From assembly GCF_003600625.1 (NCBI RefSeq), contig NZ_CP032489.1, forward strand, positions 2,294,001 to 2,358,000: 64,000 nucleotides of DNA, given 5' to 3'. Source of the DNA: Arachidicoccus soli. Lineage in GTDB: Bacteria > Bacteroidota > Bacteroidia > Chitinophagales > Chitinophagaceae. Position 1 is the first letter of the stretch. The number at the start of each line of letters is the position of its first letter. The position numbers and the translations under genes were made by a program. The notes under the pieces were generated by a model that did not search any database, was not told where the DNA came from, and saw only the letters and a list, made by a program, of their open reading frames with translations. Shown piece after piece: positions 1-64,000 of this stretch.

Positions 1-1585
1 TTAGATTATAAGTAAAGCCGACTTTCGGTGTAAGTCTTTGGAAGTGCTGAATAGAAGAAGGCGAGCCACTTACTGCAGAACTGGATAAAGCATTTTTAAA
101 ATTATAGCTAAACAAATCATAACGCGCCGCACCCACAATTTTCAAATGATTAAATGGATTCAATTCATATTGAACAAAAGCAGCATAATTATTGATGCCT
201 GTGCTATATTTTGTCAATAATGAATCAGGGCTTGTATAACTAACATATTTCCCTGAAGCATTTTTTTGAATATTGATATAATTGGCCATATAATGACTTG
301 GGCTGATATCTGCGCTCAAACCCACAGTCAATTTGCTTTGCAGCCAATCAAATTTTTGTTGATGTTGTGCAATACCTACAAAACTCTGAAAACGATTATC
401 ATTAATTTGCCCACTCGCCGCTAATGGGTTTGTTCTACTATCTTTTATATAATAAGAAGGATTTTGTCCTGTGTTATTGTTACGATACATAAAAGTAAGG
501 CGACTATTTGAATGGTCGTTCCATTGTTTTTCCAATTCAGATTTTGCCCGAAATGCCTTTACTCTACGATAGGTAAAAGTATAATCCGAAGAAAAATCTT
601 TTCTTGCAAAAGCAGCACTATCCAAGGATCCGGACATGTCTGAATAGTAATCAATATAAGTCGCGCTATTTATCCATTTTAGCGAATTAGAAAATGCATA
701 AACAGTATTTAAGGTAATTGCTGTTTTGTGGAAATCGCTATAAGCAATGGGGCCGTTTTTACGATCTGCAAAATAGCCACTTAATACAGCACCAAACTTG
801 CCAAAGGTATTACCAGCCTGCGCATCTATCCGATTATAACCATTGTTATCTTTTTGAATACTTAGTTTTCCTGATGGGATAGCAGGGGGCGATGTTGTAA
901 TTACATTGATCGCTCCACCAACAGCTTCTGCACCATATTGGGCAGATGCCGGCCCTTTTAAAACTTCGATACGCTGCATTGCAGCCATATTCATCTCTAA
1001 AAGAGCATTGTGATTATATAAACCAGTGGCACGAATAGGGATACCATCTTCTAAATACAAAAATAAACTCTTGGTACTCATAGGCTGACGAATACTCATT
1101 TCGTGTTGCTCATTACCCAGATCTACCATAAAAACGCCCGGTACTTTATTGACCAATTGATCCAGTTGTGTTGCCTTTGTCTCATTGATCGTATGTTTAC
1201 TCACTACACTAATAGCCGCGGGAATATCTTTTCTATTTTGGTTGAAACGATCACCCGAAACAACCACTTGGTCTAACCTGTGGTTCTGTAATGACAGCTC
1301 AACAATTAAGACTCTTGAACCGATTTTAATCCTTTTTGTTTGATAATTAACATCCGTAAATACAAGCGAGTCTCCCTCCTTTATGCTCATCTTAAAATCA
1401 CCTTCCAAGTTGGAAATCGCATGTGTATGATATGCTGCACCGGTGTTGGTAGAAATGAGAACACCGGCTATAGCTTCCTTAGTTTCTTTATCAATAATTT
1501 TCCCTTTAATAATCCTTTGTGCACATAACGTAGTAATCGTAACGAACAATGTCGCTACGAGCAATAAAAAATATTTAAGCTTCAT
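1..1585 (-). CDS. TonB-dependent outer-membrane receptor (partial, C-terminus outside window)
   Basis: The reading frame is open from an ATG at 1585 to the window edge, so only the first ~528 residues are present. It begins with a signal peptide (MKLKYFLLLVATLF...CAQ), followed by a carboxypeptidase-regulatory-like domain (residues ~23-100), then a TonB plug (~110-240) with DQVVVSGDRF, IRQPMSTKSLFLYLEDGIPI, IEVLKGPASAQYGAEAVGG and INVIT, then the start of the beta-barrel. The plug type resembles siderophore, cobalamin or metal-chelate receptors rather than SusC: it is shorter and lacks the SusC motifs. The substrate cannot be read from the sequence. The neighbouring Cys-motif protein hints at a metal. 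Confidence 0.9.
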   Translation of the reverse strand, partial: MKLKYFLLLVATLFVTITTLCAQRIIKGKIIDKETKEAIAGVLISTNTGAAYHTHAISNLEGDFKMSIKEGDSLVFTDVNYQTKRIKIGSRVLIVELSLQNHRLDQVVVSGDRFNQNRKDIPAAISVVSKHTINETKATQLDQLVNKVPGVFMVDLGNEQHEMSIRQPMSTKSLFLYLEDGIPIRATGLYNHNALLEMNMAAMQRIEVLKGPASAQYGAEAVGGAINVITTSPPAIPSGKLSIQKDNNGYNRIDAQAGNTFGKFGAVLSGYFADRKNGPIAYSDFHKTAITLNTVYAFSNSLKWINSATYIDYYSDMSGSLDSAAFARKDFSSDYTFTYRRVKAFRAKSELEKQWNDHSNSRLTFMYRNNNTGQNPSYYIKDSRTNPLAASGQINDNRFQSFVGIAQHQQKFDWLQSKLTVGLSADISPSHYMANYINIQKNASGKYVSYTSPDSLLTKYSTGINNYAAFVQYELNPFNHLKIVGAARYDLFSYNFKNALSSSAVSGSPSSIQHFQRLTPKVGFTYNL

Positions 1586-1783
1586 AGAAATAAATGTTGG
1601 TGTATGAACAAAATATTATCATCCCAAAATCTATTTTCCAGGAATTATATTTTGCCCCTAATAAAATTTCAAAAACAACTGTAAACAGTAGAATATAACG
1701 AGACTGCAGCTGCTGTTTAAAGCACAAGCGGCTACTAACTTCAAGGAAAGAAGTTATTTTTCAAGAAAATGTCTCATTAAAAA

Positions 1784-2158
1784 TCAGACGGTAGGAGGAT
1801 GAAAAGTTGCAGCAAAAAAAGTTTGAGGGATAAGCGCCACATAATGTCCATTTAAAGGCTGATGAACATCGGCATTAAAAATAACCGGTAAAAAAGAAAC
1901 GGGAGGAAAGAAGAAAACATCCATTTCATTGGCACTTCTTTTTTGCGGATTTTGCTGATCCTGCTTATCAGTATCGCTTAATTTTTTTGTCAATTGACAT
2001 TTTCCATTACAATGCATACTTGGATTATCACGATTGATACATAAGTTTTTTGCAATGTAATTTTGATTGGCATAAAAACTTACTTTTACCAGAAACCTGT
2101 TAAACGACTGACAAAAAATAAGTAGCAGGAGAAATATTGCAACGAAACCTTTGAGCAA
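1784..2158 (-). CDS. small exported Cys-motif protein next to a TonB receptor
   Basis: A 124-residue protein with an N-terminal hydrophobic segment (residues ~4-18), then a conserved-looking core with NLCINRD..SMHCNGKCQL, i.e. Cys-X(~11)-Cys-X3-Cys, and a Pro/His/Phe-rich tail. Small proteins with a CxGKC-type motif recur in Bacteroidota beside TonB-dependent receptors; I recognise the pattern but no assigned function. The cysteines and the receptor neighbour suggest metal binding or sensing, which is inference. The start is TTG: an in-frame TAA lies two codons upstream and no ATG is available before the hydrophobic segment. Confidence 0.7.
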   Translation of the reverse strand: MLKGFVAIFLLLLIFCQSFNRFLVKVSFYANQNYIAKNLCINRDNPSMHCNGKCQLTKKLSDTDKQDQQNPQKRSANEMDVFFFPPVSFLPVIFNADVHQPLNGHYVALIPQTFFAATFHPPTV

Positions 2159-2237
2159 TTTTTAATTTTTACGACGCAAAGGTAAGTTGAGGACAAACAA
2201 TTACAAAACATTTTATTAAAATCTTCTATCAATCATA

Positions 2238-2963
2238 TCATTTCGCTGTTTGTTGTTTTTTATATTCTCTATAACTGTCAATAATATATTGTCCTAACTC
2301 CAGTTCATTCATATTCACTAAAGTCTCAAAACTTGGCCTATATTTCTTCATGAAATCTGTCAGCTCTTCATCATCTTTGATATTCGCAATTTTAGAAACA
2401 TAACTACGCGTAAATCTAGAGTCTACGTATCCTGACTGCTCATTGTCCTGTGCAAATTGCCGGTATCGTTCTTGTCGTTTAATATTCTGTTTATCAAATA
2501 AATTATAGACGGAAGTCACAGGAGAGAATGGGTTAAACTTTGGCTTTTTATAATTAAAGACGTCGGCATACATTTCTCTGTTATACAAAGAATCTTTATG
2601 AAAATTTCTTGTAATTACACTCACTTCAGGTAATTCATCGGCATAAGAAGGATCATAAAAACCAGGGTTTTGTAAATAGACATCAAATTTATTCGGCGTC
2701 GAGATAAAGGACACCGGATAATGAATAATTTCCCTTCCTTTAAAAGAAATAAAAATCGTATCGTTTATAGGTTTTGCCTCAATTGTATATAAACCATGAA
2801 TATCCGTATAGGTAATATTTCCGGAAGATGTACGCACCTGCATGGAATCTACAGGAGAAGTTTGATTAAGGCCCCCATATATATGTCCGGTAATTACGCG
2901 CTGTGCACAGCAATAGCTTAGACCAAAAACAACAAAGGATAAAAGGCAAATTAGATATTTCAA
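2238..2963 (-). CDS. exported carboxypeptidase-like regulatory domain protein
   Basis: A 241-residue protein with a signal peptide (MKYLICLLSFVVFGLSYCCAQ), then a beta-sandwich of the carboxypeptidase regulatory-like type (RVITGHIYGG...TYTDIHGLYTIEAKP..TIFISFKGRE, residues ~22-95), then a charged helical C-terminal half. This architecture is common in Bacteroidota as a stand-alone periplasmic or outer-membrane-associated protein of unknown function. The start codon is TTG, with an in-frame TAA one codon further upstream, so no ATG can be used. No catalytic residues are visible. Confidence 0.75.
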   Translation of the reverse strand: MKYLICLLSFVVFGLSYCCAQRVITGHIYGGLNQTSPVDSMQVRTSSGNITYTDIHGLYTIEAKPINDTIFISFKGREIIHYPVSFISTPNKFDVYLQNPGFYDPSYADELPEVSVITRNFHKDSLYNREMYADVFNYKKPKFNPFSPVTSVYNLFDKQNIKRQERYRQFAQDNEQSGYVDSRFTRSYVSKIANIKDDEELTDFMKKYRPSFETLVNMNELELGQYIIDSYREYKKQQTAK

Positions 2964-3519
2964 AGGTTTATATTGAATGAACTACAAATATTCGTACTAT
3001 TTTCTTTATTTAGCTATTTGTACTTGTTAAAAATATTTTTAAGAGGATTTTTATAATCTTGCATTTATGGTCGAGTAAGACAGGTGTTCAGGCGCAAGTT
3101 CAGAAAACGACTGATAATATAGCGGTAATTTCTTTTGGTAAAGGACCAATCTGCCGTTGAGGAAAGATTATTTTTTTGGTTACACAAATATGAGTTTAAA
3201 ATACTTGCTTCAACAAAAGAGAGCTTTGGCAGGTAAGTGCACTTAGCTTATACCCTAATTTATCATTATCATTAAACCTACAATTATTCATTTCTCCCAA
3301 AATATAAGCATCTTTATCTACAAATGCTTGCCCAACTTCCGGTTTAAACAAAAAATGCACGTACTTACAAGAGCATCGTCCTTTGCAACCAACTGCTGTT
3401 TGCGCTTCCATAAATCTATGCCACTAATTATATAAATTCAAATTCGCTTAGAAAATTCGTCAATCCTAGTTAACTTCGCCACACATTAAACAATAAAAAA
3501 AGTATACTTTTCACCATCA
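2964..3519. other. intergenic region with no convincing gene
   Basis: About 550 bases between the exported protein and the permease. It holds one open frame (3196-3411, minus, listed separately) and, on the plus strand around 3085-3160, a short stretch translating as TTDNIAVISFGKGPICR before a stop. The latter looks protein-like but has no start or continuation and may be a gene remnant. Otherwise the sequence is AT-rich; no terminator or RNA gene was recognised. Confidence 0.4.
3196..3411 (-). CDS. hypothetical small protein (doubtful)
   Basis: A 71-residue frame from an ATG at 3411 with an N-terminal Cys cluster (GCKGRCSCK) and no membrane segment. I do not recognise it. In favour are its ATG start and a reasonably mixed composition in the middle (KPEVGQAFVDKDAYILGEMN). 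Against it are the isolated position, the lack of any family resemblance and the low-complexity ending. It may be a chance frame or a gene remnant. Confidence 0.25.
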   Translation of the reverse strand: MEAQTAVGCKGRCSCKYVHFLFKPEVGQAFVDKDAYILGEMNNCRFNDNDKLGYKLSALTCQSSLLLKQVF

Positions 3520-4752
3520 ATGGATGTTTCTTCATTTATAGCAAAACGTATCGCTTTCAATAAGCAGAAGTCTTTTTCAAGATTTATCATTCGTTTGGCC
3601 ACATTGGCGACTGCCATTAGCGTTGCGGCAATGATTATTTCATCTGCCTTCGTTACCGGGTTTCAACAGGCCGTTAGTCAAAAGATATTTAGCTTTTGGG
3701 GACATATACGCGTGCAACAATACGAACCCGTAAAGTCAATTGTTGCCGAAGAAACACCTTTACAACAAAATGCACAGGTTTATCATATTCTTCAACAGAA
3801 TACCAATGTAAAAGAAGTACAACCTTTTGCTACAAAATCGGCTGTAATCGAGAAAAACAAAGATATTGAAGGCATTCTTATCAAAGGGATAAATAGCCAT
3901 TATGATTTTAACAATCTTCATTCTTTTTTAAAAGCAGGTCGGTGGATTAATTTTAAAGATTCATTGTACAGCAAAGAAATAGTTATCTCCCAACCCATTG
4001 CCAGTGAACTAAATATTAAGATTAACGATACTGTATCTATCTATTTTATCTCAAGTCAGTATGGAAAAGCCAGTGTGCGCAAGCTTTGTGTAACGGGTAT
4101 CTATAAAACCGGCATTGACGAATATGATAAACTTTTTGCTATCGGTGATATTCGTTTAATCAGAAGAGTAAACGGCTGGCATAAAAATGAAATAGGTGGT
4201 TACGAAGTATTTCTTAAAGACTTCCACTTGATGGATACTACTTCTGTGTTACTGAACAAGCAACTTCCTGGTTCTTGGATGAGTAAAACGATACGAGATG
4301 TATATCCTAATATTTTTGATTGGCTAAATATTCAGGACGTAAATAAAAATGTGATTTATATCATTATGTCCATCGTCGCGATTATCAATTTAATTACTTG
4401 CCTGCTCATATTGGTTTTAGAAAGAACCAAGATGACGGGTATATTAAAATCGATAGGCAGTAGCAATTGGATAATACAAAAAATATTTCTTTATCATTCC
4501 TCTCTTATCGCTATCAGAGGCGTACTCTATGGATTTATATTTGGTGTAGGCATTTGTCTTCTGCAACAATATACAGGTTTTCTCAAACTCGACGAATCGG
4601 CTTATTATGTAAGTGTAGCCCCTATTGCTATTATATGGTCGCAAGTAATTACCATTTGTGTTGCCACCATTGTAATTTGTTATATATCCTTATTACTTCC
4701 CACCATTTTTGTAAAGAGAATAAGACCTGTACAGGCTATTAAATTTAACTAA
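3520..4752 (+). CDS. LolC/FtsX-type ABC transporter permease
   Basis: A 410-residue inner-membrane protein with the LolC/LolE/MacB layout: one N-terminal transmembrane helix (~25-50, ATLATAISVAAMIISSAFVTG), a large periplasmic domain (~50-265), then three C-terminal helices (~275-300, 320-345, 370-400), an FtsX domain. The opening SFIAKRIAF..KSFSRFIIRLA is typical of lipoprotein-releasing permeases. The expected role is the permease half of a lipoprotein-sorting or export ABC complex; the cognate ATPase is not next door. It ends 3 bases before truB, so the two are probably co-transcribed. The exact substrate is uncertain. Confidence 0.85.
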   Translation: MDVSSFIAKRIAFNKQKSFSRFIIRLATLATAISVAAMIISSAFVTGFQQAVSQKIFSFWGHIRVQQYEPVKSIVAEETPLQQNAQVYHILQQNTNVKEVQPFATKSAVIEKNKDIEGILIKGINSHYDFNNLHSFLKAGRWINFKDSLYSKEIVISQPIASELNIKINDTVSIYFISSQYGKASVRKLCVTGIYKTGIDEYDKLFAIGDIRLIRRVNGWHKNEIGGYEVFLKDFHLMDTTSVLLNKQLPGSWMSKTIRDVYPNIFDWLNIQDVNKNVIYIIMSIVAIINLITCLLILVLERTKMTGILKSIGSSNWIIQKIFLYHSSLIAIRGVLYGFIFGVGICLLQQYTGFLKLDESAYYVSVAPIAIIWSQVITICVATIVICYISLLLPTIFVKRIRPVQAIKFN

Positions 4753-4755
4753 TAT

Positions 4756-5463
4756 ATGCGGCAAAAACCCATTCACCCGGCAATGCAACCATTTTTGGAC
4801 GGAAAAGTCATCTTATTAAACAAATCGCTTGAGTGGACATCTTTTGATGCTGTAAAAAAAATACGCATACTTACTGGTGTCTCAAAAGTAGGGCATGCGG
4901 GCACACTAGACCCCTTGGCAACCGGTTTACTCATTATATGTACAGGCGCATTCACCAAGAAGATCAATGAATATATGGCGCAGGAAAAAGAGTATACCGG
5001 AAGTATTACTTTGGGTGCCACTACGCCTACTTACGATTTAGAAAGCGTGCCGGAAAACTTTAAAGACATCGCCGCGATTACAGAACAAGCAATTTTGGAT
5101 GCTACGCATTCATTCAAGGGTGAAATATATCAAATACCTCCTATTCATTCTGCCATTAAGCAAAACGGAAAACCGGTATATTTAGCTGCCCGCAGAGGTG
5201 AAGATATAAAATTAGAACCACGTAAAATTACCATCAACGAATTTGAAATAACCGAAATCGCTTTACCAAAAGTATATTTCAGAGTGGTATGTAGCACCGG
5301 AACCTATATCCGTACATTGGCCAATGATTTTGGGAAAGCATTAGGCGTAGGCGGACACTTAAGTGCTTTATGCAGAACGAAAATTGGAGATTTTTCTGTT
5401 AAAGATGCTTATAGTATTGAGTCTTTTGCAGAAGAAATAAATAACTTAAAAACGCAAAGCTAA
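4756..5463 (+). CDS. truB: tRNA pseudouridine synthase B
   Basis: A 235-residue cytoplasmic enzyme that converts U55 of tRNA to pseudouridine in the T-loop. The catalytic block GHAGTLDPLATGLL (residues ~46-59, Asp in LDP) is intact. The N-terminal LNKSLEWTSFDAVKKIR and the later IPPIHSAIKQNGKPVYLAARRGE and CSTGTYIRTLANDFG blocks are all canonical TruB. Length is normal for the short Bacteroidota form. It follows the permease with a 3-base gap. In many Bacteroidota truB lies near undecaprenyl-diphosphatase and FtsX genes, consistent with this setting. Confidence 0.95.
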   Translation: MRQKPIHPAMQPFLDGKVILLNKSLEWTSFDAVKKIRILTGVSKVGHAGTLDPLATGLLIICTGAFTKKINEYMAQEKEYTGSITLGATTPTYDLESVPENFKDIAAITEQAILDATHSFKGEIYQIPPIHSAIKQNGKPVYLAARRGEDIKLEPRKITINEFEITEIALPKVYFRVVCSTGTYIRTLANDFGKALGVGGHLSALCRTKIGDFSVKDAYSIESFAEEINNLKTQS

Positions 5464-5784
5464 ACTGTTTTCAACCACTATTCGTGCATTACAACTGTTT
5501 AGAATTTTCTGTGTAATTTTAAAATAAATTTTCGGTAAAAACAAGTCAAAGATTAAAATCTGCTTACCTCTTTAAATTGGAAAAACAAATGGCTGAAATG
5601 GTAGCATTGTTCAAAAAGGTAGTTGAGTTAACAGAAGAATTTGAAGTAAAACATATGAAAAAAGAGTGAAGATAATGATAGTAAAAGCTGTTTTAAGTTT
5701 ATGTTTAAGATAACGAACACTCTAAATTATATACCTTTATTCAAAAAGATATAGGACTAAAAACCTAGATATTGACAACTGAAA
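5464..5784. other. non-coding or decayed stretch after truB
   Basis: About 320 bases with no intact gene. A 26-codon frame at 5589-5669 (plus) translates as MAEMVALFKKVVELTEEFEV followed by a Lys-rich end. It reads like the coiled-coil C-terminal tail of a larger protein, because in-frame protein-like sequence (LFKLEKQ) precedes its ATG. I take it as a remnant. No terminator was found behind truB. The stretch begins the decayed patch that runs to 7385. Confidence 0.4.
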
Positions 5785-5904
5785 ATGAAGAAACTGCCTA
5801 ATAGAATATCTGAAATTGTAGATGAATTGACAGACCAATATTTGTTCGCAGACGAAACAAAGCATTCGTGGATTATTGGTTTTCGCGAAAAAATAATACG
5901 ATAA
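5785..5904 (+). pseudogene. short remnant resembling the N-terminus of a DndC-like PAPS-reductase-fold protein
   Basis: A 39-codon frame beginning MKKLPNRISEIVDELTDQYL, followed by FADETKHSWIIGF, then drifting into REKIIR and a stop. In DndC-type proteins (DNA phosphorothioation, PAPS-reductase fold) a similar N-terminal helix leads into a WxxGxSGGKDS nucleotide-binding loop. Here the match stops exactly where that loop should start. I infer a truncated relic of such a gene. The assignment rests on a short stretch and could be coincidental. Confidence 0.35.
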
Positions 5905-5909
5905 ATTCT

Positions 5910-6038
5910 ATGTTCGATAATGTTATTTTCATAGGAGGTATTCACGGAGTTGGTAAAAGTACAATTTGCAAACAAACAGATTTTACTTCCGAATCAATTA
6001 GAATTTTATCCAACTTTAGAGAATATTGTCCAACATAG
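5910..6038 (+). pseudogene. truncated P-loop ATPase fragment
   Basis: A 42-codon frame beginning MFDNVIFIGGIHGVGKSTIC, i.e. a beta strand followed by a perfect Walker A motif (GGIHGVGKST), then about 20 residues and a stop. A functional P-loop protein needs at least ~150 residues, so this is a fragment. It directly follows the DndC-like remnant and precedes the frameshifted Schlafen-AlbA gene, consistent with a decaying accessory patch. The original family cannot be named beyond a small AAA or kinase-like ATPase. Confidence 0.45.
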
Positions 6039-6064
6039 AAAACACTTTAATTTTTAATATCCCT

Positions 6065-7385
6065 ATGCCTGAACAACAAAACATAGAATACAAAATGCTT
6101 GGCACGATGATTACCTGAAATGGGTATGTGGTTTTGCTAACGCACAAGGCGGAGTAATTTATATTGGCAAAGACGATAATGGAGGTGTATCGGGAATTGA
6201 TGATTACAAAAGACTGATGGACGATATTCCCAACAAAGTCCGTAACGCGATGGGAATTAGCGTTGAGGTAAATCTGCACGAAGAATCAGGCAGGTATTTT
6301 ATCGAAATTGTTACGCATCCTTATTCTGTGCCTATTTCTTTGCGAGGCAGATATTATTACCGAAGCGGAAGCACCAAACAGGAATTAACGGGGGCATCAC
6401 TCAATGAGTTCCTACTTAAAAAGTCAGGTAAAACGTGGGATGATGTGATTGAGCCACGAGCAACTTATGATGATATTGATGAAAAGGTAGTTGCTACCTT
6501 TGTTCAGGAAGCAGAATTTTCAGGACGTTTACCCGAAAGTAAAGGATTAACTATTCCTCAGTTATTTGATAAATTGAGGCTTACTGAAAACGGACAACTA
6601 AAAAGAGGTGCAATTGTTTTGTTTGCCAAAGACCCCGCAAAATTTTATCCTAATATCTTTGTAAAGATTGGTCGCTTTGGGAAAGATGATGCAGACCTTA
6701 TCTTTCAGGAGAATGAAGAGGGAAATCTGATTGTGATACTTCAAACCATTTTAGAGCAGCTGCATCATAAATTCCTTATAAGGAAAGTTTCGTTTGAAGG
6801 AATGAAAAGAATAGAAACCAATGAGTACCCCGTTGAGGCATTGCGTGAAGTAATACTCAATGCTTTGGTGCATCGTAATTATATGGGAGCACCAACTCAA
6901 ATCAGGGTTTATGATGATAAAATTGTCTTCTGGAACGAGGGAGTTTTACCACAAGGGTTAAGCATAGAGGAACTCAAAGGGTTTCACGCTTCCCAACCAA
7001 GAAATATCCTCATTGCTGATGTTTGTTTCAAAGGTGGGTATATTGATTCTTGGGGACGTGGAATGTTGAAAATATATAACGCCTGTAAGGAAGCGGGATT
7101 ACCCGAACCTGAAATAAAGGAATTTCAGACAGGCTTATTGGTAACACTTTTCGGAAAGGGTTCGGAAAGGGTTCGGAAAAGGTTCAGAAAGAGTTCGGAA
7201 AGGAAGTGCTTGAAACATTAAATTGGATAGAAAAAGATCCTGAAGCCACAGCAGAACAGATAGCAAAACTTATTGGGAAATCATCAAGAACAATAGAAAA
7301 GCATATTGCTAAATTAAAAGATGCAGGAATACTCATAAGAAAGGGAGGGACATTTGGCGGTTATTGGGAAATAGTGAGAGAATGA
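6065..7385 (+). pseudogene. Schlafen-AlbA (AlbA_2) putative DNA/ATP-binding regulator, two frame breaks
   Basis: Translating across two frame breaks gives one ~440-residue protein. The AlbA_2 domain starts at ATG 6065 (MPEQQNIEYK), loses one base at 6095-6099, and resumes at 6100 as WHDDYLKWVCGFANAQGG, then VIYIGKDDNGG. The middle is the usual GHKL-like C-terminal region (EALREVILNALVHRNYMG, DKIVFWNEGVLPQGL, SWGRGMLKIYNACKEAGL). The frame then ends at 7221 after an 11-bp repeat array. The expected winged-helix tail (TAEQIAKLIGKSSRTIEKHI...GGYWEIVRE) lies in another frame up to 7385. The longest single frame is 6217-7221. Family members are accessory, often defence- or regulation-linked; the exact function is unknown. 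As written the gene is broken. Confidence 0.75.
7150..7204 (+). repeat. five 11-bp tandem repeats inside a coding region
   Basis: Five head-to-tail units: TTCGGAAAGGG twice, TTCGGAAAAGG, TTCAGAAAGAG and TTCGGAAAGGA. Because 11 is not a multiple of 3, each unit gained or lost shifts the frame. With five units translation ends at 7221. Removing one unit (or adding two) joins the upstream frame to the winged-helix frame ending at 7385, giving GKGSEKVQKEFGKEVLETL across the junction. This is read directly from the sequence. Confidence 0.85.
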
Positions 7386-7462
7386 CTTAATTTTTCGCCA
7401 ATTTGAGACTGTAAGAGACTGTAATTTAAATGGTCAATAGCCTCTAGTTCTTTCTCAAATTT

Positions 7463-8515
7463 CTAATCTTTTCTCGCTTGTAAGGTAAAACCGACTGTAG
7501 TGCCCACATTGACTTTGCTGCGGATATGGATAGCCTGCTGATGCGCTTCAATAATATGTTTACAAATAGCGAGTCCTAATCCGGTACCACCGCTATTGCG
7601 GCTGCGTCCGGCATCGGTACGATAAAAACGCTCAAAAATACGGGGTAAATGTTCTTCGGCAATGCCCATTCCGGTATCACTTATTTCTATTAATGCCCTT
7701 GCGCCATCAGGCTTGTAAACACTTGCAATTACTTGCGGAGAAGCTCCGCTATATTTGACAGCATTAATAACTAAATTAGTAAGTACCTGTCTTATCTTTT
7801 CTTTGTCGGCAAATACATGAACCGGTGGCGCCTCACATCCTTTTTTAATGGAAAAATTAACGGATTTCTCAGCGTCGTTTGTTTGCACGCTTTCAAAGAC
7901 TTCTTTGATTAAATCCTGAATAATAAAGTCCTGCTTATTAATGCTTTGTTTGCCGGATTCTAAGCGCGCTATTTCGTCAATATCGCTGACCAGGTGAACC
8001 ATCCTATCAATATTGCGCGAGGCCTTAGTAATAAATTTCTGACTTAATTCCTGATCTTCTAAAGAACCGGACAACAAAGTATCCAGGTATCCCTGAACGG
8101 CAAAAATGGGGGTTTTAATTTCATGGGAGAAGTTTTGCAAAAACTCACGGCGATATTTTTCGGTGGAGCGCAAGGACTCCAATTCTTCATTTCTTTTTTG
8201 AGCCCAGGCTTGTACATCATCTTCTACTTCTTGAATACTTTTCTGAGGAAGGACGTATTTATGGTAGATCTCTTCGCGTTTACTTGCCTTGGTCTGATAA
8301 ATAAATTTATAGATCAGTTTTATTTTCCGATAGATGAACCGGCGTAATACTTCTCTAAATATAAAGAAGCTACAAGTAAACACGCAAAGTGTTACAATAA
8401 GCACCTGCCACCATATAATTGAGAAAAACAAGAAGCATACACCCACCGAAATACTCACTAACAAGGCGGTATAAAGCGCCAATTGACTCGGAGAGAAATT
8501 CTTTGTAACCACCAT
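7463..8515 (-). CDS. PhoR-like sensor histidine kinase
   Basis: A 350-residue membrane kinase with two N-terminal transmembrane helices (~12-33 and ~35-52), almost no periplasmic loop, a short linker, then a DHp domain with the phosphoacceptor His in NFSHEIKTPIFAVQGYL (~132). The ATPase domain follows with the N box LVINAVKYSG, G1 DTGMGIAEEHLPRIFERFYR and G2 GGTGLGLAICKHI. It lies 21 bases downstream of the response regulator and is co-transcribed with it. The short periplasmic part suggests it senses a membrane or intracellular state, as PhoR does. Control of phosphate genes is by analogy only. Confidence 0.9.
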   Translation of the reverse strand: MVVTKNFSPSQLALYTALLVSISVGVCFLFFSIIWWQVLIVTLCVFTCSFFIFREVLRRFIYRKIKLIYKFIYQTKASKREEIYHKYVLPQKSIQEVEDDVQAWAQKRNEELESLRSTEKYRREFLQNFSHEIKTPIFAVQGYLDTLLSGSLEDQELSQKFITKASRNIDRMVHLVSDIDEIARLESGKQSINKQDFIIQDLIKEVFESVQTNDAEKSVNFSIKKGCEAPPVHVFADKEKIRQVLTNLVINAVKYSGASPQVIASVYKPDGARALIEISDTGMGIAEEHLPRIFERFYRTDAGRSRNSGGTGLGLAICKHIIEAHQQAIHIRSKVNVGTTVGFTLQARKD

Positions 8516-8536
8516 AGAGACCTTTTTAATTAAACA

Positions 8537-9220
8537 CTAAATTACAAATTTATAACCTACCCCTTTAACGGTAGCTATGCAATCTAAGTTTAATTTTTGT
8601 CTTATCTTCCGAATATGCACATCAATTGTTCTATCTCCAACAATTACTTCAGAGCCCCACACTTTATTTAAGATTTCGTTGCGAAGAAATACTCTTCCCG
8701 GTGTTGAGGCCAATAAGTATAATAATTCAAATTCCTTTTTAGCCAGCATGATATCTTCCTTATCGATTGTTACAATAAATTGAACAGGATCAATTTTCAT
8801 ATTGTCGATCTCAATTATTTTATCTCCGACCTCCTCTTTCTTAGCTCTTCTGAACAAAGCGTTTACCCTGCTCATCAGTACTTTCGGAGAAATAGGTTTG
8901 GTAATATAGTCATCTGCACCGGTTTCTAACCCTTTTATTTCATTTGATTCATCGTCAATAGCCGTAAGAAAAACTATCAAGGTTTCTTCAAATTGGGGCA
9001 ATGACCTTAATATTTCACATACTTCCATCCCATTATAGAAAGGCATCATCATATCAAGAATGATTAAATCGGGCTTGCTTTCTTTGGCTTTCTCAATGGC
9101 AGCTTTACCATCTTTCGCCGTAAAAACTTCGTAATTTTCCTTGCGAAGATTATATCCAATAATTTCTAAAATATCTTCTTCATCGTCGGCAATCAATACT
9201 TTCTTAGACTTTGTATTCAT
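8537..9220 (-). CDS. OmpR/PhoB-family response regulator
   Basis: A 227-residue regulator with an N-terminal receiver domain (acidic pair in IADDEEDI, phosphoacceptor Asp in DLIILDMMMP, Lys in YITKPIS) and a C-terminal winged helix (~130-225, RTIDVHIRKIRQKL recognition helix). I place the start at ATG 9220 (MNTKSKKVLIADDE). A longer frame begins at a non-ATG codon at 9250, but a TATTTTTG promoter element lies inside that extension. It is the first gene of the two-component operon and the partner of the downstream kinase. It is divergent from the exported His/Cys protein gene, so both may respond to it. Confidence 0.92.
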   Translation of the reverse strand: MNTKSKKVLIADDEEDILEIIGYNLRKENYEVFTAKDGKAAIEKAKESKPDLIILDMMMPFYNGMEVCEILRSLPQFEETLIVFLTAIDDESNEIKGLETGADDYITKPISPKVLMSRVNALFRRAKKEEVGDKIIEIDNMKIDPVQFIVTIDKEDIMLAKKEFELLYLLASTPGRVFLRNEILNKVWGSEVIVGDRTIDVHIRKIRQKLNLDCIATVKGVGYKFVI

Positions 9221-9235
9221 AACTATTAATTTACA

Positions 9236-9243
9236 CAAAAATA
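9236..9243 (-). promoter_or_regulatory. candidate promoter -7 element for the two-component operon
   Basis: Reads TATTTTTG on the minus strand, matching the Bacteroidota TAnnTTTG consensus, 15 bases upstream of ATG 9220. No clear TTTG -33 box is seen. Confidence 0.4.
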
Positions 9244-9304
9244 ACCTCAAAACGAAATTATGTTAGAATTTTATCATTATATAATTGTTAAGCGTATTTG
9301 GTAG

Positions 9305-9312
9305 TATTTTTG
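9305..9312 (+). promoter_or_regulatory. candidate promoter -7 element for the exported His/Cys protein
   Basis: TATTTTTG matches TAnnTTTG, with a TTG at 9285-9287 giving a 17-base spacing. It lies 74 bases upstream of ATG 9387. Confidence 0.4.
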
Positions 9313-9386
9313 CAGTAAAATCAGTTTCACCAAAATAGTTGACCAAGAACCATCAAGCATTTAAAAAGTTTCAACCCAAAAAACAA

Positions 9387-11627
9387 ATGAAAAAAGCATT
9401 TACTTTCTCCATTTTACTAACCTTTACATCGGTTATAGCATTCGCACAAAACATACCCTTTTCCCGGCAATACTCTCACGAACAAGTAGACAGAGCGCAA
9501 TTATCTATTTGTGGACTGGATGGGACCAACGATGGGAATTTTACACCCTATACCGATAATAATGCACTCAATAAAGTGGCAAATAAAGCAGCCACTGACC
9601 AGGTAGATAAACTTCAGCGGGAAATTGAAAATAAAAATCTAAGTAATAATGATAAAATAAAATACCTACGCGGACTATACGAACTACTATATGCCTATAG
9701 GAATTACTTTTTAGGTGCCGAGATCAGTGGAGCCCAGCTTGCCAATGTTTTAAAGGCTTATGAAGAAGCAATGGACCTGGAAATAAAAGGTCAGGATATC
9801 ACACCTGTGGTCATGAAATATAAATATGAAGTGGCTTCTTTAATCACTATGAATTTTGCATTTAATAACAATCCGGGAAAAAGTGGTTTTGCCAATATTT
9901 TAATTAGAAAAGAAATAGCATTGAACCCTACCAAAGCCCTGGCCATTTTGAATAAAAACCCCGGGTTTCCTGCAACAGATAGCGTGATTAAAGCTGTTGC
10001 ATTAGATAGTGCCGATGCTTTGTATGATTACGCTACTTCTACTACAGAAATTGGTGAACATATAAGAAAGAGTAAAGATCCTTTGGTGGAAACCATTAGC
10101 AGAATTGCCAATTCACAAGCACTAGATGGTTCCAAAGTGGGTCGCCAATACATGCCTTTTCTCGATGAGATTTATCATGGAAAGCTTTCGATGGATGATG
10201 TAAACGCTGCAATGAACGATCCGGTAAAATACTTTAAGTTATTAGTTAGCACAGAAGTTAGTTATGCCGGTCGTTTGATAAATCGCGATACGCCCATGGC
10301 GATGCAACAATTAGGTTATAAATTAAAACAAAATGCCGTGGACAACTTCATTAATGTTGTAAACGGATTGCACGAAAAAACGAACGATATAAGATATGCA
10401 TGCTTAAAACCTTTATCGGCTATCGATTTGTATTACCTGATTGTTACTAGCGAAGACGAAATATATACATCCAGCTATATTAATGGAAAGGATTATGGTA
10501 TCTACAACATGTTATGGCAAAAAGGCGGCAAAGATTTAACCGGCGATGGTTTGTTGATGTCTGTAAACTTTGATCATTTTAGAAAATGGATAAAAATGGC
10601 AGCCAATTACAATACACTCGATAATTTCTTAAGCAGAATGAGTACCAATAATGCACAGTTGCTAATGAAAGCTTTTGTCCGCGGATTAGATAAAGGTGCA
10701 AATGGCTTAGAAGATGCTGTTGATGTAGCAGGAAGTTATTCGAGTCTTGATGATCCCAAAATTAAAAATCTGGTATTAGACGAAGTACAAAATAATTTGG
10801 CATTGGCTAAACAAAGCCACAATGAAAAAGCCTACAATATTTATGACATCCTCAATACGCTATTCTTATCGATGGATCCGGCCAACAATATTGATGTTTC
10901 GGCAAAGTTAGGCATAGAGCCGGTATATTTTATGCCAATCAGTAGCTTGAAAGATTCAACTGGTAGAATTATTATACAACAATTTACTTATGGCGACCCG
11001 GATGGATTAATGAATTACAACATGTTTATGAATGCCTTTAGCGGTGCCGGGTGGAAATCGACCAGCAATAAATATTGGTCAACGGTTTCTTCTACAACCG
11101 GAACGCCTATTACGATATACACCAATAAACCATTGGATGAAAATTTACACTTAGACGATGATGCGCAAAAAGCCTTGGATGAATACTTAAAAGAAAACCA
11201 TTTAAATCCTACCCTGGTATTCCATCGAGGGCATAGTTACTACTTAAATACAACTATCGAGCAGTTGGTGCCCACGGCTAAAGTTGTATTGCTGGGTAGT
11301 TGTGGAGGATTTCAAAGCCTGAATAAAGTGTTGACCAAAGCACCCGAAGCACAAATTATTTCCTCTAAACAAACCGGGGTGGGTGATTTAAATACGCCTG
11401 TCATTGTAGGCATTGTAAAAACCTTACAAAAGGGAGATAATTTAAATTGGGTAAAAATGTGGAAAGATTTTTCGGCGCAACTACACGGAGATGCACGCTT
11501 TGCAGATTATGTACCCCCATATGAAAACCTTAGTGCCGTATTTATAATGGCCTATCAAAAGTTGCAAGAAAAAGAAAAAGAAAAAGCAGACAGTATAGAT
11601 GTAAAGAATGCAACCTCTAAAAATTAA
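9387..11627 (+). CDS. exported helical protein with C-terminal caspase-like His/Cys signature
   Basis: About 746 residues with a signal peptide (MKKAFTFSILLTFTSVIAFAQ). I chose ATG 9387; an upstream TTG frame adds 16 residues ahead of the signal. Residues ~20-560 are mostly helical without recognisable repeats. The C-terminal part has a hydrophobic strand ending in His (TLVFHRGHSYYL) and, about 20 residues later, a second strand ending in Cys (AKVVLLGSCGGFQSL). This is the His/Cys dyad layout of clan CD peptidases (caspase, gingipain, CHAT). No family name is claimed for the whole protein. A protease or a protease-derived role in the periplasm or outside the cell is inference. A strong terminator follows. 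Confidence 0.8.
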   Translation: MKKAFTFSILLTFTSVIAFAQNIPFSRQYSHEQVDRAQLSICGLDGTNDGNFTPYTDNNALNKVANKAATDQVDKLQREIENKNLSNNDKIKYLRGLYELLYAYRNYFLGAEISGAQLANVLKAYEEAMDLEIKGQDITPVVMKYKYEVASLITMNFAFNNNPGKSGFANILIRKEIALNPTKALAILNKNPGFPATDSVIKAVALDSADALYDYATSTTEIGEHIRKSKDPLVETISRIANSQALDGSKVGRQYMPFLDEIYHGKLSMDDVNAAMNDPVKYFKLLVSTEVSYAGRLINRDTPMAMQQLGYKLKQNAVDNFINVVNGLHEKTNDIRYACLKPLSAIDLYYLIVTSEDEIYTSSYINGKDYGIYNMLWQKGGKDLTGDGLLMSVNFDHFRKWIKMAANYNTLDNFLSRMSTNNAQLLMKAFVRGLDKGANGLEDAVDVAGSYSSLDDPKIKNLVLDEVQNNLALAKQSHNEKAYNIYDILNTLFLSMDPANNIDVSAKLGIEPVYFMPISSLKDSTGRIIIQQFTYGDPDGLMNYNMFMNAFSGAGWKSTSNKYWSTVSSTTGTPITIYTNKPLDENLHLDDDAQKALDEYLKENHLNPTLVFHRGHSYYLNTTIEQLVPTAKVVLLGSCGGFQSLNKVLTKAPEAQIISSKQTGVGDLNTPVIVGIVKTLQKGDNLNWVKMWKDFSAQLHGDARFADYVPPYENLSAVFIMAYQKLQEKEKEKADSIDVKNATSKN

Positions 11628-11632
11628 ATATC

Positions 11633-11664
11633 AAAAGCCGCTTAAAAACTAAGCGGCTTTTTTA
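11633..11664. terminator. bidirectional rho-independent terminator
   Basis: Perfect 12-bp stem AAAAGCCGCTTA / TAAGCGGCTTTT with a 5-base loop and T-runs on both sides. It sits between the convergent exported His/Cys protein gene and the 170-residue protein gene and can serve both. Confidence 0.85.
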
Positions 11665-11678
11665 ATACAATAAAAACG

Positions 11679-12191
11679 CTACAAAGCCTGTTGCGGCAAC
11701 CTTGCAGCGAGCCAACTATTTTTTACGGGGATAATCCAGTTATTCAACCATTCTTCTTTTGTCGATACCAAATTATTAAAATACAAAGTATCTCTGTCTA
11801 TAAATTTGTTTTCTATCGCATAGCTTAATTGGGCTAGGGGCAGTAATTGTACTTTATCTTTACTAATAAATGCCAATGACTGGCGATCAAACATTTGTAC
11901 AGAGAAAAGTTGCTCAACTCCTTTAATAAATCTTACGGAGCTATCGGTACTGCAACCACTGATTTTTTGATGGGTCTCATCTGCCATTATCACTAAAAAC
12001 TGACCGAAGAATAAATTTGCATAACCTTTATTAGCGGTACCATGCGTTTGCCAATCAGTTAAAAATGATTCGATATTTTTCTCCAATTCCAAGGCTTCAG
12101 GTATGGAAAACAAACGACTGCTTTGGTAAATCCATACACGCGATGCAGCCGGAAAATCAGCAGGAATATGTTGTTGATAATTTAAGTCCAT
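11679..12191 (-). CDS. conserved Bacteroidota protein of unknown function
   Basis: A 170-residue soluble protein without signal peptide or membrane segment (starts MDLNYQQHIPADFPAASRVW). Proteins of this type often carry the label 'ABC transporter ATPase' in Bacteroidota annotations, but no Walker A or B motif is present, so that name is not supported. It lies 17 bases downstream of the CCG-domain Fe-S protein on the same strand, so co-transcription is likely. Recurrent pairing of the two genes in the phylum is my recollection. Function is unknown. Confidence 0.75.
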   Translation of the reverse strand: MDLNYQQHIPADFPAASRVWIYQSSRLFSIPEALELEKNIESFLTDWQTHGTANKGYANLFFGQFLVIMADETHQKISGCSTDSSVRFIKGVEQLFSVQMFDRQSLAFISKDKVQLLPLAQLSYAIENKFIDRDTLYFNNLVSTKEEWLNNWIIPVKNSWLAARLPQQAL

Positions 12192-12208
12192 AATTTTTCT
12201 TTAAAATA

Positions 12209-12988
12209 TTATTCCATAGATGCAGCAATCAGTTCAGCAAGGTCTAAAACCTCCACTGATTCTTCTTGACCTTTATTTTTCACGCCATCTGTCATCATCG
12301 TATTGCAAAAAGGGCAAGCCGATGCAACAATCTTTGCATTTGTTTCTAAAGCCTCTTCTACCCTTTCTATATTGACACGCTTAGTGCCTTTTTCTTCCTC
12401 TTTAAACATTTGCGCCCCCCCGGCTCCACAACACAGCCCTTTGCTGCGACAATGTTTCATCTCTACCAGTTCCACATCTAAAGCTTCTAAGACTTTACGA
12501 GGAGCTTCATAGATATTATTGGCGCGCCCTAAATAACAACTATCATGGTAAGTAATTTTTTTACCCTTAAAAACACCTCCCTCTTTCAGCACAATTTTTC
12601 CTTCGTCAAGTAACTGTTGTAAAAAAGTACTGTGATGTATTACTTCGTAATGACCTCCCAAGGCAGGATATTCGTTTTTTATAATATTAAAGCAGTGCGG
12701 ACAAGTAGTCACTATTTTTTTTATCTGATAATTATTCAAAACCTGAATATTATTATAAGCCATCATTTGGAAAAGAAATTCATTACCGGCTCTTCTAGCC
12801 GGATCTCCGGTGCAGGATTCTTCTTTTCCCAGAATGGCATATTTAACACCTGTTTTATGTAAAATAGTAGCGAATGCTTTGGTTATATTTTGTGCACGCT
12901 GATCAAAACTTCCCGCGCAGCCCACCCAGAACAAAACTTCAGGCGTATCATTGTTCATCAGCATTTCAGCCATTGTAGGAACCTTCAT
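12209..12988 (-). CDS. CCG-domain (Fe-S)-binding oxidoreductase subunit (LutA/GlpC/HdrB type)
   Basis: A 259-residue cytoplasmic protein with two cysteine-rich CCG-type domains: VGCAGSFD and TTCPHCFNIIKNEYP in the first half; HDSCYLGRANNIYEAPRKVL, LCCGAGGAQMF and ACPFCNTMM in the second. These bind Fe-S clusters in subunits of heterodisulfide reductase, glycerol-3-phosphate dehydrogenase (GlpC) and lactate oxidation (LutA) complexes. The stand-alone form with a HdrC-like ferredoxin partner is common in Bacteroidota; that partner is not adjacent here. The electron donor is unknown. Confidence 0.88.
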   Translation of the reverse strand: MKVPTMAEMLMNNDTPEVLFWVGCAGSFDQRAQNITKAFATILHKTGVKYAILGKEESCTGDPARRAGNEFLFQMMAYNNIQVLNNYQIKKIVTTCPHCFNIIKNEYPALGGHYEVIHHSTFLQQLLDEGKIVLKEGGVFKGKKITYHDSCYLGRANNIYEAPRKVLEALDVELVEMKHCRSKGLCCGAGGAQMFKEEEKGTKRVNIERVEEALETNAKIVASACPFCNTMMTDGVKNKGQEESVEVLDLAELIAASME

Positions 12989-13146
12989 TCAGAAAATTTA
13001 ATATGAAAAATGAATGTTTATCGCAGGCAAAGATAAGCTATTGACAGAATGAAAATGATAAGAACTACTATTTAAAAACAAAGCTTCTTCAAGACTTAAT
13101 CCAATACTTATTTTTAGTTTTTACATTTTACTTTTACATTTGAACA

Positions 13147-13824
13147 ATGAATGTGCAAATAGAAGAAAGCTGGAAGCAGGCATTGCAAGAGGAGTTCTCT
13201 AAAGAATACTTTTCGGGCATAGTCGATTTTTTGAAAGCAGAGAAAGCTTTAAAAAGAGAGATATTTCCTCCGGGCAATCTAATTTTTAATGCCTTCGCTC
13301 AAACACCTTTTCATGCAGTAAAAGTGGTATTGTTGGGACAAGATCCATATCACAATGAAGAACAAGCCCATGGGCTTGCATTTTCAGTGCAAGAGGGGGT
13401 GCGTATTCCACCTTCCTTACAAAATATGTATAAAGAATTGCATGCGGATATCGGTATGCCCATCCCTAAAACCGGCAACCTCACCCATTGGGCAAAACAA
13501 GGTGTGCTATTATTAAACGCGACGCTTACTGTACGCGCCCACGAAGCCAATAGCCATGCGAAAATCGGTTGGACAAGTTTTACAAATGCGGTAATTGAAA
13601 AAATATCCAAAGAAAGAAAAGGAATTATATTTTTGTTGTGGGGAAGATTTGCGCAAGAAAAGCAAACACTTATTGACGTATCAAAACATTATATTTTAAA
13701 GGCAGCGCATCCCTCTCCCCTTAGTGCGCATAATGGATTTTTTGGCTGCAAACATTTCAGTAAAACAAATGAGTTATTAGTCCAACAACAGCAAACAGCC
13801 ATTGATTGGATGATTCAAGATTAA
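13147..13824 (+). CDS. ung: uracil-DNA glycosylase, family 1
   Basis: A 225-residue cytoplasmic repair enzyme that excises uracil from DNA. The water-activating loop GQDPYHNEEQAHGLAFSV (~62-79) and the leucine-loop motif HPSPLSAHNGFFGCKHFSKTN (~184-204) are intact, as is LLLNATLTVRAHEANSH. Length matches the family. A TACATTTG element lies at 13135-13142, only four bases before the ATG, so a leaderless transcript is possible. plsC follows 38 bases downstream. Confidence 0.96.
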   Translation: MNVQIEESWKQALQEEFSKEYFSGIVDFLKAEKALKREIFPPGNLIFNAFAQTPFHAVKVVLLGQDPYHNEEQAHGLAFSVQEGVRIPPSLQNMYKELHADIGMPIPKTGNLTHWAKQGVLLLNATLTVRAHEANSHAKIGWTSFTNAVIEKISKERKGIIFLLWGRFAQEKQTLIDVSKHYILKAAHPSPLSAHNGFFGCKHFSKTNELLVQQQQTAIDWMIQD

Positions 13825-13862
13825 AGAAAAATTGATAACAGAACCATTTCTGTTGCTAGAAA

Positions 13863-14597
13863 ATGAAACTATTTAAAAATATAATCGGCAGGATATGGGC
13901 ATTATGGGGATTAATGCTATTCGTAACAACCATGGTTGTAGCACTGCTATTTATGCTACCATGTTTCTTCCTGAAAGACCCGCAACGTGCTGGTTTACAG
14001 CAAAAAGTCTCTCGTGTATGGATGCGTGTATTTTTAACCTTAATAGGCTGTCCGTTAAAAATAAAAAATAAAAAAGTATTTGAAAAAAATAAAAATTACA
14101 TTATCGTTTGCAACCACAATAGTTTGATGGATGTGCCGGTGACCAACCCTTTTATGGCCAAACCGACCAAAACAATTGCTAAAAAAAGCTTCGCAAAAGT
14201 ACCTTTATTTGGATGGATTTATCAATGGGGCTCTGTTTTAGTGGATAGAAACAGTGAAAAAAGCCGTAAACAAAGTTATTTCGACATGAAAGCAGTTTTA
14301 TCGATGGGGATGGATATGGTTTTGTATCCTGAAGGTACTCGCAATAAAACCAACCAACCGTTGAAGAAATTTCATAATGGCGCATTCAAATTAGCAGTTG
14401 ACACGCAACATGAAATTCTGCCAGCCATTCTTTTTAATACAAGAAAAATATTACCGGCCGATAAATTCTTTTATCTGATGCCTCACACTATTGAATTACA
14501 TTTTCTTAAACCTACAAGTCCATTAGGGTTTAGCGCAGAAGAACTAAAGAATAAAATCTTTGAAGAAATGTGGAATTATTATGAGGCAAATTACTAA
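13863..14597 (+). CDS. plsC: 1-acyl-sn-glycerol-3-phosphate acyltransferase
   Basis: A 244-residue inner-membrane enzyme making phosphatidic acid from lysophosphatidic acid. It has an N-terminal hydrophobic helix (~10-38), the catalytic HX4D motif in CNHNSLMDVPV (~81), and the substrate-binding EGTRNKTNQPLKKFHNGAFKLA block (~160). The sequence fits the LPLAT/PlsC family closely. It is probably co-transcribed with ung and overlaps the convergent MFS gene by 4 bases at its stop codon. Confidence 0.93.
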   Translation: MKLFKNIIGRIWALWGLMLFVTTMVVALLFMLPCFFLKDPQRAGLQQKVSRVWMRVFLTLIGCPLKIKNKKVFEKNKNYIIVCNHNSLMDVPVTNPFMAKPTKTIAKKSFAKVPLFGWIYQWGSVLVDRNSEKSRKQSYFDMKAVLSMGMDMVLYPEGTRNKTNQPLKKFHNGAFKLAVDTQHEILPAILFNTRKILPADKFFYLMPHTIELHFLKPTSPLGFSAEELKNKIFEEMWNYYEANY

Positions 14598-15814
14598 ACA
14601 GAATAGGATACTGTCTTGCGCACTCTCTTTTTATAATAAAGAAAAATAAGAGAGCAGCTTAACCCAATAACGCCTTCGACAATTACAGTAATTTTTGCGC
14701 CAAAAAAAGAAGCTAAAAAGCCTATCAGCAAACTACCAATGGGAATCACCCCTTGGTAGGACATAATAAAATAACTAATTACTCTTCCGCGCATTTTATC
14801 GGAAACATGGGTCTGCAAATACGTATTGGTTGCCGAAGTTTGTGACATCATTCCTAAACCGGTAACCATGGTAAAAAATAATGCAACATGCAAGTTAAGG
14901 CTGGATGACAACAATAATACACCTAAAGAAAAGATCATACTCGAAAACAACACTACACGCAACATATTCTTGTTAGGCTTTAAACCGGCAATATAGGCTG
15001 TCCCTAATAAAGCACCGATGCCGGCAGCACTTTCAAACCAACTAAAAGTAGCGGCATCACCTTTAAAAATATCTTTGGCAAAGATGGGCAATAAAGTACT
15101 AAAAGGAATAACAAAAAGACTATATCCCGCCATTAACAAAATCAGGGATGAAAAATCAGGTAGTCCTTTTATATAATCATATCCTTCTTTCAATGCAGCC
15201 CAAATACTTTCTCCATTTTTCTCTATTTTAGGCAAATTTAATTTCATCATGACCAAAGAAAATATGACAAAAAAGTAGCTGATAAAATTGATGAAAAAAC
15301 AAGCGGTATTTCCTAAAGTACTCAACAAAACACCGCCAACTGCAGGCCCCAAAATTCGGGTAAGGTTTGCCATCGAAGAGTTAAGCGCAATTGCATTGGA
15401 TAAATCTTCCTTATGTTCAATCATTTCTACTAATAAAGACTGCCGCGCTGTGGTATCGAAAGCGGTAATGATACCTTGTATAAGGCTTAACAAAATAATG
15501 ATAGCAACATTATCCATTTTAAAAAAGACAAAGAGCGTAAAAACGCCTGCTTGCAACATCAGCAATACCTGGGTAATCAACAATATTTTATGTTTGTTAT
15601 GCCTATCAGTATAGCTGCCTGCATAAGGAGACAACAACAAAGAAGGAATGAGATTGGCAAACATGGTCAATCCCAGTATAAACGCAGAATGGGTCAGTTG
15701 GTAAATAATCCAACTCACTGCAACTTTTTGCATCCAAGTCCCTATTAATGAAACCGCCTGACCACTGATAAAATATCTAAAATTTTTTGAAGATAGTGAA
15801 CGAAACATCTGCAT
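14594..15814 (-). CDS. MFS exporter (EntS-like, MFS_3 group)
   Basis: A 406-residue inner-membrane carrier with about 12 predicted helices. It opens with FRYFISGQAVSLIGTWMQKVAVSWIIYQLT, a pattern typical of the MFS_3/EntS exporters, and has the cytoplasmic-loop motif YAGSYTDRHNKHKIL after helix 2. Such carriers usually export siderophores or drugs. It lies 20 bases downstream of a MarR gene on the same strand, the standard arrangement for a MarR-controlled efflux pump. The substrate is unknown. Confidence 0.88.
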   Translation of the reverse strand: MQMFRSLSSKNFRYFISGQAVSLIGTWMQKVAVSWIIYQLTHSAFILGLTMFANLIPSLLLSPYAGSYTDRHNKHKILLITQVLLMLQAGVFTLFVFFKMDNVAIIILLSLIQGIITAFDTTARQSLLVEMIEHKEDLSNAIALNSSMANLTRILGPAVGGVLLSTLGNTACFFINFISYFFVIFSLVMMKLNLPKIEKNGESIWAALKEGYDYIKGLPDFSSLILLMAGYSLFVIPFSTLLPIFAKDIFKGDAATFSWFESAAGIGALLGTAYIAGLKPNKNMLRVVLFSSMIFSLGVLLLSSSLNLHVALFFTMVTGLGMMSQTSATNTYLQTHVSDKMRGRVISYFIMSYQGVIPIGSLLIGFLASFFGAKITVIVEGVIGLSCSLIFLYYKKRVRKTVSYSV

Positions 15815-15834
15815 ACCAAAACAATTATCTTTAA

Positions 15835-16272
15835 TTAATATTCAACTTCTGAAAGCCTTTGCAACATTGCAATAAATACCGGCAGCTGTGCTTTTTCCTC
15901 CTTAGTGAGTTCTTTGTCAATCGCCCCTCCCAGCCATTCACTCCGCGCTGTCCGCATTTCAGTTAATTTTTGTCTGCCCTCTTCATTGAGTGAGATATAA
16001 ACTTTCCGTTTATCTGCTTCATCCTCATTTTTAATAATACAATTTTGATCATAAAGCCTATTGATCACTTGCGAAATTGCTTGTGCCGAAATATGATGCG
16101 CATCTGCCAACTCAGAGGGAAGCATTTTTTTATTAGCTTCCAAGAGTGCCATAGTCGTTTGCTCGGTAAGAGAAAAAGGCTGTTTACCAGCTTGTTTTCT
16201 AAGCCTGCGCGTAAGTTTGGCAATCGAGCTATTGAGGGCTACCGCCAATTTAAAATCTTTGTCAGTTTGCAT
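15835..16272 (-). CDS. MarR-family transcriptional regulator
   Basis: A 145-residue winged-helix regulator: helix-turn-helix LPSELADAHHISAQAISQVINRLYDQNCI (~55-83), wing with NEDEADKRKVYISLNEEGRQ, and flanking dimerisation helices. It is the first gene of a two-gene operon with the downstream MFS exporter, which it probably represses together with itself. Inverted repeats in its upstream region (16284-16310) are candidate operators. The effector is unknown. Confidence 0.92.
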   Translation of the reverse strand: MQTDKDFKLAVALNSSIAKLTRRLRKQAGKQPFSLTEQTTMALLEANKKMLPSELADAHHISAQAISQVINRLYDQNCIIKNEDEADKRKVYISLNEEGRQKLTEMRTARSEWLGGAIDKELTKEEKAQLPVFIAMLQRLSEVEY

Positions 16273-16283
16273 TTTATTAAATT

Positions 16284-16310
16284 AACTTTATAAAGAAGAT
16301 TTGTAAAGTT
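16284..16310. promoter_or_regulatory. inverted repeats upstream of the MarR gene, candidate autoregulatory operator
   Basis: AACTTTA and TAAAGTT form 7-bp arms 13 bases apart, and CTTTATAAAG (16286-16295) is a 10-bp perfect palindrome inside. They lie 12-38 bases before the MarR start codon, where MarR autorepression sites usually sit. AT-rich sequence makes chance palindromes more likely. Confidence 0.35.
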
Positions 16311-16508
16311 ACTTTATTATTTTAATTTGAAAAAAAACCTCAAAAGAATTGTAGCATTCTTATTAGAATTTTAACAGCATAGTGCATTTAATTAAAGATT
16401 AAATTTTCACAGTTTTTAGTTTAGTTATGTATTATTAAAATTTTTCATCGTACATTTAGATTACCATGAAAACAACACGCATAACACGATAAGACTAAAG
16501 CTTTAATT

Positions 16509-17921
16509 ATGGAAATATTGCATATATCTGCAGAATGCTACCCAGTAGCGAAAGTAGGCGGACTGGGAGATGTAGCGGGGGCCTTACCTAAATATCAACA
16601 AAAAAACGGCCATAATGTAAAGCTGATAATGCCCATGTACAAAACCAAATTTTTGGCGGAGAATGAATGGGAAGTGGATTATAAGGGAAATGCGCATTTA
16701 GGAAGTTATTATTTTGACTTTACGATCATCAAAGAAAAAACTGACAAACTAGGATTCTCTCTATATCTTGTAGACATCAATGGATTACTGGATAGAGAAA
16801 GGGTATATGGATACGAAGATGATGCACAAAGATTTATTGCCTTTCAAATATGTGTAGCAACTTGGTTAAGGCAATGGAGCGTTCAACCGGATGTGGTCCA
16901 TTGCCATGATTATCATACAGGTCTCCTCCCTTTCATATTTAAATATTGTTACGATTTCAAAGAACTCCAAAATGTACCGACTGTATTAACTATTCATAAT
17001 GCAGAATATCAAGGCTGGATGAGCTGGGACAAAAGTGTCTGGTTACCTAGATATGATAATTGGAAAGCAGGTTTACTCGAGTGGGGAAAAATAATCAACC
17101 CCTTAGCGGCAGGCATAAAGAACGCTTGGGCATTAACCACAGTAAGTCCGAGTTATATGGAGGAATTGCGCTACAATAGTAATGGCTTAGAAGATTTATT
17201 TGAATATGAAAAGGGCAAATGCCATGGTATTTTAAATGGTATTGATAATGAAGTGTGGAATCCTAAAACAGATAGTTTCATAGAACAAAATTTTGATGAA
17301 ATCAGTGTTACAAAAGGAAAGCAGCAAAACAAAGAAGTATTATGTAAAGAGTTTGGGCTAGATATTGCATATCCGCTTTTTGTTTTTATAGGTCGTTTAG
17401 TTGGAGAAAAGGCAGCAGATGTATTACCCGATGCCATACGCACAGCATTTTACAGCTTAGATAAAAAAGTAAACTTTTTGATATTGGGTTCAGGAGAACC
17501 ATTGATAGAGCAAAGGCTTGATGCACTTAAACAAGAATTTAGCGGTAACTACAATTTCTATAATGGATATAATGAAAAACTTAGTCATTTAATGTATGCA
17601 GGTGCAGATTTTCTGTTGATGCCCAGCCGCGTAGAGCCTTGTGGGTTAAATCAGATGTACGCATTACGCTACGGTACAATGCCCTTAGTACGTCGGGTAG
17701 GTGGTCTTAAGGACACTGTAATTGACATTGGGGACAATGGTTATGGTATTTGTTTTAGTCAAGCAAATATCAACGACCTTGTAGATTCTTGTCACAGGGC
17801 TGTTGCAGTATTTGAAAAGAAGAAAATTTTCGCATCATACAGAAAGAAAATGATGCAGATTGATAATAGTTGGGATAATACTGTCGGGAAATATATTCAA
17901 CTATATGAACAACTAAACTAA
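16509..17921 (+). CDS. glgA: glycogen (starch) synthase, GT5
   Basis: A 470-residue cytoplasmic glucosyltransferase extending alpha-1,4-glucan from ADP-glucose. The N-terminal ADP-glucose-binding block ECYPVAKVGGLGDVAGALPK (~10-29) and the C-terminal block LLMPSRVEPCGLNQMYALRYGTMPLVRRVGGL (~375-406) with its catalytic Glu are present. Also seen are HCHDYHTGLLP and FIGRLVGEKAADVL. It is followed 29 bases later by glgC, giving a two-gene glycogen synthesis operon. A 235-base leader upstream holds AT-rich sequence with no clear consensus promoter. Confidence 0.95.
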   Translation: MEILHISAECYPVAKVGGLGDVAGALPKYQQKNGHNVKLIMPMYKTKFLAENEWEVDYKGNAHLGSYYFDFTIIKEKTDKLGFSLYLVDINGLLDRERVYGYEDDAQRFIAFQICVATWLRQWSVQPDVVHCHDYHTGLLPFIFKYCYDFKELQNVPTVLTIHNAEYQGWMSWDKSVWLPRYDNWKAGLLEWGKIINPLAAGIKNAWALTTVSPSYMEELRYNSNGLEDLFEYEKGKCHGILNGIDNEVWNPKTDSFIEQNFDEISVTKGKQQNKEVLCKEFGLDIAYPLFVFIGRLVGEKAADVLPDAIRTAFYSLDKKVNFLILGSGEPLIEQRLDALKQEFSGNYNFYNGYNEKLSHLMYAGADFLLMPSRVEPCGLNQMYALRYGTMPLVRRVGGLKDTVIDIGDNGYGICFSQANINDLVDSCHRAVAVFEKKKIFASYRKKMMQIDNSWDNTVGKYIQLYEQLN

Positions 17922-17950
17922 TCTTTCTTAATCTATAAAAACAATCCATT

Positions 17951-19237
17951 ATGAGTTTCATATCAAAAAACGTGGTAGCGGTAATCTTAGGCGGCGGTGC
18001 AGGTACCAGACTTTATCCTCTCACAGCAACGAGATCTAAACCTGCGGTACCCATTGCCGGCAAATATCGTTTAGTGGATATTCCGATTAGTAATTGTATG
18101 AATTCAGATATCCTTAAGATGTATGTACTCACACAATTTAATTCTGCATCGCTCAACAAGCATATTAAAAACACTTATCACTTTAGCGCCTTCAGCAAAG
18201 GTTTTGTAGATATTATAGCAGCAGAGCAAACACCCGATAGCAGTGAGTGGTTTCAAGGTACGGCCGATGCGGTCAGACAGTCACTAAGACACTTACAGAA
18301 TCAGAGCTATGAGTATATTTTAGTTTTGAGCGGGGATCAATTGTACCAAATTGATTTCAAAGAGATGTTTGAGAAGCATATTCAGAGTAACGCCGAAATC
18401 TCCATAGCCACCATCCCCGTTAATGCAAAAGATGCGACTGAATTTGGTATTATGAAGTCAAATGAACATAACGAAATCACTTCTTTTATAGAAAAACCGG
18501 CAGCCGAATTACTGCCTGATTGGATAAGTGATACCGGAGAAAAAATGCAAGCAGAAGGCAGAAACTATATGGCTTCAATGGGTATCTATATTTTTAACAA
18601 AAGCATAATGGGTCAATTATTAATGCAAGTGCACCCCAATGCAAAAGATTTTGGTAAAGAAATTATTCCTTCAGCCATCGGAAAGTACCGGGTTAATAGT
18701 TTTCAATACGAAGGTTACTGGACAGATATAGGAAACATTAGTTCATTCTTTGAAGCGAATTTAGATCTTACCAATGATATTCCATCTATTAACTTATATG
18801 ACTCAGATGCCGCAATTTATACGCGACCACGTATGTTACCCGCAGCAAAGATTAATTCCGGCTGTGTTACCTCCTCGGTAATTGCTGAAGGTAGTATAAT
18901 ACTATGCGAAAGTTTAGAAAGGTGCATCGTCGGCATTCGCGCCCGTATTGGATCCGGATCCAAATTAAAATCCTGTTATATAATGGGAAATGATTATTAT
19001 GAAACACTCGCCAGCATCAATGCCCATAAAGAAAAAGGCGAACCTCCTTTAGGCATCGGAGAAAATTGTCTCATTGAGAATGCAATTATTGACAAGAACG
19101 TACATATAGGAAATAATGTAACCATTATTGGTGGCCCACATCTGGAAAACCAGGACCATGAATTATACACGGTAAAAGACGGTATCGTTGTCATAAAAAA
19201 AATGGTAACCATTCCCGATGGGTTTGAACTCCAGTAA
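17951..19237 (+). CDS. glgC: glucose-1-phosphate adenylyltransferase
   Basis: A 428-residue cytoplasmic enzyme making ADP-glucose for GlgA. The nucleotidyltransferase N-terminus has LGGGAGTRLYPLTATRSKPAVPIAGKYRLVDIPI (~14-47) and FQGTADAVRQSL. Sugar binding is by IEKPA and the ...MASMGIYIF block. A left-handed beta-helix with hexapeptide-like repeats occupies residues ~300-420. It is the second gene of the glgAC operon and is followed by a strong terminator. Confidence 0.95.
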   Translation: MSFISKNVVAVILGGGAGTRLYPLTATRSKPAVPIAGKYRLVDIPISNCMNSDILKMYVLTQFNSASLNKHIKNTYHFSAFSKGFVDIIAAEQTPDSSEWFQGTADAVRQSLRHLQNQSYEYILVLSGDQLYQIDFKEMFEKHIQSNAEISIATIPVNAKDATEFGIMKSNEHNEITSFIEKPAAELLPDWISDTGEKMQAEGRNYMASMGIYIFNKSIMGQLLMQVHPNAKDFGKEIIPSAIGKYRVNSFQYEGYWTDIGNISSFFEANLDLTNDIPSINLYDSDAAIYTRPRMLPAAKINSGCVTSSVIAEGSIILCESLERCIVGIRARIGSGSKLKSCYIMGNDYYETLASINAHKEKGEPPLGIGENCLIENAIIDKNVHIGNNVTIIGGPHLENQDHELYTVKDGIVVIKKMVTIPDGFELQ

Positions 19238-19252
19238 ATCGCAATAGATAAA

Positions 19253-19284
19253 AAAAACAGAAGCTATTTATGGCTTCTGTTTTT
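19253..19284. terminator. bidirectional rho-independent terminator between glgC and uxaA
   Basis: AAAAACAGAAGC pairs with GCTTCTGTTTTT (12 bp, 8-base loop), flanked by A- and T-runs. It sits between convergent genes and can end both glgAC and pectin unit 1. Confidence 0.85.
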
Positions 19285-19302
19285 GTATAACAGATAGATG
19301 AT

Positions 19303-20952
19303 TTACAAGCTAATGCCCCTTTTCCAAGGAATAAAATCGTCCTGCCCATTTACCACCGCTTTCACCGGCTGCCTGCCACTTGCGACCTCCAGGATAAAAT
19401 TCAGGATCCTGCTTCCCACCTCTTCAATCGTTTCTTCACCGCTAATAATTGTACCCGTATCTATATCGATAATCTCATTCATCTTATTGAATAATGCAGT
19501 ATTCGTAGAGAGTTTAATTACAGGGGCAATGGGGTTACCCGTAGACCTTCCTAATCCTGTTGTAAAAAGCACCATTGTTGCGCCGCTTCCCACTTCAGCA
19601 GTCGTAGATTCCACATCATTTCCTGGTGTACAAAGCAAATTAAGTCCCGGTCTCGTTACTTTCTCCGGGTAATCCAGAACATCCACAATCGGCGAAGTTC
19701 CGCCTTTTTGGGCAGCCCCTGCAGATGTAATGACATCGGAGATTAGTCCCTCTTTTATCTTGTCCTGTGAAGGATTCATATCAAAGGTAGACCCAGCATT
19801 TACTGCGCTCGCGCTATATTTTTTCATCAGCTCAGTAAAGCGCGCTGCATTTTCTTCCCGCAAACAACGATCACTTACCCCCCGCTCAACACCACAAAGT
19901 TCCGGGAATTCTGAAAGAATAACTTTTCCACCTAAGGCTACCAATAAATCAGCGGTATAACCAATAGCAGGATTAGCAGAGATGCCTGAAAATCCATCCG
20001 ATCCGCCACTTGCTAAACCTATACAGAGCTTTTTAATAGAAGCTTCCTTACGCTGTTGTTTATTTACCTCAGCAAGTCCAGCAAATGTCTGTTTAATTGC
20101 TTCTGTCAATAAATCAGACTCTTTGCCAATTTTCTGCTGCTCTAAAATAAACATCGGCTTGTCAAATGCCGGTGACCTCTTATGAATTTCTTTTTCAAGA
20201 ATGGAAACCTGAGCATTTTGACAGCCCAGGCTTAACACAGTGACTCCAGCCACATTAGGATGCGTAATATAACCCGCCAACAATCCGCATAGGGCTTCAG
20301 AATCCTGTCGGATGCCACCGCAACCGCCTTGGTGCGTCAAAAATTTCACACCATCAATATTCGGGAAAATTCTATCCTTTGCATGCAAGGAGGCATCCTC
20401 AAAATCTGCATTTACAATATCCACAAGATCTTTTCCTGTAGAATATAAATCTACTAGGTTTTTGGTAAATTGATTATACTTCTTTTGTGTACGATAACCC
20501 AGATTCTCTAGCAAAGCCTCCTTCATTAAATCCACATTTCTATTCTCACAAAACACCATCGGAATAACAAGCCAATAATTAGCAACTCCCACAGTCCCAT
20601 CATTTCGATGATAACCCCAAAAACTAGCGGCTTGCCAATTTTCTACATTTGGCCTTTGCCAATCAGTTTTTCCTTTATCTATTGTATAATCATTTGCAGG
20701 ATATTGGATATTGCTTGTGTTAAGTTGTCTGCCCTTTGGCAAATATTCTTTGGCGACTCCCACGAATACACCGTACATTTTTATACCTTCCCCTATTGCC
20801 ACATCTTCCGCAATAAATTTGTGCATTGCTTTTACAGGATCTAACAAGGTGTAGTTTTCATTATCCAATGTTATAACTTCTCCCTGTTTCAAATCTTGCA
20901 AAGCCACAATAACATTATCTTCCGGGTGTATTTTCAGAATTTTGTTTTCCAT
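19303..20952 (-). CDS. uxaA: altronate dehydratase
   Basis: A 549-residue cytoplasmic enzyme converting D-altronate to 2-keto-3-deoxygluconate in the galacturonate pathway. It is full-length: an N-terminal SAF domain (KIHPEDNVIVALQDLKQGEVI, ~5-25) plus the UxaA catalytic region with LTHQGGCGGIRQDSEALCGLLAGY (~204-227), LSLGCQNAQ and GLASGGSDGFSGISANPA. It is the last gene of unit 1, 2 bases after uxaB, and shares a terminator with glgC. The LacI operator at 26205-26232 should govern it. Confidence 0.95.
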   Translation of the reverse strand: MENKILKIHPEDNVIVALQDLKQGEVITLDNENYTLLDPVKAMHKFIAEDVAIGEGIKMYGVFVGVAKEYLPKGRQLNTSNIQYPANDYTIDKGKTDWQRPNVENWQAASFWGYHRNDGTVGVANYWLVIPMVFCENRNVDLMKEALLENLGYRTQKKYNQFTKNLVDLYSTGKDLVDIVNADFEDASLHAKDRIFPNIDGVKFLTHQGGCGGIRQDSEALCGLLAGYITHPNVAGVTVLSLGCQNAQVSILEKEIHKRSPAFDKPMFILEQQKIGKESDLLTEAIKQTFAGLAEVNKQQRKEASIKKLCIGLASGGSDGFSGISANPAIGYTADLLVALGGKVILSEFPELCGVERGVSDRCLREENAARFTELMKKYSASAVNAGSTFDMNPSQDKIKEGLISDVITSAGAAQKGGTSPIVDVLDYPEKVTRPGLNLLCTPGNDVESTTAEVGSGATMVLFTTGLGRSTGNPIAPVIKLSTNTALFNKMNEIIDIDTGTIISGEETIEEVGSRILNFILEVASGRQPVKAVVNGQDDFIPWKRGISL

Positions 20953-20954
20953 TA

Positions 20955-22484
20955 TTACTCTTTTAGAAAGTCATTATTCTTCAAAAGCGCATTCATCTCT
21001 TTTAAAACTGCTTGCTCTAAACCATTTATTTCTTTAAGGTTTTCATTCCATAATTTTTTATCAGAAAGAATATAACTCACCGCCTGTTTCATTGAGGCCG
21101 CTTGCCAATGCTTATACAATAGTTCCGCTTTAGCATCTACTAAAATAATCTCTTTCTTATTTAAATCAGCCATATAATTACCTTCTTTATCAATAGCTGT
21201 TTTTGTATAAAGCAAATAAGCAGCCAGGCCTTGGATCATTTTTTGAGGTAAGGCTTCGAACTTATCCTGACAACCCTTTATAAGTGGAATGCAGCGCATT
21301 AGGATCTTAGAGGATATCTGTTTAGAAATATCTATCCAATAGTGCTGAATAAAAGGGTTTCTAAACCTGTCCAGAACTTTTGCTGCAAATAGTTCTGCGT
21401 CCTTTTTACTTATATCATCATTTACGACCACTTTTATGATCTCATCAAAAATTAAATCGGTAATGAAGCTTTCAAAAGCTTTGTCATCCATCGCCTCCTT
21501 TACTGTTTTGAAACCACAAGCCATAGCAATGACCACCGTAAAAGTATGAGGAGCATTCAGCAAAAATAATTTCATCCGTCTAAACCTTTCAATATCATTT
21601 TGAACGACTACCCCACTGTTGGCTTTTGCAAAGGAGAGAACTTTTTTCGTATGTGGCTTTGATGCTTGAATGGCCCATAAACCATATACTTCAGACATGA
21701 TCATCAGATTATCCTTATACCCCAATTTACCTTGAATTGCATCACCTTCTTCACCCTTAACTTTACCCGCAACAATCCTGTCAACCAAGGAATCGCAAAA
21801 ATCATTTGCCTCTTTTAACCAAGAAATAAACCCTGATTCCAACTTATTCATTTCAGCCAATTCTATACAAATATTTTTCAGCTGTTTTCCATTATTGGCA
21901 ATTAATTCTGTTGGGATAATAACCATGCCTGCCGATTCTTCGCCTTTAAAAGCTTTATATCTTTCCAATAGAAATGCGACTAATTTTCCGGGAAATGAAT
22001 GAGGTACGGAAGTCGTAGAAATTTTATCATGCGCATCCAGTACAATCCCCACTTCAGTGGTATTAGAAACAATAACAGCTAGTTCCGGATTATGTGCACA
22101 TTTCATTACTTCATTCCATTGATCATCCGCACTCAAGACCCTGCTAACAGAGGCATTCAGCGAATTTTCAGAGATCATCTCCCCTTTTTCCCATCCTCTT
22201 TTACAAAGAGTATACAATCCATCTTGCCGATCAAAATCATCCACTTTATTCTGTTGTGTGGATTTCACTATCACTATTCGTCCATTAAAAATACCTTGTT
22301 TATTCGCGTGATCGATATAATCGTCAGGCAATCCTCTAAGCAAGACGCCGGTACCAAATTGCAATACCTTTTCAGGGAGGTTTAATATTAAAGAAGATGG
22401 TACGGGAAGGTTATTTATATAAATCAAATTTTTACGCGATAGCGGCAATAAATCTGTTTCGTTTTGCTGCATTTTGTTATTCAT
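20955..22484 (-). CDS. uxaB: tagaturonate reductase
   Basis: A 509-residue NADH-dependent reductase of the long-chain mannitol dehydrogenase family converting D-tagaturonate to D-altronate. The N-terminal Rossmann segment VLQFGTGVLLRGLPDDYIDHA (~39-59) and C-terminal FLLNAPHTFTVVIAMACGFKTVKEAM (~308-333) fit UxaB. A fructuronate reductase is the main alternative, but adjacency to uxaA favours UxaB. Its ATG overlaps the GH105 stop by 4 bases (translational coupling). It lies 2 bases before uxaA. Confidence 0.92.
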   Translation of the reverse strand: MNNKMQQNETDLLPLSRKNLIYINNLPVPSSLILNLPEKVLQFGTGVLLRGLPDDYIDHANKQGIFNGRIVIVKSTQQNKVDDFDRQDGLYTLCKRGWEKGEMISENSLNASVSRVLSADDQWNEVMKCAHNPELAVIVSNTTEVGIVLDAHDKISTTSVPHSFPGKLVAFLLERYKAFKGEESAGMVIIPTELIANNGKQLKNICIELAEMNKLESGFISWLKEANDFCDSLVDRIVAGKVKGEEGDAIQGKLGYKDNLMIMSEVYGLWAIQASKPHTKKVLSFAKANSGVVVQNDIERFRRMKLFLLNAPHTFTVVIAMACGFKTVKEAMDDKAFESFITDLIFDEIIKVVVNDDISKKDAELFAAKVLDRFRNPFIQHYWIDISKQISSKILMRCIPLIKGCQDKFEALPQKMIQGLAAYLLYTKTAIDKEGNYMADLNKKEIILVDAKAELLYKHWQAASMKQAVSYILSDKKLWNENLKEINGLEQAVLKEMNALLKNNDFLKE

Positions 22485-24409
22485 TTAATAGTTTTTGTTT
22501 GTAGCGTTAACCACTTTATCAAATCTTGCATAGCGCCATAGTTCTGAAAAGAAGCTGGCAACTTAAGACCATTCGTATATTCATTATAAAACCAAGGGTC
22601 GCCAACAGCGAAAACAGTACCTTTTCCAATAGGAGCGACAACAGCAATATTCTGTCCGTTCTTGGTAAGTACTTTTTCTACTGAATTGTTATTTATTTGA
22701 ATTGTGGATAGTTCCTTGATGTAAACCTTTGAAACCGATTTAAAAATGGGGTTATCCGCAGAAATATCAATACCCCCCATTTTAAATTCTCTGCCTTTTA
22801 CTTTATTATAACTGTCTTCCTTAAAAGTGAAGCCCAGCATTTGTGTGAGGATATTTAAATGTTTAATATCCGCATTGCCACTGTCGTTGTTCATTATTAG
22901 CAATACCCCACCTTTTTTCACCCAATCAAGAATGGTATGCGCATATTGCTCTGTCATATATTCAGGGTCAGGGTTTTCGGTAGGAATATCTGCATCCACA
23001 ATAATATAAACAGCTGCATCTTTCAATACTCTTTTGGAAGGTGCTGCATACGAAGTGGCTATATTAAAGCCAAAGCGTTTAAATGCAGCTCCAAAAAAAG
23101 AATAGCCATTATTATCTTCTTCTTCCCACTTGTAATGGTAGGCGTGTTTTAGGCCAGCTTTATCGGTTATCACTTCATTATTAAAATAGCTATCTAGCAA
23201 CACGGTCTTAGCTTTTCCTTCCGCTAAGCTTGATAGTAAATTCATCTCATTTGTCGCCTGTAAAAATGCTCCTAGGCCCTTCGGGTCATTATCCACCACT
23301 TTTTCTCGCATATAATAAGCATAACTGCCGTCTCTATAATGATTGGGACTTCCGCCCAAACCACTTACTGAAACAGTTCCGGATAACCGTAACTTTCCAT
23401 CTTTATCGAGGTGAACAAAATGGCTTAAAATTCCAGAATATCCTTTTTTTGCGACTGTTATATAAGGCGCCTTAATATAGCCTTTACGAACTGCTTTTGC
23501 CAGGGTATAAACAAACATGGCCGAAGCAGAAGCTTCCAAATAATTACCTTTTCGATTTGGATAATTCAAGACATCCCACCAGAGTCCGGATTGCGGATCC
23601 TGAACATTCTTTATAGCCGCTGCAAATTGAGATAATACTTTAATCAATTGCTTTCTTTCAGGATGATCTAGAGGAAAATCATCCAATACATCTACCAGCG
23701 CCATCCCATACCAGCCCATGGCACGCGCCCAGAAATTTTTGGAAAGCCCTGTACTTTTATCCGCCCATTTTTCCTTCTTCGTATCGTCCCATCCATGATA
23801 CAACAGACCCGTTTTTGCATCACGCATATATTTATTGACTAATAAGAACTGATGGGCGATATCATCAAAATCTTTCTCTTCATTAAATATTTTGGCATAT
23901 GCTGCATAAAAAGGTTCAGCCATATACAAACCATCCAGCCACATTTGATTCGTATAAATCCTTTTATGCCAGAAACCCCCTTCCTTATTTCTAGGTTGCT
24001 GAGCCAGTTGGCTTCTTAAAACTTTTGCCGCTTTAAGATATTTTTCCTTCTGTGTTACTTTATATAAAGTCAATAGATTCCTTCCGTTTAAAACATCATC
24101 CAGTTTATCGTCTTTTAGTTGATAAGTTTTAATGTTGCCATTGTCATCTATATAATTGTCTATGGCATTTTTTACAAAATTGAAATAATTGCCATTTCCT
24201 GTCGCCATCCACAGCTGGTCCAGTCCTGTCCACATCACACCTTGTGTATAATTCCATTGTGTGAGCTTTGCATCCGGAGAAGGTCTTGGATTAAAATTCT
24301 CCATGATCGTTTCAGCGGTCAATTTTGCATAGTCAGGTTCTTGTGCGAAGCAATGGCCAACCATTAAAAAAACTAATGAACAGAATGAAGACTTTACTAT
24401 AAAATTCAT
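22481..24409 (-). CDS. GH105 unsaturated rhamnogalacturonyl hydrolase with C-terminal DUF4350/ThuA-like domain
   Basis: A 642-residue protein with a signal peptide (MNFIVKSSFCSLVFLMVGHCFAQ). Residues ~30-375 are a GH105 (alpha/alpha)6 barrel: MWTGLDQLWMATGNGNYF, QMWLDGLYMAEPFYAAYA with the catalytic Asp, FWARAMGWYGMALVDVLDDFP. GH105 removes the 4,5-unsaturated uronic acid left by pectin lyases. Residues ~400-640 form a second domain resembling DUF4350/ThuA (glutamine-amidotransferase fold; DAAVYIIVDADIPTENP, WVKKGGVLLIMNNDSGNAD, GKGTVFAVGDPWFYNEY). The second domain's role is unknown. It overlaps uxaB by 4 bases. Confidence 0.92.
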   Translation of the reverse strand: MNFIVKSSFCSLVFLMVGHCFAQEPDYAKLTAETIMENFNPRPSPDAKLTQWNYTQGVMWTGLDQLWMATGNGNYFNFVKNAIDNYIDDNGNIKTYQLKDDKLDDVLNGRNLLTLYKVTQKEKYLKAAKVLRSQLAQQPRNKEGGFWHKRIYTNQMWLDGLYMAEPFYAAYAKIFNEEKDFDDIAHQFLLVNKYMRDAKTGLLYHGWDDTKKEKWADKSTGLSKNFWARAMGWYGMALVDVLDDFPLDHPERKQLIKVLSQFAAAIKNVQDPQSGLWWDVLNYPNRKGNYLEASASAMFVYTLAKAVRKGYIKAPYITVAKKGYSGILSHFVHLDKDGKLRLSGTVSVSGLGGSPNHYRDGSYAYYMREKVVDNDPKGLGAFLQATNEMNLLSSLAEGKAKTVLLDSYFNNEVITDKAGLKHAYHYKWEEEDNNGYSFFGAAFKRFGFNIATSYAAPSKRVLKDAAVYIIVDADIPTENPDPEYMTEQYAHTILDWVKKGGVLLIMNNDSGNADIKHLNILTQMLGFTFKEDSYNKVKGREFKMGGIDISADNPIFKSVSKVYIKELSTIQINNNSVEKVLTKNGQNIAVVAPIGKGTVFAVGDPWFYNEYTNGLKLPASFQNYGAMQDLIKWLTLQTKTIK

Positions 24410-24416
24410 ATCTATT

Positions 24417-26096
24417 TTATTTAAAACTGATACTTGAAGCAGAAGTATTATTTAAAAACTGAACTTTAGCCGCCGCATTTGCATCCACCGCATTTATCAC
24501 ATCAATATCTCTAGATTTTTCGCCATCGATAGAAAAGATTTCTGCGACATTGTTTTCAGAAGATAACCCATCAAATTTTATCTGCTGTCCATTTAAAATT
24601 TTCACTAATGAATTTTTATCAGATATATCTAGTCGTAAATTATTTATTTGAATGTTTTTTGCTTCTTCGATATCAACACCTTGCTTTGTTTGGAGGGTAA
24701 TATTCTTGAATGAGATATTTTGGATATTCATTTCAGGTAATCCTCTAACAAATATGCCTCTGTTAGCTCCTACACATACGACATTGCTAATCTTAAAATC
24801 CCTAAACTGAGGTGTAGCAACGGTCACCGGATATTCTTTTATTTTTACGCCTTTTACCGCACTTGATGTAGCCATATAATACATATCGAAAAGTATGGCG
24901 TCGCTTTCTATATCCTTCATATAAATATTAGAGATATAAATATTACTTACAACGCCACCTCTCCCTCTGGTTGTTTTAAAGCGAAGGCCATTTTCCGTAC
25001 CTATAAAAGAATTATCATAAACAAATATATTCTTTGCGCCACCCGACATTTCGCTGCCAATAACAAATCCACCGTGGGCATGATAAACCACATTACCACG
25101 CACGATGACATTTTCTGTAGGCATTCCTCTCTCTCTGCCAAAAGCATCTCTGCCAGATTTTATGCAAATACCGTCATCGCCACAAGTAAGTGTATTACCT
25201 TCTATCAAGACGTTCTTGCAAGATTCGATATCCATTCCATCACCATTTTGGGCATATGCCGGATTTTTTATGTTCGCATTTTTTATCGAGAGGTTTTCAC
25301 ACATCAATAGATGTAAACACCAGGCAGGGGAATTTTGAAAAGTCGTATTTTCCAATAATACATTTTTGCAAGCTTTGAACACCAAGAGGTTAGGCCTGAA
25401 AAAATCCTTCAAATCCCTATAATCATTCAGAGATTTTCCTGGCAGTATATAACCTGCGTCCTTGGTGTTATTGCCCTTCAGGTAACTCTCAGAAGGATAC
25501 CAAGTTTGTTTATTTTCACTTAAGATACCACCATATTGCAGCAGGTTACTCCACTGATCTGCAGTCAATTTACTTTTCTTGACAGAACGCCACACATCTC
25601 CATTCCCATCAATTATTCCGCGGCCTGTTATAGCCACATTTTCTAAATTCTCGCCATAAATAGGTGATTGATTTCTGACTGCCCGATGGCCTTCATAGTC
25701 ACCTTCGACCAAATGATATTCACTTTTATCTTTTGTAAATAAAAGAATAGCATCCCTGTTAAGATGCAGGTTTACATTACTCTTCATCTCAATTGGTCCG
25801 GTAAGCCAGACCCCTCCGGGTATTAAGACCACGCCACCACCACTTCTGCTTATTTGTGTAATGGCTTTATTAATGATTGCGGTATTCAGGAATAAACCAT
25901 CCCCTTTAGCATGGAATGATTCAATATTGACAGTATCCTTTTTAAAAGAAGGCAGCTCTGGCAAATCCGGCATACTTACATTGTAATATTTTATCATATT
26001 TACACTATCTTTCTGAAGAATGCTTTCTTGCGCTAGTACAGGCAAAGAGATACCGAAAGAAACTGTTGCTAAAAGGAAGGAGATCTGTTTAATCAT
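24417..26096 (-). CDS. GH28 polygalacturonase-like glycoside hydrolase
   Basis: A 559-residue exported right-handed beta-helix with signal peptide ending ...LPVLAQ. GH28 signatures are complete: NGDGMDIESC (NxD), TCGDDGICIKSGRDAFG (catalytic DD), HAHGGFVIGSEMSGG (GHG equivalent), LRFKTTRGRGG (RxK). It hydrolyses galacturonan or rhamnogalacturonan-type bonds, probably exo-acting given the periplasmic setting. It is the first gene of unit 1 (GH28-GH105-uxaB-uxaA), with the operator 109 bases upstream. Its paralogue at 26306 is homologous over most of its length. Confidence 0.93.
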   Translation of the reverse strand: MIKQISFLLATVSFGISLPVLAQESILQKDSVNMIKYYNVSMPDLPELPSFKKDTVNIESFHAKGDGLFLNTAIINKAITQISRSGGGVVLIPGGVWLTGPIEMKSNVNLHLNRDAILLFTKDKSEYHLVEGDYEGHRAVRNQSPIYGENLENVAITGRGIIDGNGDVWRSVKKSKLTADQWSNLLQYGGILSENKQTWYPSESYLKGNNTKDAGYILPGKSLNDYRDLKDFFRPNLLVFKACKNVLLENTTFQNSPAWCLHLLMCENLSIKNANIKNPAYAQNGDGMDIESCKNVLIEGNTLTCGDDGICIKSGRDAFGRERGMPTENVIVRGNVVYHAHGGFVIGSEMSGGAKNIFVYDNSFIGTENGLRFKTTRGRGGVVSNIYISNIYMKDIESDAILFDMYYMATSSAVKGVKIKEYPVTVATPQFRDFKISNVVCVGANRGIFVRGLPEMNIQNISFKNITLQTKQGVDIEEAKNIQINNLRLDISDKNSLVKILNGQQIKFDGLSSENNVAEIFSIDGEKSRDIDVINAVDANAAAKVQFLNNTSASSISFK

Positions 26097-26154
26097 TGTT
26101 TAAAAATTGAACCCTACAACAAAAGAGCTAGACTTTTATATATAGGAATATGAG

Positions 26155-26161
26155 CAAATTA
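26155..26161 (-). promoter_or_regulatory. candidate promoter element of pectin unit 1
   Basis: Reads TAATTTG on the minus strand (TAnTTTG), 59 bases upstream of the GH28 start and exactly 46 bp from the near edge of operator A. The same spacing occurs in units 2 and 3. Confidence 0.5.
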
Positions 26162-26204
26162 GAATATTAGGTGAGCATATAAATGAAGAGATTCATATTT
26201 ATTT

Positions 26205-26232
26205 ACGCAATCGATATTGGGAACGATTGCGT
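26205..26232. promoter_or_regulatory. LacI-type operator A (pectin unit 1)
   Basis: Palindrome with perfect arms ACGCAATCG / CGATTGCGT separated by 10 bases (ATATTGGGAA). The core GCAATCG-N10-CGATTGC (26207-26230) matches the sites upstream of units 2, 3 and 4. It is presumed bound by the LacI-family protein encoded at 49248. Between it and the GH28 at 26306 a weak hairpin (CCAAT/ATTGG near 26252) may end unit 2. Confidence 0.75.
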
Positions 26233-26305
26233 TTTTAAAAATATGACTATGCCAATAAATGATTGGCCCATTATCTAGAAATTGGGCGTGTATTTTTCCC
26301 ATCAA

Positions 26306-27790
26306 TTAATATTTTTCGGTCAACTTATGATTATTTATAAATACATTTTTAAACGAAATATCATTTGCATTTTCTGTTTCATAATCTTTTTTAGCTGTAA
26401 TATTCATATTGGAAAAATACAAATGATTGACAGGCATCTCTGGTAACCCTATAATAGATATAGCGGTAGAAGCACCTACACAATAAATATGATTCATATA
26501 GAAATCTTGAAATTTTGGGGTAGTCGCATTTACGGAAAATTTTTCAGTAGGTTTATTTTTCTGTTCATAATAAGTATTAAATAATATTGCTTCATTAGCG
26601 ATATTATTCATGTAAATATTATTGATATAAATATTATGCACCAGTCCACCTCTTCCGCGATTGCTTTTCACACGAATACCAATATCTGTATTGATATAAT
26701 TGCAATTACTTACGCTTATGTTTTCCATACCACCATCTGTATTACTCCCTATTACAAATCCGCCATGAGCATGATACACAATACAATCAGCAATAATTAC
26801 ATTTTTCAAACAAGAGGTATCTGTTTTATCAGATGCAGGTCTGCTGGATTTCATGCAAATACCATCATCACCGGTACTGACAGTGCATTTATAGATAATT
26901 ACATTTTTGCTATTAGAAATATCAATTCCATCTCCGTTTTGCGCATACCATTCATTATTGATTTTTACATCCCGGATCACAAGATTGTCGCAATATTTAG
27001 GGAACAGGGCAAATTTCGGAGAATTCATAAATGTAGGGCCGTCAATTAAAATACGCGTAGAGTTATTAATAGAGACCATATATGGACGTAAGAAATCGCG
27101 GGCCGGCAATAAATCTTCGGAAGCTATTTCTGGATGTGCTTTGTATATTTTCTTCAAGTATACTTCTCCTTCCATGGCTTCTTTTGTTGGCCACCATAAC
27201 TTTCCATCTTCGCTTACAGCACCGCCTTGCCTCAATAAATCTTTCCATTGGCCTTCGGTTGTTTTTTCTTTTTTAACGGGTCTCCAAGAATCGCCGGAAC
27301 CATTAATAATTCCTTCTCCTGTAATAGCCACATCATGCAATTTGTACCCATAAATAGGGTTCATTACAAAAAAAGAATGGCTCTTTGGGGAGTTTGCAAT
27401 AATGGGAAATAAGCGATGGTCTTTTGAAAACAACAATATTGCTCCTTGTTGCAAATGTAGGTTGATCTTACTTTTCAATTCAATCGGACCAGTAAGCCAT
27501 AATCCGGGAGGCACATTCACTATACCGCCCCCTTTTGCGACACAAGCACTGATAGCTTTTGCAATAGCAGATGTATTTAATGTATGTCCGTCTCCTACTG
27601 CACCGAAGCTGGTAATATCTACTTTCAAATTAGGAATATTGGGCAAGGCTGGTGCATTCATTTTAAATGGAGCAGCGTCTACATATTTTTGAATCTCTGC
27701 TTTAATATTTTCTTGCGCAGAAGCTCTTACTAAAAAGCCAAAACCCAAAAGAAATAGAAAGGAGAATAATTTAATTGGTTTACCTATCAT
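26306..27790 (-). CDS. GH28 polygalacturonase-like glycoside hydrolase
   Basis: I place the start at ATG 27790, giving 494 residues with a proper signal peptide (MIGKPIKLFSFLFLLGFGF...SAQ); a longer frame adds 21 residues before the signal. GH28 motifs: NGDGIDISNSKN, STGDDGICMKSSRP, HAHGGFVIGSNTDGG, IRVKSNRGRGG. It is paralogous to the GH28 at 24417, sharing the CTLWLTGPIE-type opening and the family core. It is the last gene of unit 2, behind the DUF5123-like lipoprotein, so it probably acts on oligomers captured by SusCD of that unit. Confidence 0.92.
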   Translation of the reverse strand: MIGKPIKLFSFLFLLGFGFLVRASAQENIKAEIQKYVDAAPFKMNAPALPNIPNLKVDITSFGAVGDGHTLNTSAIAKAISACVAKGGGIVNVPPGLWLTGPIELKSKINLHLQQGAILLFSKDHRLFPIIANSPKSHSFFVMNPIYGYKLHDVAITGEGIINGSGDSWRPVKKEKTTEGQWKDLLRQGGAVSEDGKLWWPTKEAMEGEVYLKKIYKAHPEIASEDLLPARDFLRPYMVSINNSTRILIDGPTFMNSPKFALFPKYCDNLVIRDVKINNEWYAQNGDGIDISNSKNVIIYKCTVSTGDDGICMKSSRPASDKTDTSCLKNVIIADCIVYHAHGGFVIGSNTDGGMENISVSNCNYINTDIGIRVKSNRGRGGLVHNIYINNIYMNNIANEAILFNTYYEQKNKPTEKFSVNATTPKFQDFYMNHIYCVGASTAISIIGLPEMPVNHLYFSNMNITAKKDYETENANDISFKNVFINNHKLTEKY

Positions 27791-27865
27791 ATCTAATATT
27801 TCATTGTTACATAAAAAATATTGCCTGATGAATGGCCTATATCCACCAAGCAATATATTGTTTAA

Positions 27866-29461
27866 TTATTTCCATCTTGGGTCACCCGCAGTGCTCTTAC
27901 CTGCAAAACCAGCATCTTTGAAGGAGAAGTTGCCATTATCAGGATCGACAAATAAATCATAGGAAGTACCAGCGTAGCTGCCAGGTCCGACTAATGGATT
28001 CGCGCTAAATATGCAATCGGAGGTTTGATAACAATTATTAAATGCAGCACCTCCAGAAGATTTTATGCCATTAGAACTACTTGGATCAAGTGTTTTACCA
28101 AAAATACAATTGGTAAAAGCAAAACTGGTTGGGAATGCTGTTGAGTAATTTACAAAATATCCCCCCTGATTAATCATGTTGTCAAAAGTGCAATTATTTA
28201 CATTCAAAGAAGTAGTCGTAACACCATCTTGACGAACAAAATAATAGAAATCGCTAAATGTACAATTGTCGATTTCCATATTATCGAACAGAGCTTTACT
28301 GCTTCCGCTGGCATAGAATACGGCGTACTTAGCACCGATACCAATACTATCAATAATACAATTGTTCATATAAAAATTAGCAACTTTATCACCCGAAGTT
28401 TTCATACGAATAAATGAATTATTATAAACGCCTCTAGTCGTGCAGTTAATAATACGCATCTTACCAATAGTAACCGGGTTACTTATATTCATAAAATAAC
28501 TCGCACCGCTTGCAGCCAATGTTAAATCAGAAAATGTGATAGAATCAATCGTCCCTGAAGCATCTAGATTGGTAGCTAAAGCTATGGTAGCAGGATCTCC
28601 AAAGCCTAAGCCGCTTTCAATTGTAAGCGACTGAGTAATCACATAGGTTGTTGCAGGCATATCGTAAGTCATACCTCTTTCTAATAATACAACACTCCCA
28701 TTAGGAATACCACTTACCAATGTATCATTCAAAATATTGGCATCAGCAATACCTCTTAAGTCCACAATATTATTCCCTACCTGGGAGGCTTTTGTGGTAA
28801 AAGTCAATAATCCTTTACTTCTGGCACCTGCAAAAATTTCTGCGGTATATTTAGTATTTGGCATTAGACCTTTTGCAATAATTTCACCCACAGTATTGAT
28901 ACTGTCAGAAATTGGAACTTTTATGACATTGGCCGAAGGATCCGTTAAATCTATTTCCGTGATGCCCGGCGTTGTCGTCCAGCTTAGTTTTACCTTGTTA
29001 TCAATAATATCAGAACTCTGTAATGGTGTAAAGATTTGTACACCAACTAAGGTAAATCCGACTGTATCCTTCACCCAGTAAGATTCACCTGAAGTGCCTG
29101 AAGCATTCGCTTTCACACGTATATAATATTTAGTTCTGTCACGTAGGGTGTCATCCGTTACTGTTCTAAAGTTTGTATTGACCACAACTGATAAATCCGG
29201 TGTGCCCGCAAAACTTGAATCCTTCGATATTTCCAAAGTATAGCTCACGTTCTTTGCAGCAGAATAAAGTGATGCCGGCCAAGAAATAGTTGCTGTCGTA
29301 TCTCCTCCCGAGATAGCAATGGAAGTAGGTGTGAACATCCTGCTTGGGTTAAAATATGCTATACTTGACTTCTTACAGGAAAGTACAACGATTGCTATAA
29401 ATATGCCTGTAAATATCAAAGAGAGATATTGAAATTTCGTTTTTTTCATGTCCTTATTCAT
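27866..29461 (-). CDS. surface lipoprotein with fibronectin-III and DUF4957/DUF5123-like beta-helix domains
   Basis: About 531 residues from ATG 29461 (an ATG four codons further in is equally possible). Signal peptide with lipobox ...IVVLSCKKSS, so probably an outer-membrane lipoprotein. Two FN3-like domains follow (~45-155, ISGGDTTATISWPASL; ~155-245), then a parallel beta-helix (~250-525: VNNCTFDNMINQGGYFV, FTNCIFGKTLD). The layout fits DUF4957/DUF5123 proteins found in pectin loci of Bacteroidota. It sits where SusE/SusF-like binding proteins usually are, directly behind susD. A glycan-binding role is inferred; no catalytic residues were recognised. Confidence 0.8.
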   Translation of the reverse strand: MNKDMKKTKFQYLSLIFTGIFIAIVVLSCKKSSIAYFNPSRMFTPTSIAISGGDTTATISWPASLYSAAKNVSYTLEISKDSSFAGTPDLSVVVNTNFRTVTDDTLRDRTKYYIRVKANASGTSGESYWVKDTVGFTLVGVQIFTPLQSSDIIDNKVKLSWTTTPGITEIDLTDPSANVIKVPISDSINTVGEIIAKGLMPNTKYTAEIFAGARSKGLLTFTTKASQVGNNIVDLRGIADANILNDTLVSGIPNGSVVLLERGMTYDMPATTYVITQSLTIESGLGFGDPATIALATNLDASGTIDSITFSDLTLAASGASYFMNISNPVTIGKMRIINCTTRGVYNNSFIRMKTSGDKVANFYMNNCIIDSIGIGAKYAVFYASGSSKALFDNMEIDNCTFSDFYYFVRQDGVTTTSLNVNNCTFDNMINQGGYFVNYSTAFPTSFAFTNCIFGKTLDPSSSNGIKSSGGAAFNNCYQTSDCIFSANPLVGPGSYAGTSYDLFVDPDNGNFSFKDAGFAGKSTAGDPRWK

Positions 29462-29489
29462 TTTATTTAATCTATTAAGACAATTTATT

Positions 29490-31247
29490 TTAATAGCCAT
29501 AATCTTGTTTAAGATTTGGATTAGCATCTATAGCAGCTTGAGGTATAGGTAACAATTCGCTATGATTATCCTTAAACCCTTCAGCGAAATATTGAAGATT
29601 ACCACTTAATAGATTGCTTACCCAGGTTACAGAAGTTGCACCCGATGGTGTCGTTGCAGAAGAAGGATGATAAAAGGAAGAAGCCCAATTTATAACCGTC
29701 GTAGAGGGACCCGCAACATAATACATTTTTGCAGGCAAAGTATCATATGGCGGTGCATTATTACTAATATCAGTAAGCGCTTGTTTAGCCGCCCTCAATT
29801 TATCGCCTATGAGATTCCATCTTATCAAATCATATTTTCTTATACCTTCAGTACCAAACTCCAATGCTCTTTCATTTACGATTGCATTAAAGAAACCCGC
29901 TTTATCTGTTGGTGCAGTCCCCATCTCCCCTAGGTTTCCCGCAAATGCACGCTGCCTAACCAAATTAAAGGCATCTATACCGGCAGCTGTTGGGCCGTTG
30001 TTTATCTCATTTTCTGCTTCTGCATACATAAGTAAAACATCTGAGTAGCGAAGAATAGGCCAGTTCAAACCAAAATTCTGTGCTTGATTACTTATATCAA
30101 TAGTTGGATTCGTAATCCAATTGCGTCTAAATTTACCATCAGCCAAACTGGAAAGCCCTACAGCAGATAATGTATTATCACTGTTTATTTTATAAGGAGC
30201 AATGGTAACATCTCTACGCGTATCTACAGAGTCAAACATATAGAAGTAACTAGGTAAAATTGTTAAACTTCCATTTGGGCCGTTGTACTTACCCAATTTA
30301 CTGTCTGTGCTAGAAGTGCCACCACTCATAGCCACCTGAAACATAAATTCACCATAGGGATCTATCTGATGTGCATCCAATTGGTTCTGCCACAAATCTT
30401 GAAAACTAGGATCGAGTTTGTGCTCTCCTGACTGAATGATATCTGCACATTCCTGATCAGCTATCTTATAATAATCCAAATAATTAGATCCTCTTTCCAT
30501 TTGATTGTCTCTTCTCAAAGAATAGCCTCCTCTGAATAATGCAATCCTAGCTCTCAAACCTTTTACGGCGCCTTTTGTAATACGTTCATCATTAGGGTCA
30601 CCAAGGGCGCTCACGCCTGAACGCCAAGGAACTAGATCTTCAGCAATTTTTAAGTCATTGAGAATATGATCGTATATTGAGTCTCTATCTGTTTTTGCTA
30701 TAAACAAATTGGGTATATCAGAAGAAGGTACCCATTGTGCCGGGACATCTCCCCAATTCCTAACCAGTTCAAAATAATATTGCGCTCTCAGTGTTAAAGA
30801 CTCACCATACAACCTTTGTAATTCTGCTTTTTGCTGAGAGGTTCCATTATTGTATAAACTCATCTGTGGAATATATTTAATACACTGATTAGCCCTCTCG
30901 ATACCAGCATACATTTGGTTAAATGGTTTAAAAAGCTGCGCATTACTTGAGGTAAGATTATATCTTCCAATATCTCTTCGGTCTCCATCATTTTGCCCGC
31001 CAGCGCCCATCATTAAATCATTATCATAAGGAAAATACATACTTACACGAATCCCGTATCCATTATCGCCGGTCATTTCCTGATATGCCCCAAAAACAGC
31101 TTTTTGCGCATTGGAGACTGTACCAAAAACCACATTTGGGCCAAAAGAAGAAACCGGATTCAGGGTTAAATACTTCTTACAAGAAGATAGCTGCAGTATC
31201 TCCACTGAAAGAAATAGTGTATAATAAATTATTGTTTTAATCTTCAT
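29490..31247 (-). CDS. SusD/RagB-family nutrient-binding lipoprotein
   Basis: A 585-residue outer-membrane lipoprotein with lipobox LQLSSCKKYL, TPR-like helical N-terminal half (RLYGESLTLRAQYYFELVRNWGDVP) and the typical SusD C-terminus (NWPILRYSDVLLMYAEAENE, NERALEFGTEGIRKYDLIRW, ending LLPIPQAAIDANPNLKQDYGY). It forms the lid of the SusC channel encoded 20 bases upstream. The pectin context implies a galacturonan- or rhamnogalacturonan-derived ligand. Confidence 0.95.
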   Translation of the reverse strand: MKIKTIIYYTLFLSVEILQLSSCKKYLTLNPVSSFGPNVVFGTVSNAQKAVFGAYQEMTGDNGYGIRVSMYFPYDNDLMMGAGGQNDGDRRDIGRYNLTSSNAQLFKPFNQMYAGIERANQCIKYIPQMSLYNNGTSQQKAELQRLYGESLTLRAQYYFELVRNWGDVPAQWVPSSDIPNLFIAKTDRDSIYDHILNDLKIAEDLVPWRSGVSALGDPNDERITKGAVKGLRARIALFRGGYSLRRDNQMERGSNYLDYYKIADQECADIIQSGEHKLDPSFQDLWQNQLDAHQIDPYGEFMFQVAMSGGTSSTDSKLGKYNGPNGSLTILPSYFYMFDSVDTRRDVTIAPYKINSDNTLSAVGLSSLADGKFRRNWITNPTIDISNQAQNFGLNWPILRYSDVLLMYAEAENEINNGPTAAGIDAFNLVRQRAFAGNLGEMGTAPTDKAGFFNAIVNERALEFGTEGIRKYDLIRWNLIGDKLRAAKQALTDISNNAPPYDTLPAKMYYVAGPSTTVINWASSFYHPSSATTPSGATSVTWVSNLLSGNLQYFAEGFKDNHSELLPIPQAAIDANPNLKQDYGY

Positions 31248-31267
31248 GGTATAAAATATTTTAATTT

Positions 31268-34200
31268 TTAAAGAGTAACATTAACACCAAAAATAAAAGA
31301 GCGTGCACGCGGGTAAGCCGAATAATCTACACCTGGCGTCATAGGAACACTTCTTCTCGTATTCACTTCCGGGTCATATCCTGAATACCCGGTTAACACT
31401 GCCAAATTGTTTACAGTTCCATACACTCTAAACTTTTTTATCCCTGCTTTTTTGAGCAACCCTTTCGGTAAGGTATAACCCAAGGTTATATTATTAATTC
31501 TAAGAAAAGAACCGTCTTCAATAGCCCAGGATTGCGGCGTCCAGGAGCTGCCGGTGGTCATTGGCTGCCAAAGTGTTGCATTCTTATTAAGTTCGGCTAA
31601 GGCAGTAGGGTCAGTTACTACCTGACCTTGTGGATTAACGGTTTTCCATCTATTATTATCTATGGCAAGCAGGTTGGCACCCACCGTATATCCGCTGCTA
31701 AACTCTAGTTTATTGTCATTTACGATATCATTTCCATATTGGAAATTGAGAAATATGCTCATGTCAAAATTCTTATACACAAATTGCTGATTTAAGCCAC
31801 CGAAGAATTTGGGGTTGGCATTGCCTATAATTTTTCGATCATTATTCAAATCAACGATGCCATCTCCATTTAGATCTTTAAATTTAATGGTGCCTGGTTG
31901 TGGCGCAATACCAGCTACTTTTGAATCATCCACAACACCATTCTTAAGTATATATTTTTGTGTAGTACTATTAAAGTCAAAATCATCTATTGTATAAAAT
32001 CCATCGTTTACCAAACCATACATACTACCTACAGGGGCTCCTACTTTTACAATAAAGTCATCCGGGTTCGCTGCACCAGCCCATCCAGAATTAACTGTAA
32101 ATGACTGCTCCGTTCCACCAAGGCTTAGTACTTTGTTTTGATTGGTCGAGATATTAAAGTTAGCACTCCATAGGAAGTTTTTATTCTCTATAATTGAAGC
32201 GTTCAATTGTACTTCCAACCCATTATTTGAGGTAGAACCTACATTTTGAATCTGACTTGTATAGCCCGCAGTACCTGCTATAGTCACGCTCACAAGTAAA
32301 TCCTTCGTTTTATTTCTATAATAATCCGTCGATAATTGGATTCTATTTTTCAGAAAGGATAAGTCCAATCCAATATTTCTGGAAACATTAGTTTCCCATT
32401 TCAAATTAGAATTAGCCAATGCAACAGGGCCAAATGCGGTGGTCAATTGATTTTGCAACCCATAATAATTTTGATTTGTTCCAAACTGTGTCAAATAGAG
32501 GAAAGAAGGAATTCTATTATTACCCGCCTCTCCATAGCTCAAACGCAATTTCATATCGGAGATTACCGGTTTAAGGCTTTGCATAAATTTCTCCTGTGAC
32601 ACTCTCCAGGCTAAGGATGCGGCCGGGAAATACCCCCATTGATTGCCAGGACCAAAAACAGAAGAGCCGTCTGCCCTCATACTTAATGAGGCCAAATATT
32701 TATCATTATAGGCATAATTTATACGCGTAAAAAAGGAAGATATTCTTTGCTCATCCTGATTGGTTGTTGGCGAAGGCTCTGCATAACCTGTTGGAGGGCT
32801 CGCCAAATTTAAATTGCCCAATGCTTCGCTTGCTGTAGTGCCCAAAGGGAAAAATCTTTGTATGGTGGTTTGGGCATCCAATTGAATTTGATAAGATTCC
32901 TCTCCCAGTACCCAATCAATTTTATTGGCTTTATTAAATGAACCGGATAATTGTCTATTGGTTAAAGTGAATACATTTGAGTTATCAAAAGTATATCTGT
33001 TCGCCGTAGCAATAGTTGCTATCGGCATACCGTTGCCATTTGAGATAGCATTAGAGGTAAGGCTATCGTCAAATGAATTGGTTTTAGTAGGATAGTAATC
33101 ATAACCGGCAGTTGTCCTGAAACTTAAAAATTTAGTTATTGTCCAGTCTGCATAGCCACTTAGATTGATCCTGGTTTGGTATTGTTTTCTATACTGTGCA
33201 TTAATCAATAGAAGCGGGTTTACGATATATAAACCGTTGCCCGATGTATTATCTAACAACTCTGGATCATAGTAAGAAACAGATTGACCGGGAGCCAGAT
33301 AGGGAACATATCTTACAGCCTGCCTTAGGAAATTTAGCCCACTACTTCCAGGATTAGAAGTACCTTGTCCATCAACCGACTGATTATTGAACTTTACATT
33401 AAAGCCCAATTTCAATTTATCATTTACTTTATGTGAAAGACGGAAGTTGACCAATTTTCTATTATAGTCAGAACCTATCATTACGGCTTGTGCTTCATTG
33501 TCTGAAAGACTTAAATCAAATTGTGTTTTACTATCCCCTCCACTTACACTCACATTATGCGTTTGCATAAATGCATTTCTTCCAAAGACCTGATCCTGCC
33601 AATTAACAGCAGCAGCATTTTTATACAAGTCTATATCAGAAAAATTGCCGTAAGAGCTTGTATAACCACTTTCTAAAGTCGAATTCCCCCTACTTCTTTC
33701 ATATTGATAAAATACAAAATCATAAGGATCCATTACAGCTAATTTTTTCCCTACCTGCTGCCAGCCGACAAAGCCATTATAAGTAACCATTGAGTGACCC
33801 GCCTTGCCATTCTTAGTCGTAATGATAACTACGCCATTTGCACCTCTCGCACCGTAAATAGCTGTAGCAGATGCATCTTTTAACACATCAATGGATTCAA
33901 TATCCTGAGGTGACAAGGTGGATAAAGCATTATCTTCAATCATGCCATCAACCACGTATAAGGGGGAATTGTCCTGCGTAATGGAACCACCCCCGCGCAC
34001 TTTTATAGAGACTTGTGCATTAGGCGCCCCTTCTGACCCCGTCACCTGAACTCCGGCTAAACGGCCAGCCAATGCTTCTTCTGCTGAATTAATGGGAATA
34101 TCCTTCAACTGTTTTGCAGTAATAGAAGACACTGCTCCTGTCAGATCTTTTCTGCTAACAGTTCCGTATCCTATTACCACTACATCATTTAAATCATTGG

Positions 34201-34501
34201 AACTTTGTTTTAGGACAATATCGAGTCTCAGGTTATTCTTTTCTATAAGGATGGACTGATCATCATAACCGGTGTAAGCAAAAATCAATGTTGGGTTATT
34301 TATCTTCGATTTTGAGATATCAATCGAAAAGTCCCCCGAAGAATTGGTAAGTGTACCCGTATTTGTCTGCTTTAGCCTTACCGAGACCCCATCTAAAGGC
34401 ACTCCTTTTTCATTCGTCACATGACCAGAAATTACTCCTTTCTGGGCGAATGCAACTGTTGTAAAACAAAGCAGAAAAATAATGAGGATATTTTTTTTCA
34501 T
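31268..34501 (-). CDS. SusC/RagA-family TonB-dependent transporter
   Basis: About 1077 residues from ATG 34501 (MKKNILIIFLLCFTTVAFAQ signal). Carboxypeptidase-like domain (~20-100, GVISGHVTNEKGVPLDGVSVRLKQ), plug (~105-230: DVVVIGYGTVSRKDLTGAVSSI, VRGGGSITQDNSPLYVVDGM, IDVLKDASATAIYGARGANGV) and a 22-strand barrel ending RARSFIFGVNVTL. It imports oligosaccharides with its SusD partner. It is the first gene of unit 2, with the promoter element at 34550 and operator B at 34602. Its first ~55 residues and its leader closely match the second SusC. Confidence 0.96.
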   Translation of the reverse strand: MKKNILIIFLLCFTTVAFAQKGVISGHVTNEKGVPLDGVSVRLKQTNTGTLTNSSGDFSIDISKSKINNPTLIFAYTGYDDQSILIEKNNLRLDIVLKQSSNDLNDVVVIGYGTVSRKDLTGAVSSITAKQLKDIPINSAEEALAGRLAGVQVTGSEGAPNAQVSIKVRGGGSITQDNSPLYVVDGMIEDNALSTLSPQDIESIDVLKDASATAIYGARGANGVVIITTKNGKAGHSMVTYNGFVGWQQVGKKLAVMDPYDFVFYQYERSRGNSTLESGYTSSYGNFSDIDLYKNAAAVNWQDQVFGRNAFMQTHNVSVSGGDSKTQFDLSLSDNEAQAVMIGSDYNRKLVNFRLSHKVNDKLKLGFNVKFNNQSVDGQGTSNPGSSGLNFLRQAVRYVPYLAPGQSVSYYDPELLDNTSGNGLYIVNPLLLINAQYRKQYQTRINLSGYADWTITKFLSFRTTAGYDYYPTKTNSFDDSLTSNAISNGNGMPIATIATANRYTFDNSNVFTLTNRQLSGSFNKANKIDWVLGEESYQIQLDAQTTIQRFFPLGTTASEALGNLNLASPPTGYAEPSPTTNQDEQRISSFFTRINYAYNDKYLASLSMRADGSSVFGPGNQWGYFPAASLAWRVSQEKFMQSLKPVISDMKLRLSYGEAGNNRIPSFLYLTQFGTNQNYYGLQNQLTTAFGPVALANSNLKWETNVSRNIGLDLSFLKNRIQLSTDYYRNKTKDLLVSVTIAGTAGYTSQIQNVGSTSNNGLEVQLNASIIENKNFLWSANFNISTNQNKVLSLGGTEQSFTVNSGWAGAANPDDFIVKVGAPVGSMYGLVNDGFYTIDDFDFNSTTQKYILKNGVVDDSKVAGIAPQPGTIKFKDLNGDGIVDLNNDRKIIGNANPKFFGGLNQQFVYKNFDMSIFLNFQYGNDIVNDNKLEFSSGYTVGANLLAIDNNRWKTVNPQGQVVTDPTALAELNKNATLWQPMTTGSSWTPQSWAIEDGSFLRINNITLGYTLPKGLLKKAGIKKFRVYGTVNNLAVLTGYSGYDPEVNTRRSVPMTPGVDYSAYPRARSFIFGVNVTL

Positions 34502-34549
34502 TTGCAAATAATTTTAAAATGAGTTAAAGCATTTGGTTTTTCTTAACAG

Positions 34550-34556
34550 CAAAGTA
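34550..34556 (-). promoter_or_regulatory. candidate promoter element of pectin unit 2
   Basis: Reads TACTTTG on the minus strand, 49 bases before the susC start and 46 bp from the near edge of operator B. It is identical to the element of unit 3. Confidence 0.55.
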
Positions 34557-34601
34557 GAAGATTAAAATATTAATTATCATTCGTTAGTAATTAAAATTTA
34601 C

Positions 34602-34625
34602 GCAATCGATACCGATATCGATTGC
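34602..34625. promoter_or_regulatory. LacI-type operator B (pectin unit 2)
   Basis: GCAATCGATA-CCGA-TATCGATTGC: a perfect inverted repeat with 10-bp arms and a CG in the 4-base centre, typical of LacI-family operators. It is the best-conserved of the four copies. Confidence 0.82.
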
Positions 34626-35043
34626 AATAAATGTAGGTTTTACATTTACATTTAAAAGAACAGAATTTGTTCTAAATATAAAAGACAGTAATTAGAAAAC
34701 AGAGGACAAATTTAGGGCGGCATATTACTTATTCTTGTGAATAAATGCTTCCAGTTCCGCAAATTGAATTATGAGAAAATTACATGAGCCATAAAGGGTG
34801 CAGAATTTTCTGCAAAAGAAGAAATGCTAATTTAATAAATAGTCTAACAGGATTCTCCTGGTATTTCCCATGCAACTGAGAAGCCTTTAGGAGCAATGGG
34901 GCCTAACCTTTACCAAAACAGAAAACTCATCTGCTAGTCTATTAATAAGAGAAAGGCAAAAAAGCAGAACAACTAACCGAACGAGATTCCAAGTGTTATT
35001 TACTTACTTAATTTCTGAATTCATCATAGTCCCCGTTAATTAA
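34626..35043. other. intergenic region between pectin units 2 and 3
   Basis: About 420 bases without an intact gene. It contains the relic esterase tail at 34725 and, further up on the minus strand (~34850-34920), a frame translating as GPIAPKGFSVAWEIPGESC before a stop, which looks like another gene end but has no start. Both suggest that genes were lost here. No operator or RNA gene was seen. Confidence 0.4.
34725..34793 (-). pseudogene. relic C-terminus of an esterase like the one at 41236
   Basis: The minus strand reads IIQFAELEAFIHKNK then stop. The esterase at 41236-43212 ends LQYFDLPDLEAFIHKYK. LEAFIHK is identical, and the DNA matches at 17 of 21 bases over the core. Upstream the match fades, with a frame slip. 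I infer the tail of a lost paralogue. Confidence 0.5.
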
Positions 35044-35079
35044 AAAAGCTGTTCTACAAGTATTAGCAGAACAGCTTTT
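35044..35079 (-). terminator. rho-independent terminator of pectin unit 3
   Basis: 12-bp perfect stem AAAAGCTGTTCT / AGAACAGCTTTT with a 12-base loop, followed by T6 on the minus strand, 29 bases after the susD stop. Confidence 0.8.
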
Positions 35080-35107
35080 ATAGATTCATATAATTTAACC
35101 CGGATAA

Positions 35108-37153
35108 TTATTGATTAGGTAATCCATAACCATTTGTAACTTTTCCATTCGAACTAATAAGTGTTGCCGAAGGAATTGGCCAGTAATATCTCGGTGCATC
35201 GGTAGCTGATGTTATTCCGGAAAGGATATTATATTGATAACTGGTAAAATTATTAACAATATCAATTCCCCATTTGGTCTTGACATATCCCTGACTTATT
35301 AGAGAAGCAGCCACCGGGCCATTAGGGTCAATATAACTGAAGAGACCTTCAATCGCCACGTTATGGGCAGCTGTTGCGACAATGCCACTTCCTGCGATAG
35401 TACTATAATTATATTGACCTCTCCAGCCAGGATAAAGGGCCGGATTCGTGGTGTCTGCATCATAGGTCAATGGATTGGTCAGATTTACCATTTTAGTATA
35501 AATGTAATTAGATATAACATTGCCGTTCGCAAAACTATGGTATCCTTTAGCATGTAGATCATTCACCATTGCCTGCATATCTTGCTGCACAGCTATGGCA
35601 TCTGTAGAAAAATTGCCAGACCGTATCATATCCCAACGTCGAGTTCCTTCACCAATTAATTCAAGTTTACGTTCTTCATATACAGCGGCTGTTAAAGCAG
35701 GACCAGTTAGGCCACTTATATCATGGGTCGCATTGCCAAAAGCCCTTTCCCTAATCTGATTTACCAAACTAATAGCATCAGCAGATTCGCCTAATTTAGA
35801 CTTCACTTCAGCCAACATTAGCATTACGTCTGACATTCTTAAAATCGGCCAATCGATACCAGAATTTCTCTGTGCAGCAGTATATGGCGGATTCATTCTA
35901 TTATCATCCCATTTATTAATAGCAATTCCCCCTGTTGTTTTATTTCCCGGCACAAAAGAAAGCATTGTTTCATTACCCTTACCTGTACTTCCCGTAACGG
36001 CTACACTTGCATCTCTTCGTTTATCTCCATTTTCATAATCACCGTAATAGAAAGTAGGAATGATACGAAGGCAATCAAATGTTTTTGTTGGATATGCATT
36101 ACTGCTACCACCAGCAGATGGGCGGCCAAAGGCATAAGGGTATTCACTATTCGTAGTCTGCCCGGAAGGTCCGCCCTGCAGGTTGCCTACTTCAAACAAA
36201 TACTCAGGAGAAACCTGCAAATTGTTCATATATTGGAAAACAAGTTGATATGGGTTATTAGCATAAGACCTATTATCTGAAGTAATTAAATGACAGCTCC
36301 CTTCATTAGTAATAGCTAACTGCAAATATTGGTCAGCAATTTTGAAATAATTAAGAGAATCAGTCCGTTGTGCATATACACAATTATTTGCTTGCGTACC
36401 TTTTGTAATAAATTTTACATTGCCATACAATCCGGAGATATCGGTACGAATAGTTTGATAGCCTCCGGAAAATAATGCCAACTCTCCTATCAATGCATCA
36501 CAATAAGTCCTTGAAAGGCGTTCTGCAGTTAAGCCCCCCTGACCCAAAACATACATAAATGGTTCAACGGCTTTCAGAGAAGAAATTAACGTGTCATAGA
36601 TGTCAAACCTAGAATTTAAAGAATAATTGACTACATAACTATTCTCATAACCATAAGGCACATCACCAAAATGTTTTATTAAATCAAAATAGCACATAGC
36701 CCTCATAGTCATGGCTTCGCCATATAGTTGTGTCCAGTCAGAAGTCGTACCTGCTTTTATGTCCGCTTGATAAGCCGGTTTCGCCGCAATTAAGCTAGCT
36801 ACTTTGGCCGCATAGGCTATCGTAGTATAGAGATTATTGAATCCTCCTGCCTGTGCATCAATCGGTATCAAATCTGGGCGCAGAATTGCGTTTAAATTGT
36901 TACTAGAATTTGCCTCCGGATACATTTCCGCATCTGAACCAATTGGATCATTCCATCGATAAGTTCCCATAATACAATTTTGTCGATAATTGGCATAACA
37001 CCAAGAGAGTACTTCAAAAGTTTGTGAAGGTGTTGATGTAACAAATTTGTCATCTACATTGGATGGAGAAGACACATCCAAATAAGATTTTTTACATTGT
37101 GCAAAGATGATACACAACATAAATATTGCTATATAGTTTATTAATTTTTTCAT
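35108..37153 (-). CDS. SusD/RagB-family nutrient-binding lipoprotein
   Basis: A 681-residue lipoprotein, longer than the other SusD here. Lipobox IIFAQCKKSYLDV; helical core with LYGEAMTMRAMCYFDLIKHFGDVPYGYE; C-terminal block GIDWPILRMSDVMLMLAEVKSKL and YEERKLELIGEGTRRWDMIRSG; ends YYWPIPSATLISSNGKVTNGYGLPNQ. It pairs with the SusC 20 bases upstream and closes unit 3. The extra ~100 residues are spread in loops, suggesting a different or larger ligand than that of the 29490 SusD. Confidence 0.95.
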   Translation of the reverse strand: MKKLINYIAIFMLCIIFAQCKKSYLDVSSPSNVDDKFVTSTPSQTFEVLSWCYANYRQNCIMGTYRWNDPIGSDAEMYPEANSSNNLNAILRPDLIPIDAQAGGFNNLYTTIAYAAKVASLIAAKPAYQADIKAGTTSDWTQLYGEAMTMRAMCYFDLIKHFGDVPYGYENSYVVNYSLNSRFDIYDTLISSLKAVEPFMYVLGQGGLTAERLSRTYCDALIGELALFSGGYQTIRTDISGLYGNVKFITKGTQANNCVYAQRTDSLNYFKIADQYLQLAITNEGSCHLITSDNRSYANNPYQLVFQYMNNLQVSPEYLFEVGNLQGGPSGQTTNSEYPYAFGRPSAGGSSNAYPTKTFDCLRIIPTFYYGDYENGDKRRDASVAVTGSTGKGNETMLSFVPGNKTTGGIAINKWDDNRMNPPYTAAQRNSGIDWPILRMSDVMLMLAEVKSKLGESADAISLVNQIRERAFGNATHDISGLTGPALTAAVYEERKLELIGEGTRRWDMIRSGNFSTDAIAVQQDMQAMVNDLHAKGYHSFANGNVISNYIYTKMVNLTNPLTYDADTTNPALYPGWRGQYNYSTIAGSGIVATAAHNVAIEGLFSYIDPNGPVAASLISQGYVKTKWGIDIVNNFTSYQYNILSGITSATDAPRYYWPIPSATLISSNGKVTNGYGLPNQ

Positions 37154-37173
37154 TATAATTGGAGTTTTAATTG

Positions 37174-40100
37174 TTAAAAGCTAACATTTACGCCGAATAC
37201 AAAAGACCTTGCACGTGGGTATGTACCATAATCGAACCCTTGAGTAGGATAAATCGCATGATTGTGCGAAGGATCTGTGTTTACTTCAGGATCTACTCCT
37301 GAATATCCGGTAATAGTCAATACATTATAAATACTTCCATAAACGCGGAGATGGCTTATCCCTGCCTTGGACGTTAAAGTCTTTGGTAATGTATACCCCA
37401 ACACAAGTGTATTTAACCTTAGGTAGGAGCCATCTTCTATGCCCAGCGATGAGGCGCCCACTACTTCGTTATAGGATAATGGCAATGTTGCATTTTTGTT
37501 TGCAGCATTTAACTGATCTGGTGTGGTCAGCCGTACAAGTTGCCCGCTTTCGATATCATAAATCTTGTACGAATTATTCATAAAGTCCAGTTTATTTTGG
37601 TAAACACCTTGTTCTTTTGGACCATATAAATTAGATAGTTTATTGGCATTGTAGATTTGATTTCCGTAACTCCAATTGAAATAGGCACCAAAGTCAATAC
37701 TTTTAAAAGTAGCACTCAAGTTGAACCCACCTGTATTTTTGGGGTTCATATTTCCGATAACGGATACGTCTTTGTCGTCGATTACTCCATCACCATTCAA
37801 GTCTTTATATTTGGGAAGTCCGGGATAAGCAATTTGCCCTTTCGGCCGGTCGGTTGAAGAAAGTCCATGCACCACAGACATCCAACTGCCAATATCAGCT
37901 ACACCGCTTTTTAAAGTGTACATGCCATTGTTGCTATTATAATTAAAATCATCAGGTGTATAAACACCTTCATATGTTAATCCACGAACCAATCCAACAG
38001 AATGACCAGGCTCTAAAATATAATCGTTTGAAGGGAAAGAAGCGGAAGTGCCAGCCCAAGCAGTACTATACAACCCCGTCACATTTGGTGCAAGGTTATC
38101 TACATTATTCTTGTTAAAGTTGATATTGCCGCCAGCAGTTATTCTCCAATCCGTGTTTTCAAAAATTGTTCCTGTAAGAGAGAGCTCTATGCCTTTGTTA
38201 CTTGTTTGCCCTATATTAGCATAGGTTGAAGTAAAGCCAGAGATTGCCGGATTTGAAGTCAGCATAAGAAGGTTTTTGGTGGTATTCCAATATACATCTA
38301 CAGTTCCTGATAAACGATTATTGAAGAGAGAGAAATCAGTTCCGGCATCGCGTGTAATAGTCGTTTCCCATTTAAGATTTGGATTAGCTAGTGCCGAAGA
38401 AGCCAACCCATAAGCCGACTGTGGCTGTCCATTAAGATCATATTTTTGTCTTTGATCAGTTACGGAACCCCATTGTTGAGACCATAAATTGGCGCTAATA
38501 CCATCATTCCCCACTTCTCCTAAAGAGGCTCTAATCTTCAATTCATTTAACCAATTTACATGTTGCATAAAAGGTTCTTGATTCAACTTCCAAGCGACAG
38601 CCCCGGCAGGAAAATAGCCCCATCTATGGTCGGGCGAAAATTTAGACGAGCCATCCGCACGAAATGTAGCTGTAAATAAATACTTGTCCAACAAAGTATA
38701 ATTAACCCTACCAAAATAAGAGGTGATACGGTCTGGGGTAGATACACTAGAAGACATTGTACTAGTACCAGCAGTCTGGTCATATTGGTTAATTTGAGCA
38801 AAAGCATCTGCTTCTGTAAAATTGGAAGGAAAATGATCTGCCAGAATACTCAACCCTGTTCCACCAGAATTTGTAACTTCTTGGCCCGCTAATATATCAA
38901 AGCGATGAATTTTATTAAGAGAGAAATTGTAATTCAAGGTGTTAGTCCATTGAAGTCCCCAACCATCGGATTTGCCATACTTTAGAGCACCTGCAAAAGT
39001 AGCATCGCCGGTTGTGGGGTCAATATAATTATTATATATAGCTCCAGACCAATATTTCTGTTGTCCCCATGACTGATTAAGATTTAAAGTAGAATGATAT
39101 GTCAACCCTTTGATAACTTTCCAATCTAATGTCGCAATTCCCCGTAGTTTTTGGCTCAGATTTAGCGGAAAATAATCTCCTGTACGAGAAGCAGGGCTAT
39201 ATTGATCCCATAATACGTTCTGTCCATATTGTTCTATATCTCCAAGGTTCAATGCATTCAAATCACCTAAAATATGATTCGTTGCAATTGGCCGGAATTG
39301 ATAAGCAGAAGACAATATAGAGCCGGAACCACTCGTTGTACCTTCATCATCCATATCCTGATCATTTGTATAGCGTACATTTAGGCCCAAAGTAACATTG
39401 TCAAATACTTTTTGATTAATATCAAAAGATACATTAATACGCTTTGCATAAGAATTCAACTTCATTCCTTGATCATCTAGGTAGTTAAGCGAAAAAAGTA
39501 CCTTTGTTTTATCTGTCCCCCCCGCTATCGTCAGGTCATGATTCCAAGAAGTAGAATTGTTAAATACTTGTTTTACTGGATTTGTTGCAAGCATATTTCT
39601 ATAACTCTCAATTCCTCCCGGATTGAGGCGCGTACTATCTCCCAATCCATATAACTGCTCAAATGGGGCTTCGTAAGCAGCACCATTGGCGGCTGCATTA
39701 GCCCATACATATTGCAAATAATCATAAGGGTTTAACGCTTTCAATTCATTTGCAGGTGTATTATATTTAATATAACTATTATAACTTATGGTAGTTTTTC
39801 CAGATCTTGCACCTTTCGTAGTAATAAGCACTACACCATTTGCACCTCTCGACCCATAAATTGCAGTCGAAGAAGCATCTTTCAGTACATCAATACTTTT
39901 TATCTGATCCGCAGGAATATCGCTCAAAGTCCCCGGAACTCCATCAATAAGAATTAGAGGCTGATTGCTTTGTGATATTGAACCACCACCTCTAACAACA
40001 ATAGAAACATCTGCTCCGGGACGACCATCTTGCGAAACAACATTTACACCAGGCAATTTCCCTTGCATCGCTTGCGCCACATTCGCAACAGGTGTTGCAG

Positions 40101-40494
40101 CAATTTCTTTTCCTGAGACAGAAGCAACTGCCCCTGTAAGATCTTTTCTCTGTACAGTGCCGTATCCGACCACAACCACATCGTTAAGCGAGTTTTCGCT
40201 TTGCTTTAAAGTTACCAAAATTTTACTCGAACCATTTATTGAAACTGTCTGTTGAAAATAGCCGGTATAATCAAAAACAAGTTCGGGCTTTTGATTTTCT
40301 GACCGGGAAATATCTAATGTAAAATTACCCGATCCATTAGTGAGCGTACCAATATTTGTCTGTTTCAATTTTACTGAAACACCTTGCAGGGGATCTCCTT
40401 TTTCATTGGTAACATGACCAGAAACAACCCCTTTCTGTGCAAATACAATAGTTGTAAAACACAGCAGAAAAATAGTTAAGATATTTTTTTTCAT
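37174..40494 (-). CDS. SusC/RagA-family TonB-dependent transporter
   Basis: A 1106-residue outer-membrane transporter with signal peptide MKKNILTIFLLCFTTIVFAQ, carboxypeptidase-like domain (GVVSGHVTNEKGDPLQGVSV), plug (VVVVGYGTVQRKDLTGAVASV, VRGGGSISQSNQPLILIDGV, IDVLKDASSTAIYGSRGANGV) and barrel ending ARSFVFGVNVSF. It is the first gene of unit 3. Its N-terminal ~55 residues are close to those of the other SusC, but the barrel diverges strongly, so the two systems probably take different fragments. Operator C lies 104 bases upstream. Confidence 0.96.
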   Translation of the reverse strand: MKKNILTIFLLCFTTIVFAQKGVVSGHVTNEKGDPLQGVSVKLKQTNIGTLTNGSGNFTLDISRSENQKPELVFDYTGYFQQTVSINGSSKILVTLKQSENSLNDVVVVGYGTVQRKDLTGAVASVSGKEIAATPVANVAQAMQGKLPGVNVVSQDGRPGADVSIVVRGGGSISQSNQPLILIDGVPGTLSDIPADQIKSIDVLKDASSTAIYGSRGANGVVLITTKGARSGKTTISYNSYIKYNTPANELKALNPYDYLQYVWANAAANGAAYEAPFEQLYGLGDSTRLNPGGIESYRNMLATNPVKQVFNNSTSWNHDLTIAGGTDKTKVLFSLNYLDDQGMKLNSYAKRINVSFDINQKVFDNVTLGLNVRYTNDQDMDDEGTTSGSGSILSSAYQFRPIATNHILGDLNALNLGDIEQYGQNVLWDQYSPASRTGDYFPLNLSQKLRGIATLDWKVIKGLTYHSTLNLNQSWGQQKYWSGAIYNNYIDPTTGDATFAGALKYGKSDGWGLQWTNTLNYNFSLNKIHRFDILAGQEVTNSGGTGLSILADHFPSNFTEADAFAQINQYDQTAGTSTMSSSVSTPDRITSYFGRVNYTLLDKYLFTATFRADGSSKFSPDHRWGYFPAGAVAWKLNQEPFMQHVNWLNELKIRASLGEVGNDGISANLWSQQWGSVTDQRQKYDLNGQPQSAYGLASSALANPNLKWETTITRDAGTDFSLFNNRLSGTVDVYWNTTKNLLMLTSNPAISGFTSTYANIGQTSNKGIELSLTGTIFENTDWRITAGGNINFNKNNVDNLAPNVTGLYSTAWAGTSASFPSNDYILEPGHSVGLVRGLTYEGVYTPDDFNYNSNNGMYTLKSGVADIGSWMSVVHGLSSTDRPKGQIAYPGLPKYKDLNGDGVIDDKDVSVIGNMNPKNTGGFNLSATFKSIDFGAYFNWSYGNQIYNANKLSNLYGPKEQGVYQNKLDFMNNSYKIYDIESGQLVRLTTPDQLNAANKNATLPLSYNEVVGASSLGIEDGSYLRLNTLVLGYTLPKTLTSKAGISHLRVYGSIYNVLTITGYSGVDPEVNTDPSHNHAIYPTQGFDYGTYPRARSFVFGVNVSF

Positions 40495-40545
40495 TTACTT
40501 ATTTTTTTAAGAAAATTTTATGAAGCATTTGTATTTCATTAACAC

Positions 40546-40552
40546 CAAAGTA
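40546..40552 (-). promoter_or_regulatory. candidate promoter element of pectin unit 3
   Basis: Reads TACTTTG on the minus strand, 52 bases before the susC start and 46 bp from the near edge of operator C. Confidence 0.55.
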
Positions 40553-40597
40553 TAAAACCATAGAATTAATTATCATTTGTTAGCGATAATTATTTAC

Positions 40598-40621
40598 GCA
40601 ATCGTTGTCGGTATCGATTGC
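40598..40621. promoter_or_regulatory. LacI-type operator C (pectin unit 3)
   Basis: GCAATCG-TTGTCGGTAT-CGATTGC, arms perfect over 7 bp with a central CG. The 45 bases between it and the promoter closely resemble those at operator B (shared AATGATAATTAAT), so the two control regions are probably duplicates. A degenerate half-site (GCAATCGATGGCAC...) follows at 40647. Confidence 0.78.
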
Positions 40622-40739
40622 AATAAATGTAAAATTCACTTTTATTGCAATCGATGGCACAAATTGTCAAACTTATGTGAGTAAGCTCAAAAATATTGGA
40701 GATAATACGATAATGGTTTTTAAATAGATCAAAAAGAGT

Positions 40740-41042
40740 CTAAGCTATATACTTGAAAGGGCAGATGGATTGAATCATTGGGAAGCATAGAATTTGTAGG
40801 GTGTGTGTAAAGAATTCGCTCATTTGGTGAAGATCTTTAAAATATCTGTCGGTAAATTTTCTTTTGATATGTTGCCCTATTTTCTCGGCAGAGTTTAGTC
40901 CCGGACTATAAGGAGGCAGGAAGAATAATTTTATGTTGTGAGGTATTATTAGCGACTTAGCTTTATGGAAAGCACCATTATCCAAAATAAGGATTTTGTA
41001 TTCATCTGTGTCATTTTTTGCCAATTCATCAGGACAAGACAT
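40740..41042 (-). pseudogene. truncated IS630-family transposase
   Basis: A 100-residue C-terminal piece of an IS630-type DDE transposase: ILILDNGAFHKAKSL carries the second catalytic Asp, and FFLPPYSPGLNSAEKIGQHIKRKF carries the final Glu. The N-terminal helix-turn-helix and first Asp are missing; upstream frames hold stops. No inverted repeats or target duplication were recognised. The piece lies between unit 3 and the end of unit 4 and marks an old insertion or rearrangement. Confidence 0.85.
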
Positions 41043-41235
41043 TAAGAACTTCGGGTTGAGGAATCAACCTGCAACCGTTAAAGTGAGGCATTAGCCTGTG
41101 CTTATGGGTTGCGAAGCCCCCTCATCGCTTTTGCCTGAGTGGGTAATTCACAGACTAAGGATACAACAAATTATCCCATTTACTAAATATTGACCTTATT
41201 TATTTTTTAGTTTCGTATAAAAATAAATGCGTTTA

Positions 41236-43212
41236 CTATTTGTACTTATGGATAAATGCCTCCAAGTCAGGTAAATCAAAGTATTGAAGTACATCAGGGA
41301 TTACATAAGAATATTGGTCTTTCATTAATGGATGGTGCATTATATCATAAAATGATTTAACAGAATCACTATATTGAATATGATTAATTCTGCTATCCAG
41401 ACAGGCTGCTATTAAAGCTGGTTCAGCTGTAACTCCTGAAGCGTTAATGTCAATTGGTAATTTATTTATCTGTAGATTGCTTTCACAATAATCTACTAAA
41501 GTAAAGATATCTTCTGTGCGTTGAGCAGGCAAAGATTCTCCAATAAACAATGCTAACATTGCATTTCTATATTCCTTATTGTAGTATTTTGTATTATTAA
41601 ATGCTGTCGCATCAACTGTTTCACCCATTCCGCGAAGATCGGCTATTAGCAAAGCATCTCCCTTTGTATAATAGCTTTTAAGCAGGCTATCATTATTTAT
41701 AATATCGCTTTTCCCTTTATCGCTCAAGCAAATAATTAGTTTTTTATTTTGAATATTATTAGGACTTGCCCAGAAAAGAGGGATAGGCGGTTGACCTTCT
41801 TTTCTCAATAGTAGCTTATGAAATTGATAACCATCTTTTTCAAAACTTCCATTATCTTCCACATCAATAGCCGAGTGAGTGATTTGAATATGTGCTATCT
41901 TTTGTATCATTTCACGATACTCTTTTTGAGATAAATTTCTCAACAAATCTTCCCGATGTTCTTTCCAACGATCTGCCAAGGCTAAATTTCGATCTTGAAT
42001 ATCTACTTCATTTTTATAGGTGGCATTAACTTGTCCTGTTTTCGTTACGTCCAATTCCTTTTCGGACAAAGTATGTAAGTTACCTTCTTTTATAGACATA
42101 TTATCTTTCTTTAACCAACGACTAAACCATTGCACAGCTATTTCTTGCTTAGGTATTTGAATGCCATGGCCGTCATCATAAGAAAAAAGTTTTACTTTCT
42201 GCGGTTGTTTGAATTTTGTATAAACATTATTCAATTCCCGATACACATCTTTCACACCATTAAAATCTACAAAATCATAACGACCTGCTAATATCAATAA
42301 AGGTTTGGGGGCAAACATAATCGCATAATCGCTGATATCCAACCCTGCTTTACTTTCACCCGGCAACCATTGACAACCATCTTGCGGGCCTAATAATTCC
42401 AAAGTTCTTTCTCGTCTCGTCGTATAACTGCAAATGGAAGCAACCTTAATGCGGGAATCATAAGGAATAAAATACGCTGTTTGCGTTCCACCGCCTGAAT
42501 TTCCCAGACAACCTAATCTGGTTGTATCTACATTTTTCAAAGAACATAAATAATCCAATCCGCGTTCATTATCCCATAATTGATAGGCCACTACACTGGT
42601 TCCGACAAGATTAGAGTTGGAGGCAAGTAAAGTATGCCCGGTGGTACCTCCATGTGTAATGGGTTGCCCCTCAGCATTCGTCAACTGGAAACGCTCTCCT
42701 TGTGAGATGGGATCTATTGACAAAACCACAAAGCCATGTTTTGCAAAAAGTATCGCAGTTTGCTGATAGGTCAAAGTGGCTTTCGCAGTAGATTCGTGTC
42801 CACAGAAAAACAAAACCGCAGGGAATTTGCCTTCACCTTCAGGAATATATAAATCAGCGGTCACATGATGATCGGGAAAGCTTTGATAAACGACTTTCTC
42901 AATACGATAACCCTTTTCATATAAAGTGCCCGTAATCTGAGGATGTAAAGCCGCCTTCTGAGGTAATGCTCCTAATAAATTCAAATACTTTTTACGGCTG
43001 TTTTGTTGATAAGTTTTTAAGCTATTGTTCTGTAAGGCATCGGCCAAAACACTATCGCGATGGGTATATTGATCGTGTAATTTTCCCGTAAGAAAATTAT
43101 ATAAAGTAGTGTTTGCCTGCCAACCAATTTGGTTTAGTTTTAGTTTTTGTTGGGCATTGCTATTCTGTATAAAAAAGGAAAATATAATTAAGCCAAATAA
43201 AAACTTCTTCAT
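41236..43212 (-). CDS. tandem alpha/beta-hydrolase carbohydrate esterase (acetyl-xylan-esterase-like)
   Basis: A 658-residue exported protein (signal MKKFLFGLIIFSFFIQNSNAQ). The first hydrolase domain (~85-365) has strand-nucleophile elbow LGCLGNSGGGTQTAYF (Ser) and DDGHGIQIP (His), with an intervening acid in LLILAGRYDFVDF. The second domain (~440-655) keeps the fold pattern (KKLIICLSDKGKSD, ALLIADLRGMGE) but has no GxSxG elbow, so it is probably inactive. Related proteins in pectin loci remove methyl or acetyl esters; the exact ester is not readable. It is the last gene of unit 4. Confidence 0.82.
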   Translation of the reverse strand: MKKFLFGLIIFSFFIQNSNAQQKLKLNQIGWQANTTLYNFLTGKLHDQYTHRDSVLADALQNNSLKTYQQNSRKKYLNLLGALPQKAALHPQITGTLYEKGYRIEKVVYQSFPDHHVTADLYIPEGEGKFPAVLFFCGHESTAKATLTYQQTAILFAKHGFVVLSIDPISQGERFQLTNAEGQPITHGGTTGHTLLASNSNLVGTSVVAYQLWDNERGLDYLCSLKNVDTTRLGCLGNSGGGTQTAYFIPYDSRIKVASICSYTTRRERTLELLGPQDGCQWLPGESKAGLDISDYAIMFAPKPLLILAGRYDFVDFNGVKDVYRELNNVYTKFKQPQKVKLFSYDDGHGIQIPKQEIAVQWFSRWLKKDNMSIKEGNLHTLSEKELDVTKTGQVNATYKNEVDIQDRNLALADRWKEHREDLLRNLSQKEYREMIQKIAHIQITHSAIDVEDNGSFEKDGYQFHKLLLRKEGQPPIPLFWASPNNIQNKKLIICLSDKGKSDIINNDSLLKSYYTKGDALLIADLRGMGETVDATAFNNTKYYNKEYRNAMLALFIGESLPAQRTEDIFTLVDYCESNLQINKLPIDINASGVTAEPALIAACLDSRINHIQYSDSVKSFYDIMHHPLMKDQYSYVIPDVLQYFDLPDLEAFIHKYK

Positions 43213-43227
43213 AATTGAATAACTAAT

Positions 43228-44865
43228 TTATTTCGTTAAGGGTTCTATTCTAAACCAGTCAAAATCGGCAAAGCCACTGTCTTTGTTCCATCCTGAGCTT
43301 GTACAGAAAAGTCCCAATTTTGCACCTATCCATCTGCCTTCTTTCGCTTGAAAGCTATTTCCGACATGTACAAATTCGCTTCCATCTAAACTATAACTAA
43401 ACTGGCATTTTGCATCAGCACTTACATTTACACGAAAATAAATAGTACTATCTGAAATCGATTTAATCGTCTGAATAATTTCTTTTGCTCCTTCATTTGC
43501 TTTTTTACATGTCGCAAACGAGACTTGAAATCCATTATCAACTTTTGTCAAGGATAAATAAGCATAATCCATTCCCATAATTACAAACCCCACTTTATCT
43601 TGGTTTTGTATCGCATGAAAAGTCAATTTGGTTGTTGCAGTAAATTTATCAGCCGGAAATTTCTGCATCAAAATATTCGGTACATCCCAATAGTTTTTAT
43701 CATCTTTTAGTAATGGCTGTGCATATAATCTCAATGCACCTTCGCTTGTCAAAAAATACCAGGTAGCTTTTGGATTGGCTTGCCATTGCCATTGCAGCCC
43801 TAAACGATGTCCATTAAATTCGTCGGAAGTCTGCGGTGTTTGCAGAGGATAAGCTTTCCCAACATCTGGTTTTCTATAAGAAATTACCGGCTCTCCTATT
43901 CCCTCTCCATCCTTGTCTATGCCAATAATTGGCCAATCATTTTTCCAGATCATCGGCTCCAAATAATCTACTCTTCCATAAGCGCCCATATCTCTAAAAT
44001 GAATAAACCAGGATTGCTTTTCGTCAGGTGTTGTAACCCAGGCTCCTTGATGTGGCCCATTAATAGCCGTGCTACCTTGATGCATTACCGTTTTTCTTTC
44101 ATAAGGGCCCCAAATATTTTTGGAGCGCAAAACCATCTGGTAGCCACCTGAAACACCACCTGCAGGCGCAAATATATAATAATACCCATTGCGTTTATAC
44201 ATCTTGGGGCCTTCAATTCCCGGATCATCTTTGTGGCCATCATAAACAATAACCCCTTCGTCTGCCATTTTTGTTCCCCATCGATTAAGTTTATGCAAAA
44301 CCAGAATATTCCTGATTCCGGCACGGCTTCCAGCAAAAGCATGTACTAAATAACCTTGGCCGTCCTTATCCCAAAAAGGACAAGGATCTTCCAGTCCCTT
44401 TCCAGCTTCCACCAAAATAGGTTTACTCCAAACATCAGTTGTTTTTTTTGCTTTTACGACATAAATGCCAAAATCCGGGTCTGGGTAATAAATATAAAAA
44501 GAATCGTTGTGGTAACGGATTGCCGGCGCCCAAACACCGTTGCCGTGCTGTGTTTTAGAAAAATGTTTATAGGGAGGCTGGCGCAAAAGTGCATGCCCGA
44601 TAATTGTCCAGTTGACCAAATCATTAGAATGTAAAATAGGTAACCCTGGTACGGCATCGAAGCTAGAGGCAATTAAATAATAATCTTTGCCGACACGACA
44701 AACATCTGGATCGGAATAATCGGCAAAAAGAATAGGGTTTTTGTAGTTCCCATTCCCTAAGTCAGGTACCCAGGCTTTTGAGATATGGGCAACCTGTGCA
44801 TCTACTTTTTTTTGAGAAAAGAAAAAAGCAGAAAAGCTTAGAAAAATCAGTAATTTTTTATTCAT
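43228..44865 (-). CDS. GH43 glycoside hydrolase with C-terminal beta-sandwich
   Basis: About 545 residues from ATG 44865 (signal MNKKLLIFLSFSAFFF...DAQ; a longer frame adds 11 residues). A five-bladed propeller (~30-330) carries the GH43 triad: Asp in FADYSDPDVCRVGKDYYLIA, Asp in GKGLEDPCPFWDKDG, Glu in DPGIEGPKMYKRNGYYYIFA. The C-terminal beta-xylosidase-type sandwich (~345-540) is NEFNGH-like (SDEFNGHRLGLQWQWQANP). Activity is probably arabinofuranosidase or xylosidase on pectin side chains. It is 4 bases downstream of the CE8 gene. Confidence 0.92.
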   Translation of the reverse strand: MNKKLLIFLSFSAFFFSQKKVDAQVAHISKAWVPDLGNGNYKNPILFADYSDPDVCRVGKDYYLIASSFDAVPGLPILHSNDLVNWTIIGHALLRQPPYKHFSKTQHGNGVWAPAIRYHNDSFYIYYPDPDFGIYVVKAKKTTDVWSKPILVEAGKGLEDPCPFWDKDGQGYLVHAFAGSRAGIRNILVLHKLNRWGTKMADEGVIVYDGHKDDPGIEGPKMYKRNGYYYIFAPAGGVSGGYQMVLRSKNIWGPYERKTVMHQGSTAINGPHQGAWVTTPDEKQSWFIHFRDMGAYGRVDYLEPMIWKNDWPIIGIDKDGEGIGEPVISYRKPDVGKAYPLQTPQTSDEFNGHRLGLQWQWQANPKATWYFLTSEGALRLYAQPLLKDDKNYWDVPNILMQKFPADKFTATTKLTFHAIQNQDKVGFVIMGMDYAYLSLTKVDNGFQVSFATCKKANEGAKEIIQTIKSISDSTIYFRVNVSADAKCQFSYSLDGSEFVHVGNSFQAKEGRWIGAKLGLFCTSSGWNKDSGFADFDWFRIEPLTK

Positions 44866-44869
44866 AGAA

Positions 44870-45847
44870 TTAATTTGCCAAAGGATTCCAATTATCATTG
44901 CCCGATAAAATATTTTTTACAGTATATTGGTTTGCTTGTTCTTGGGTAAGTTGCTTAGCCCAAGAAACTCTAGCCGATAAATTACTTCCCTCTCCCTTAT
45001 TATGATATTCTGCATAAAAGACTGTTTTATAATTTTCAGTTCTGGACCAGTTCTGCCATCCTTCCGGTGCAATAAACTTCCCCAGATTACATTCCAGATA
45101 CACTACATTGGCATATTTGCGCCAGGGCCTGCCAAGGAATACCTTTGTCACTTTAGCCAAAGCTTTCAGGGTACAATTTCTAAATACAAAACCATATTTA
45201 GTATTTTCAGGGGTAGAAGCTGCTGTAATATAAGAGTTCGCTTTGCAAACAATTTCACAGTCCTCAAAAAGAGCCGTTGCTTCCCCAAAAATAAAATCGG
45301 TAGTACCGGTAATATAACAATCTTTGAAATATTGCCGGAAGTTCTCACCAGAGGCGTATACCGTGTCCTGATTCCCCAAAAGCCTACAATTAATAAAAGA
45401 ACACCGGTCTCCCTCTACATCCAGCGCGACTGCCTGCCCTATAGGACCTGCGCTATTTTCTATTGTCAGGTTTTCTGCATGAAAATCATTGGCTTGAACA
45501 AGTAAAGTGGCCGTATAAAAAGTACTATTGGGACCTTTATTTATTTTACCGAAATAATCTCCGAAGGAAATAATTGTACTATCCTTATTTTGTCCAATCA
45601 ATGAGATTTTTGTATTCCAGGACGGGATAATGACTTTCTCCTTATACACGCCATTTTTAATAAAAATAGTAATACGTTGATCAGGAAAGGACTTACAGGA
45701 TTCTATAGCTTTCTCAATAGAGGTAAAGTCTCCGCTACCGTCTTTAGCGACTGTAATTTTCGACTTATAATCACTTGCAAAAACTCTTGCACTTGTAAAA
45801 ATCAAAGTACAAACAAAACCAAAAATTAAAATAATTTTTCTGCTCAT
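44870..45847 (-). CDS. CE8 pectin methylesterase
   Basis: A 325-residue exported beta-helix that demethylates homogalacturonan, exposing it to hydrolases and lyases. Signal MSRKIILIFGFVCTLIFTSARVFAS. Catalytic blocks: NQDTVYASGENFRQYFKDCY (Gln, Asp), GTTDFIFGEATALFEDCEI (second Asp), LGRPWRKYANVVYLECNLG (Arg, Trp). Length is usual for the family. It is one of two CE8 genes in unit 4, separated by an SGNH esterase gene. Confidence 0.94.
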   Translation of the reverse strand: MSRKIILIFGFVCTLIFTSARVFASDYKSKITVAKDGSGDFTSIEKAIESCKSFPDQRITIFIKNGVYKEKVIIPSWNTKISLIGQNKDSTIISFGDYFGKINKGPNSTFYTATLLVQANDFHAENLTIENSAGPIGQAVALDVEGDRCSFINCRLLGNQDTVYASGENFRQYFKDCYITGTTDFIFGEATALFEDCEIVCKANSYITAASTPENTKYGFVFRNCTLKALAKVTKVFLGRPWRKYANVVYLECNLGKFIAPEGWQNWSRTENYKTVFYAEYHNKGEGSNLSARVSWAKQLTQEQANQYTVKNILSGNDNWNPLAN

Positions 45848-45850
45848 TTT

Positions 45851-46504
45851 TTAATAGATTTTATTCAACCCTTTCCATACAGCTGCTGCAATTTGTTGTT
45901 GGCCCTTCAAGTCCGGATGCAACCCGTCCGCATAATTAGGCTTTGAAACCGTGTTCAACAAGCTAATAAAACCAAGATGATCTTTTCTGGCCAAAGCCTT
46001 ATATTTTTTTTCCAAAGCCTTTAAAGACTTACTTGTATTTTCATTATATTTTTTCGCAACATTTACTTGCGACATTGTGTTCAAATTAATTGCGGAAGGA
46101 GAAAGGATCACTATTTTTGCTTTCGCATCTGCAGCGTGAATCTGGTCCACCATCCATTGCATATTTTCTATGCAGCTGTTTACCATGGCGGCATTCCCAT
46201 CTTTTAAGTCATTGACTCCTAGAAAAATTAAATAATAATCAGCATCAGCGTGTCTTTGTAAGACAGGTAAGAGTTCTTTTTTATCGGCAGTTTTCCTTCC
46301 ACTCCTGCCCTCATTTATAAATGATACACCAGGATAGTTGGCTTGTTGCAGATGCCAAACCCAACTATGGCCATCTACCTTCGCGCCATAGGTAATCGAG
46401 TCACCAAAGCAAACAATCTTACCATGAACCTTATCTTTAAAAGACATACAAGCAATGCCCGTTAAAAGCATTAAAAACATCATCAACCCATTCTTCTTTT
46501 GCAT
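45851..46504 (-). CDS. SGNH/GDSL hydrolase
   Basis: A 217-residue exported esterase. Block I FGDSITYGAKVDGHSW (nucleophile Ser), block II Gly in NEGRSGRKT, block III LGVNDLKDG (Asn), block V DGLHPDLKGQQQIA (Asp/His). Signal MQKKNGLMMFLMLLTGIACMSF. The family includes acetylesterases acting on glycans and also lysophospholipases. The pectin context favours deacetylation of pectin fragments, which is inference. It is 3 bases downstream... of which the CE8 at 44870 follows immediately in the same operon. Confidence 0.88.
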   Translation of the reverse strand: MQKKNGLMMFLMLLTGIACMSFKDKVHGKIVCFGDSITYGAKVDGHSWVWHLQQANYPGVSFINEGRSGRKTADKKELLPVLQRHADADYYLIFLGVNDLKDGNAAMVNSCIENMQWMVDQIHAADAKAKIVILSPSAINLNTMSQVNVAKKYNENTSKSLKALEKKYKALARKDHLGFISLLNTVSKPNYADGLHPDLKGQQQIAAAVWKGLNKIY

Positions 46505-46528
46505 CTGAATTTTAATTAAAAATTACTA

Positions 46529-47488
46529 TTATTTGTCAGTCGGGATCCAGTTATTGAAAACATTTTTTATCGTATACGTCTTTGCCTGCTCTGCTGTCAG
46601 CTGATGTGACCAAGCAACCCTTCCTGAAGGATCTGCGCCCGGCCCATAACTTTGATATTCAAAATAACGAGCTGTTTTATCTCTATTTGTGTTATGCCAA
46701 TTGGACCAACCCTCCGGTTTTATAACATGACCAAGGTAACAATGAATAAAGGCCACACAGGCATAATCACGCCAAGGTCTTCCTAAATCCGCCTTTGTAA
46801 CATTAGAAGCCCCGGTAATTTTACAATCATAGAATACATATCCAAAAGCATGATCCTGCGGTGTAGCGGCTGCTGTAATATGCGAATCTCTTTTACAATA
46901 AATGGAGCAATGATCAAAATAAGCGGTGGCTGCACCAAAAATAAAATCGGTTGTTCCTTCAATATAACAATTCTTAAAATACGCACGACTATCCTTATTA
47001 TTGGTCAACAAAACATCTTGATTCCCTAAAAATCTACAATTGTAAAATGCGACCCTGTCTCCGTTGATATGCACTGCTACAGCCTGCCCGGCATTATACC
47101 CTGCATCGTTTTGAAAGGAAATATTTCTAGCTGTAAAATCATCTGCATTAATCAGAAAACTAAATGAAGTGCTTGTGCCAATCGTTTCACCGGAAGGAGC
47201 AACTCTTCCGGTATGATCGTCGAAAGTAAGAATCGTATTAGCAGCATCTTCGCCAATTAAGGTTACCAACTTTTTGGATTTAGTCAAATGTAGCTTCTCC
47301 TTGTAAATGCCCTTCTTAATAAAGATAGTAACAGGCAGTTTATTATCCGAAGGAATTTTATCAAATGCCCCTTGAACAGTTGTAAAATCCCCACTGCCGT
47401 CTTTGGCAACAATGATTTCATTTCTCTTCTGTGCAAAAGAAAAAAGACAAATCATTATACAACAAGTTAAAACAATTAGTTTTTTCAT
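46529..47488 (-). CDS. CE8 pectin methylesterase
   Basis: A 319-residue exported pectinesterase, paralogue of the CE8 at 44870. Signal MKKLIVLTCCIMICLFSFAQ. Motifs: GNQDVLLTNNKDSRAYFKNCY, EGTTDFIFGAATAYFDHCSI, LGRPWRDYACVAFIHCYLG. Both copies keep all catalytic residues, so they probably differ in methylation pattern or oligomer length. It lies 6 bases after the second CE12 gene and 24 bases before the SGNH gene. Confidence 0.94.
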   Translation of the reverse strand: MKKLIVLTCCIMICLFSFAQKRNEIIVAKDGSGDFTTVQGAFDKIPSDNKLPVTIFIKKGIYKEKLHLTKSKKLVTLIGEDAANTILTFDDHTGRVAPSGETIGTSTSFSFLINADDFTARNISFQNDAGYNAGQAVAVHINGDRVAFYNCRFLGNQDVLLTNNKDSRAYFKNCYIEGTTDFIFGAATAYFDHCSIYCKRDSHITAAATPQDHAFGYVFYDCKITGASNVTKADLGRPWRDYACVAFIHCYLGHVIKPEGWSNWHNTNRDKTARYFEYQSYGPGADPSGRVAWSHQLTAEQAKTYTIKNVFNNWIPTDK

Positions 47489-47494
47489 CTTTGA

Positions 47495-48241
47495 TTATCG
47501 GTTTCCTGTAATATGTTCTGCTAAAGGCAGATTTGCATTTCTGATTCCTTCTAAGACCAGTTCTGCGATATGTCGCGCACCGTATTCATTAAAATGTGTA
47601 GCATTTTTCAACATGCCTTGCGGGTAATTTGGCTCTTCACCGGGTTTCAAAAGAAGGAATAATAATTTTGAATTCTCTGGACCAAATTTCTGATACAAAT
47701 TGATACTCATTTGATCCAAATCGATTAGGGGAACATTCATATTTTTAGCCACTTCTCTTACAATCGGAGAATAAATAGCATGCGTTTCCAGGGCTTTCCC
47801 ACCGGCATCAAATTTTCTCCTGCTTACGGGAGTAATAAGGACCGGTATAGCGCCTTTCTCTTTTGTATCATTAATAAATCTTTCTAAATTTTTCCGATAA
47901 TCTTCCGGTGTCGTATATCTGTCCGGATAGTTTTTGGCTTCGTCATTATGCCCAAATTGGATAAAAACATAATCCCCCTTTTGCAGATTATCCTTTATAG
48001 GCGTCCAGAGCCCTTCTGACAAAAAAGTACGCGTACTTCTTCCGCCTCTCGCTTTATTTTGAATAAGAACAGAAGAATCAAAATAATTGGCAAAAGGCAT
48101 TCCCCACCCTGTTAAAGGAAATTGCGCACTATTATAATTGCAAACAGTAGAATCGCCAATAAGCCAGATAGTCGTTTTTCTATGGATACCAAAAATAAAA
48201 GACATCAGGAAGGATGGCAGCAGAAAGAGCGTCTTATTCAT
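47495..48241 (-). CDS. CE12 rhamnogalacturonan acetylesterase
   Basis: About 248 residues from ATG 48241 (MNKTLFLLPSFLMSFIFGI); longer frames start inside the preceding CE12 gene and lack a good signal. CE12 blocks: IWLIGDSTVCNYN (Ser), TGWGMPFANYF, ARGGRSTRTF (Gly), VFIQFGHNDEA (Asn), THFNEYGARHIAE (Asp/His pair). It removes acetyl groups from rhamnogalacturonan. Its start overlaps the upstream CE12 stop by 8 bases, so the two are translationally coupled. Confidence 0.92.
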   Translation of the reverse strand: MNKTLFLLPSFLMSFIFGIHRKTTIWLIGDSTVCNYNSAQFPLTGWGMPFANYFDSSVLIQNKARGGRSTRTFLSEGLWTPIKDNLQKGDYVFIQFGHNDEAKNYPDRYTTPEDYRKNLERFINDTKEKGAIPVLITPVSRRKFDAGGKALETHAIYSPIVREVAKNMNVPLIDLDQMSINLYQKFGPENSKLLFLLLKPGEEPNYPQGMLKNATHFNEYGARHIAELVLEGIRNANLPLAEHITGNR

Positions 48242-49022
48242 GCATTTTTTCATTCGATTGCTTAACATTATTTTGAGATATATTTTTGATATAATTTTCC
48301 AATCCCAGATCTTGCTCTTCAATCTGCTGTAGTACGATCTCCGCCATTGTTCTCGCGCCTAATTCGCTAAAATGTGTGTTATCAGTATGCCCTTTGGAAT
48401 AATGTGGATTCTCAGCAGGGTCTAAATGATTGTATAAGAAAGCTGACTTTTCAGGTCCTAATTTCTGCAGTAAATCGCGACTTAATTGATCTAAATCAAT
48501 CAATGGCAGTTTTGCTTCTTTTGCTGTTTCCCGAACAATATGAGCATATGCGTGATGTGTATCCAAAAGTTTTCCGTTACTGTCAAAGGCCCGCCTGGCA
48601 ACTGGAGTTATTAATATTGGAAAAGCACCTTTAGATCTGCTTTCTGCAATAAATTTCAAAAGATTTGCTTTATACTGCGCAGGTGGCGTATAACTTCTTT
48701 TTGTGGGAACTTCATCATTGTGCCCAAATTGTATCAATACATAATCGCCGGGTTTTAGCGCATCATAAACAGCTTTCCATCGACCCTCTTCTATAAAGGT
48801 CCTAGTACTTCGGCCATTTTGCGCTGTATTATCAACAATTGCATTTTTATTAAAAAAATAATGAAAAGGCATCCCCCAGCCCGTTTCGGGGTATGCTTTA
48901 ACGCTCTTATCTGCCATGGTGGAATCTCCTATCAGATAGATCTTTATTTGCTTTTCAGGTAAAAAAGAAAAGGATAAAAGTCCCATTAGCACAATTATCA
49001 TTTTACCATATTTACTTTGCAT
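48234..49022 (-). CDS. CE12 rhamnogalacturonan acetylesterase
   Basis: About 262 residues from ATG 49022 (MQSKYGKMIIVLMGLLSFSF). A longer frame begins at 49124, but operator D (49099-49122) lies inside that extension, so the downstream ATG is preferred. CE12 blocks: IYLIGDSTMADKSV, TGWGMPFHYFF, QNGRSTRTF, VLIQFGHNDEV, THFSELGARTMAE. It is a paralogue of the next CE12 gene and the first gene of unit 4 (seven genes down to 41236). Confidence 0.92.
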   Translation of the reverse strand: MQSKYGKMIIVLMGLLSFSFLPEKQIKIYLIGDSTMADKSVKAYPETGWGMPFHYFFNKNAIVDNTAQNGRSTRTFIEEGRWKAVYDALKPGDYVLIQFGHNDEVPTKRSYTPPAQYKANLLKFIAESRSKGAFPILITPVARRAFDSNGKLLDTHHAYAHIVRETAKEAKLPLIDLDQLSRDLLQKLGPEKSAFLYNHLDPAENPHYSKGHTDNTHFSELGARTMAEIVLQQIEEQDLGLENYIKNISQNNVKQSNEKMHE

Positions 49023-49098
49023 TTTCAATTTTTCTTCTTTAAAACGATTGTTTGTTTGCAAGTTACTCATTAACAAAAAGTACAAACAAAAAAAATAT

Positions 49099-49122
49099 GC
49101 AATCGATACCGGCATCGATTGC
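49099..49122. promoter_or_regulatory. LacI-type operator D, shared by pectin unit 4 and lacI
   Basis: GCAATCG-ATACCGGCAT-CGATTGC. It lies 77 bases before the CE12 start and 126 bases before the divergent lacI start, so it can control both. No TAnTTTG element sits 46 bp away on the CE12 side; a TAACTTG is 47 bp away on the lacI side (49169-49175). Confidence 0.78.
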
Positions 49123-49247
49123 AACTTATTTAGTTGATATCAGCTAAATTATTATGATTAATTTTACTTAACTTGCTGGAATCAATAAACTGAAATTTTA
49201 TATTAGTGAATGAAAATGAACTAATTATAAAATAATATTCGCTCCCA

Positions 49248-50288
49248 ATGAAGTTCGAACCAGTCACCATTAAAGATATTGCCAAGGCGCTTAATCTTTC
49301 CAAGTCAACCGTGTCAAGAGCGTTACGGGATAGTTATGAGATTAGCTCAGAAACAAAAGAAATTGTTGTTGCATATGCGAAGTCTGTTAATTATAGACCC
49401 AATCCAATTGCCCTTAACTTAAAGGAAAGGAGAAGCCGTACGATCGGCATTGTGGTTTCAGAAATTGCCAATAGCTTCTTTTCACAAATCATCAACGGTA
49501 TTGAATCGATAGCAAAAGAAAATGATTATAATGTTATTATTACCCAGACATTAGAATCTTATGAAAGAGAAATAGAGGTTATACATAACCTTGCTCAATC
49601 GGTAGATGGTTTACTTATTTCACTTTCTTCTGAAACAAAAGACATAGCACATATTCAGTTGCTACATGACAGAGGTATGCCGATTGTATTTTTTGATAGA
49701 ATTATTGAGTCTATTGAAGCACATAAAGTCATTTCAGATGATTACAAAGGTGCTTATAGCGCGACTACCCATTTATTAGAAAATGGATATAAAAAAATAG
49801 CTTTCATTGGCAATACACCCAATCTTTCCATTATTAAACACAGAAAAGAAGGCTACTTGGCCGCCTTACAAAAAGCAGGCATAAAACCTAAAGAATCCTA
49901 CATCAAATATTGTGAACATGGTGGCATGTATTACGAAGAAGTAGAAGAAATAATTAATCAATTATTTAAGCTCAAAGATAGACCGGATGCCGTTTTTTCT
50001 TGTTCAGATAAGATTACGACCAATTGCTTTAGATATTTCAATGCAAATAATATAATTCTTCCTGATGATATTGCTTTGATTGGTTTTTCTAATCTCGATT
50101 TAACCGGCTTTATGAAGCCTTCCTTATCCATCATTAAACAACAAGCTTTTGAAATAGGCGTGAAAGCAGCAGAGTTGCTTATCAAGCAGATAGAAAGTAA
50201 GCGGCCTGTTTATGAATACAGTAAAATCGTTCTCGATCCGGAATTGTTTATTCGGGATTCTACACAAAAAAGAAAAAACACCCAGTAG
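49248..50288 (+). CDS. LacI-family transcriptional regulator of the pectin locus
   Basis: A 346-residue regulator. The N-terminal HTH VTIKDIAKALNLSKSTVSRALRD (~5-27) with hinge PNPIALNLKERRSRTIG is canonical LacI. A periplasmic-binding-protein-like effector domain (~60-340: GIVVSEIANSFFSQIINGIE, PIVFFDRIIE, DAVFSCSDKITTNC, ALIGFSNLDLTGFMKPSLS) follows. Its gene adjoins one operator, and matching palindromes precede the other three pectin units, so it is the likely regulator of all. The effector is probably a pathway intermediate such as galacturonate or a keto-uronate; this is inference. Confidence 0.93.
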   Translation: MKFEPVTIKDIAKALNLSKSTVSRALRDSYEISSETKEIVVAYAKSVNYRPNPIALNLKERRSRTIGIVVSEIANSFFSQIINGIESIAKENDYNVIITQTLESYEREIEVIHNLAQSVDGLLISLSSETKDIAHIQLLHDRGMPIVFFDRIIESIEAHKVISDDYKGAYSATTHLLENGYKKIAFIGNTPNLSIIKHRKEGYLAALQKAGIKPKESYIKYCEHGGMYYEEVEEIINQLFKLKDRPDAVFSCSDKITTNCFRYFNANNIILPDDIALIGFSNLDLTGFMKPSLSIIKQQAFEIGVKAAELLIKQIESKRPVYEYSKIVLDPELFIRDSTQKRKNTQ

Positions 50289-50320
50289 TATTATGAGCGT
50301 TTTTCTATAGAAAGACAAGG

Positions 50321-51094
50321 CTACAACATAACATTTTTCAGAATAGAAGCGCCACCACCGCCCCAGTCCTTCATCGCATCTTTTAATTTAAGATACAATG
50401 CATGCTTTGTCGTTTCTTTACCCTTAACTGGCGGGACAATCTCCGCATCAGTTGCCATTGTTCCGGTAGAAACCTTGGTAGCGAACCAGGTAATATGATC
50501 ATAGGGCAATGCAACACCTAGAATCATTCCCGGTAATCCATTAAATGATTCAGGCCCACCGGAGCTGGGGATTTGATCCGTATAAAAAGCCACCACATAA
50601 ATAGAATCCATAATCAATGCATTTGCTCTGCGGCATTGAAATCCGGCTATTTCCCGCGTTTCATCCGTTATTTTCCACTGAATTTTTCGGGTACTGTCTT
50701 TTACCAAAAAAAGATCTTCAAACACTTTTTTCTGCGAAACAGCCTGCTGTTTTGCTAAATCGGAATAAACAATATTTTTAGGTGAATAAGAATAAAATGA
50801 GTGGTTATTATCCGTCTCATCGACAGCCTTAAATAGTGTTTTTTGTCCATCAAATACTAAATTAAAATCGGTTGTTGCAAATTGCGGATTCGTTTTTTTA
50901 TACGCCTCATAATATTGAGACATCCAAGGGTCGTCAGGATATCGTTTCATCTCTTCTTGAATAAGGGCATACATATTCACCTTTTTTTCAAATACAATTT
51001 TTCCATGACTCAAGAACATAGCATGCTGTGCAAAGGTCTGTAAAGAAATACCTGTGATTATCGTGAATAGCAATGCTTTTAATATATGTTTCAT
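50321..51094 (-). CDS. GLPGLI-family exported protein
   Basis: A 257-residue protein with signal peptide (MKHILKALLFTIITGISLQTFAQ) and the family hallmark FNGLPGMILGVALP (~187-200), preceded by WKITDETREIAGFQCRRA. GLPGLI proteins are widespread in Bacteroidota and frequently lie beside a TonB-receptor-like barrel, as here (gene at 51207, about 110 bases upstream on the same strand). Their function is unknown. The barrel gene and this one probably form an operon. Confidence 0.92.
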   Translation of the reverse strand: MKHILKALLFTIITGISLQTFAQHAMFLSHGKIVFEKKVNMYALIQEEMKRYPDDPWMSQYYEAYKKTNPQFATTDFNLVFDGQKTLFKAVDETDNNHSFYSYSPKNIVYSDLAKQQAVSQKKVFEDLFLVKDSTRKIQWKITDETREIAGFQCRRANALIMDSIYVVAFYTDQIPSSGGPESFNGLPGMILGVALPYDHITWFATKVSTGTMATDAEIVPPVKGKETTKHALYLKLKDAMKDWGGGGASILKNVML

Positions 51095-51206
51095 GCGTAA
51101 TTTTTTATTTTTTGATGGTCAAATGAGATCTCGCTTAATCATTCCCTTAGAGGAGAAAATTTATCCTACGCTATTTTACTGTTCATTATGCTTCTATTTA
51201 TTTAAA

Positions 51207-54002
51207 TTATTTCTTATCCCCGGGCCCCATCTTTGAAAAATTCCAGACCAAGGTCACCATAAAGTATCTACGGATAGTTGTGTAATAACTTTGGGAGATC
51301 GTATTATTATTCGCGCTTCGACTGAAGCCGTTGTTTTGATCCAAAATATCATTAACAGATGCTTTCAACAGCAAATTTTCTTTCTTAAAAAACTTCTTCC
51401 CTATCCAAGCATTCCAAATAAACTGGCTCCGGGCCGCAAAAGACTGCGTTGCTTGTTGCCAATTGTAGTTTCCATCTGTATGGACTTGAAATTTAGCAGG
51501 TAAGAATATATCAATATCGGGATTGATTGAATAACTCCAGGCGTTGTTGTTAATTTGATTTTGAAGTGTGGTACTATTTGTATTATAGCCTAGATTTCCA
51601 TTAAGGCTAATGTCATATTTTTTCTCTTTATACTTGGCGAGCCTTACATATACACCATAGCTGTTTGATTTCGTTACATTCATTATTCCGTTGGTAAAAT
51701 TGACATATTTATTGCCATTTACGTTAGGGCCAAAGGCGTATTGCAGATCCCATGTTTTGAATTTAGCACTGTATTCGGCGCTTAAATAATAATTGGAAGT
51801 TGCCGTTTTCAGATTAAAATAATTATAAGTATTTACACCCGCCGCATTAGTGGTAACATTGGTCACGATAGGGTTTGATGTAAAAGAGTAAGAACCATAA
51901 GCATAGAAAGATTGTTGACTCAACACTTTATAATTATAGAAATTCATACTGAATCTATTGTTGAATGCGGGTCTCAAATCAGGATTACCCACATAGATAT
52001 TCAAAGGGTCATTATTAACTAAAACCGGTTGCAATTGTGAAATACTGGGCTGTTGGGTATTACCATAATAATTTAGAAACAATCCCTCCTGATCTTTAAT
52101 CTTATATCTCAAATTGGCGTTCGGATTCCAGTTGACAAAATTCCTGCTTATGCTTTGGTCTGTAAATAAATTACTTTGTTTGTAATTAACACTACTAATT
52201 CTTGTTCCTATATTAAAATTTATTTTCTTTTTGTTATTAAAATTAAATTGTACACCACCTCCGTTTGATAGCTGATCATAGACATAATGGTTACTGTAAA
52301 CACTATCTAATTGGCTGTACATGCTATCAGACCCCATATTGTAAGACTGCAAATTTGAATTGGAATTATTTTTATCAAAGACATAACTCAATAATAAATT
52401 AAGATTTTTATTCAATGGCTCTGTATAAGTAATATTAGAAGAGAGATCATTGGTATGACTAATATTAGTTTTTCGTTGATTCACCAAAGCCGTACTATCT
52501 ATTGAATTATTATTATAAAAATCCGTTTCAGAATTCAGATAACCATTCCCATTACTATTCGTAGCATATTCATTCAAGTTCCAGCTAAGCGTCCTTCCTT
52601 TCTTTTTAAATTTCTTCTGCCATAAGATATTGCCCGAGAAATTTTTATTGTCAGCATCACTGGTAGTTGCGCGTGTACCTCTATTTACAAGTGTGTCTAA
52701 TGTCCGATTGGAATTATTTGAATAATAATTGTCGGCACTGGAATGTGACAGGCTCCCACCCAGTACAACTTTTAAAGTAGAAGTAGAATCTATCTGGAAT
52801 TGATAAGAGCCATCCGCCTTTTGCCTGAAAAGGTGATTACTGAAATTACTTGCTGAGTTAGTATACAAGACACCATTATTTAAATTATTCTGAACTGTAC
52901 TGCTCGTATTTCCTAAAACAGACATACCCCCTATTTTATAATTTAGATTTATTGCCTGTTTATCATCATTCCATTTATTATCAAAATGCACGCCTCCGGA
53001 TTTTACATCAGGAATACCTTGTCCATTGTAGTTTCCACTCCATCCTCCAGAAAGAGGATCATTACCATTGCCACTTATCATTATGGAGACATCTCCACCG
53101 GAGCCCACTGTTATCGATGAATTACTGCTTCCTGCATATTTCTCTTCATCCTGATAGCCGAGCCCGATGGTCCCGGTGTTTCCAAAAGTACCATAAGCAG
53201 CAAACTTTCTTTTCCCTTTAAAATAGTTAAACATGCCTTGCCCTATATAATATTTATCATTACCAAGTCCACCTGTCGCTTTACCAAAATATCCATTCTT
53301 CTTATTAGCTTTCAATTGTAAATTAATTGTCTTTTGCTTATCACCATCATCAATGCCTGTGAACGCCGCTTGATCACTTGACCTATCGTATAGCTGTACT
53401 TTGTCCACCATATCCGCGCGGAGGTTCTTAGTAACCAAGGTAGGGTCATCCCCAAAGAACTCTTCCCCATCCACCAGCACTTTCTTCACTGTTTGTCCCT
53501 GCGCAGTAATCTTACCATCTTTATCGACCTGTATGCCCGGAAGTTGTTTTAATAAATCCTCCACACTTGCATTCGGCTGCACTTTAAAACTATCAGCCTT
53601 GAACTCGGTCGTATCACCTTTTAAACGAATGGCAGCTATTTTCTGGGTTACAATTACATCCTGCAGCAAATGCGCTGTTTGTATCATATTTATTTTACCT
53701 AAAGAAAGATCCTTCATTCCGTCTATAGACATCTTTTCTACAAAGTCAGCATATTGCGGATAAGAAATCATAAGAATATATTTTCCAGAATCCACCTTAT
53801 CAAAGTTGAAGTTTCCCTCCGCGTTTACACGGGTAAATTTATACAAGAAAGAGTCTTTGGCTTGCAATAGACATACCGTGGCATGATTCAGTTTTTCTTG
53901 TGTTGTCGTATCCACTACAAATCCTTTAATGGTTGTAGTTTGTGCCATTGTATAGCTAAAAGAAATAAAAAAGATAATTAAGAGTAAGGGGGATTTTTTC
54001 AT
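51207..54002 (-). CDS. outer-membrane beta-barrel protein with carboxypeptidase-like domain
   Basis: About 931 residues from ATG 54002 (MKKSPLLLIIFFISFSYTMAQ signal). Carboxypeptidase-like domain (~20-105, TIKGFVVDTTTQEKLNHATV), a plug-like segment (~130-230: VEDLLKQLPGIQVDKDGKIT, GQTVKKVLVDGEEFFGDDP), then a large barrel (OMP_b-brl_3 type) ending YFMVTLVWNFSKM. It resembles TonB-dependent receptors but belongs to the branch without classic TonB-box hallmarks. It pairs with the GLPGLI gene. The ligand is unknown; a metal or peptide role is sometimes suspected for this group. Confidence 0.88.
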   Translation of the reverse strand: MKKSPLLLIIFFISFSYTMAQTTTIKGFVVDTTTQEKLNHATVCLLQAKDSFLYKFTRVNAEGNFNFDKVDSGKYILMISYPQYADFVEKMSIDGMKDLSLGKINMIQTAHLLQDVIVTQKIAAIRLKGDTTEFKADSFKVQPNASVEDLLKQLPGIQVDKDGKITAQGQTVKKVLVDGEEFFGDDPTLVTKNLRADMVDKVQLYDRSSDQAAFTGIDDGDKQKTINLQLKANKKNGYFGKATGGLGNDKYYIGQGMFNYFKGKRKFAAYGTFGNTGTIGLGYQDEEKYAGSSNSSITVGSGGDVSIMISGNGNDPLSGGWSGNYNGQGIPDVKSGGVHFDNKWNDDKQAINLNYKIGGMSVLGNTSSTVQNNLNNGVLYTNSASNFSNHLFRQKADGSYQFQIDSTSTLKVVLGGSLSHSSADNYYSNNSNRTLDTLVNRGTRATTSDADNKNFSGNILWQKKFKKKGRTLSWNLNEYATNSNGNGYLNSETDFYNNNSIDSTALVNQRKTNISHTNDLSSNITYTEPLNKNLNLLLSYVFDKNNSNSNLQSYNMGSDSMYSQLDSVYSNHYVYDQLSNGGGVQFNFNNKKKINFNIGTRISSVNYKQSNLFTDQSISRNFVNWNPNANLRYKIKDQEGLFLNYYGNTQQPSISQLQPVLVNNDPLNIYVGNPDLRPAFNNRFSMNFYNYKVLSQQSFYAYGSYSFTSNPIVTNVTTNAAGVNTYNYFNLKTATSNYYLSAEYSAKFKTWDLQYAFGPNVNGNKYVNFTNGIMNVTKSNSYGVYVRLAKYKEKKYDISLNGNLGYNTNSTTLQNQINNNAWSYSINPDIDIFLPAKFQVHTDGNYNWQQATQSFAARSQFIWNAWIGKKFFKKENLLLKASVNDILDQNNGFSRSANNNTISQSYYTTIRRYFMVTLVWNFSKMGPGDKK

Positions 54003-54336
54003 AAGCAAATTCGTGTTTTACACTATTAACTAAAAATTTAGTCGAAATAAAAGTTTTTTAGTTAAAAGAAAAAGTTAAAGTACATAAGCCCTCATAAAAA
54101 ATTATAAACGGTAAGAGAAAGCTCATATGAGCTACAATAAATAAATGAATGATTGCATGAATGCCCTCATAAAAGATACGTGCTTCAACCTAATTCAGCG
54201 GTATTATTTTTATTTCGTTTATAATAAAAAAAATTCAACGATAAAATGGAGCGCGCGAAATGAATAAGCTATCTTATAGTTCATCGCTTAGACGAATGAA
54301 TCCATAAATGCGCATATAAAATATTATTTCACTTAA
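54003..54336. other. intergenic region upstream of the barrel gene
   Basis: About 330 AT-rich bases without a gene. It holds an ACTAAA/TTTAGT inverted repeat (54029-54042), close to the barrel start codon, and a 14-bp perfect palindrome AGCTCATATGAGCT (54120-54133). The phrase CCCTCATAAAA occurs twice. These may be regulatory, but nothing ties them to a regulator. Confidence 0.4.
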
Positions 54337-56262
54337 CTACACATCCTTGTTTTCATTATTCTTTACAGAAACATTAAAAGCCGGAGCTTGATAATCCTTA
54401 GATAAGTAATCAGCAGGAATAGTCGTCATATTTCCATCTCTGCCGGCACGATAATGTGGCGACATAATTTCTATCCCTCTTTCATTAAATACGTCTTGAA
54501 TATTTTGATGTAAATAAGAATATATCTCGATCTGCCTATTGGCATTTCTTATGTACGCATTGATTTGATATGCCACATAAAAATCTTCCAAAGCTGTTTG
54601 TAATACAAAAGGAGCTGGTTCTTTTAAAACAAGTTCCGTTTTTACAGCAGCATCTATCAAGGCCTGATGCACCTCGCGCCAGGGAGCATCATAGCCAATC
54701 GTAACAGTCGTATGAATAATCAATCCCTTCTCAGGCGCATCACTACTGTAATTAATGGTATGACTGCTCATTACTGTAGAGTTAGGGATAGAAATAATCT
54801 CATTTTTGATGGTTCTAACACGTGTTACCAGTAAAGATTTCTCAATAACATCACCGACAACCTCACCTACTTTTACACGGTCTCCGATTTTATAAAGCCG
54901 CATATACGTAAGGACTAAACCAGAGATAATATTTGAGAGAGAACTCACAGAGCCAAAAGTAAAAAGAAACCCGAGAAATACGGAGACACCCTTAAATATC
55001 GGCGAACTATGTCCAGGCAGATAAGGGAATATCACGACAATCATAAAAGCAAAAATTAGTACTCTTATAATTTGATAAGTAGGGTTTGCCCAATCCGCAA
55101 AAAAACCAGGAATGCGTAGATTCTCCCGATCTATTTCATTTCTTAAGAAATCTAATGCCTTTAATATATAACGGAAAACAACAATAATAACAATGATCGT
55201 TATCAGGTTAGGCAAATAGTGCCAAAACCCGGAAGCCATATGTTTAATTGGGTCCAGGATATAACTAAATAAAGTACCCGCATAGTTTTTGGTCCAGGGG
55301 AAAATACCAAAAAGTATAGGTAGGGCTATATAAACCACCAACAATAAGACAAACCATTTCAGAATAGCATTGACGGTAAGCAGCGCATTTACTTCGCGTT
55401 GCGCATCAAAGAGCGTATAACTCTTGATGGTAATACCTTTGAGTTTTTTACCCTTCTGCTTCAGTATCTTTTTTGCAACCCAATTAAAGAATTTGCCAAT
55501 ATAAAATAGGATAAGGACAACAATTACCAAAACAAAAAATGCAATGGCCACTTCTTTTATTAAACTAGAAAAGCTGGTCTCAGCTTTGTATTTAACGACT
55601 GCATTACCGATAATGGCTTTATATTTTAAGGCTAAGCTATCAGTAGTCAAATTATTCCATAAGGCATCATTCTCCGAAATACTCATGATGATTTGATCCC
55701 TAAACATTAGATCTGTACTTGTCTCTGCATTGGCCAGTGTCAGAGAATCTGTATTAAACTTTAAAACATCCGCCAAACGCTGAATTCTTTTAGTGGTGGC
55801 TTCCGCCCTGTCTTGTGCCGAAAAACTTCCAATATTACTATAAACCAAAAACAAAGTGTCGTTGAAAAAACCCAAAACCGGCGAGCCTTTTGCGCTACTA
55901 CGCAGTTCATCAATTTGTGATTTACGTTGTGCAATTCGTTCAACTTCTTTGTTGTTTAAAGCTTCTACTTCTTTTTGCAAGTCCTCCTTCTTTAAATTAT
56001 CTGTAGTTTTTAAAGAATTGAGTTGCTTTTCAAGATCTGCTTTCTTTATAGAATCAGCTTTGTGTTGCGCAGATATTTCGGCAAGCTTAGCATTGTATTG
56101 TTGAAGGATGACTGCATTCAGCGAGTCATTATTTTGTTTTGTGCTGTCAATCGTCTGTGCATTCAGTGATTGAGATCCAATCAATAAAATGACTAAGGAG
56201 CAAATAAATACGCAGGCTTTTTTTCCTCTACCGAACAAACTATTGAATCGCTTTATAGGCAT
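54337..56262 (-). CDS. MscS-family mechanosensitive ion channel with periplasmic coiled-coil domain
   Basis: About 641 residues from ATG 56262. Signal segment (~15-40), a helical Lys/Glu-rich periplasmic region (~40-220, coiled-coil character), then four to five transmembrane helices (~240-440). The pore and MscS beta domain follow: FGSVSSLSNIISGLVLTYMRLYKIGDRVKVGEVVGDV (~445-481), RTIKNEIISIPNSTVMSS, and the alpha/beta C-terminus to ~620. Such channels release solutes on osmotic downshock. The long periplasmic part resembles large MscK/YbdG-like members. Confidence 0.88.
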   Translation of the reverse strand: MPIKRFNSLFGRGKKACVFICSLVILLIGSQSLNAQTIDSTKQNNDSLNAVILQQYNAKLAEISAQHKADSIKKADLEKQLNSLKTTDNLKKEDLQKEVEALNNKEVERIAQRKSQIDELRSSAKGSPVLGFFNDTLFLVYSNIGSFSAQDRAEATTKRIQRLADVLKFNTDSLTLANAETSTDLMFRDQIIMSISENDALWNNLTTDSLALKYKAIIGNAVVKYKAETSFSSLIKEVAIAFFVLVIVVLILFYIGKFFNWVAKKILKQKGKKLKGITIKSYTLFDAQREVNALLTVNAILKWFVLLLVVYIALPILFGIFPWTKNYAGTLFSYILDPIKHMASGFWHYLPNLITIIVIIVVFRYILKALDFLRNEIDRENLRIPGFFADWANPTYQIIRVLIFAFMIVVIFPYLPGHSSPIFKGVSVFLGFLFTFGSVSSLSNIISGLVLTYMRLYKIGDRVKVGEVVGDVIEKSLLVTRVRTIKNEIISIPNSTVMSSHTINYSSDAPEKGLIIHTTVTIGYDAPWREVHQALIDAAVKTELVLKEPAPFVLQTALEDFYVAYQINAYIRNANRQIEIYSYLHQNIQDVFNERGIEIMSPHYRAGRDGNMTTIPADYLSKDYQAPAFNVSVKNNENKDV

Positions 56263-56302
56263 ATTTCTATTTTTCAAGGTTTCTCAAAGGTAATGCTGAC
56301 TC

Positions 56303-57556
56303 CTAATGATGGAAGCTTTCTATTGAATTGCGTGTATGTTTATTTTTAAAGATAAGCGGAAATACGATGGTTAAAACCAACGCATATAAAGCAAACATGA
56401 TCCAGATCCCCTTCCAGTCTTTTACGCCCGCTACTGTAAAATACTTATCAATCAATACACCACTCACAAAACTCCCTACCAAGGCGCCAAAGCCGTTTAC
56501 CATCATCATAAATAACCCTTGTGCACTACCTCTGATTTTCGCATCGGTCTGTGTTTCTATAAATAAGGAGCCGGAAATATTGAAAAAGTCAAAGGCCATT
56601 CCATAAATAATACAAGAAAGAATAATCATCCATAGCCCGTCTTCAGGGTTACCAAAACCAAATAACCCAAAACGCAATACCCAGGCCACCATACTCATTA
56701 TCATTACATATTTTATCCCAAATTTTTTGAGAAAGAAGGGAATGGCCAAAATAAACAAGGTCTCTGAAATTTGAGAGATAGACATAATAATCTCAGAATA
56801 CCTTACAGCAAAACTATTTTTATAGGCAGCCACCTTGGCAAAATCACTAATATATGTATCACCATAAGCATTGGTCAACTGCAAGGCAGCACCTAATAAC
56901 ATAGAGAAGATAAAAAATACTGCAAACCTTTTACTTTTAAAAAGTCGAAATGCATTTAAACCCAATGCATCGACAAAGCTTTTTCCTTTTTCGTTTTTGC
57001 CCAAAGGAGGGCAATTGGGTAGGGAGAATGCATAAACACCCAACAGAAACGAAACAACTGCAGCAATATAAAATTGATTAGCAGAAGCACCGTTATGCGT
57101 AAGGTTTACCACCCACAAAGCCGCAATAAATCCGATAGTCCCCCAGATACGAATAGGCGGGTATTCCTTCACCACATCCATATTTTCGTTTTTCAAAGCA
57201 TTATATGCGACTGTTATAGAAAGAGAGATTGTAGGCATATAAAACACCATATTCAACAACATTATCCAGAAAAATAAACCCGGGTTATCTATTTGTGGTA
57301 TATATAAAAGAACCAGGGCGGCCAGTATGTGCAGGACACCATACATTTTCTGCGCAGGCACCAACCTATCCACAATAATGCCCATCAAGGCCGGCATAAA
57401 CACCGAAGCAATACCCATCGTTGAAAATATAGCGCCAAACTGTGTCGCCGACCAATGCATATGTTCGAACCAATAGCGTCCAATGGAGATCAGCCATGCT
57501 CCCCAAATAAAATACTGCATAAAGTTCATTATGGTAAGTCGCAGTTTAATGCCCAT
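56303..57556 (-). CDS. MFS transporter, nucleoside:H+ symporter (NupG/XapB) type
   Basis: A 417-residue, 12-helix inner-membrane carrier beginning LRLTIMNFMQYFIWGAWLISIGRYWF, the hallmark opening of the NHS family, with RIWGTIGFIAALWVVN in helix 5 and GSAQGLFMMMVNGFGALVGSFVSGVLID in helix 10. E. coli NupG takes up nucleosides. Many Bacteroidota paralogues are annotated the same way but untested, so sugar transport is possible. No nucleoside-metabolism gene is adjacent. Confidence 0.85.
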   Translation of the reverse strand: MGIKLRLTIMNFMQYFIWGAWLISIGRYWFEHMHWSATQFGAIFSTMGIASVFMPALMGIIVDRLVPAQKMYGVLHILAALVLLYIPQIDNPGLFFWIMLLNMVFYMPTISLSITVAYNALKNENMDVVKEYPPIRIWGTIGFIAALWVVNLTHNGASANQFYIAAVVSFLLGVYAFSLPNCPPLGKNEKGKSFVDALGLNAFRLFKSKRFAVFFIFSMLLGAALQLTNAYGDTYISDFAKVAAYKNSFAVRYSEIIMSISQISETLFILAIPFFLKKFGIKYVMIMSMVAWVLRFGLFGFGNPEDGLWMIILSCIIYGMAFDFFNISGSLFIETQTDAKIRGSAQGLFMMMVNGFGALVGSFVSGVLIDKYFTVAGVKDWKGIWIMFALYALVLTIVFPLIFKNKHTRNSIESFHH

Positions 57557-57641
57557 CTTAGTCTCTTTTAGTGAATGTTTACTTGCCTCAAATTGAATAA
57601 TGAAATAAGCTATAGCAATTTAAAACAAATACTTTTAGCAA

Positions 57642-59135
57642 CTATCTTTTAGAAGATATTTTATTAAGAATTAATTTGTAATAAGCCGTAATATCTTCAG
57701 AAATATTGAAATAAATAATAGCCGGCATAAATATGATAGCGAAGATGCAACTACGCATTACACCATCTACCAATAAATGCTTAAGTACAGGCAAAGCAAA
57801 AGCGGCTAAAATAGCTATGATAGCAAAGGCAATCGTTGCAATCGTTTTAGAAGTAAAAGGTTGCATCTTCAGAAGGCGCCACAAATAAAAACACCTCATG
57901 AGGTTATAAAAAATAAGCGCAATGGCACCGCCATAAGCAGCACCCATAAGGCCGTATTTTTTTATCAGGAAAAAGTCCAGAACAATATTAACGACGATAA
58001 ATACAGCACTCGTATAAAAGTCATATCGCCAGTATTTTGATAAGCTCAGTATTTGAGCATTCATCCCCATACCTAAATCAACTAATTTAGCAATACCGGC
58101 AATCAGGAAGATTTCTTTCGCCAATCCATAATCCGGGCCTAAAAATCTAACGACATTATCCATATTCGGATAAATGATACCAAATAATCCCAGTCCTATT
58201 ATCAGTAGATTCAAAGAGGTTTTATGATAAAGTTCTTCTATCTTTTTCCGGTCTTTATTTTTCCAGGCCTCTGCGATTAAAGTCGTTGTAATTCCTAACA
58301 TACTTCTTTGCGGAACTTCCATTACTGTAACTAAGTAATTAGGAATTATGTATATCGCCAGATTAGCAAGACCATTAGAAGACAGTCCGGCAATTAAAAT
58401 ACCATCAATTGTTTTAGGTAAAATACCTATAAGCATGCCCGAAAAATGGAAGCTTACAAAGGTCAATATTTTTCTATACAGCCTTTTCGTTGCATAGCTA
58501 ATCCGGGTGCAAATGCCAATTCCGCCACTTGTAAATATGACATATGCCAGAATAATTATTGCGGGTACATAAGACAAAGCATATAAACGGAAAAAAGTAT
58601 CAATAGAGATAATTTTAAAAATATAAAGAGAAATCAATACGCTTGTAGTAATACGGAAGAACAATTCTTTTACAACATTGGAGACAATCGTTTTCTTTAT
58701 AATCCAACAGAACCCCTCTAACATCATGATACAAGTATAGGAAATTGTAAAAGGGATAACCAATCTATAATGCAGAATAAAAAGCGGGGAATTATGTCCA
58801 AACTTTCTTGCAAGAAAGCCTTCAAAAATCAGTGAACCAACAATGAATAGTATAGAGCCCAAAAGGCTGGCCATCAGTGAAAGAAAAGGCAGATCGTTTT
58901 TGGCGATACCTAGATAAGAACGGTAAAATGGATTGAACTTATACAAACCATTTAAACTTCCTAAAGTAGAAAGGGCAGAAAAGAATACGGCAAAGTCAAG
59001 CATCAAACGTGTCAACCCAAACTCTTCCCTGGAAAAAAAGTGTGGAAATAACCACAATGTATTGATAGCTCCAATCGCAAAACCGATGTAAGTAAATACG
59101 AAAGAATAGGTGGTTTGTTTGCGAACAATACCCAT
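57642..59135 (-). CDS. polysaccharide flippase (MOP/Wzx superfamily)
   Basis: A 497-residue membrane protein with about 14 predicted helices, opening GIVRKQTTYSFVFTYIGFAIGAINTLWLFPHFFS, typical of oligosaccharide and LPS flippases in Bacteroidota. It probably moves lipid-linked glycans across the inner membrane. No glycosyltransferase genes are adjacent, so it is a stand-alone copy. The substrate is unknown. Confidence 0.88.
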   Translation of the reverse strand: MGIVRKQTTYSFVFTYIGFAIGAINTLWLFPHFFSREEFGLTRLMLDFAVFFSALSTLGSLNGLYKFNPFYRSYLGIAKNDLPFLSLMASLLGSILFIVGSLIFEGFLARKFGHNSPLFILHYRLVIPFTISYTCIMMLEGFCWIIKKTIVSNVVKELFFRITTSVLISLYIFKIISIDTFFRLYALSYVPAIIILAYVIFTSGGIGICTRISYATKRLYRKILTFVSFHFSGMLIGILPKTIDGILIAGLSSNGLANLAIYIIPNYLVTVMEVPQRSMLGITTTLIAEAWKNKDRKKIEELYHKTSLNLLIIGLGLFGIIYPNMDNVVRFLGPDYGLAKEIFLIAGIAKLVDLGMGMNAQILSLSKYWRYDFYTSAVFIVVNIVLDFFLIKKYGLMGAAYGGAIALIFYNLMRCFYLWRLLKMQPFTSKTIATIAFAIIAILAAFALPVLKHLLVDGVMRSCIFAIIFMPAIIYFNISEDITAYYKLILNKISSKR

Positions 59136-59242
59136 TAATAATAATGAATTATAAATGAAAAACTGTGAACGACAAATTGTTTAGAAAATCCCTATTGAAC
59201 AAGCGCTCACCATTACACATTTTGATTATTTAGCAAAAGTAC

Positions 59243-61504
59243 TTAATTACCATACTCGCATAAAAACTTGATACGCATAATTTTCAGCTGTTCCCAATTA
59301 TAATCGCTATCAGCCAGTTCTTCTTGTGCAACATCCAAAGAAGAAGTCTCACAACCACGGAAATAATCAATAATTTCCTCCTGTTCATCCTCATCAAGCA
59401 TATCGCCTATTGCGTAGTTTAGATTGAGTTTCGTACCGCTGGCCACAATAGTTTCCATCTCTTCCAACAACGCATCCAGGCGCAAATCTTTATTTTTAGC
59501 AATGGTTTCCAAAGGAATCTTCTTATCTACATTCTGAATGATATAGATTTTATTATTGCTTTTATTAACGACGCTCTTCATCACAAAATCATCCGGCTTT
59601 ACGACCTCATTTTCCTCTACATATTTTGCGATAACATCTACAAAAGGTTTCCCGTATTTAATGGCTTTACCTTTACTCACTCCTTGGCATTTATCCAATT
59701 CGGCAACTGTTGTGGGATATAATGTTGCCATATCATTCAATGAAGATTCTAAGAATATGACAAATGGCGGCAAGTTCTTTTTCTTCGCTTCTTTTTGTCG
59801 AATATCTTTCAGCATCTCAAACAAAACAGTATCTGTAGCGCCGGCCGTACTATTCGCACCTTCAGATTCTTCATCATCAGCAACAGCATCTTCAAATAAA
59901 TTATTTAATACAATTTTAAAAGAAGTAGGCTTCTTTAAGAATTTCTCACCAGTTGGTGTAAATTTTAGTAATCCATACTCTTCAATATCTTTTCTAATCA
60001 AATTCTCCAATAGCATTTGTCTAATCAGACTGTTCCAGAAATGATTATCTTTTTCTTTACCAATGCCAAATACGGGCAATTGCTCGTGCCGGTACATCGT
60101 AACTGTTGGGGTCAGTTTTCCACTTAGAATATTAATTGCATATTCCAGATTAAAACGTTCGTCCAAAGCTTTCACGACCTTTAGAACTTTTACGACCTCT
60201 TCTTTCGCTTCAATTTTCTCTTTCGGATGAAGGCAGTTATCACAGCTTCCACAATTTTCCTCATGCCATTCCTCTCCAAAATAATGCATCAAGACTTTTC
60301 TACGGCAAACAGAAGCTTCTACAAAAGAAAGTGTCTCATTAATCAATTGAGCACCCACTTCTCGTTCACTCAAGGGTTTGTCACGCATTAAATGCTCCAG
60401 CTTAGAAACATCTTTGTGTGAATAATACAAGATGCATTTACCCTCTAGGCCATCACGGCCAGCACGGCCTGTTTCCTGATAATAATTTTCAATTGATTTT
60501 GGTACATTATAATGAATAACGAAACGGATGTCCGGCTTATCAATACCCATCCCAAATGCAATGGTAGCGACTATCACCTGTACGTCTTCATTTAAAAACT
60601 GGTCTTGCCTGGAAGCGCGCAATTTTGCATCCAGTCCGGCATGATAAGCAACAGCTTTAATATTATTGGCCATGAGAATATCCGCCAATTCTTCTGTCGT
60701 TTTTCTGTTTAAAGTATAAATAATACCGCTTTTGCCTTTGTTTTGAGAAATGAACTTAACGATACTTTTAATCGTTTGATCAATTTTTACCTTGGGTTGA
60801 ATTTCGTAATAAAGGTTTTTTCTATTAAAAGAAGAGATAAAAATGTTGGGATTGCGTAATCCCAGGTTTTTTACAATATCACTCTGCACCTTTGGCGTTG
60901 CGGTTGCGGTTAAAGCAATAACCGGAATGTCAATATTTATCTCATTCATCATCTCTCTCAAACGACGATATTCAGGGCGAAAATCATGCCCCCACTCTGA
61001 AATACAATGAGCTTCATCTACAGCAAAAAAAGAAAGTTTTAAAGATTTTAAAAAGTCTATATTTTCTTGTTTTGTCAAGGTTTCCGGAGCTACATACAAT
61101 AATTTGGTTTTGCCTGACACCATATCATCCCGTACAACCTTTATTTGCCCCTTGTTTAAAGAAGAGTTTAAAAAGTGGGCAATATTATCATTTTCACTAT
61201 AACCTCTCACCAAATCTACTTGATTTTTCATAAGGGCAATAAGCGGACTCACGACAATAGCGCAACCATCTAAGATCATAGCAGGCAATTGATAACATAG
61301 GCTCTTTCCACCACCAGTAGGCATTATTACAAAAGTATCTTGCCCATTTAAAAGGCTATGAATAGCGTCTTCCTGCCTTCCTTTAAATTTATCAAAACCA
61401 AATTTCGCCTGCAAATTCGAAGTAATATCATGTTGATGATTATGTTTTTTGATCGCAGCAGGTTTTACTGCTTTTACTGCTGCTTTTTTAATACTTTTTG
61501 CCAT
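59243..61504 (-). CDS. recQ: ATP-dependent DNA helicase RecQ
   Basis: A 753-residue 3'-5' helicase. Motif I MPTGGGKSLCYQLPA (~59-73), DEAH box FFAVDEAHCISEWGHDFRPEY, motif VI YYQETGRAGRDGLEG, zinc site CRRKVLMHYFGEEWHEENCGSCDNCL, winged helix, then HRDC (~560-640) and a C-terminal RQC/HTH-like tail (~660-750). It has a Lys/Ala-rich N-terminal extension of ~25 residues. It is divergent from the KpsF-like gene; a 16-bp palindrome lies in the shared upstream region. Confidence 0.95.
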   Translation of the reverse strand: MAKSIKKAAVKAVKPAAIKKHNHQHDITSNLQAKFGFDKFKGRQEDAIHSLLNGQDTFVIMPTGGGKSLCYQLPAMILDGCAIVVSPLIALMKNQVDLVRGYSENDNIAHFLNSSLNKGQIKVVRDDMVSGKTKLLYVAPETLTKQENIDFLKSLKLSFFAVDEAHCISEWGHDFRPEYRRLREMMNEINIDIPVIALTATATPKVQSDIVKNLGLRNPNIFISSFNRKNLYYEIQPKVKIDQTIKSIVKFISQNKGKSGIIYTLNRKTTEELADILMANNIKAVAYHAGLDAKLRASRQDQFLNEDVQVIVATIAFGMGIDKPDIRFVIHYNVPKSIENYYQETGRAGRDGLEGKCILYYSHKDVSKLEHLMRDKPLSEREVGAQLINETLSFVEASVCRRKVLMHYFGEEWHEENCGSCDNCLHPKEKIEAKEEVVKVLKVVKALDERFNLEYAINILSGKLTPTVTMYRHEQLPVFGIGKEKDNHFWNSLIRQMLLENLIRKDIEEYGLLKFTPTGEKFLKKPTSFKIVLNNLFEDAVADDEESEGANSTAGATDTVLFEMLKDIRQKEAKKKNLPPFVIFLESSLNDMATLYPTTVAELDKCQGVSKGKAIKYGKPFVDVIAKYVEENEVVKPDDFVMKSVVNKSNNKIYIIQNVDKKIPLETIAKNKDLRLDALLEEMETIVASGTKLNLNYAIGDMLDEDEQEEIIDYFRGCETSSLDVAQEELADSDYNWEQLKIMRIKFLCEYGN

Positions 61505-61678
61505 CTTTTTAATTCATTATTGGAAATTCGGATTGTAATCTACGAAAAATAATTTGTAAATACTTATCCATAGCACTTTGTTTTTCCTTGTATTGCGTTT
61601 CCGGTTGCAACCTATTTTAAGGGCAACGAAGTTAAGCTACAGAAAGGAATTTCGTATAATGAAAAAATATTTTAACAC

Positions 61679-61694
61679 ACACGAACGTTCGTGT
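61679..61694. promoter_or_regulatory. 16-bp perfect palindrome, candidate TetR-type operator
   Basis: ACACGAACGTTCGTGT, perfectly self-complementary, in the region between divergent recQ and the KpsF/KdsD gene. Palindromes with GAACGTTC cores are typical TetR-family sites. No TetR gene is in the window. Confidence 0.4.
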
Positions 61695-61774
61695 AAAATT
61701 AGCAAATGAGCTCTTTCCGGGTTTAAATCAAGAATAACCTTTTCCTCAAATTGAAAATTTCACATCCAAATACT

Positions 61775-61782
61775 TAACTTTG
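61775..61782 (+). promoter_or_regulatory. candidate promoter of the KpsF/KdsD gene
   Basis: TAACTTTG matches the TAnnTTTG consensus, with TTG at 61751-61753 giving a 21-base spacing. It lies 10 bases before ATG 61793. Confidence 0.5.
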
Positions 61783-61792
61783 ATTTTCCCTT

Positions 61793-62758
61793 ATGAATAA
61801 ATCTGTTTTAGAAATCGCCGCTTCTACTATTCTTGCCGAGCAATCAGCTATCGGGCAACTTGCCAATCAGTTAGATGAGCAGTTTGAAAAAGCTGTAAAT
61901 AAGATGCACCTGTCAACGGGACGTATTATATTCAGCGGGATTGGTAAAAGTGCGATAGTTGCGCAAAAAATCGCGGCGACCTTTAACTCCACTGGAACGC
62001 CGGCTATATTTATGCACGCAGCAGATGCGATTCATGGTGATTTAGGCATGGTGCTTTCAAATGATATTGTAGTCATTTTAAGTAAAAGCGGTGAAAGTCC
62101 CGAGATAAAAGCCCTGGTTCCCTTGATAAAAAATATGGGCAACTGTCTGATAAGTATGGTGGGTAATATTAATTCTTCCTTAGCCAAACAATCGGAAATT
62201 GTCATCAATACTTATGTAGAAAAAGAAGCTTGCCCACATAATCTTGCACCTACTTCTTCAACGACCGCACAGATGGTTATGGGCGACGCATTGGCGGTGT
62301 GTCTGATAGAATTAAAAAGATTTTCTTCAGGAGATTTTGCCAAACTGCATCCCGGTGGAAGTTTAGGAAAACGTTTCTATTTAACTGCAGCAGACCTATA
62401 CAAACAAAATGCTTCTCCTCATGTTCTTGCGGAAAGCGATTTAAAAACGGTCATCTTTGAAATCTCAAAAGGAAGAATGGGAGCCACAGCCGTAACGGAT
62501 GATCATAATAAGCTCAAAGGGATTATTACAGATGGCGATGTACGGCGTCTATTAGAAAAGTCAGATCAGCTTTCCGGCATAACAGCACAAGACATTTTAT
62601 CCCCACACCCTAAAACGATCTTCGCAGAAACCCTCGCCATAGAAGCATTAGAACTAATTAAAAATCACGACCTCAGTCAATTGATTGTAGTAGATACACA
62701 AGACCAATTTTTAGGATTTATACATTTACATGATTTGATAAGAGAAGGTATTTTATAA
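61793..62758 (+). CDS. kdsD: KpsF/GutQ-family arabinose-5-phosphate isomerase
   Basis: A 321-residue cytoplasmic enzyme interconverting ribulose-5-phosphate and arabinose-5-phosphate, the first step of KDO synthesis for LPS. The SIS domain (~30-170) has GRIIFSGIGKSAIVAQKIAA, HGDLGMV, VVILSKSGESPEIK and APTSSTTAQMVMGDALA. Two CBS domains occupy ~205-320 (GIITDGDVRRLLE, LGFIHLHDLIREGIL). All features fit KdsD/KpsF. It is monocistronic here, with its own promoter candidate. Confidence 0.94.
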   Translation: MNKSVLEIAASTILAEQSAIGQLANQLDEQFEKAVNKMHLSTGRIIFSGIGKSAIVAQKIAATFNSTGTPAIFMHAADAIHGDLGMVLSNDIVVILSKSGESPEIKALVPLIKNMGNCLISMVGNINSSLAKQSEIVINTYVEKEACPHNLAPTSSTTAQMVMGDALAVCLIELKRFSSGDFAKLHPGGSLGKRFYLTAADLYKQNASPHVLAESDLKTVIFEISKGRMGATAVTDDHNKLKGIITDGDVRRLLEKSDQLSGITAQDILSPHPKTIFAETLAIEALELIKNHDLSQLIVVDTQDQFLGFIHLHDLIREGIL

Positions 62759-62904
62759 TTTCCTTGATTTTCCAAATAAGCATATTCCTATTTATATTTT
62801 CATTTCGCAATCGTTTGTTCTAAAATCGATATCATTAACGTTGATATTTTGTATAAAAATTGATTATGTTAGCGAACTGATTCTTTAATTTTTAATTTAA
62901 ATCG

Positions 62905-64000
62905 ATGCCAACAACATCTGCGCCTCCGCAAAAAAGCTATTTAATACCTACGATTATTATTGGGGTTTTATTCTTTGTATTTGGGTTTATCACCTGGGTT
63001 AATAGCACATTAATACCCTATTTACAAACGGCCTGTGAGCTTACAGCTGCACAAGCCATCTTAGTAACCTTCGCATCGTATATTGCTTATGCGGTAATGG
63101 CGTTTCCTTCTTCTTGGGTTTTAAAATTCACAGGCTTTAAGAAAGGGATGATTCTGGGGCTCGCCATAATGGCTCTTGGCGCTTTAGTATTTATCCCTGC
63201 ATCACATACCAGAACATTCGGTGTTTTCCTTACAGGTTTATTTGTGATGGGTATTGGCATGGCTTTGTTACAAACGGCTGTAAATCCCTACATTACCATT
63301 CTTGGACCAATTGATAGTGCCGCCAAACGTATGAGTGTAATGGGTATTTGTAATAAAGGTGCAGGCGCCATTGCTCCATTGGTAATGGGTGCAGTATTAC
63401 TTAGCGGAATGGATGCTTACGCCCCGGAGAAATTAAAACTATTAAGTATAGATGCAAAAAATCAATTGTTAGATCAATTAGCAGGAAAAATTGTAACACC
63501 CTATATTATCATTGCAGTTGCATTTATTGTTTTAGCAGTCGCTATTTATTTCTCTTCCTTACCTGATATTAAAAATGAAGATGAAACAAATCCAGATCAT
63601 ATCAGTCAAGACAGAAAGAGTATTTTCAAATATCCCTATTTATGGCTCGGCTTCATCACCTTGTTCTTATATGTAGGTGTAGAAGTGATGGCTGGTGACA
63701 CCATACAATTGTATGGCAAACAGGGTTTGGGCATTTCTATTGAAATTGCAAAACACTATACAACGTATACCATGTTGGGCATGTTAGCCGGATATTTACT
63801 AGGGATTGTGTTAATTCCAAAGGTTATCTCTCAAGCTACAGCATTAAAAGTTGCAGCTATTTTAGGCATCTTACTTTCCATTGGCGTTATTTATGCACCC
63901 GGGACTTATTCCATTTTATGTTTAGCGCTACTTGGTTTTGCCAATGCGCCAATGTGGCCTGCTATTTGGCCATTAACAATTGATGGATTGGGGAAATATT
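62905..64000 (+). CDS. FHS-family sugar:H+ symporter (FucP/GluP-like), partial
   Basis: Starts at ATG 62905 and is open to the window end (~365 residues visible). Inner-membrane MFS carrier: LIPTIIIGVLFFVFGFITWVN in helix 1, GMGMALLQTAVNPYITILGP-like segment (GIGMALLQTAVNPYITILGP) in helix 4, and an extended loop before helix 7 (SSLPDIKNEDETNPDHISQD). These are hallmarks of the fucose/glucose/galactose FHS family. The substrate is not readable. A single pectin-operator half-site (GCAATCG, 62807) lies 98 bases upstream. Confidence 0.9.
   Translation, partial: MPTTSAPPQKSYLIPTIIIGVLFFVFGFITWVNSTLIPYLQTACELTAAQAILVTFASYIAYAVMAFPSSWVLKFTGFKKGMILGLAIMALGALVFIPASHTRTFGVFLTGLFVMGIGMALLQTAVNPYITILGPIDSAAKRMSVMGICNKGAGAIAPLVMGAVLLSGMDAYAPEKLKLLSIDAKNQLLDQLAGKIVTPYIIIAVAFIVLAVAIYFSSLPDIKNEDETNPDHISQDRKSIFKYPYLWLGFITLFLYVGVEVMAGDTIQLYGKQGLGISIEIAKHYTTYTMLGMLAGYLLGIVLIPKVISQATALKVAAILGILLSIGVIYAPGTYSILCLALLGFANAPMWPAIWPLTIDGLGKY

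Follow-up and report, generated by a model that had tools for sequence, protein, structure and literature searches.

Fixed operator spacing suggests a LacI-family activator of pectin genes in Arachidicoccus soli and its relatives

One palindromic site precedes five pectin gene groups of Arachidicoccus soli, and in related bacteria it keeps a fixed distance from a promoter-like element, which suggests that a LacI-family protein may turn these genes on. The best reading is a LacI-family activator that is specific to pectin genes and works from a directional operator, predicted for Chitinophagaceae and some relatives. For the protein encoded at 49248 of the window (the whole stretch of 64,000 nucleotides analysed), we put the probability at about 0.68 that it is a ligand-responsive activator of pectin and galacturonate use, acting from a 24-bp palindrome centred near position -70 relative to the transcription start. 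In Bacteroidota, control of polysaccharide utilization loci is usually attributed to HTCS, SusR or ECF systems. If the activator reading is true, many environmental Bacteroidota, above all Chitinophagaceae, would place their pectin loci under a LacI-type activator, a one-component regulator, instead; targets in unannotated genomes could be predicted by a sequence rule, the composite promoter of half-site, GTAAAWAAA, fixed gap and TAnn(n)TTG; and a family made up mostly of repressors would offer a clean case of activation on the unusual promoters of Bacteroidota.

A pattern scan of the window found GCAATCG-N10-CGATTGC with zero mismatches at 26207, 34602, 40598 and 49099, exactly where a sequence-only reading of this DNA had put it. 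That reading had also placed each site at the head of a minus-strand unit, with the last between unit 4 and the divergent lacI gene, had described the spacer as often carrying a central CG, and had noticed no further full copy, all of which held: the centre is CG at three of the four sites and TG at 26207, and the only two other window matches at up to three mismatches both carry three, against a mean of 2.06 matches in shuffled windows. Base composition predicts about 8e-5 perfect copies for the window and 0.005 for the genome (4,099,663 bases, complete, one contig), where a whole-genome scan found exactly five. The fifth, at G000:C1:1475719, is 868 kb from the window cluster and heads another pectin operon, which is followed by an HTCS gene; the regulon is therefore pectin-specific but not local, and a local-only regulon, as first proposed, was ruled out. 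All five perfect copies head pectin operons and none was found elsewhere in the genome, so the motif does not recur intact in unrelated places. It is hardly credible that the palindromes are chance occurrences or a repeat element without regulatory role, since five perfect copies stand against 0.005 expected and the site is conserved across families; nothing at the perfect sites speaks for this explanation, and its one repeat-like sign comes from the three places with one mismatch (527603, 1602368 and 3268234), which carry one identical 24-mer, on either strand, and for this reason appear to belong to an unrelated repeat. A relaxed genome scan at up to three mismatches gave 149 matches versus 61 for the reversed pattern, and because of this noise it was left out of target calling.

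The window operators precede minus-strand units whose genes were assigned by Pfam. The operator of unit 1 (26207..26230, minus strand) matches the composite promoter pattern, with a putative -7 element, TAATTTG (26155..26161, minus strand), starting 46 nt beyond it; the unit, of four genes with putative boundaries (19303..26096), encodes a GH28 (24417-26096), a GH88/105 (22481-24409), the tagaturonate reductase UxaB (20955-22484), which exceeds its NCBIfam cut-off, and a UxaA-type altronate/galactarate dehydratase (19303-20952). The operators of unit 2 (34602..34625) and unit 3 (40598..40621), both on the minus strand, are likewise composite promoter matches, each with a putative -7 element TACTTTG (34550..34556 and 40546..40552) starting 46 nt beyond. 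Unit 2 (26306..34507, putative boundaries) comprises SusC1, SusD1, a DUF5123/fn3 protein and a GH28, and unit 3 (35108..40494) comprises SusC2, which exceeds the NCBIfam TIGR04056 cut-off, and SusD2; an additional half-site, GCAATCGAT, lies at 40647, near the unit 3 operator on its upstream side. At the operator between unit 4 and lacI (49099..49122, no strand assigned) the composite pattern gave no match towards unit 4, and the TAACTTG picked out by eye in that direction (49059..49065, minus strand) starts 34 nt beyond the operator, about one helical turn shorter than 46-47; another TAACTTG, also found by eye (49169..49175, plus strand), starts 47 nt beyond it towards lacI. Unit 4 (41236..49022, putative boundaries) encodes three GDSL esterases, two pectinesterases, a GH43 and an acetyl-xylan-esterase-like protein. 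The TTG start listed for its first gene, 49124, overlaps the operator; the likely start is the ATG at 49022, which lies downstream of it. Elsewhere, the window also encodes a histidine kinase at 7463-8515.

The lacI-family gene (49248..50288, plus strand) encodes a regulator of 346 amino acids, in which an N-terminal LacI HTH domain (PF00356, 48.5 bits versus a 27-bit cut-off) is followed by a sugar-sensing, periplasmic-binding-protein-like domain (PF00532 and PF13377, both past cut-off). Its PDB relatives are near full-length, the nearest by sequence being CcpA (1rzr), whose chains match residues 6-329. The protein stayed below every NCBIfam equivalog cut-off for named LacI subfamilies (RbsR, CytR, PurR, CcpA and others), its best score being 212 bits versus 382 for RbsR, with 164 versus 442 for CcpA. 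Judged by eye, the recognition helix of its clade is mostly LSTSTVSRAL, and the 49248 protein has K in place of the T seen in most of the clade. Operators of the LacI/GalR family are palindromes, usually with a central CG; all four window sites are palindromic, three with this centre, and CG was central in 39 of 39 aligned promoters from homologous loci.

Comparison of homologous lacI loci gave further evidence for this pairing of site and regulator, since the best upstream palindrome scored at least 18 of 22 at 46 of the 79 loci scanned, and a score of 18 was reached by none of 1660 first-order shuffles. Neighbours from the pectin set were present at 37 of the 46 lacI loci with a site, and also at 8 without one. 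Where LacI was at least 50% identical, pectin-type SusC or pectin enzymes lay beside lacI at 41 of 57 loci; because lacI and pectin genes recur together in this way, the arrangement, earlier called unusual, is not a one-off. Most of these neighbourhoods belong to Chitinophagaceae, others to Pedobacter, Flectobacillus, Dyadobacter and Runella. A location-blind search of 99 genomes for the composite pattern, defined as half-site plus spacing, gave 34 matches, and 26 of the 30 inspected precede GH28, SusC, GH105, UxaB, UxaC or pectate lyase genes. Of the genomes that encode a close LacI, 20 of 30 had composite promoters, against 3 of 69 that do not (P = 8e-11); within the family the figures were 20 of 30 and 3 of 30 (P = 5e-6), both P values being uncorrected for kinship. 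The palindrome core alone, ATCGWTNYCGRNAWCGAT, matched in 23 of 99 genomes versus 5 of 99 for the reversed control, and among the 39 genomes that belong to the order but to other families in 4 versus 4; being at background there, it was passed over in favour of the composite pattern. In a phylum sample the TAnnnTTG composite form occurred in 6 of 198 genomes, and as this form misses the A. soli genome too, the figure reflects the rarity of the exact form rather than absence of the system. The assignment of the palindrome to a pectin regulon under a LacI-family protein has good support, the site being kept beside homologous lacI genes and its composite form preceding pectin genes in other genomes; of the original proposal, the local scope and the one-off character were not upheld.

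The palindrome might instead be bound by some other regulator, for example an unlinked HTCS or an AraC- or GntR-type protein, with the adjoining lacI incidental. In its favour are the composite promoters in three genomes without a close LacI, the HTCS gene behind the fifth operon, and the absence of a scored site at 34 of 80 lacI loci and likewise at a close LacI paralogue in the same genome (L174); within the LacI clade, 21 of 67 rows are without a scored site, one of them (L040) unscanned. We consider this quite improbable, as the site lies upstream of the lacI homologue itself at 46 of the 79 loci, composite promoters track close LacI across genomes, the central CG fits LacI-family operators, and the recognition helix is largely uniform in the clade. 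The statement that HTCS, SusR and ECF genes are missing here was upheld for the 18 Pfam-scanned ORFs of the pectin cluster (19.3-50.3 kb, short and antisense ORFs being outside the scan), among which none was found, but it does not extend to the rest of the genome, given the HTCS gene after the fifth operon.

Evidence that the LacI-family protein would act as an activator comes from the promoter geometry. In 39 of 46 loci a -7-like element, TAnn(n)TTG, oriented away from lacI, begins 46-47 nt past the operator, a fixed distance of the kind expected for a class I-type activator, with the core promoter assigned from consensus alone; no comparable peak towards lacI appeared in the 46 loci, and 7 of them carry no such element at 46-47 nt from the scored palindrome. 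Across the 39 aligned promoters, median identity was 83% in the operator and 30% in the spacer, with 586 of 741 spacer pairs below 40%, so that the length of the nearly random spacer, not its sequence, is kept. Scanning 59 genomes at 5-70 nt after GTAAA gave 29 matches at 39-41 nt and 13 at the remaining 63 spacings, some of the 13 being second TAnnnTTG words behind half-sites for which the peak spacing is present as well. Of 73 distinct promoters, 21 had a -33-like TTG at a distance of 17-21 nt from the -7 element, versus 4-7 for four equally wide control windows, and the distal half-site was poor (at most 4 of 8 scored positions) in 12 of the 73. In A. soli itself, four of the five sites share the fixed geometry; the four promoters have TAnTTTG-like -7 forms and gave no match to TAnnnTTG, for which reason the TAnnTTG form was added, and this search also returned a match at G001:3295884 and another in G002, a genome that lacks a close LacI. 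Beyond the operator, the promoters at 34602, 40598 and locus L001 have 40-45 of 56 bases in common, and since homologous promoters share ancestry they are not three independent cases. Upstream of ORFs, in 182 regions that may include some pectin promoters, sense and antisense counts were 26 and 11 for TAnnTTTG, 57 and 43 for TAnnnTTG, and 15 and 19 for TAnTTTG. The enrichment of TAnnTTTG alone lends modest support to the -7 assignment, and as TAnTTTG was not enriched, the transcription start sites are guesses.

The fixed distance together with the directional half-site, overlooked by the sequence-only reading, would point to activation, with the operator centre falling near -70. LacI-family proteins mostly repress, which speaks against this reading, as do the 34-nt spacing at 49099 towards unit 4, the seven loci lacking an element at 46-47 nt, the clade members and pectin loci without a site, and the K in the recognition helix. 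A classical repressor of this family, released by a pectin breakdown product and acting through loops that join operators or by hindering another activator, would suit the several operators within one cluster and the extra upstream half-site at 40647, and CcpA is described as blocking another activator at the lev operon (PMC3463425). We regard it as unlikely, because in 39 of the 46 loci the operator ends 46-47 nt ahead of the -7 element, clear of the inferred promoter, and plain steric repression needs neither rigid spacing nor a directional half-site with a poor distal half, as seen in 12 of the 73 promoters. A repressor overlapping the promoter, a candidate prompted by a TTG inside the 49099 palindrome, was dropped when the aligned flanks put the -7-like element at 46-47 nt.

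For the activator we infer that a dimer of the 49248 protein would bind the 24-bp palindrome, with its centre some 70 bp ahead of the putative transcription start, and would activate rather than repress. The fixed, directional part of the site would be the promoter-proximal half-site, CCGGNAWCGATTGC, with GTAAAWAAA immediately after it; the bound dimer would aid RNA polymerase with the primary sigma factor at a promoter that combines a weak -33 element with the -7 element TAnn(n)TTG, the contact probably being made over the A-rich GTAAAWAAA stretch in a class I-like manner. Galacturonate, or a closely related product of pectin breakdown, is the probable inducer. This single regulator would have as its targets the pectin esterases, the SusCD uptake pairs, the polygalacturonases, the uronate pathway and the distant pectin operon before the HTCS gene. 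We lean slightly towards a wider reading in which Chitinophagaceae and relatives share a class of LacI-family, class I-like activators at primary-sigma promoters, for which a half-site plus GTAAAWAAA at 46-47 nt from the -7 element would be enough, and which may head cascades, standing above ECF-type sigma factors in some genomes and perhaps above the HTCS here.

Among known systems, the LacI-family uronate regulators of Bacteroides, KdgR (BT0487), UxaR (BT0824), UxuR (BT1434) and UxmR (BT3613) (Ravcheev et al. 2013, PMC3878776; also PMC4052901), resemble the 49248 system in family, phylum, uronate pathways and prediction by comparative genomics. They differ from it in that, as far as these accounts describe them, SusCD is not named for them, nor a fixed promoter spacing or an activator role; the KdgR and UxmR regulons are predicted to include a few genes for extracellular or periplasmic proteins (PMC3878776). 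In B. thetaiotaomicron, ManR (GntR family) and AraR (NrtR family) are predicted to govern SusCD along with the sugar pathway (PMC3878776); they are one-component regulators like the 49248 protein, but of other families and for other sugars. HTCS_Rgu-1 and HTCS_Rgu-2 of the same species share pectin/rhamnogalacturonan and SusCD with the regulon described here, whereas they are membrane hybrid two-component regulators with direct-repeat sites (PMC3878776). No description of a LacI-type pectin regulator or of fixed spacing was found in the open-licence literature searched, as far as those texts extend, including PMC3878776, PMC4052901, PMC5306329, PMC12125979, PMC10766802, PMC7366714 and PMC3463425. 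CcpA of Bacillus, also of the LacI/GalR family, differs in exerting global catabolite control, with far more genes repressed than activated, and in its promoter type; it activates from sites upstream of -35 in a helix-face-dependent way (PMC3463425), and the inferred operator centre near -70 would fall into this class of positions.

Perfect copies of GCAATCG-N10-CGATTGC lie in the window at 26207, 34602, 40598 and 49099, and the whole-window search gave no other place with fewer than three mismatches from this palindrome. Going by the window's base composition, chance would yield 0.00008 perfect copies in the window. For the genome (4,099,663 bases, one contig) the expectation is 0.005, and the motif search there found exactly one more copy, at C1:1475719. 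The sites in the window head four minus-strand units whose operon boundaries were inferred from strand and spacing: unit 1 at 26207 (GH28, GH88/105, tagaturonate reductase and altronate/galactarate dehydratase), unit 2 at 34602 (SusC1, SusD1, a DUF5123 protein and GH28), unit 3 at 40598 (SusC2 and SusD2) and unit 4 at 49099 (three GDSL esterases, two pectinesterases, GH43 and an acetyl-xylan-esterase-like protein), next to which comes the divergent lacI gene (49248..50288, plus strand). The fifth operon encodes two BD-FAE-type esterases, GH43, a pectinesterase and a GH88/105 protein. Since its site heads a pectin operon 868 kb away, the regulon is pectin-specific but spans two loci, and the sequence-only reading was mistaken in calling it local. 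Because an HTCS gene (L025:1192-5595, in the locus of the fifth operon; Reg_prop, Y_Y_Y, HisKA, receiver and AraC-type HTH domains) follows 51 bases on along the same strand, this LacI site may also feed an HTCS. Upstream of the fifth operon are genes for a relaxase, a NikA/MobC-like protein and a TraG-type coupling protein (L025:12074-15888), and the operon may have been acquired with a mobile element or next to one. Separately, C1:527603, 1602368 and 3268234 all carry, on one strand or the other, the same 24-mer, which differs from the motif at one position and is probably part of a repeat element.

Scanning named bacterial genomes for relatives of the regulator gave 80 loci, the best 80 of 92. 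Among these, a neighbour from the pectin set (genes of the window or the fifth operon, at least 40% identity and at least 40% coverage) was present at 41 of the 57 loci whose LacI is at least 50% identical, versus 4 of the remaining 23. Within up to 450 bases 5' of lacI, an operator match of at least 18/22 was found in 46 of 79 scanned loci and in none of 1660 first-order Markov shuffles, and pectin-set neighbours accompanied 37 of the 46 loci with the operator versus 8 of the 34 others. In genomes outside the family, the palindrome core by itself was no more frequent than background. A midpoint-rooted maximum-likelihood tree of 82 proteins placed the window LacI inside a supported group of 67 rows (100/96); 46 of these have a scored operator and 21 have none. 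A paralogue in the same genome (C1:668936-669964), 55% identical to LacI, has an altered recognition helix and no site, and groups with two same-genus proteins.

The promoters have a direction. Away from lacI, a TAnn(n)TTG element begins 46 or 47 nt past the operator in 39 of 46 promoters, while towards lacI these 46 have no comparable peak; among the seven exceptions, an A. rhizosphaerae promoter carries a separate half-site at the same spacing. In the window, the -7-like element of unit 4 sits off the rule, at 34 nt. When the 39 are aligned, almost no variation is seen in the promoter-proximal half or in the GTAAA next to it, and the distal half is looser; median identity after GTAAA is 30%, and information rises again immediately ahead of the TAGACTTG-like element and within it. 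The published Bacteroides consensus (PMC7366714) has TAnnTTTG at -7 and TTTG near -33. Of 73 distinct promoters, 21 have a TTG where a -33 element would stand, whereas four equally wide windows gave 4 to 7. If the -7 element is in its usual position, the operator would be centred near -70.

We then searched blind to location, running ACGWTTGCRTAAA-N35..40-TANNNTTG over 99 related genomes, which gave 34 matches in 23 genomes and none for the reversed pattern. When the target was taken as the largest among the first ORFs with a start no more than 800 bases away, a pectin, uronate or SusC gene follows 26 of the 30 matches with loci: GH28 (12), SusC (9), UxaC (2), GH105, UxaB and a pectate lyase (one each; the lyase, called by Pfam, also has a pectinesterase domain). 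Identity to the window's SusC is 44-54% for seven of the nine SusC targets and 38-39% for the remaining two; the window's own pair share 40%. The other four are two sigma-70/ECF-type factors, a semialdehyde dehydrogenase and a contig end with no ORF; a SusC-type receptor also follows L226, one of four matches that came without a locus. In 59 of the genomes, spacings of 5-34 gave 8 matches and 41-70 gave 12, seven of them exactly at 41; when all spacings are pooled, 29 matches fall at 39-41 and 13 at the remaining 63. Of 30 genomes with a close LacI (read by eye from the relatives' listing), 20 carry a composite promoter, versus 3 of 69 lacking such a LacI, kinship uncorrected. The TAnnTTG form occurs in the window's genome at exactly four places, each at a perfect operator, and the TAnnnTTG form in 6 of 198 genomes of a phylum-wide sample. 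Same-genus G001, G003 and G004 have one composite promoter each, at the GDSL unit and with a poor distal half; G001 has a second TAnnTTG-form match, and G002, without a close LacI, has one. The proposed LacI-family pectin regulon is thus upheld, being conserved both upstream of lacI relatives and before pectin genes in other genomes.

Three features of these promoters are what activation from about -70 would call for: a constant distance despite divergent spacer sequence, a half-site with a direction, and a weak -33 element. Steric repression, by contrast, requires an operator over or close to the core promoter. CcpA, which belongs to this family and is the closest relative by sequence among solved structures, activates when its sites lie upstream of -35, an effect that depends on the face of the helix; yet the same source (PMC3463425) has it mostly repressing, and repressing lev from upstream, which lends precedent to the main alternative, repression from upstream of the promoter. 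Given geometry and precedent together, we favour activation by the regulator at 49248, at a probability of roughly two in three. Its sugar-binding domain, taken with the uronate genes, hints that the effector is galacturonate or a derivative of it.

Uronate regulators of the LacI family, KdgR and UxmR among them, were predicted in Bacteroides in 2013 (PMC3878776, Table 2); according to that source, the regulons of these two take in a few genes for periplasmic or extracellular proteins, and SusCD is under ManR and AraR. The regulon is therefore real, conserved and of a known kind, with a wider extent than first claimed, and its new element is the unexpected activator-like promoter design; searches of the open-licence literature turned up no description of the regulator or of its promoter rule.

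The promoters at 34602, 40598 and L001, another of the genome's four composite promoters, have 40-45 of 56 bases past the operator in common, and the three may be duplicates. Their spacers share a block, CTAACRAATGATAATTA, partly reverse-complemented in same-genus promoters, perhaps a second regulator's site or a promoter duplication. The sigma-70/ECF-type genes behind composite promoters (L197:1811-2413, L201:910-1467) belong to two other genomes of the family. In a different Bacteroidales LacI group (L102 and L103), TAnnTTTG begins 67-68 nt past a palindrome, about two helical turns beyond 46-47, and by eye L098 and L100 have a similar palindrome and distant TAnnTTTG.
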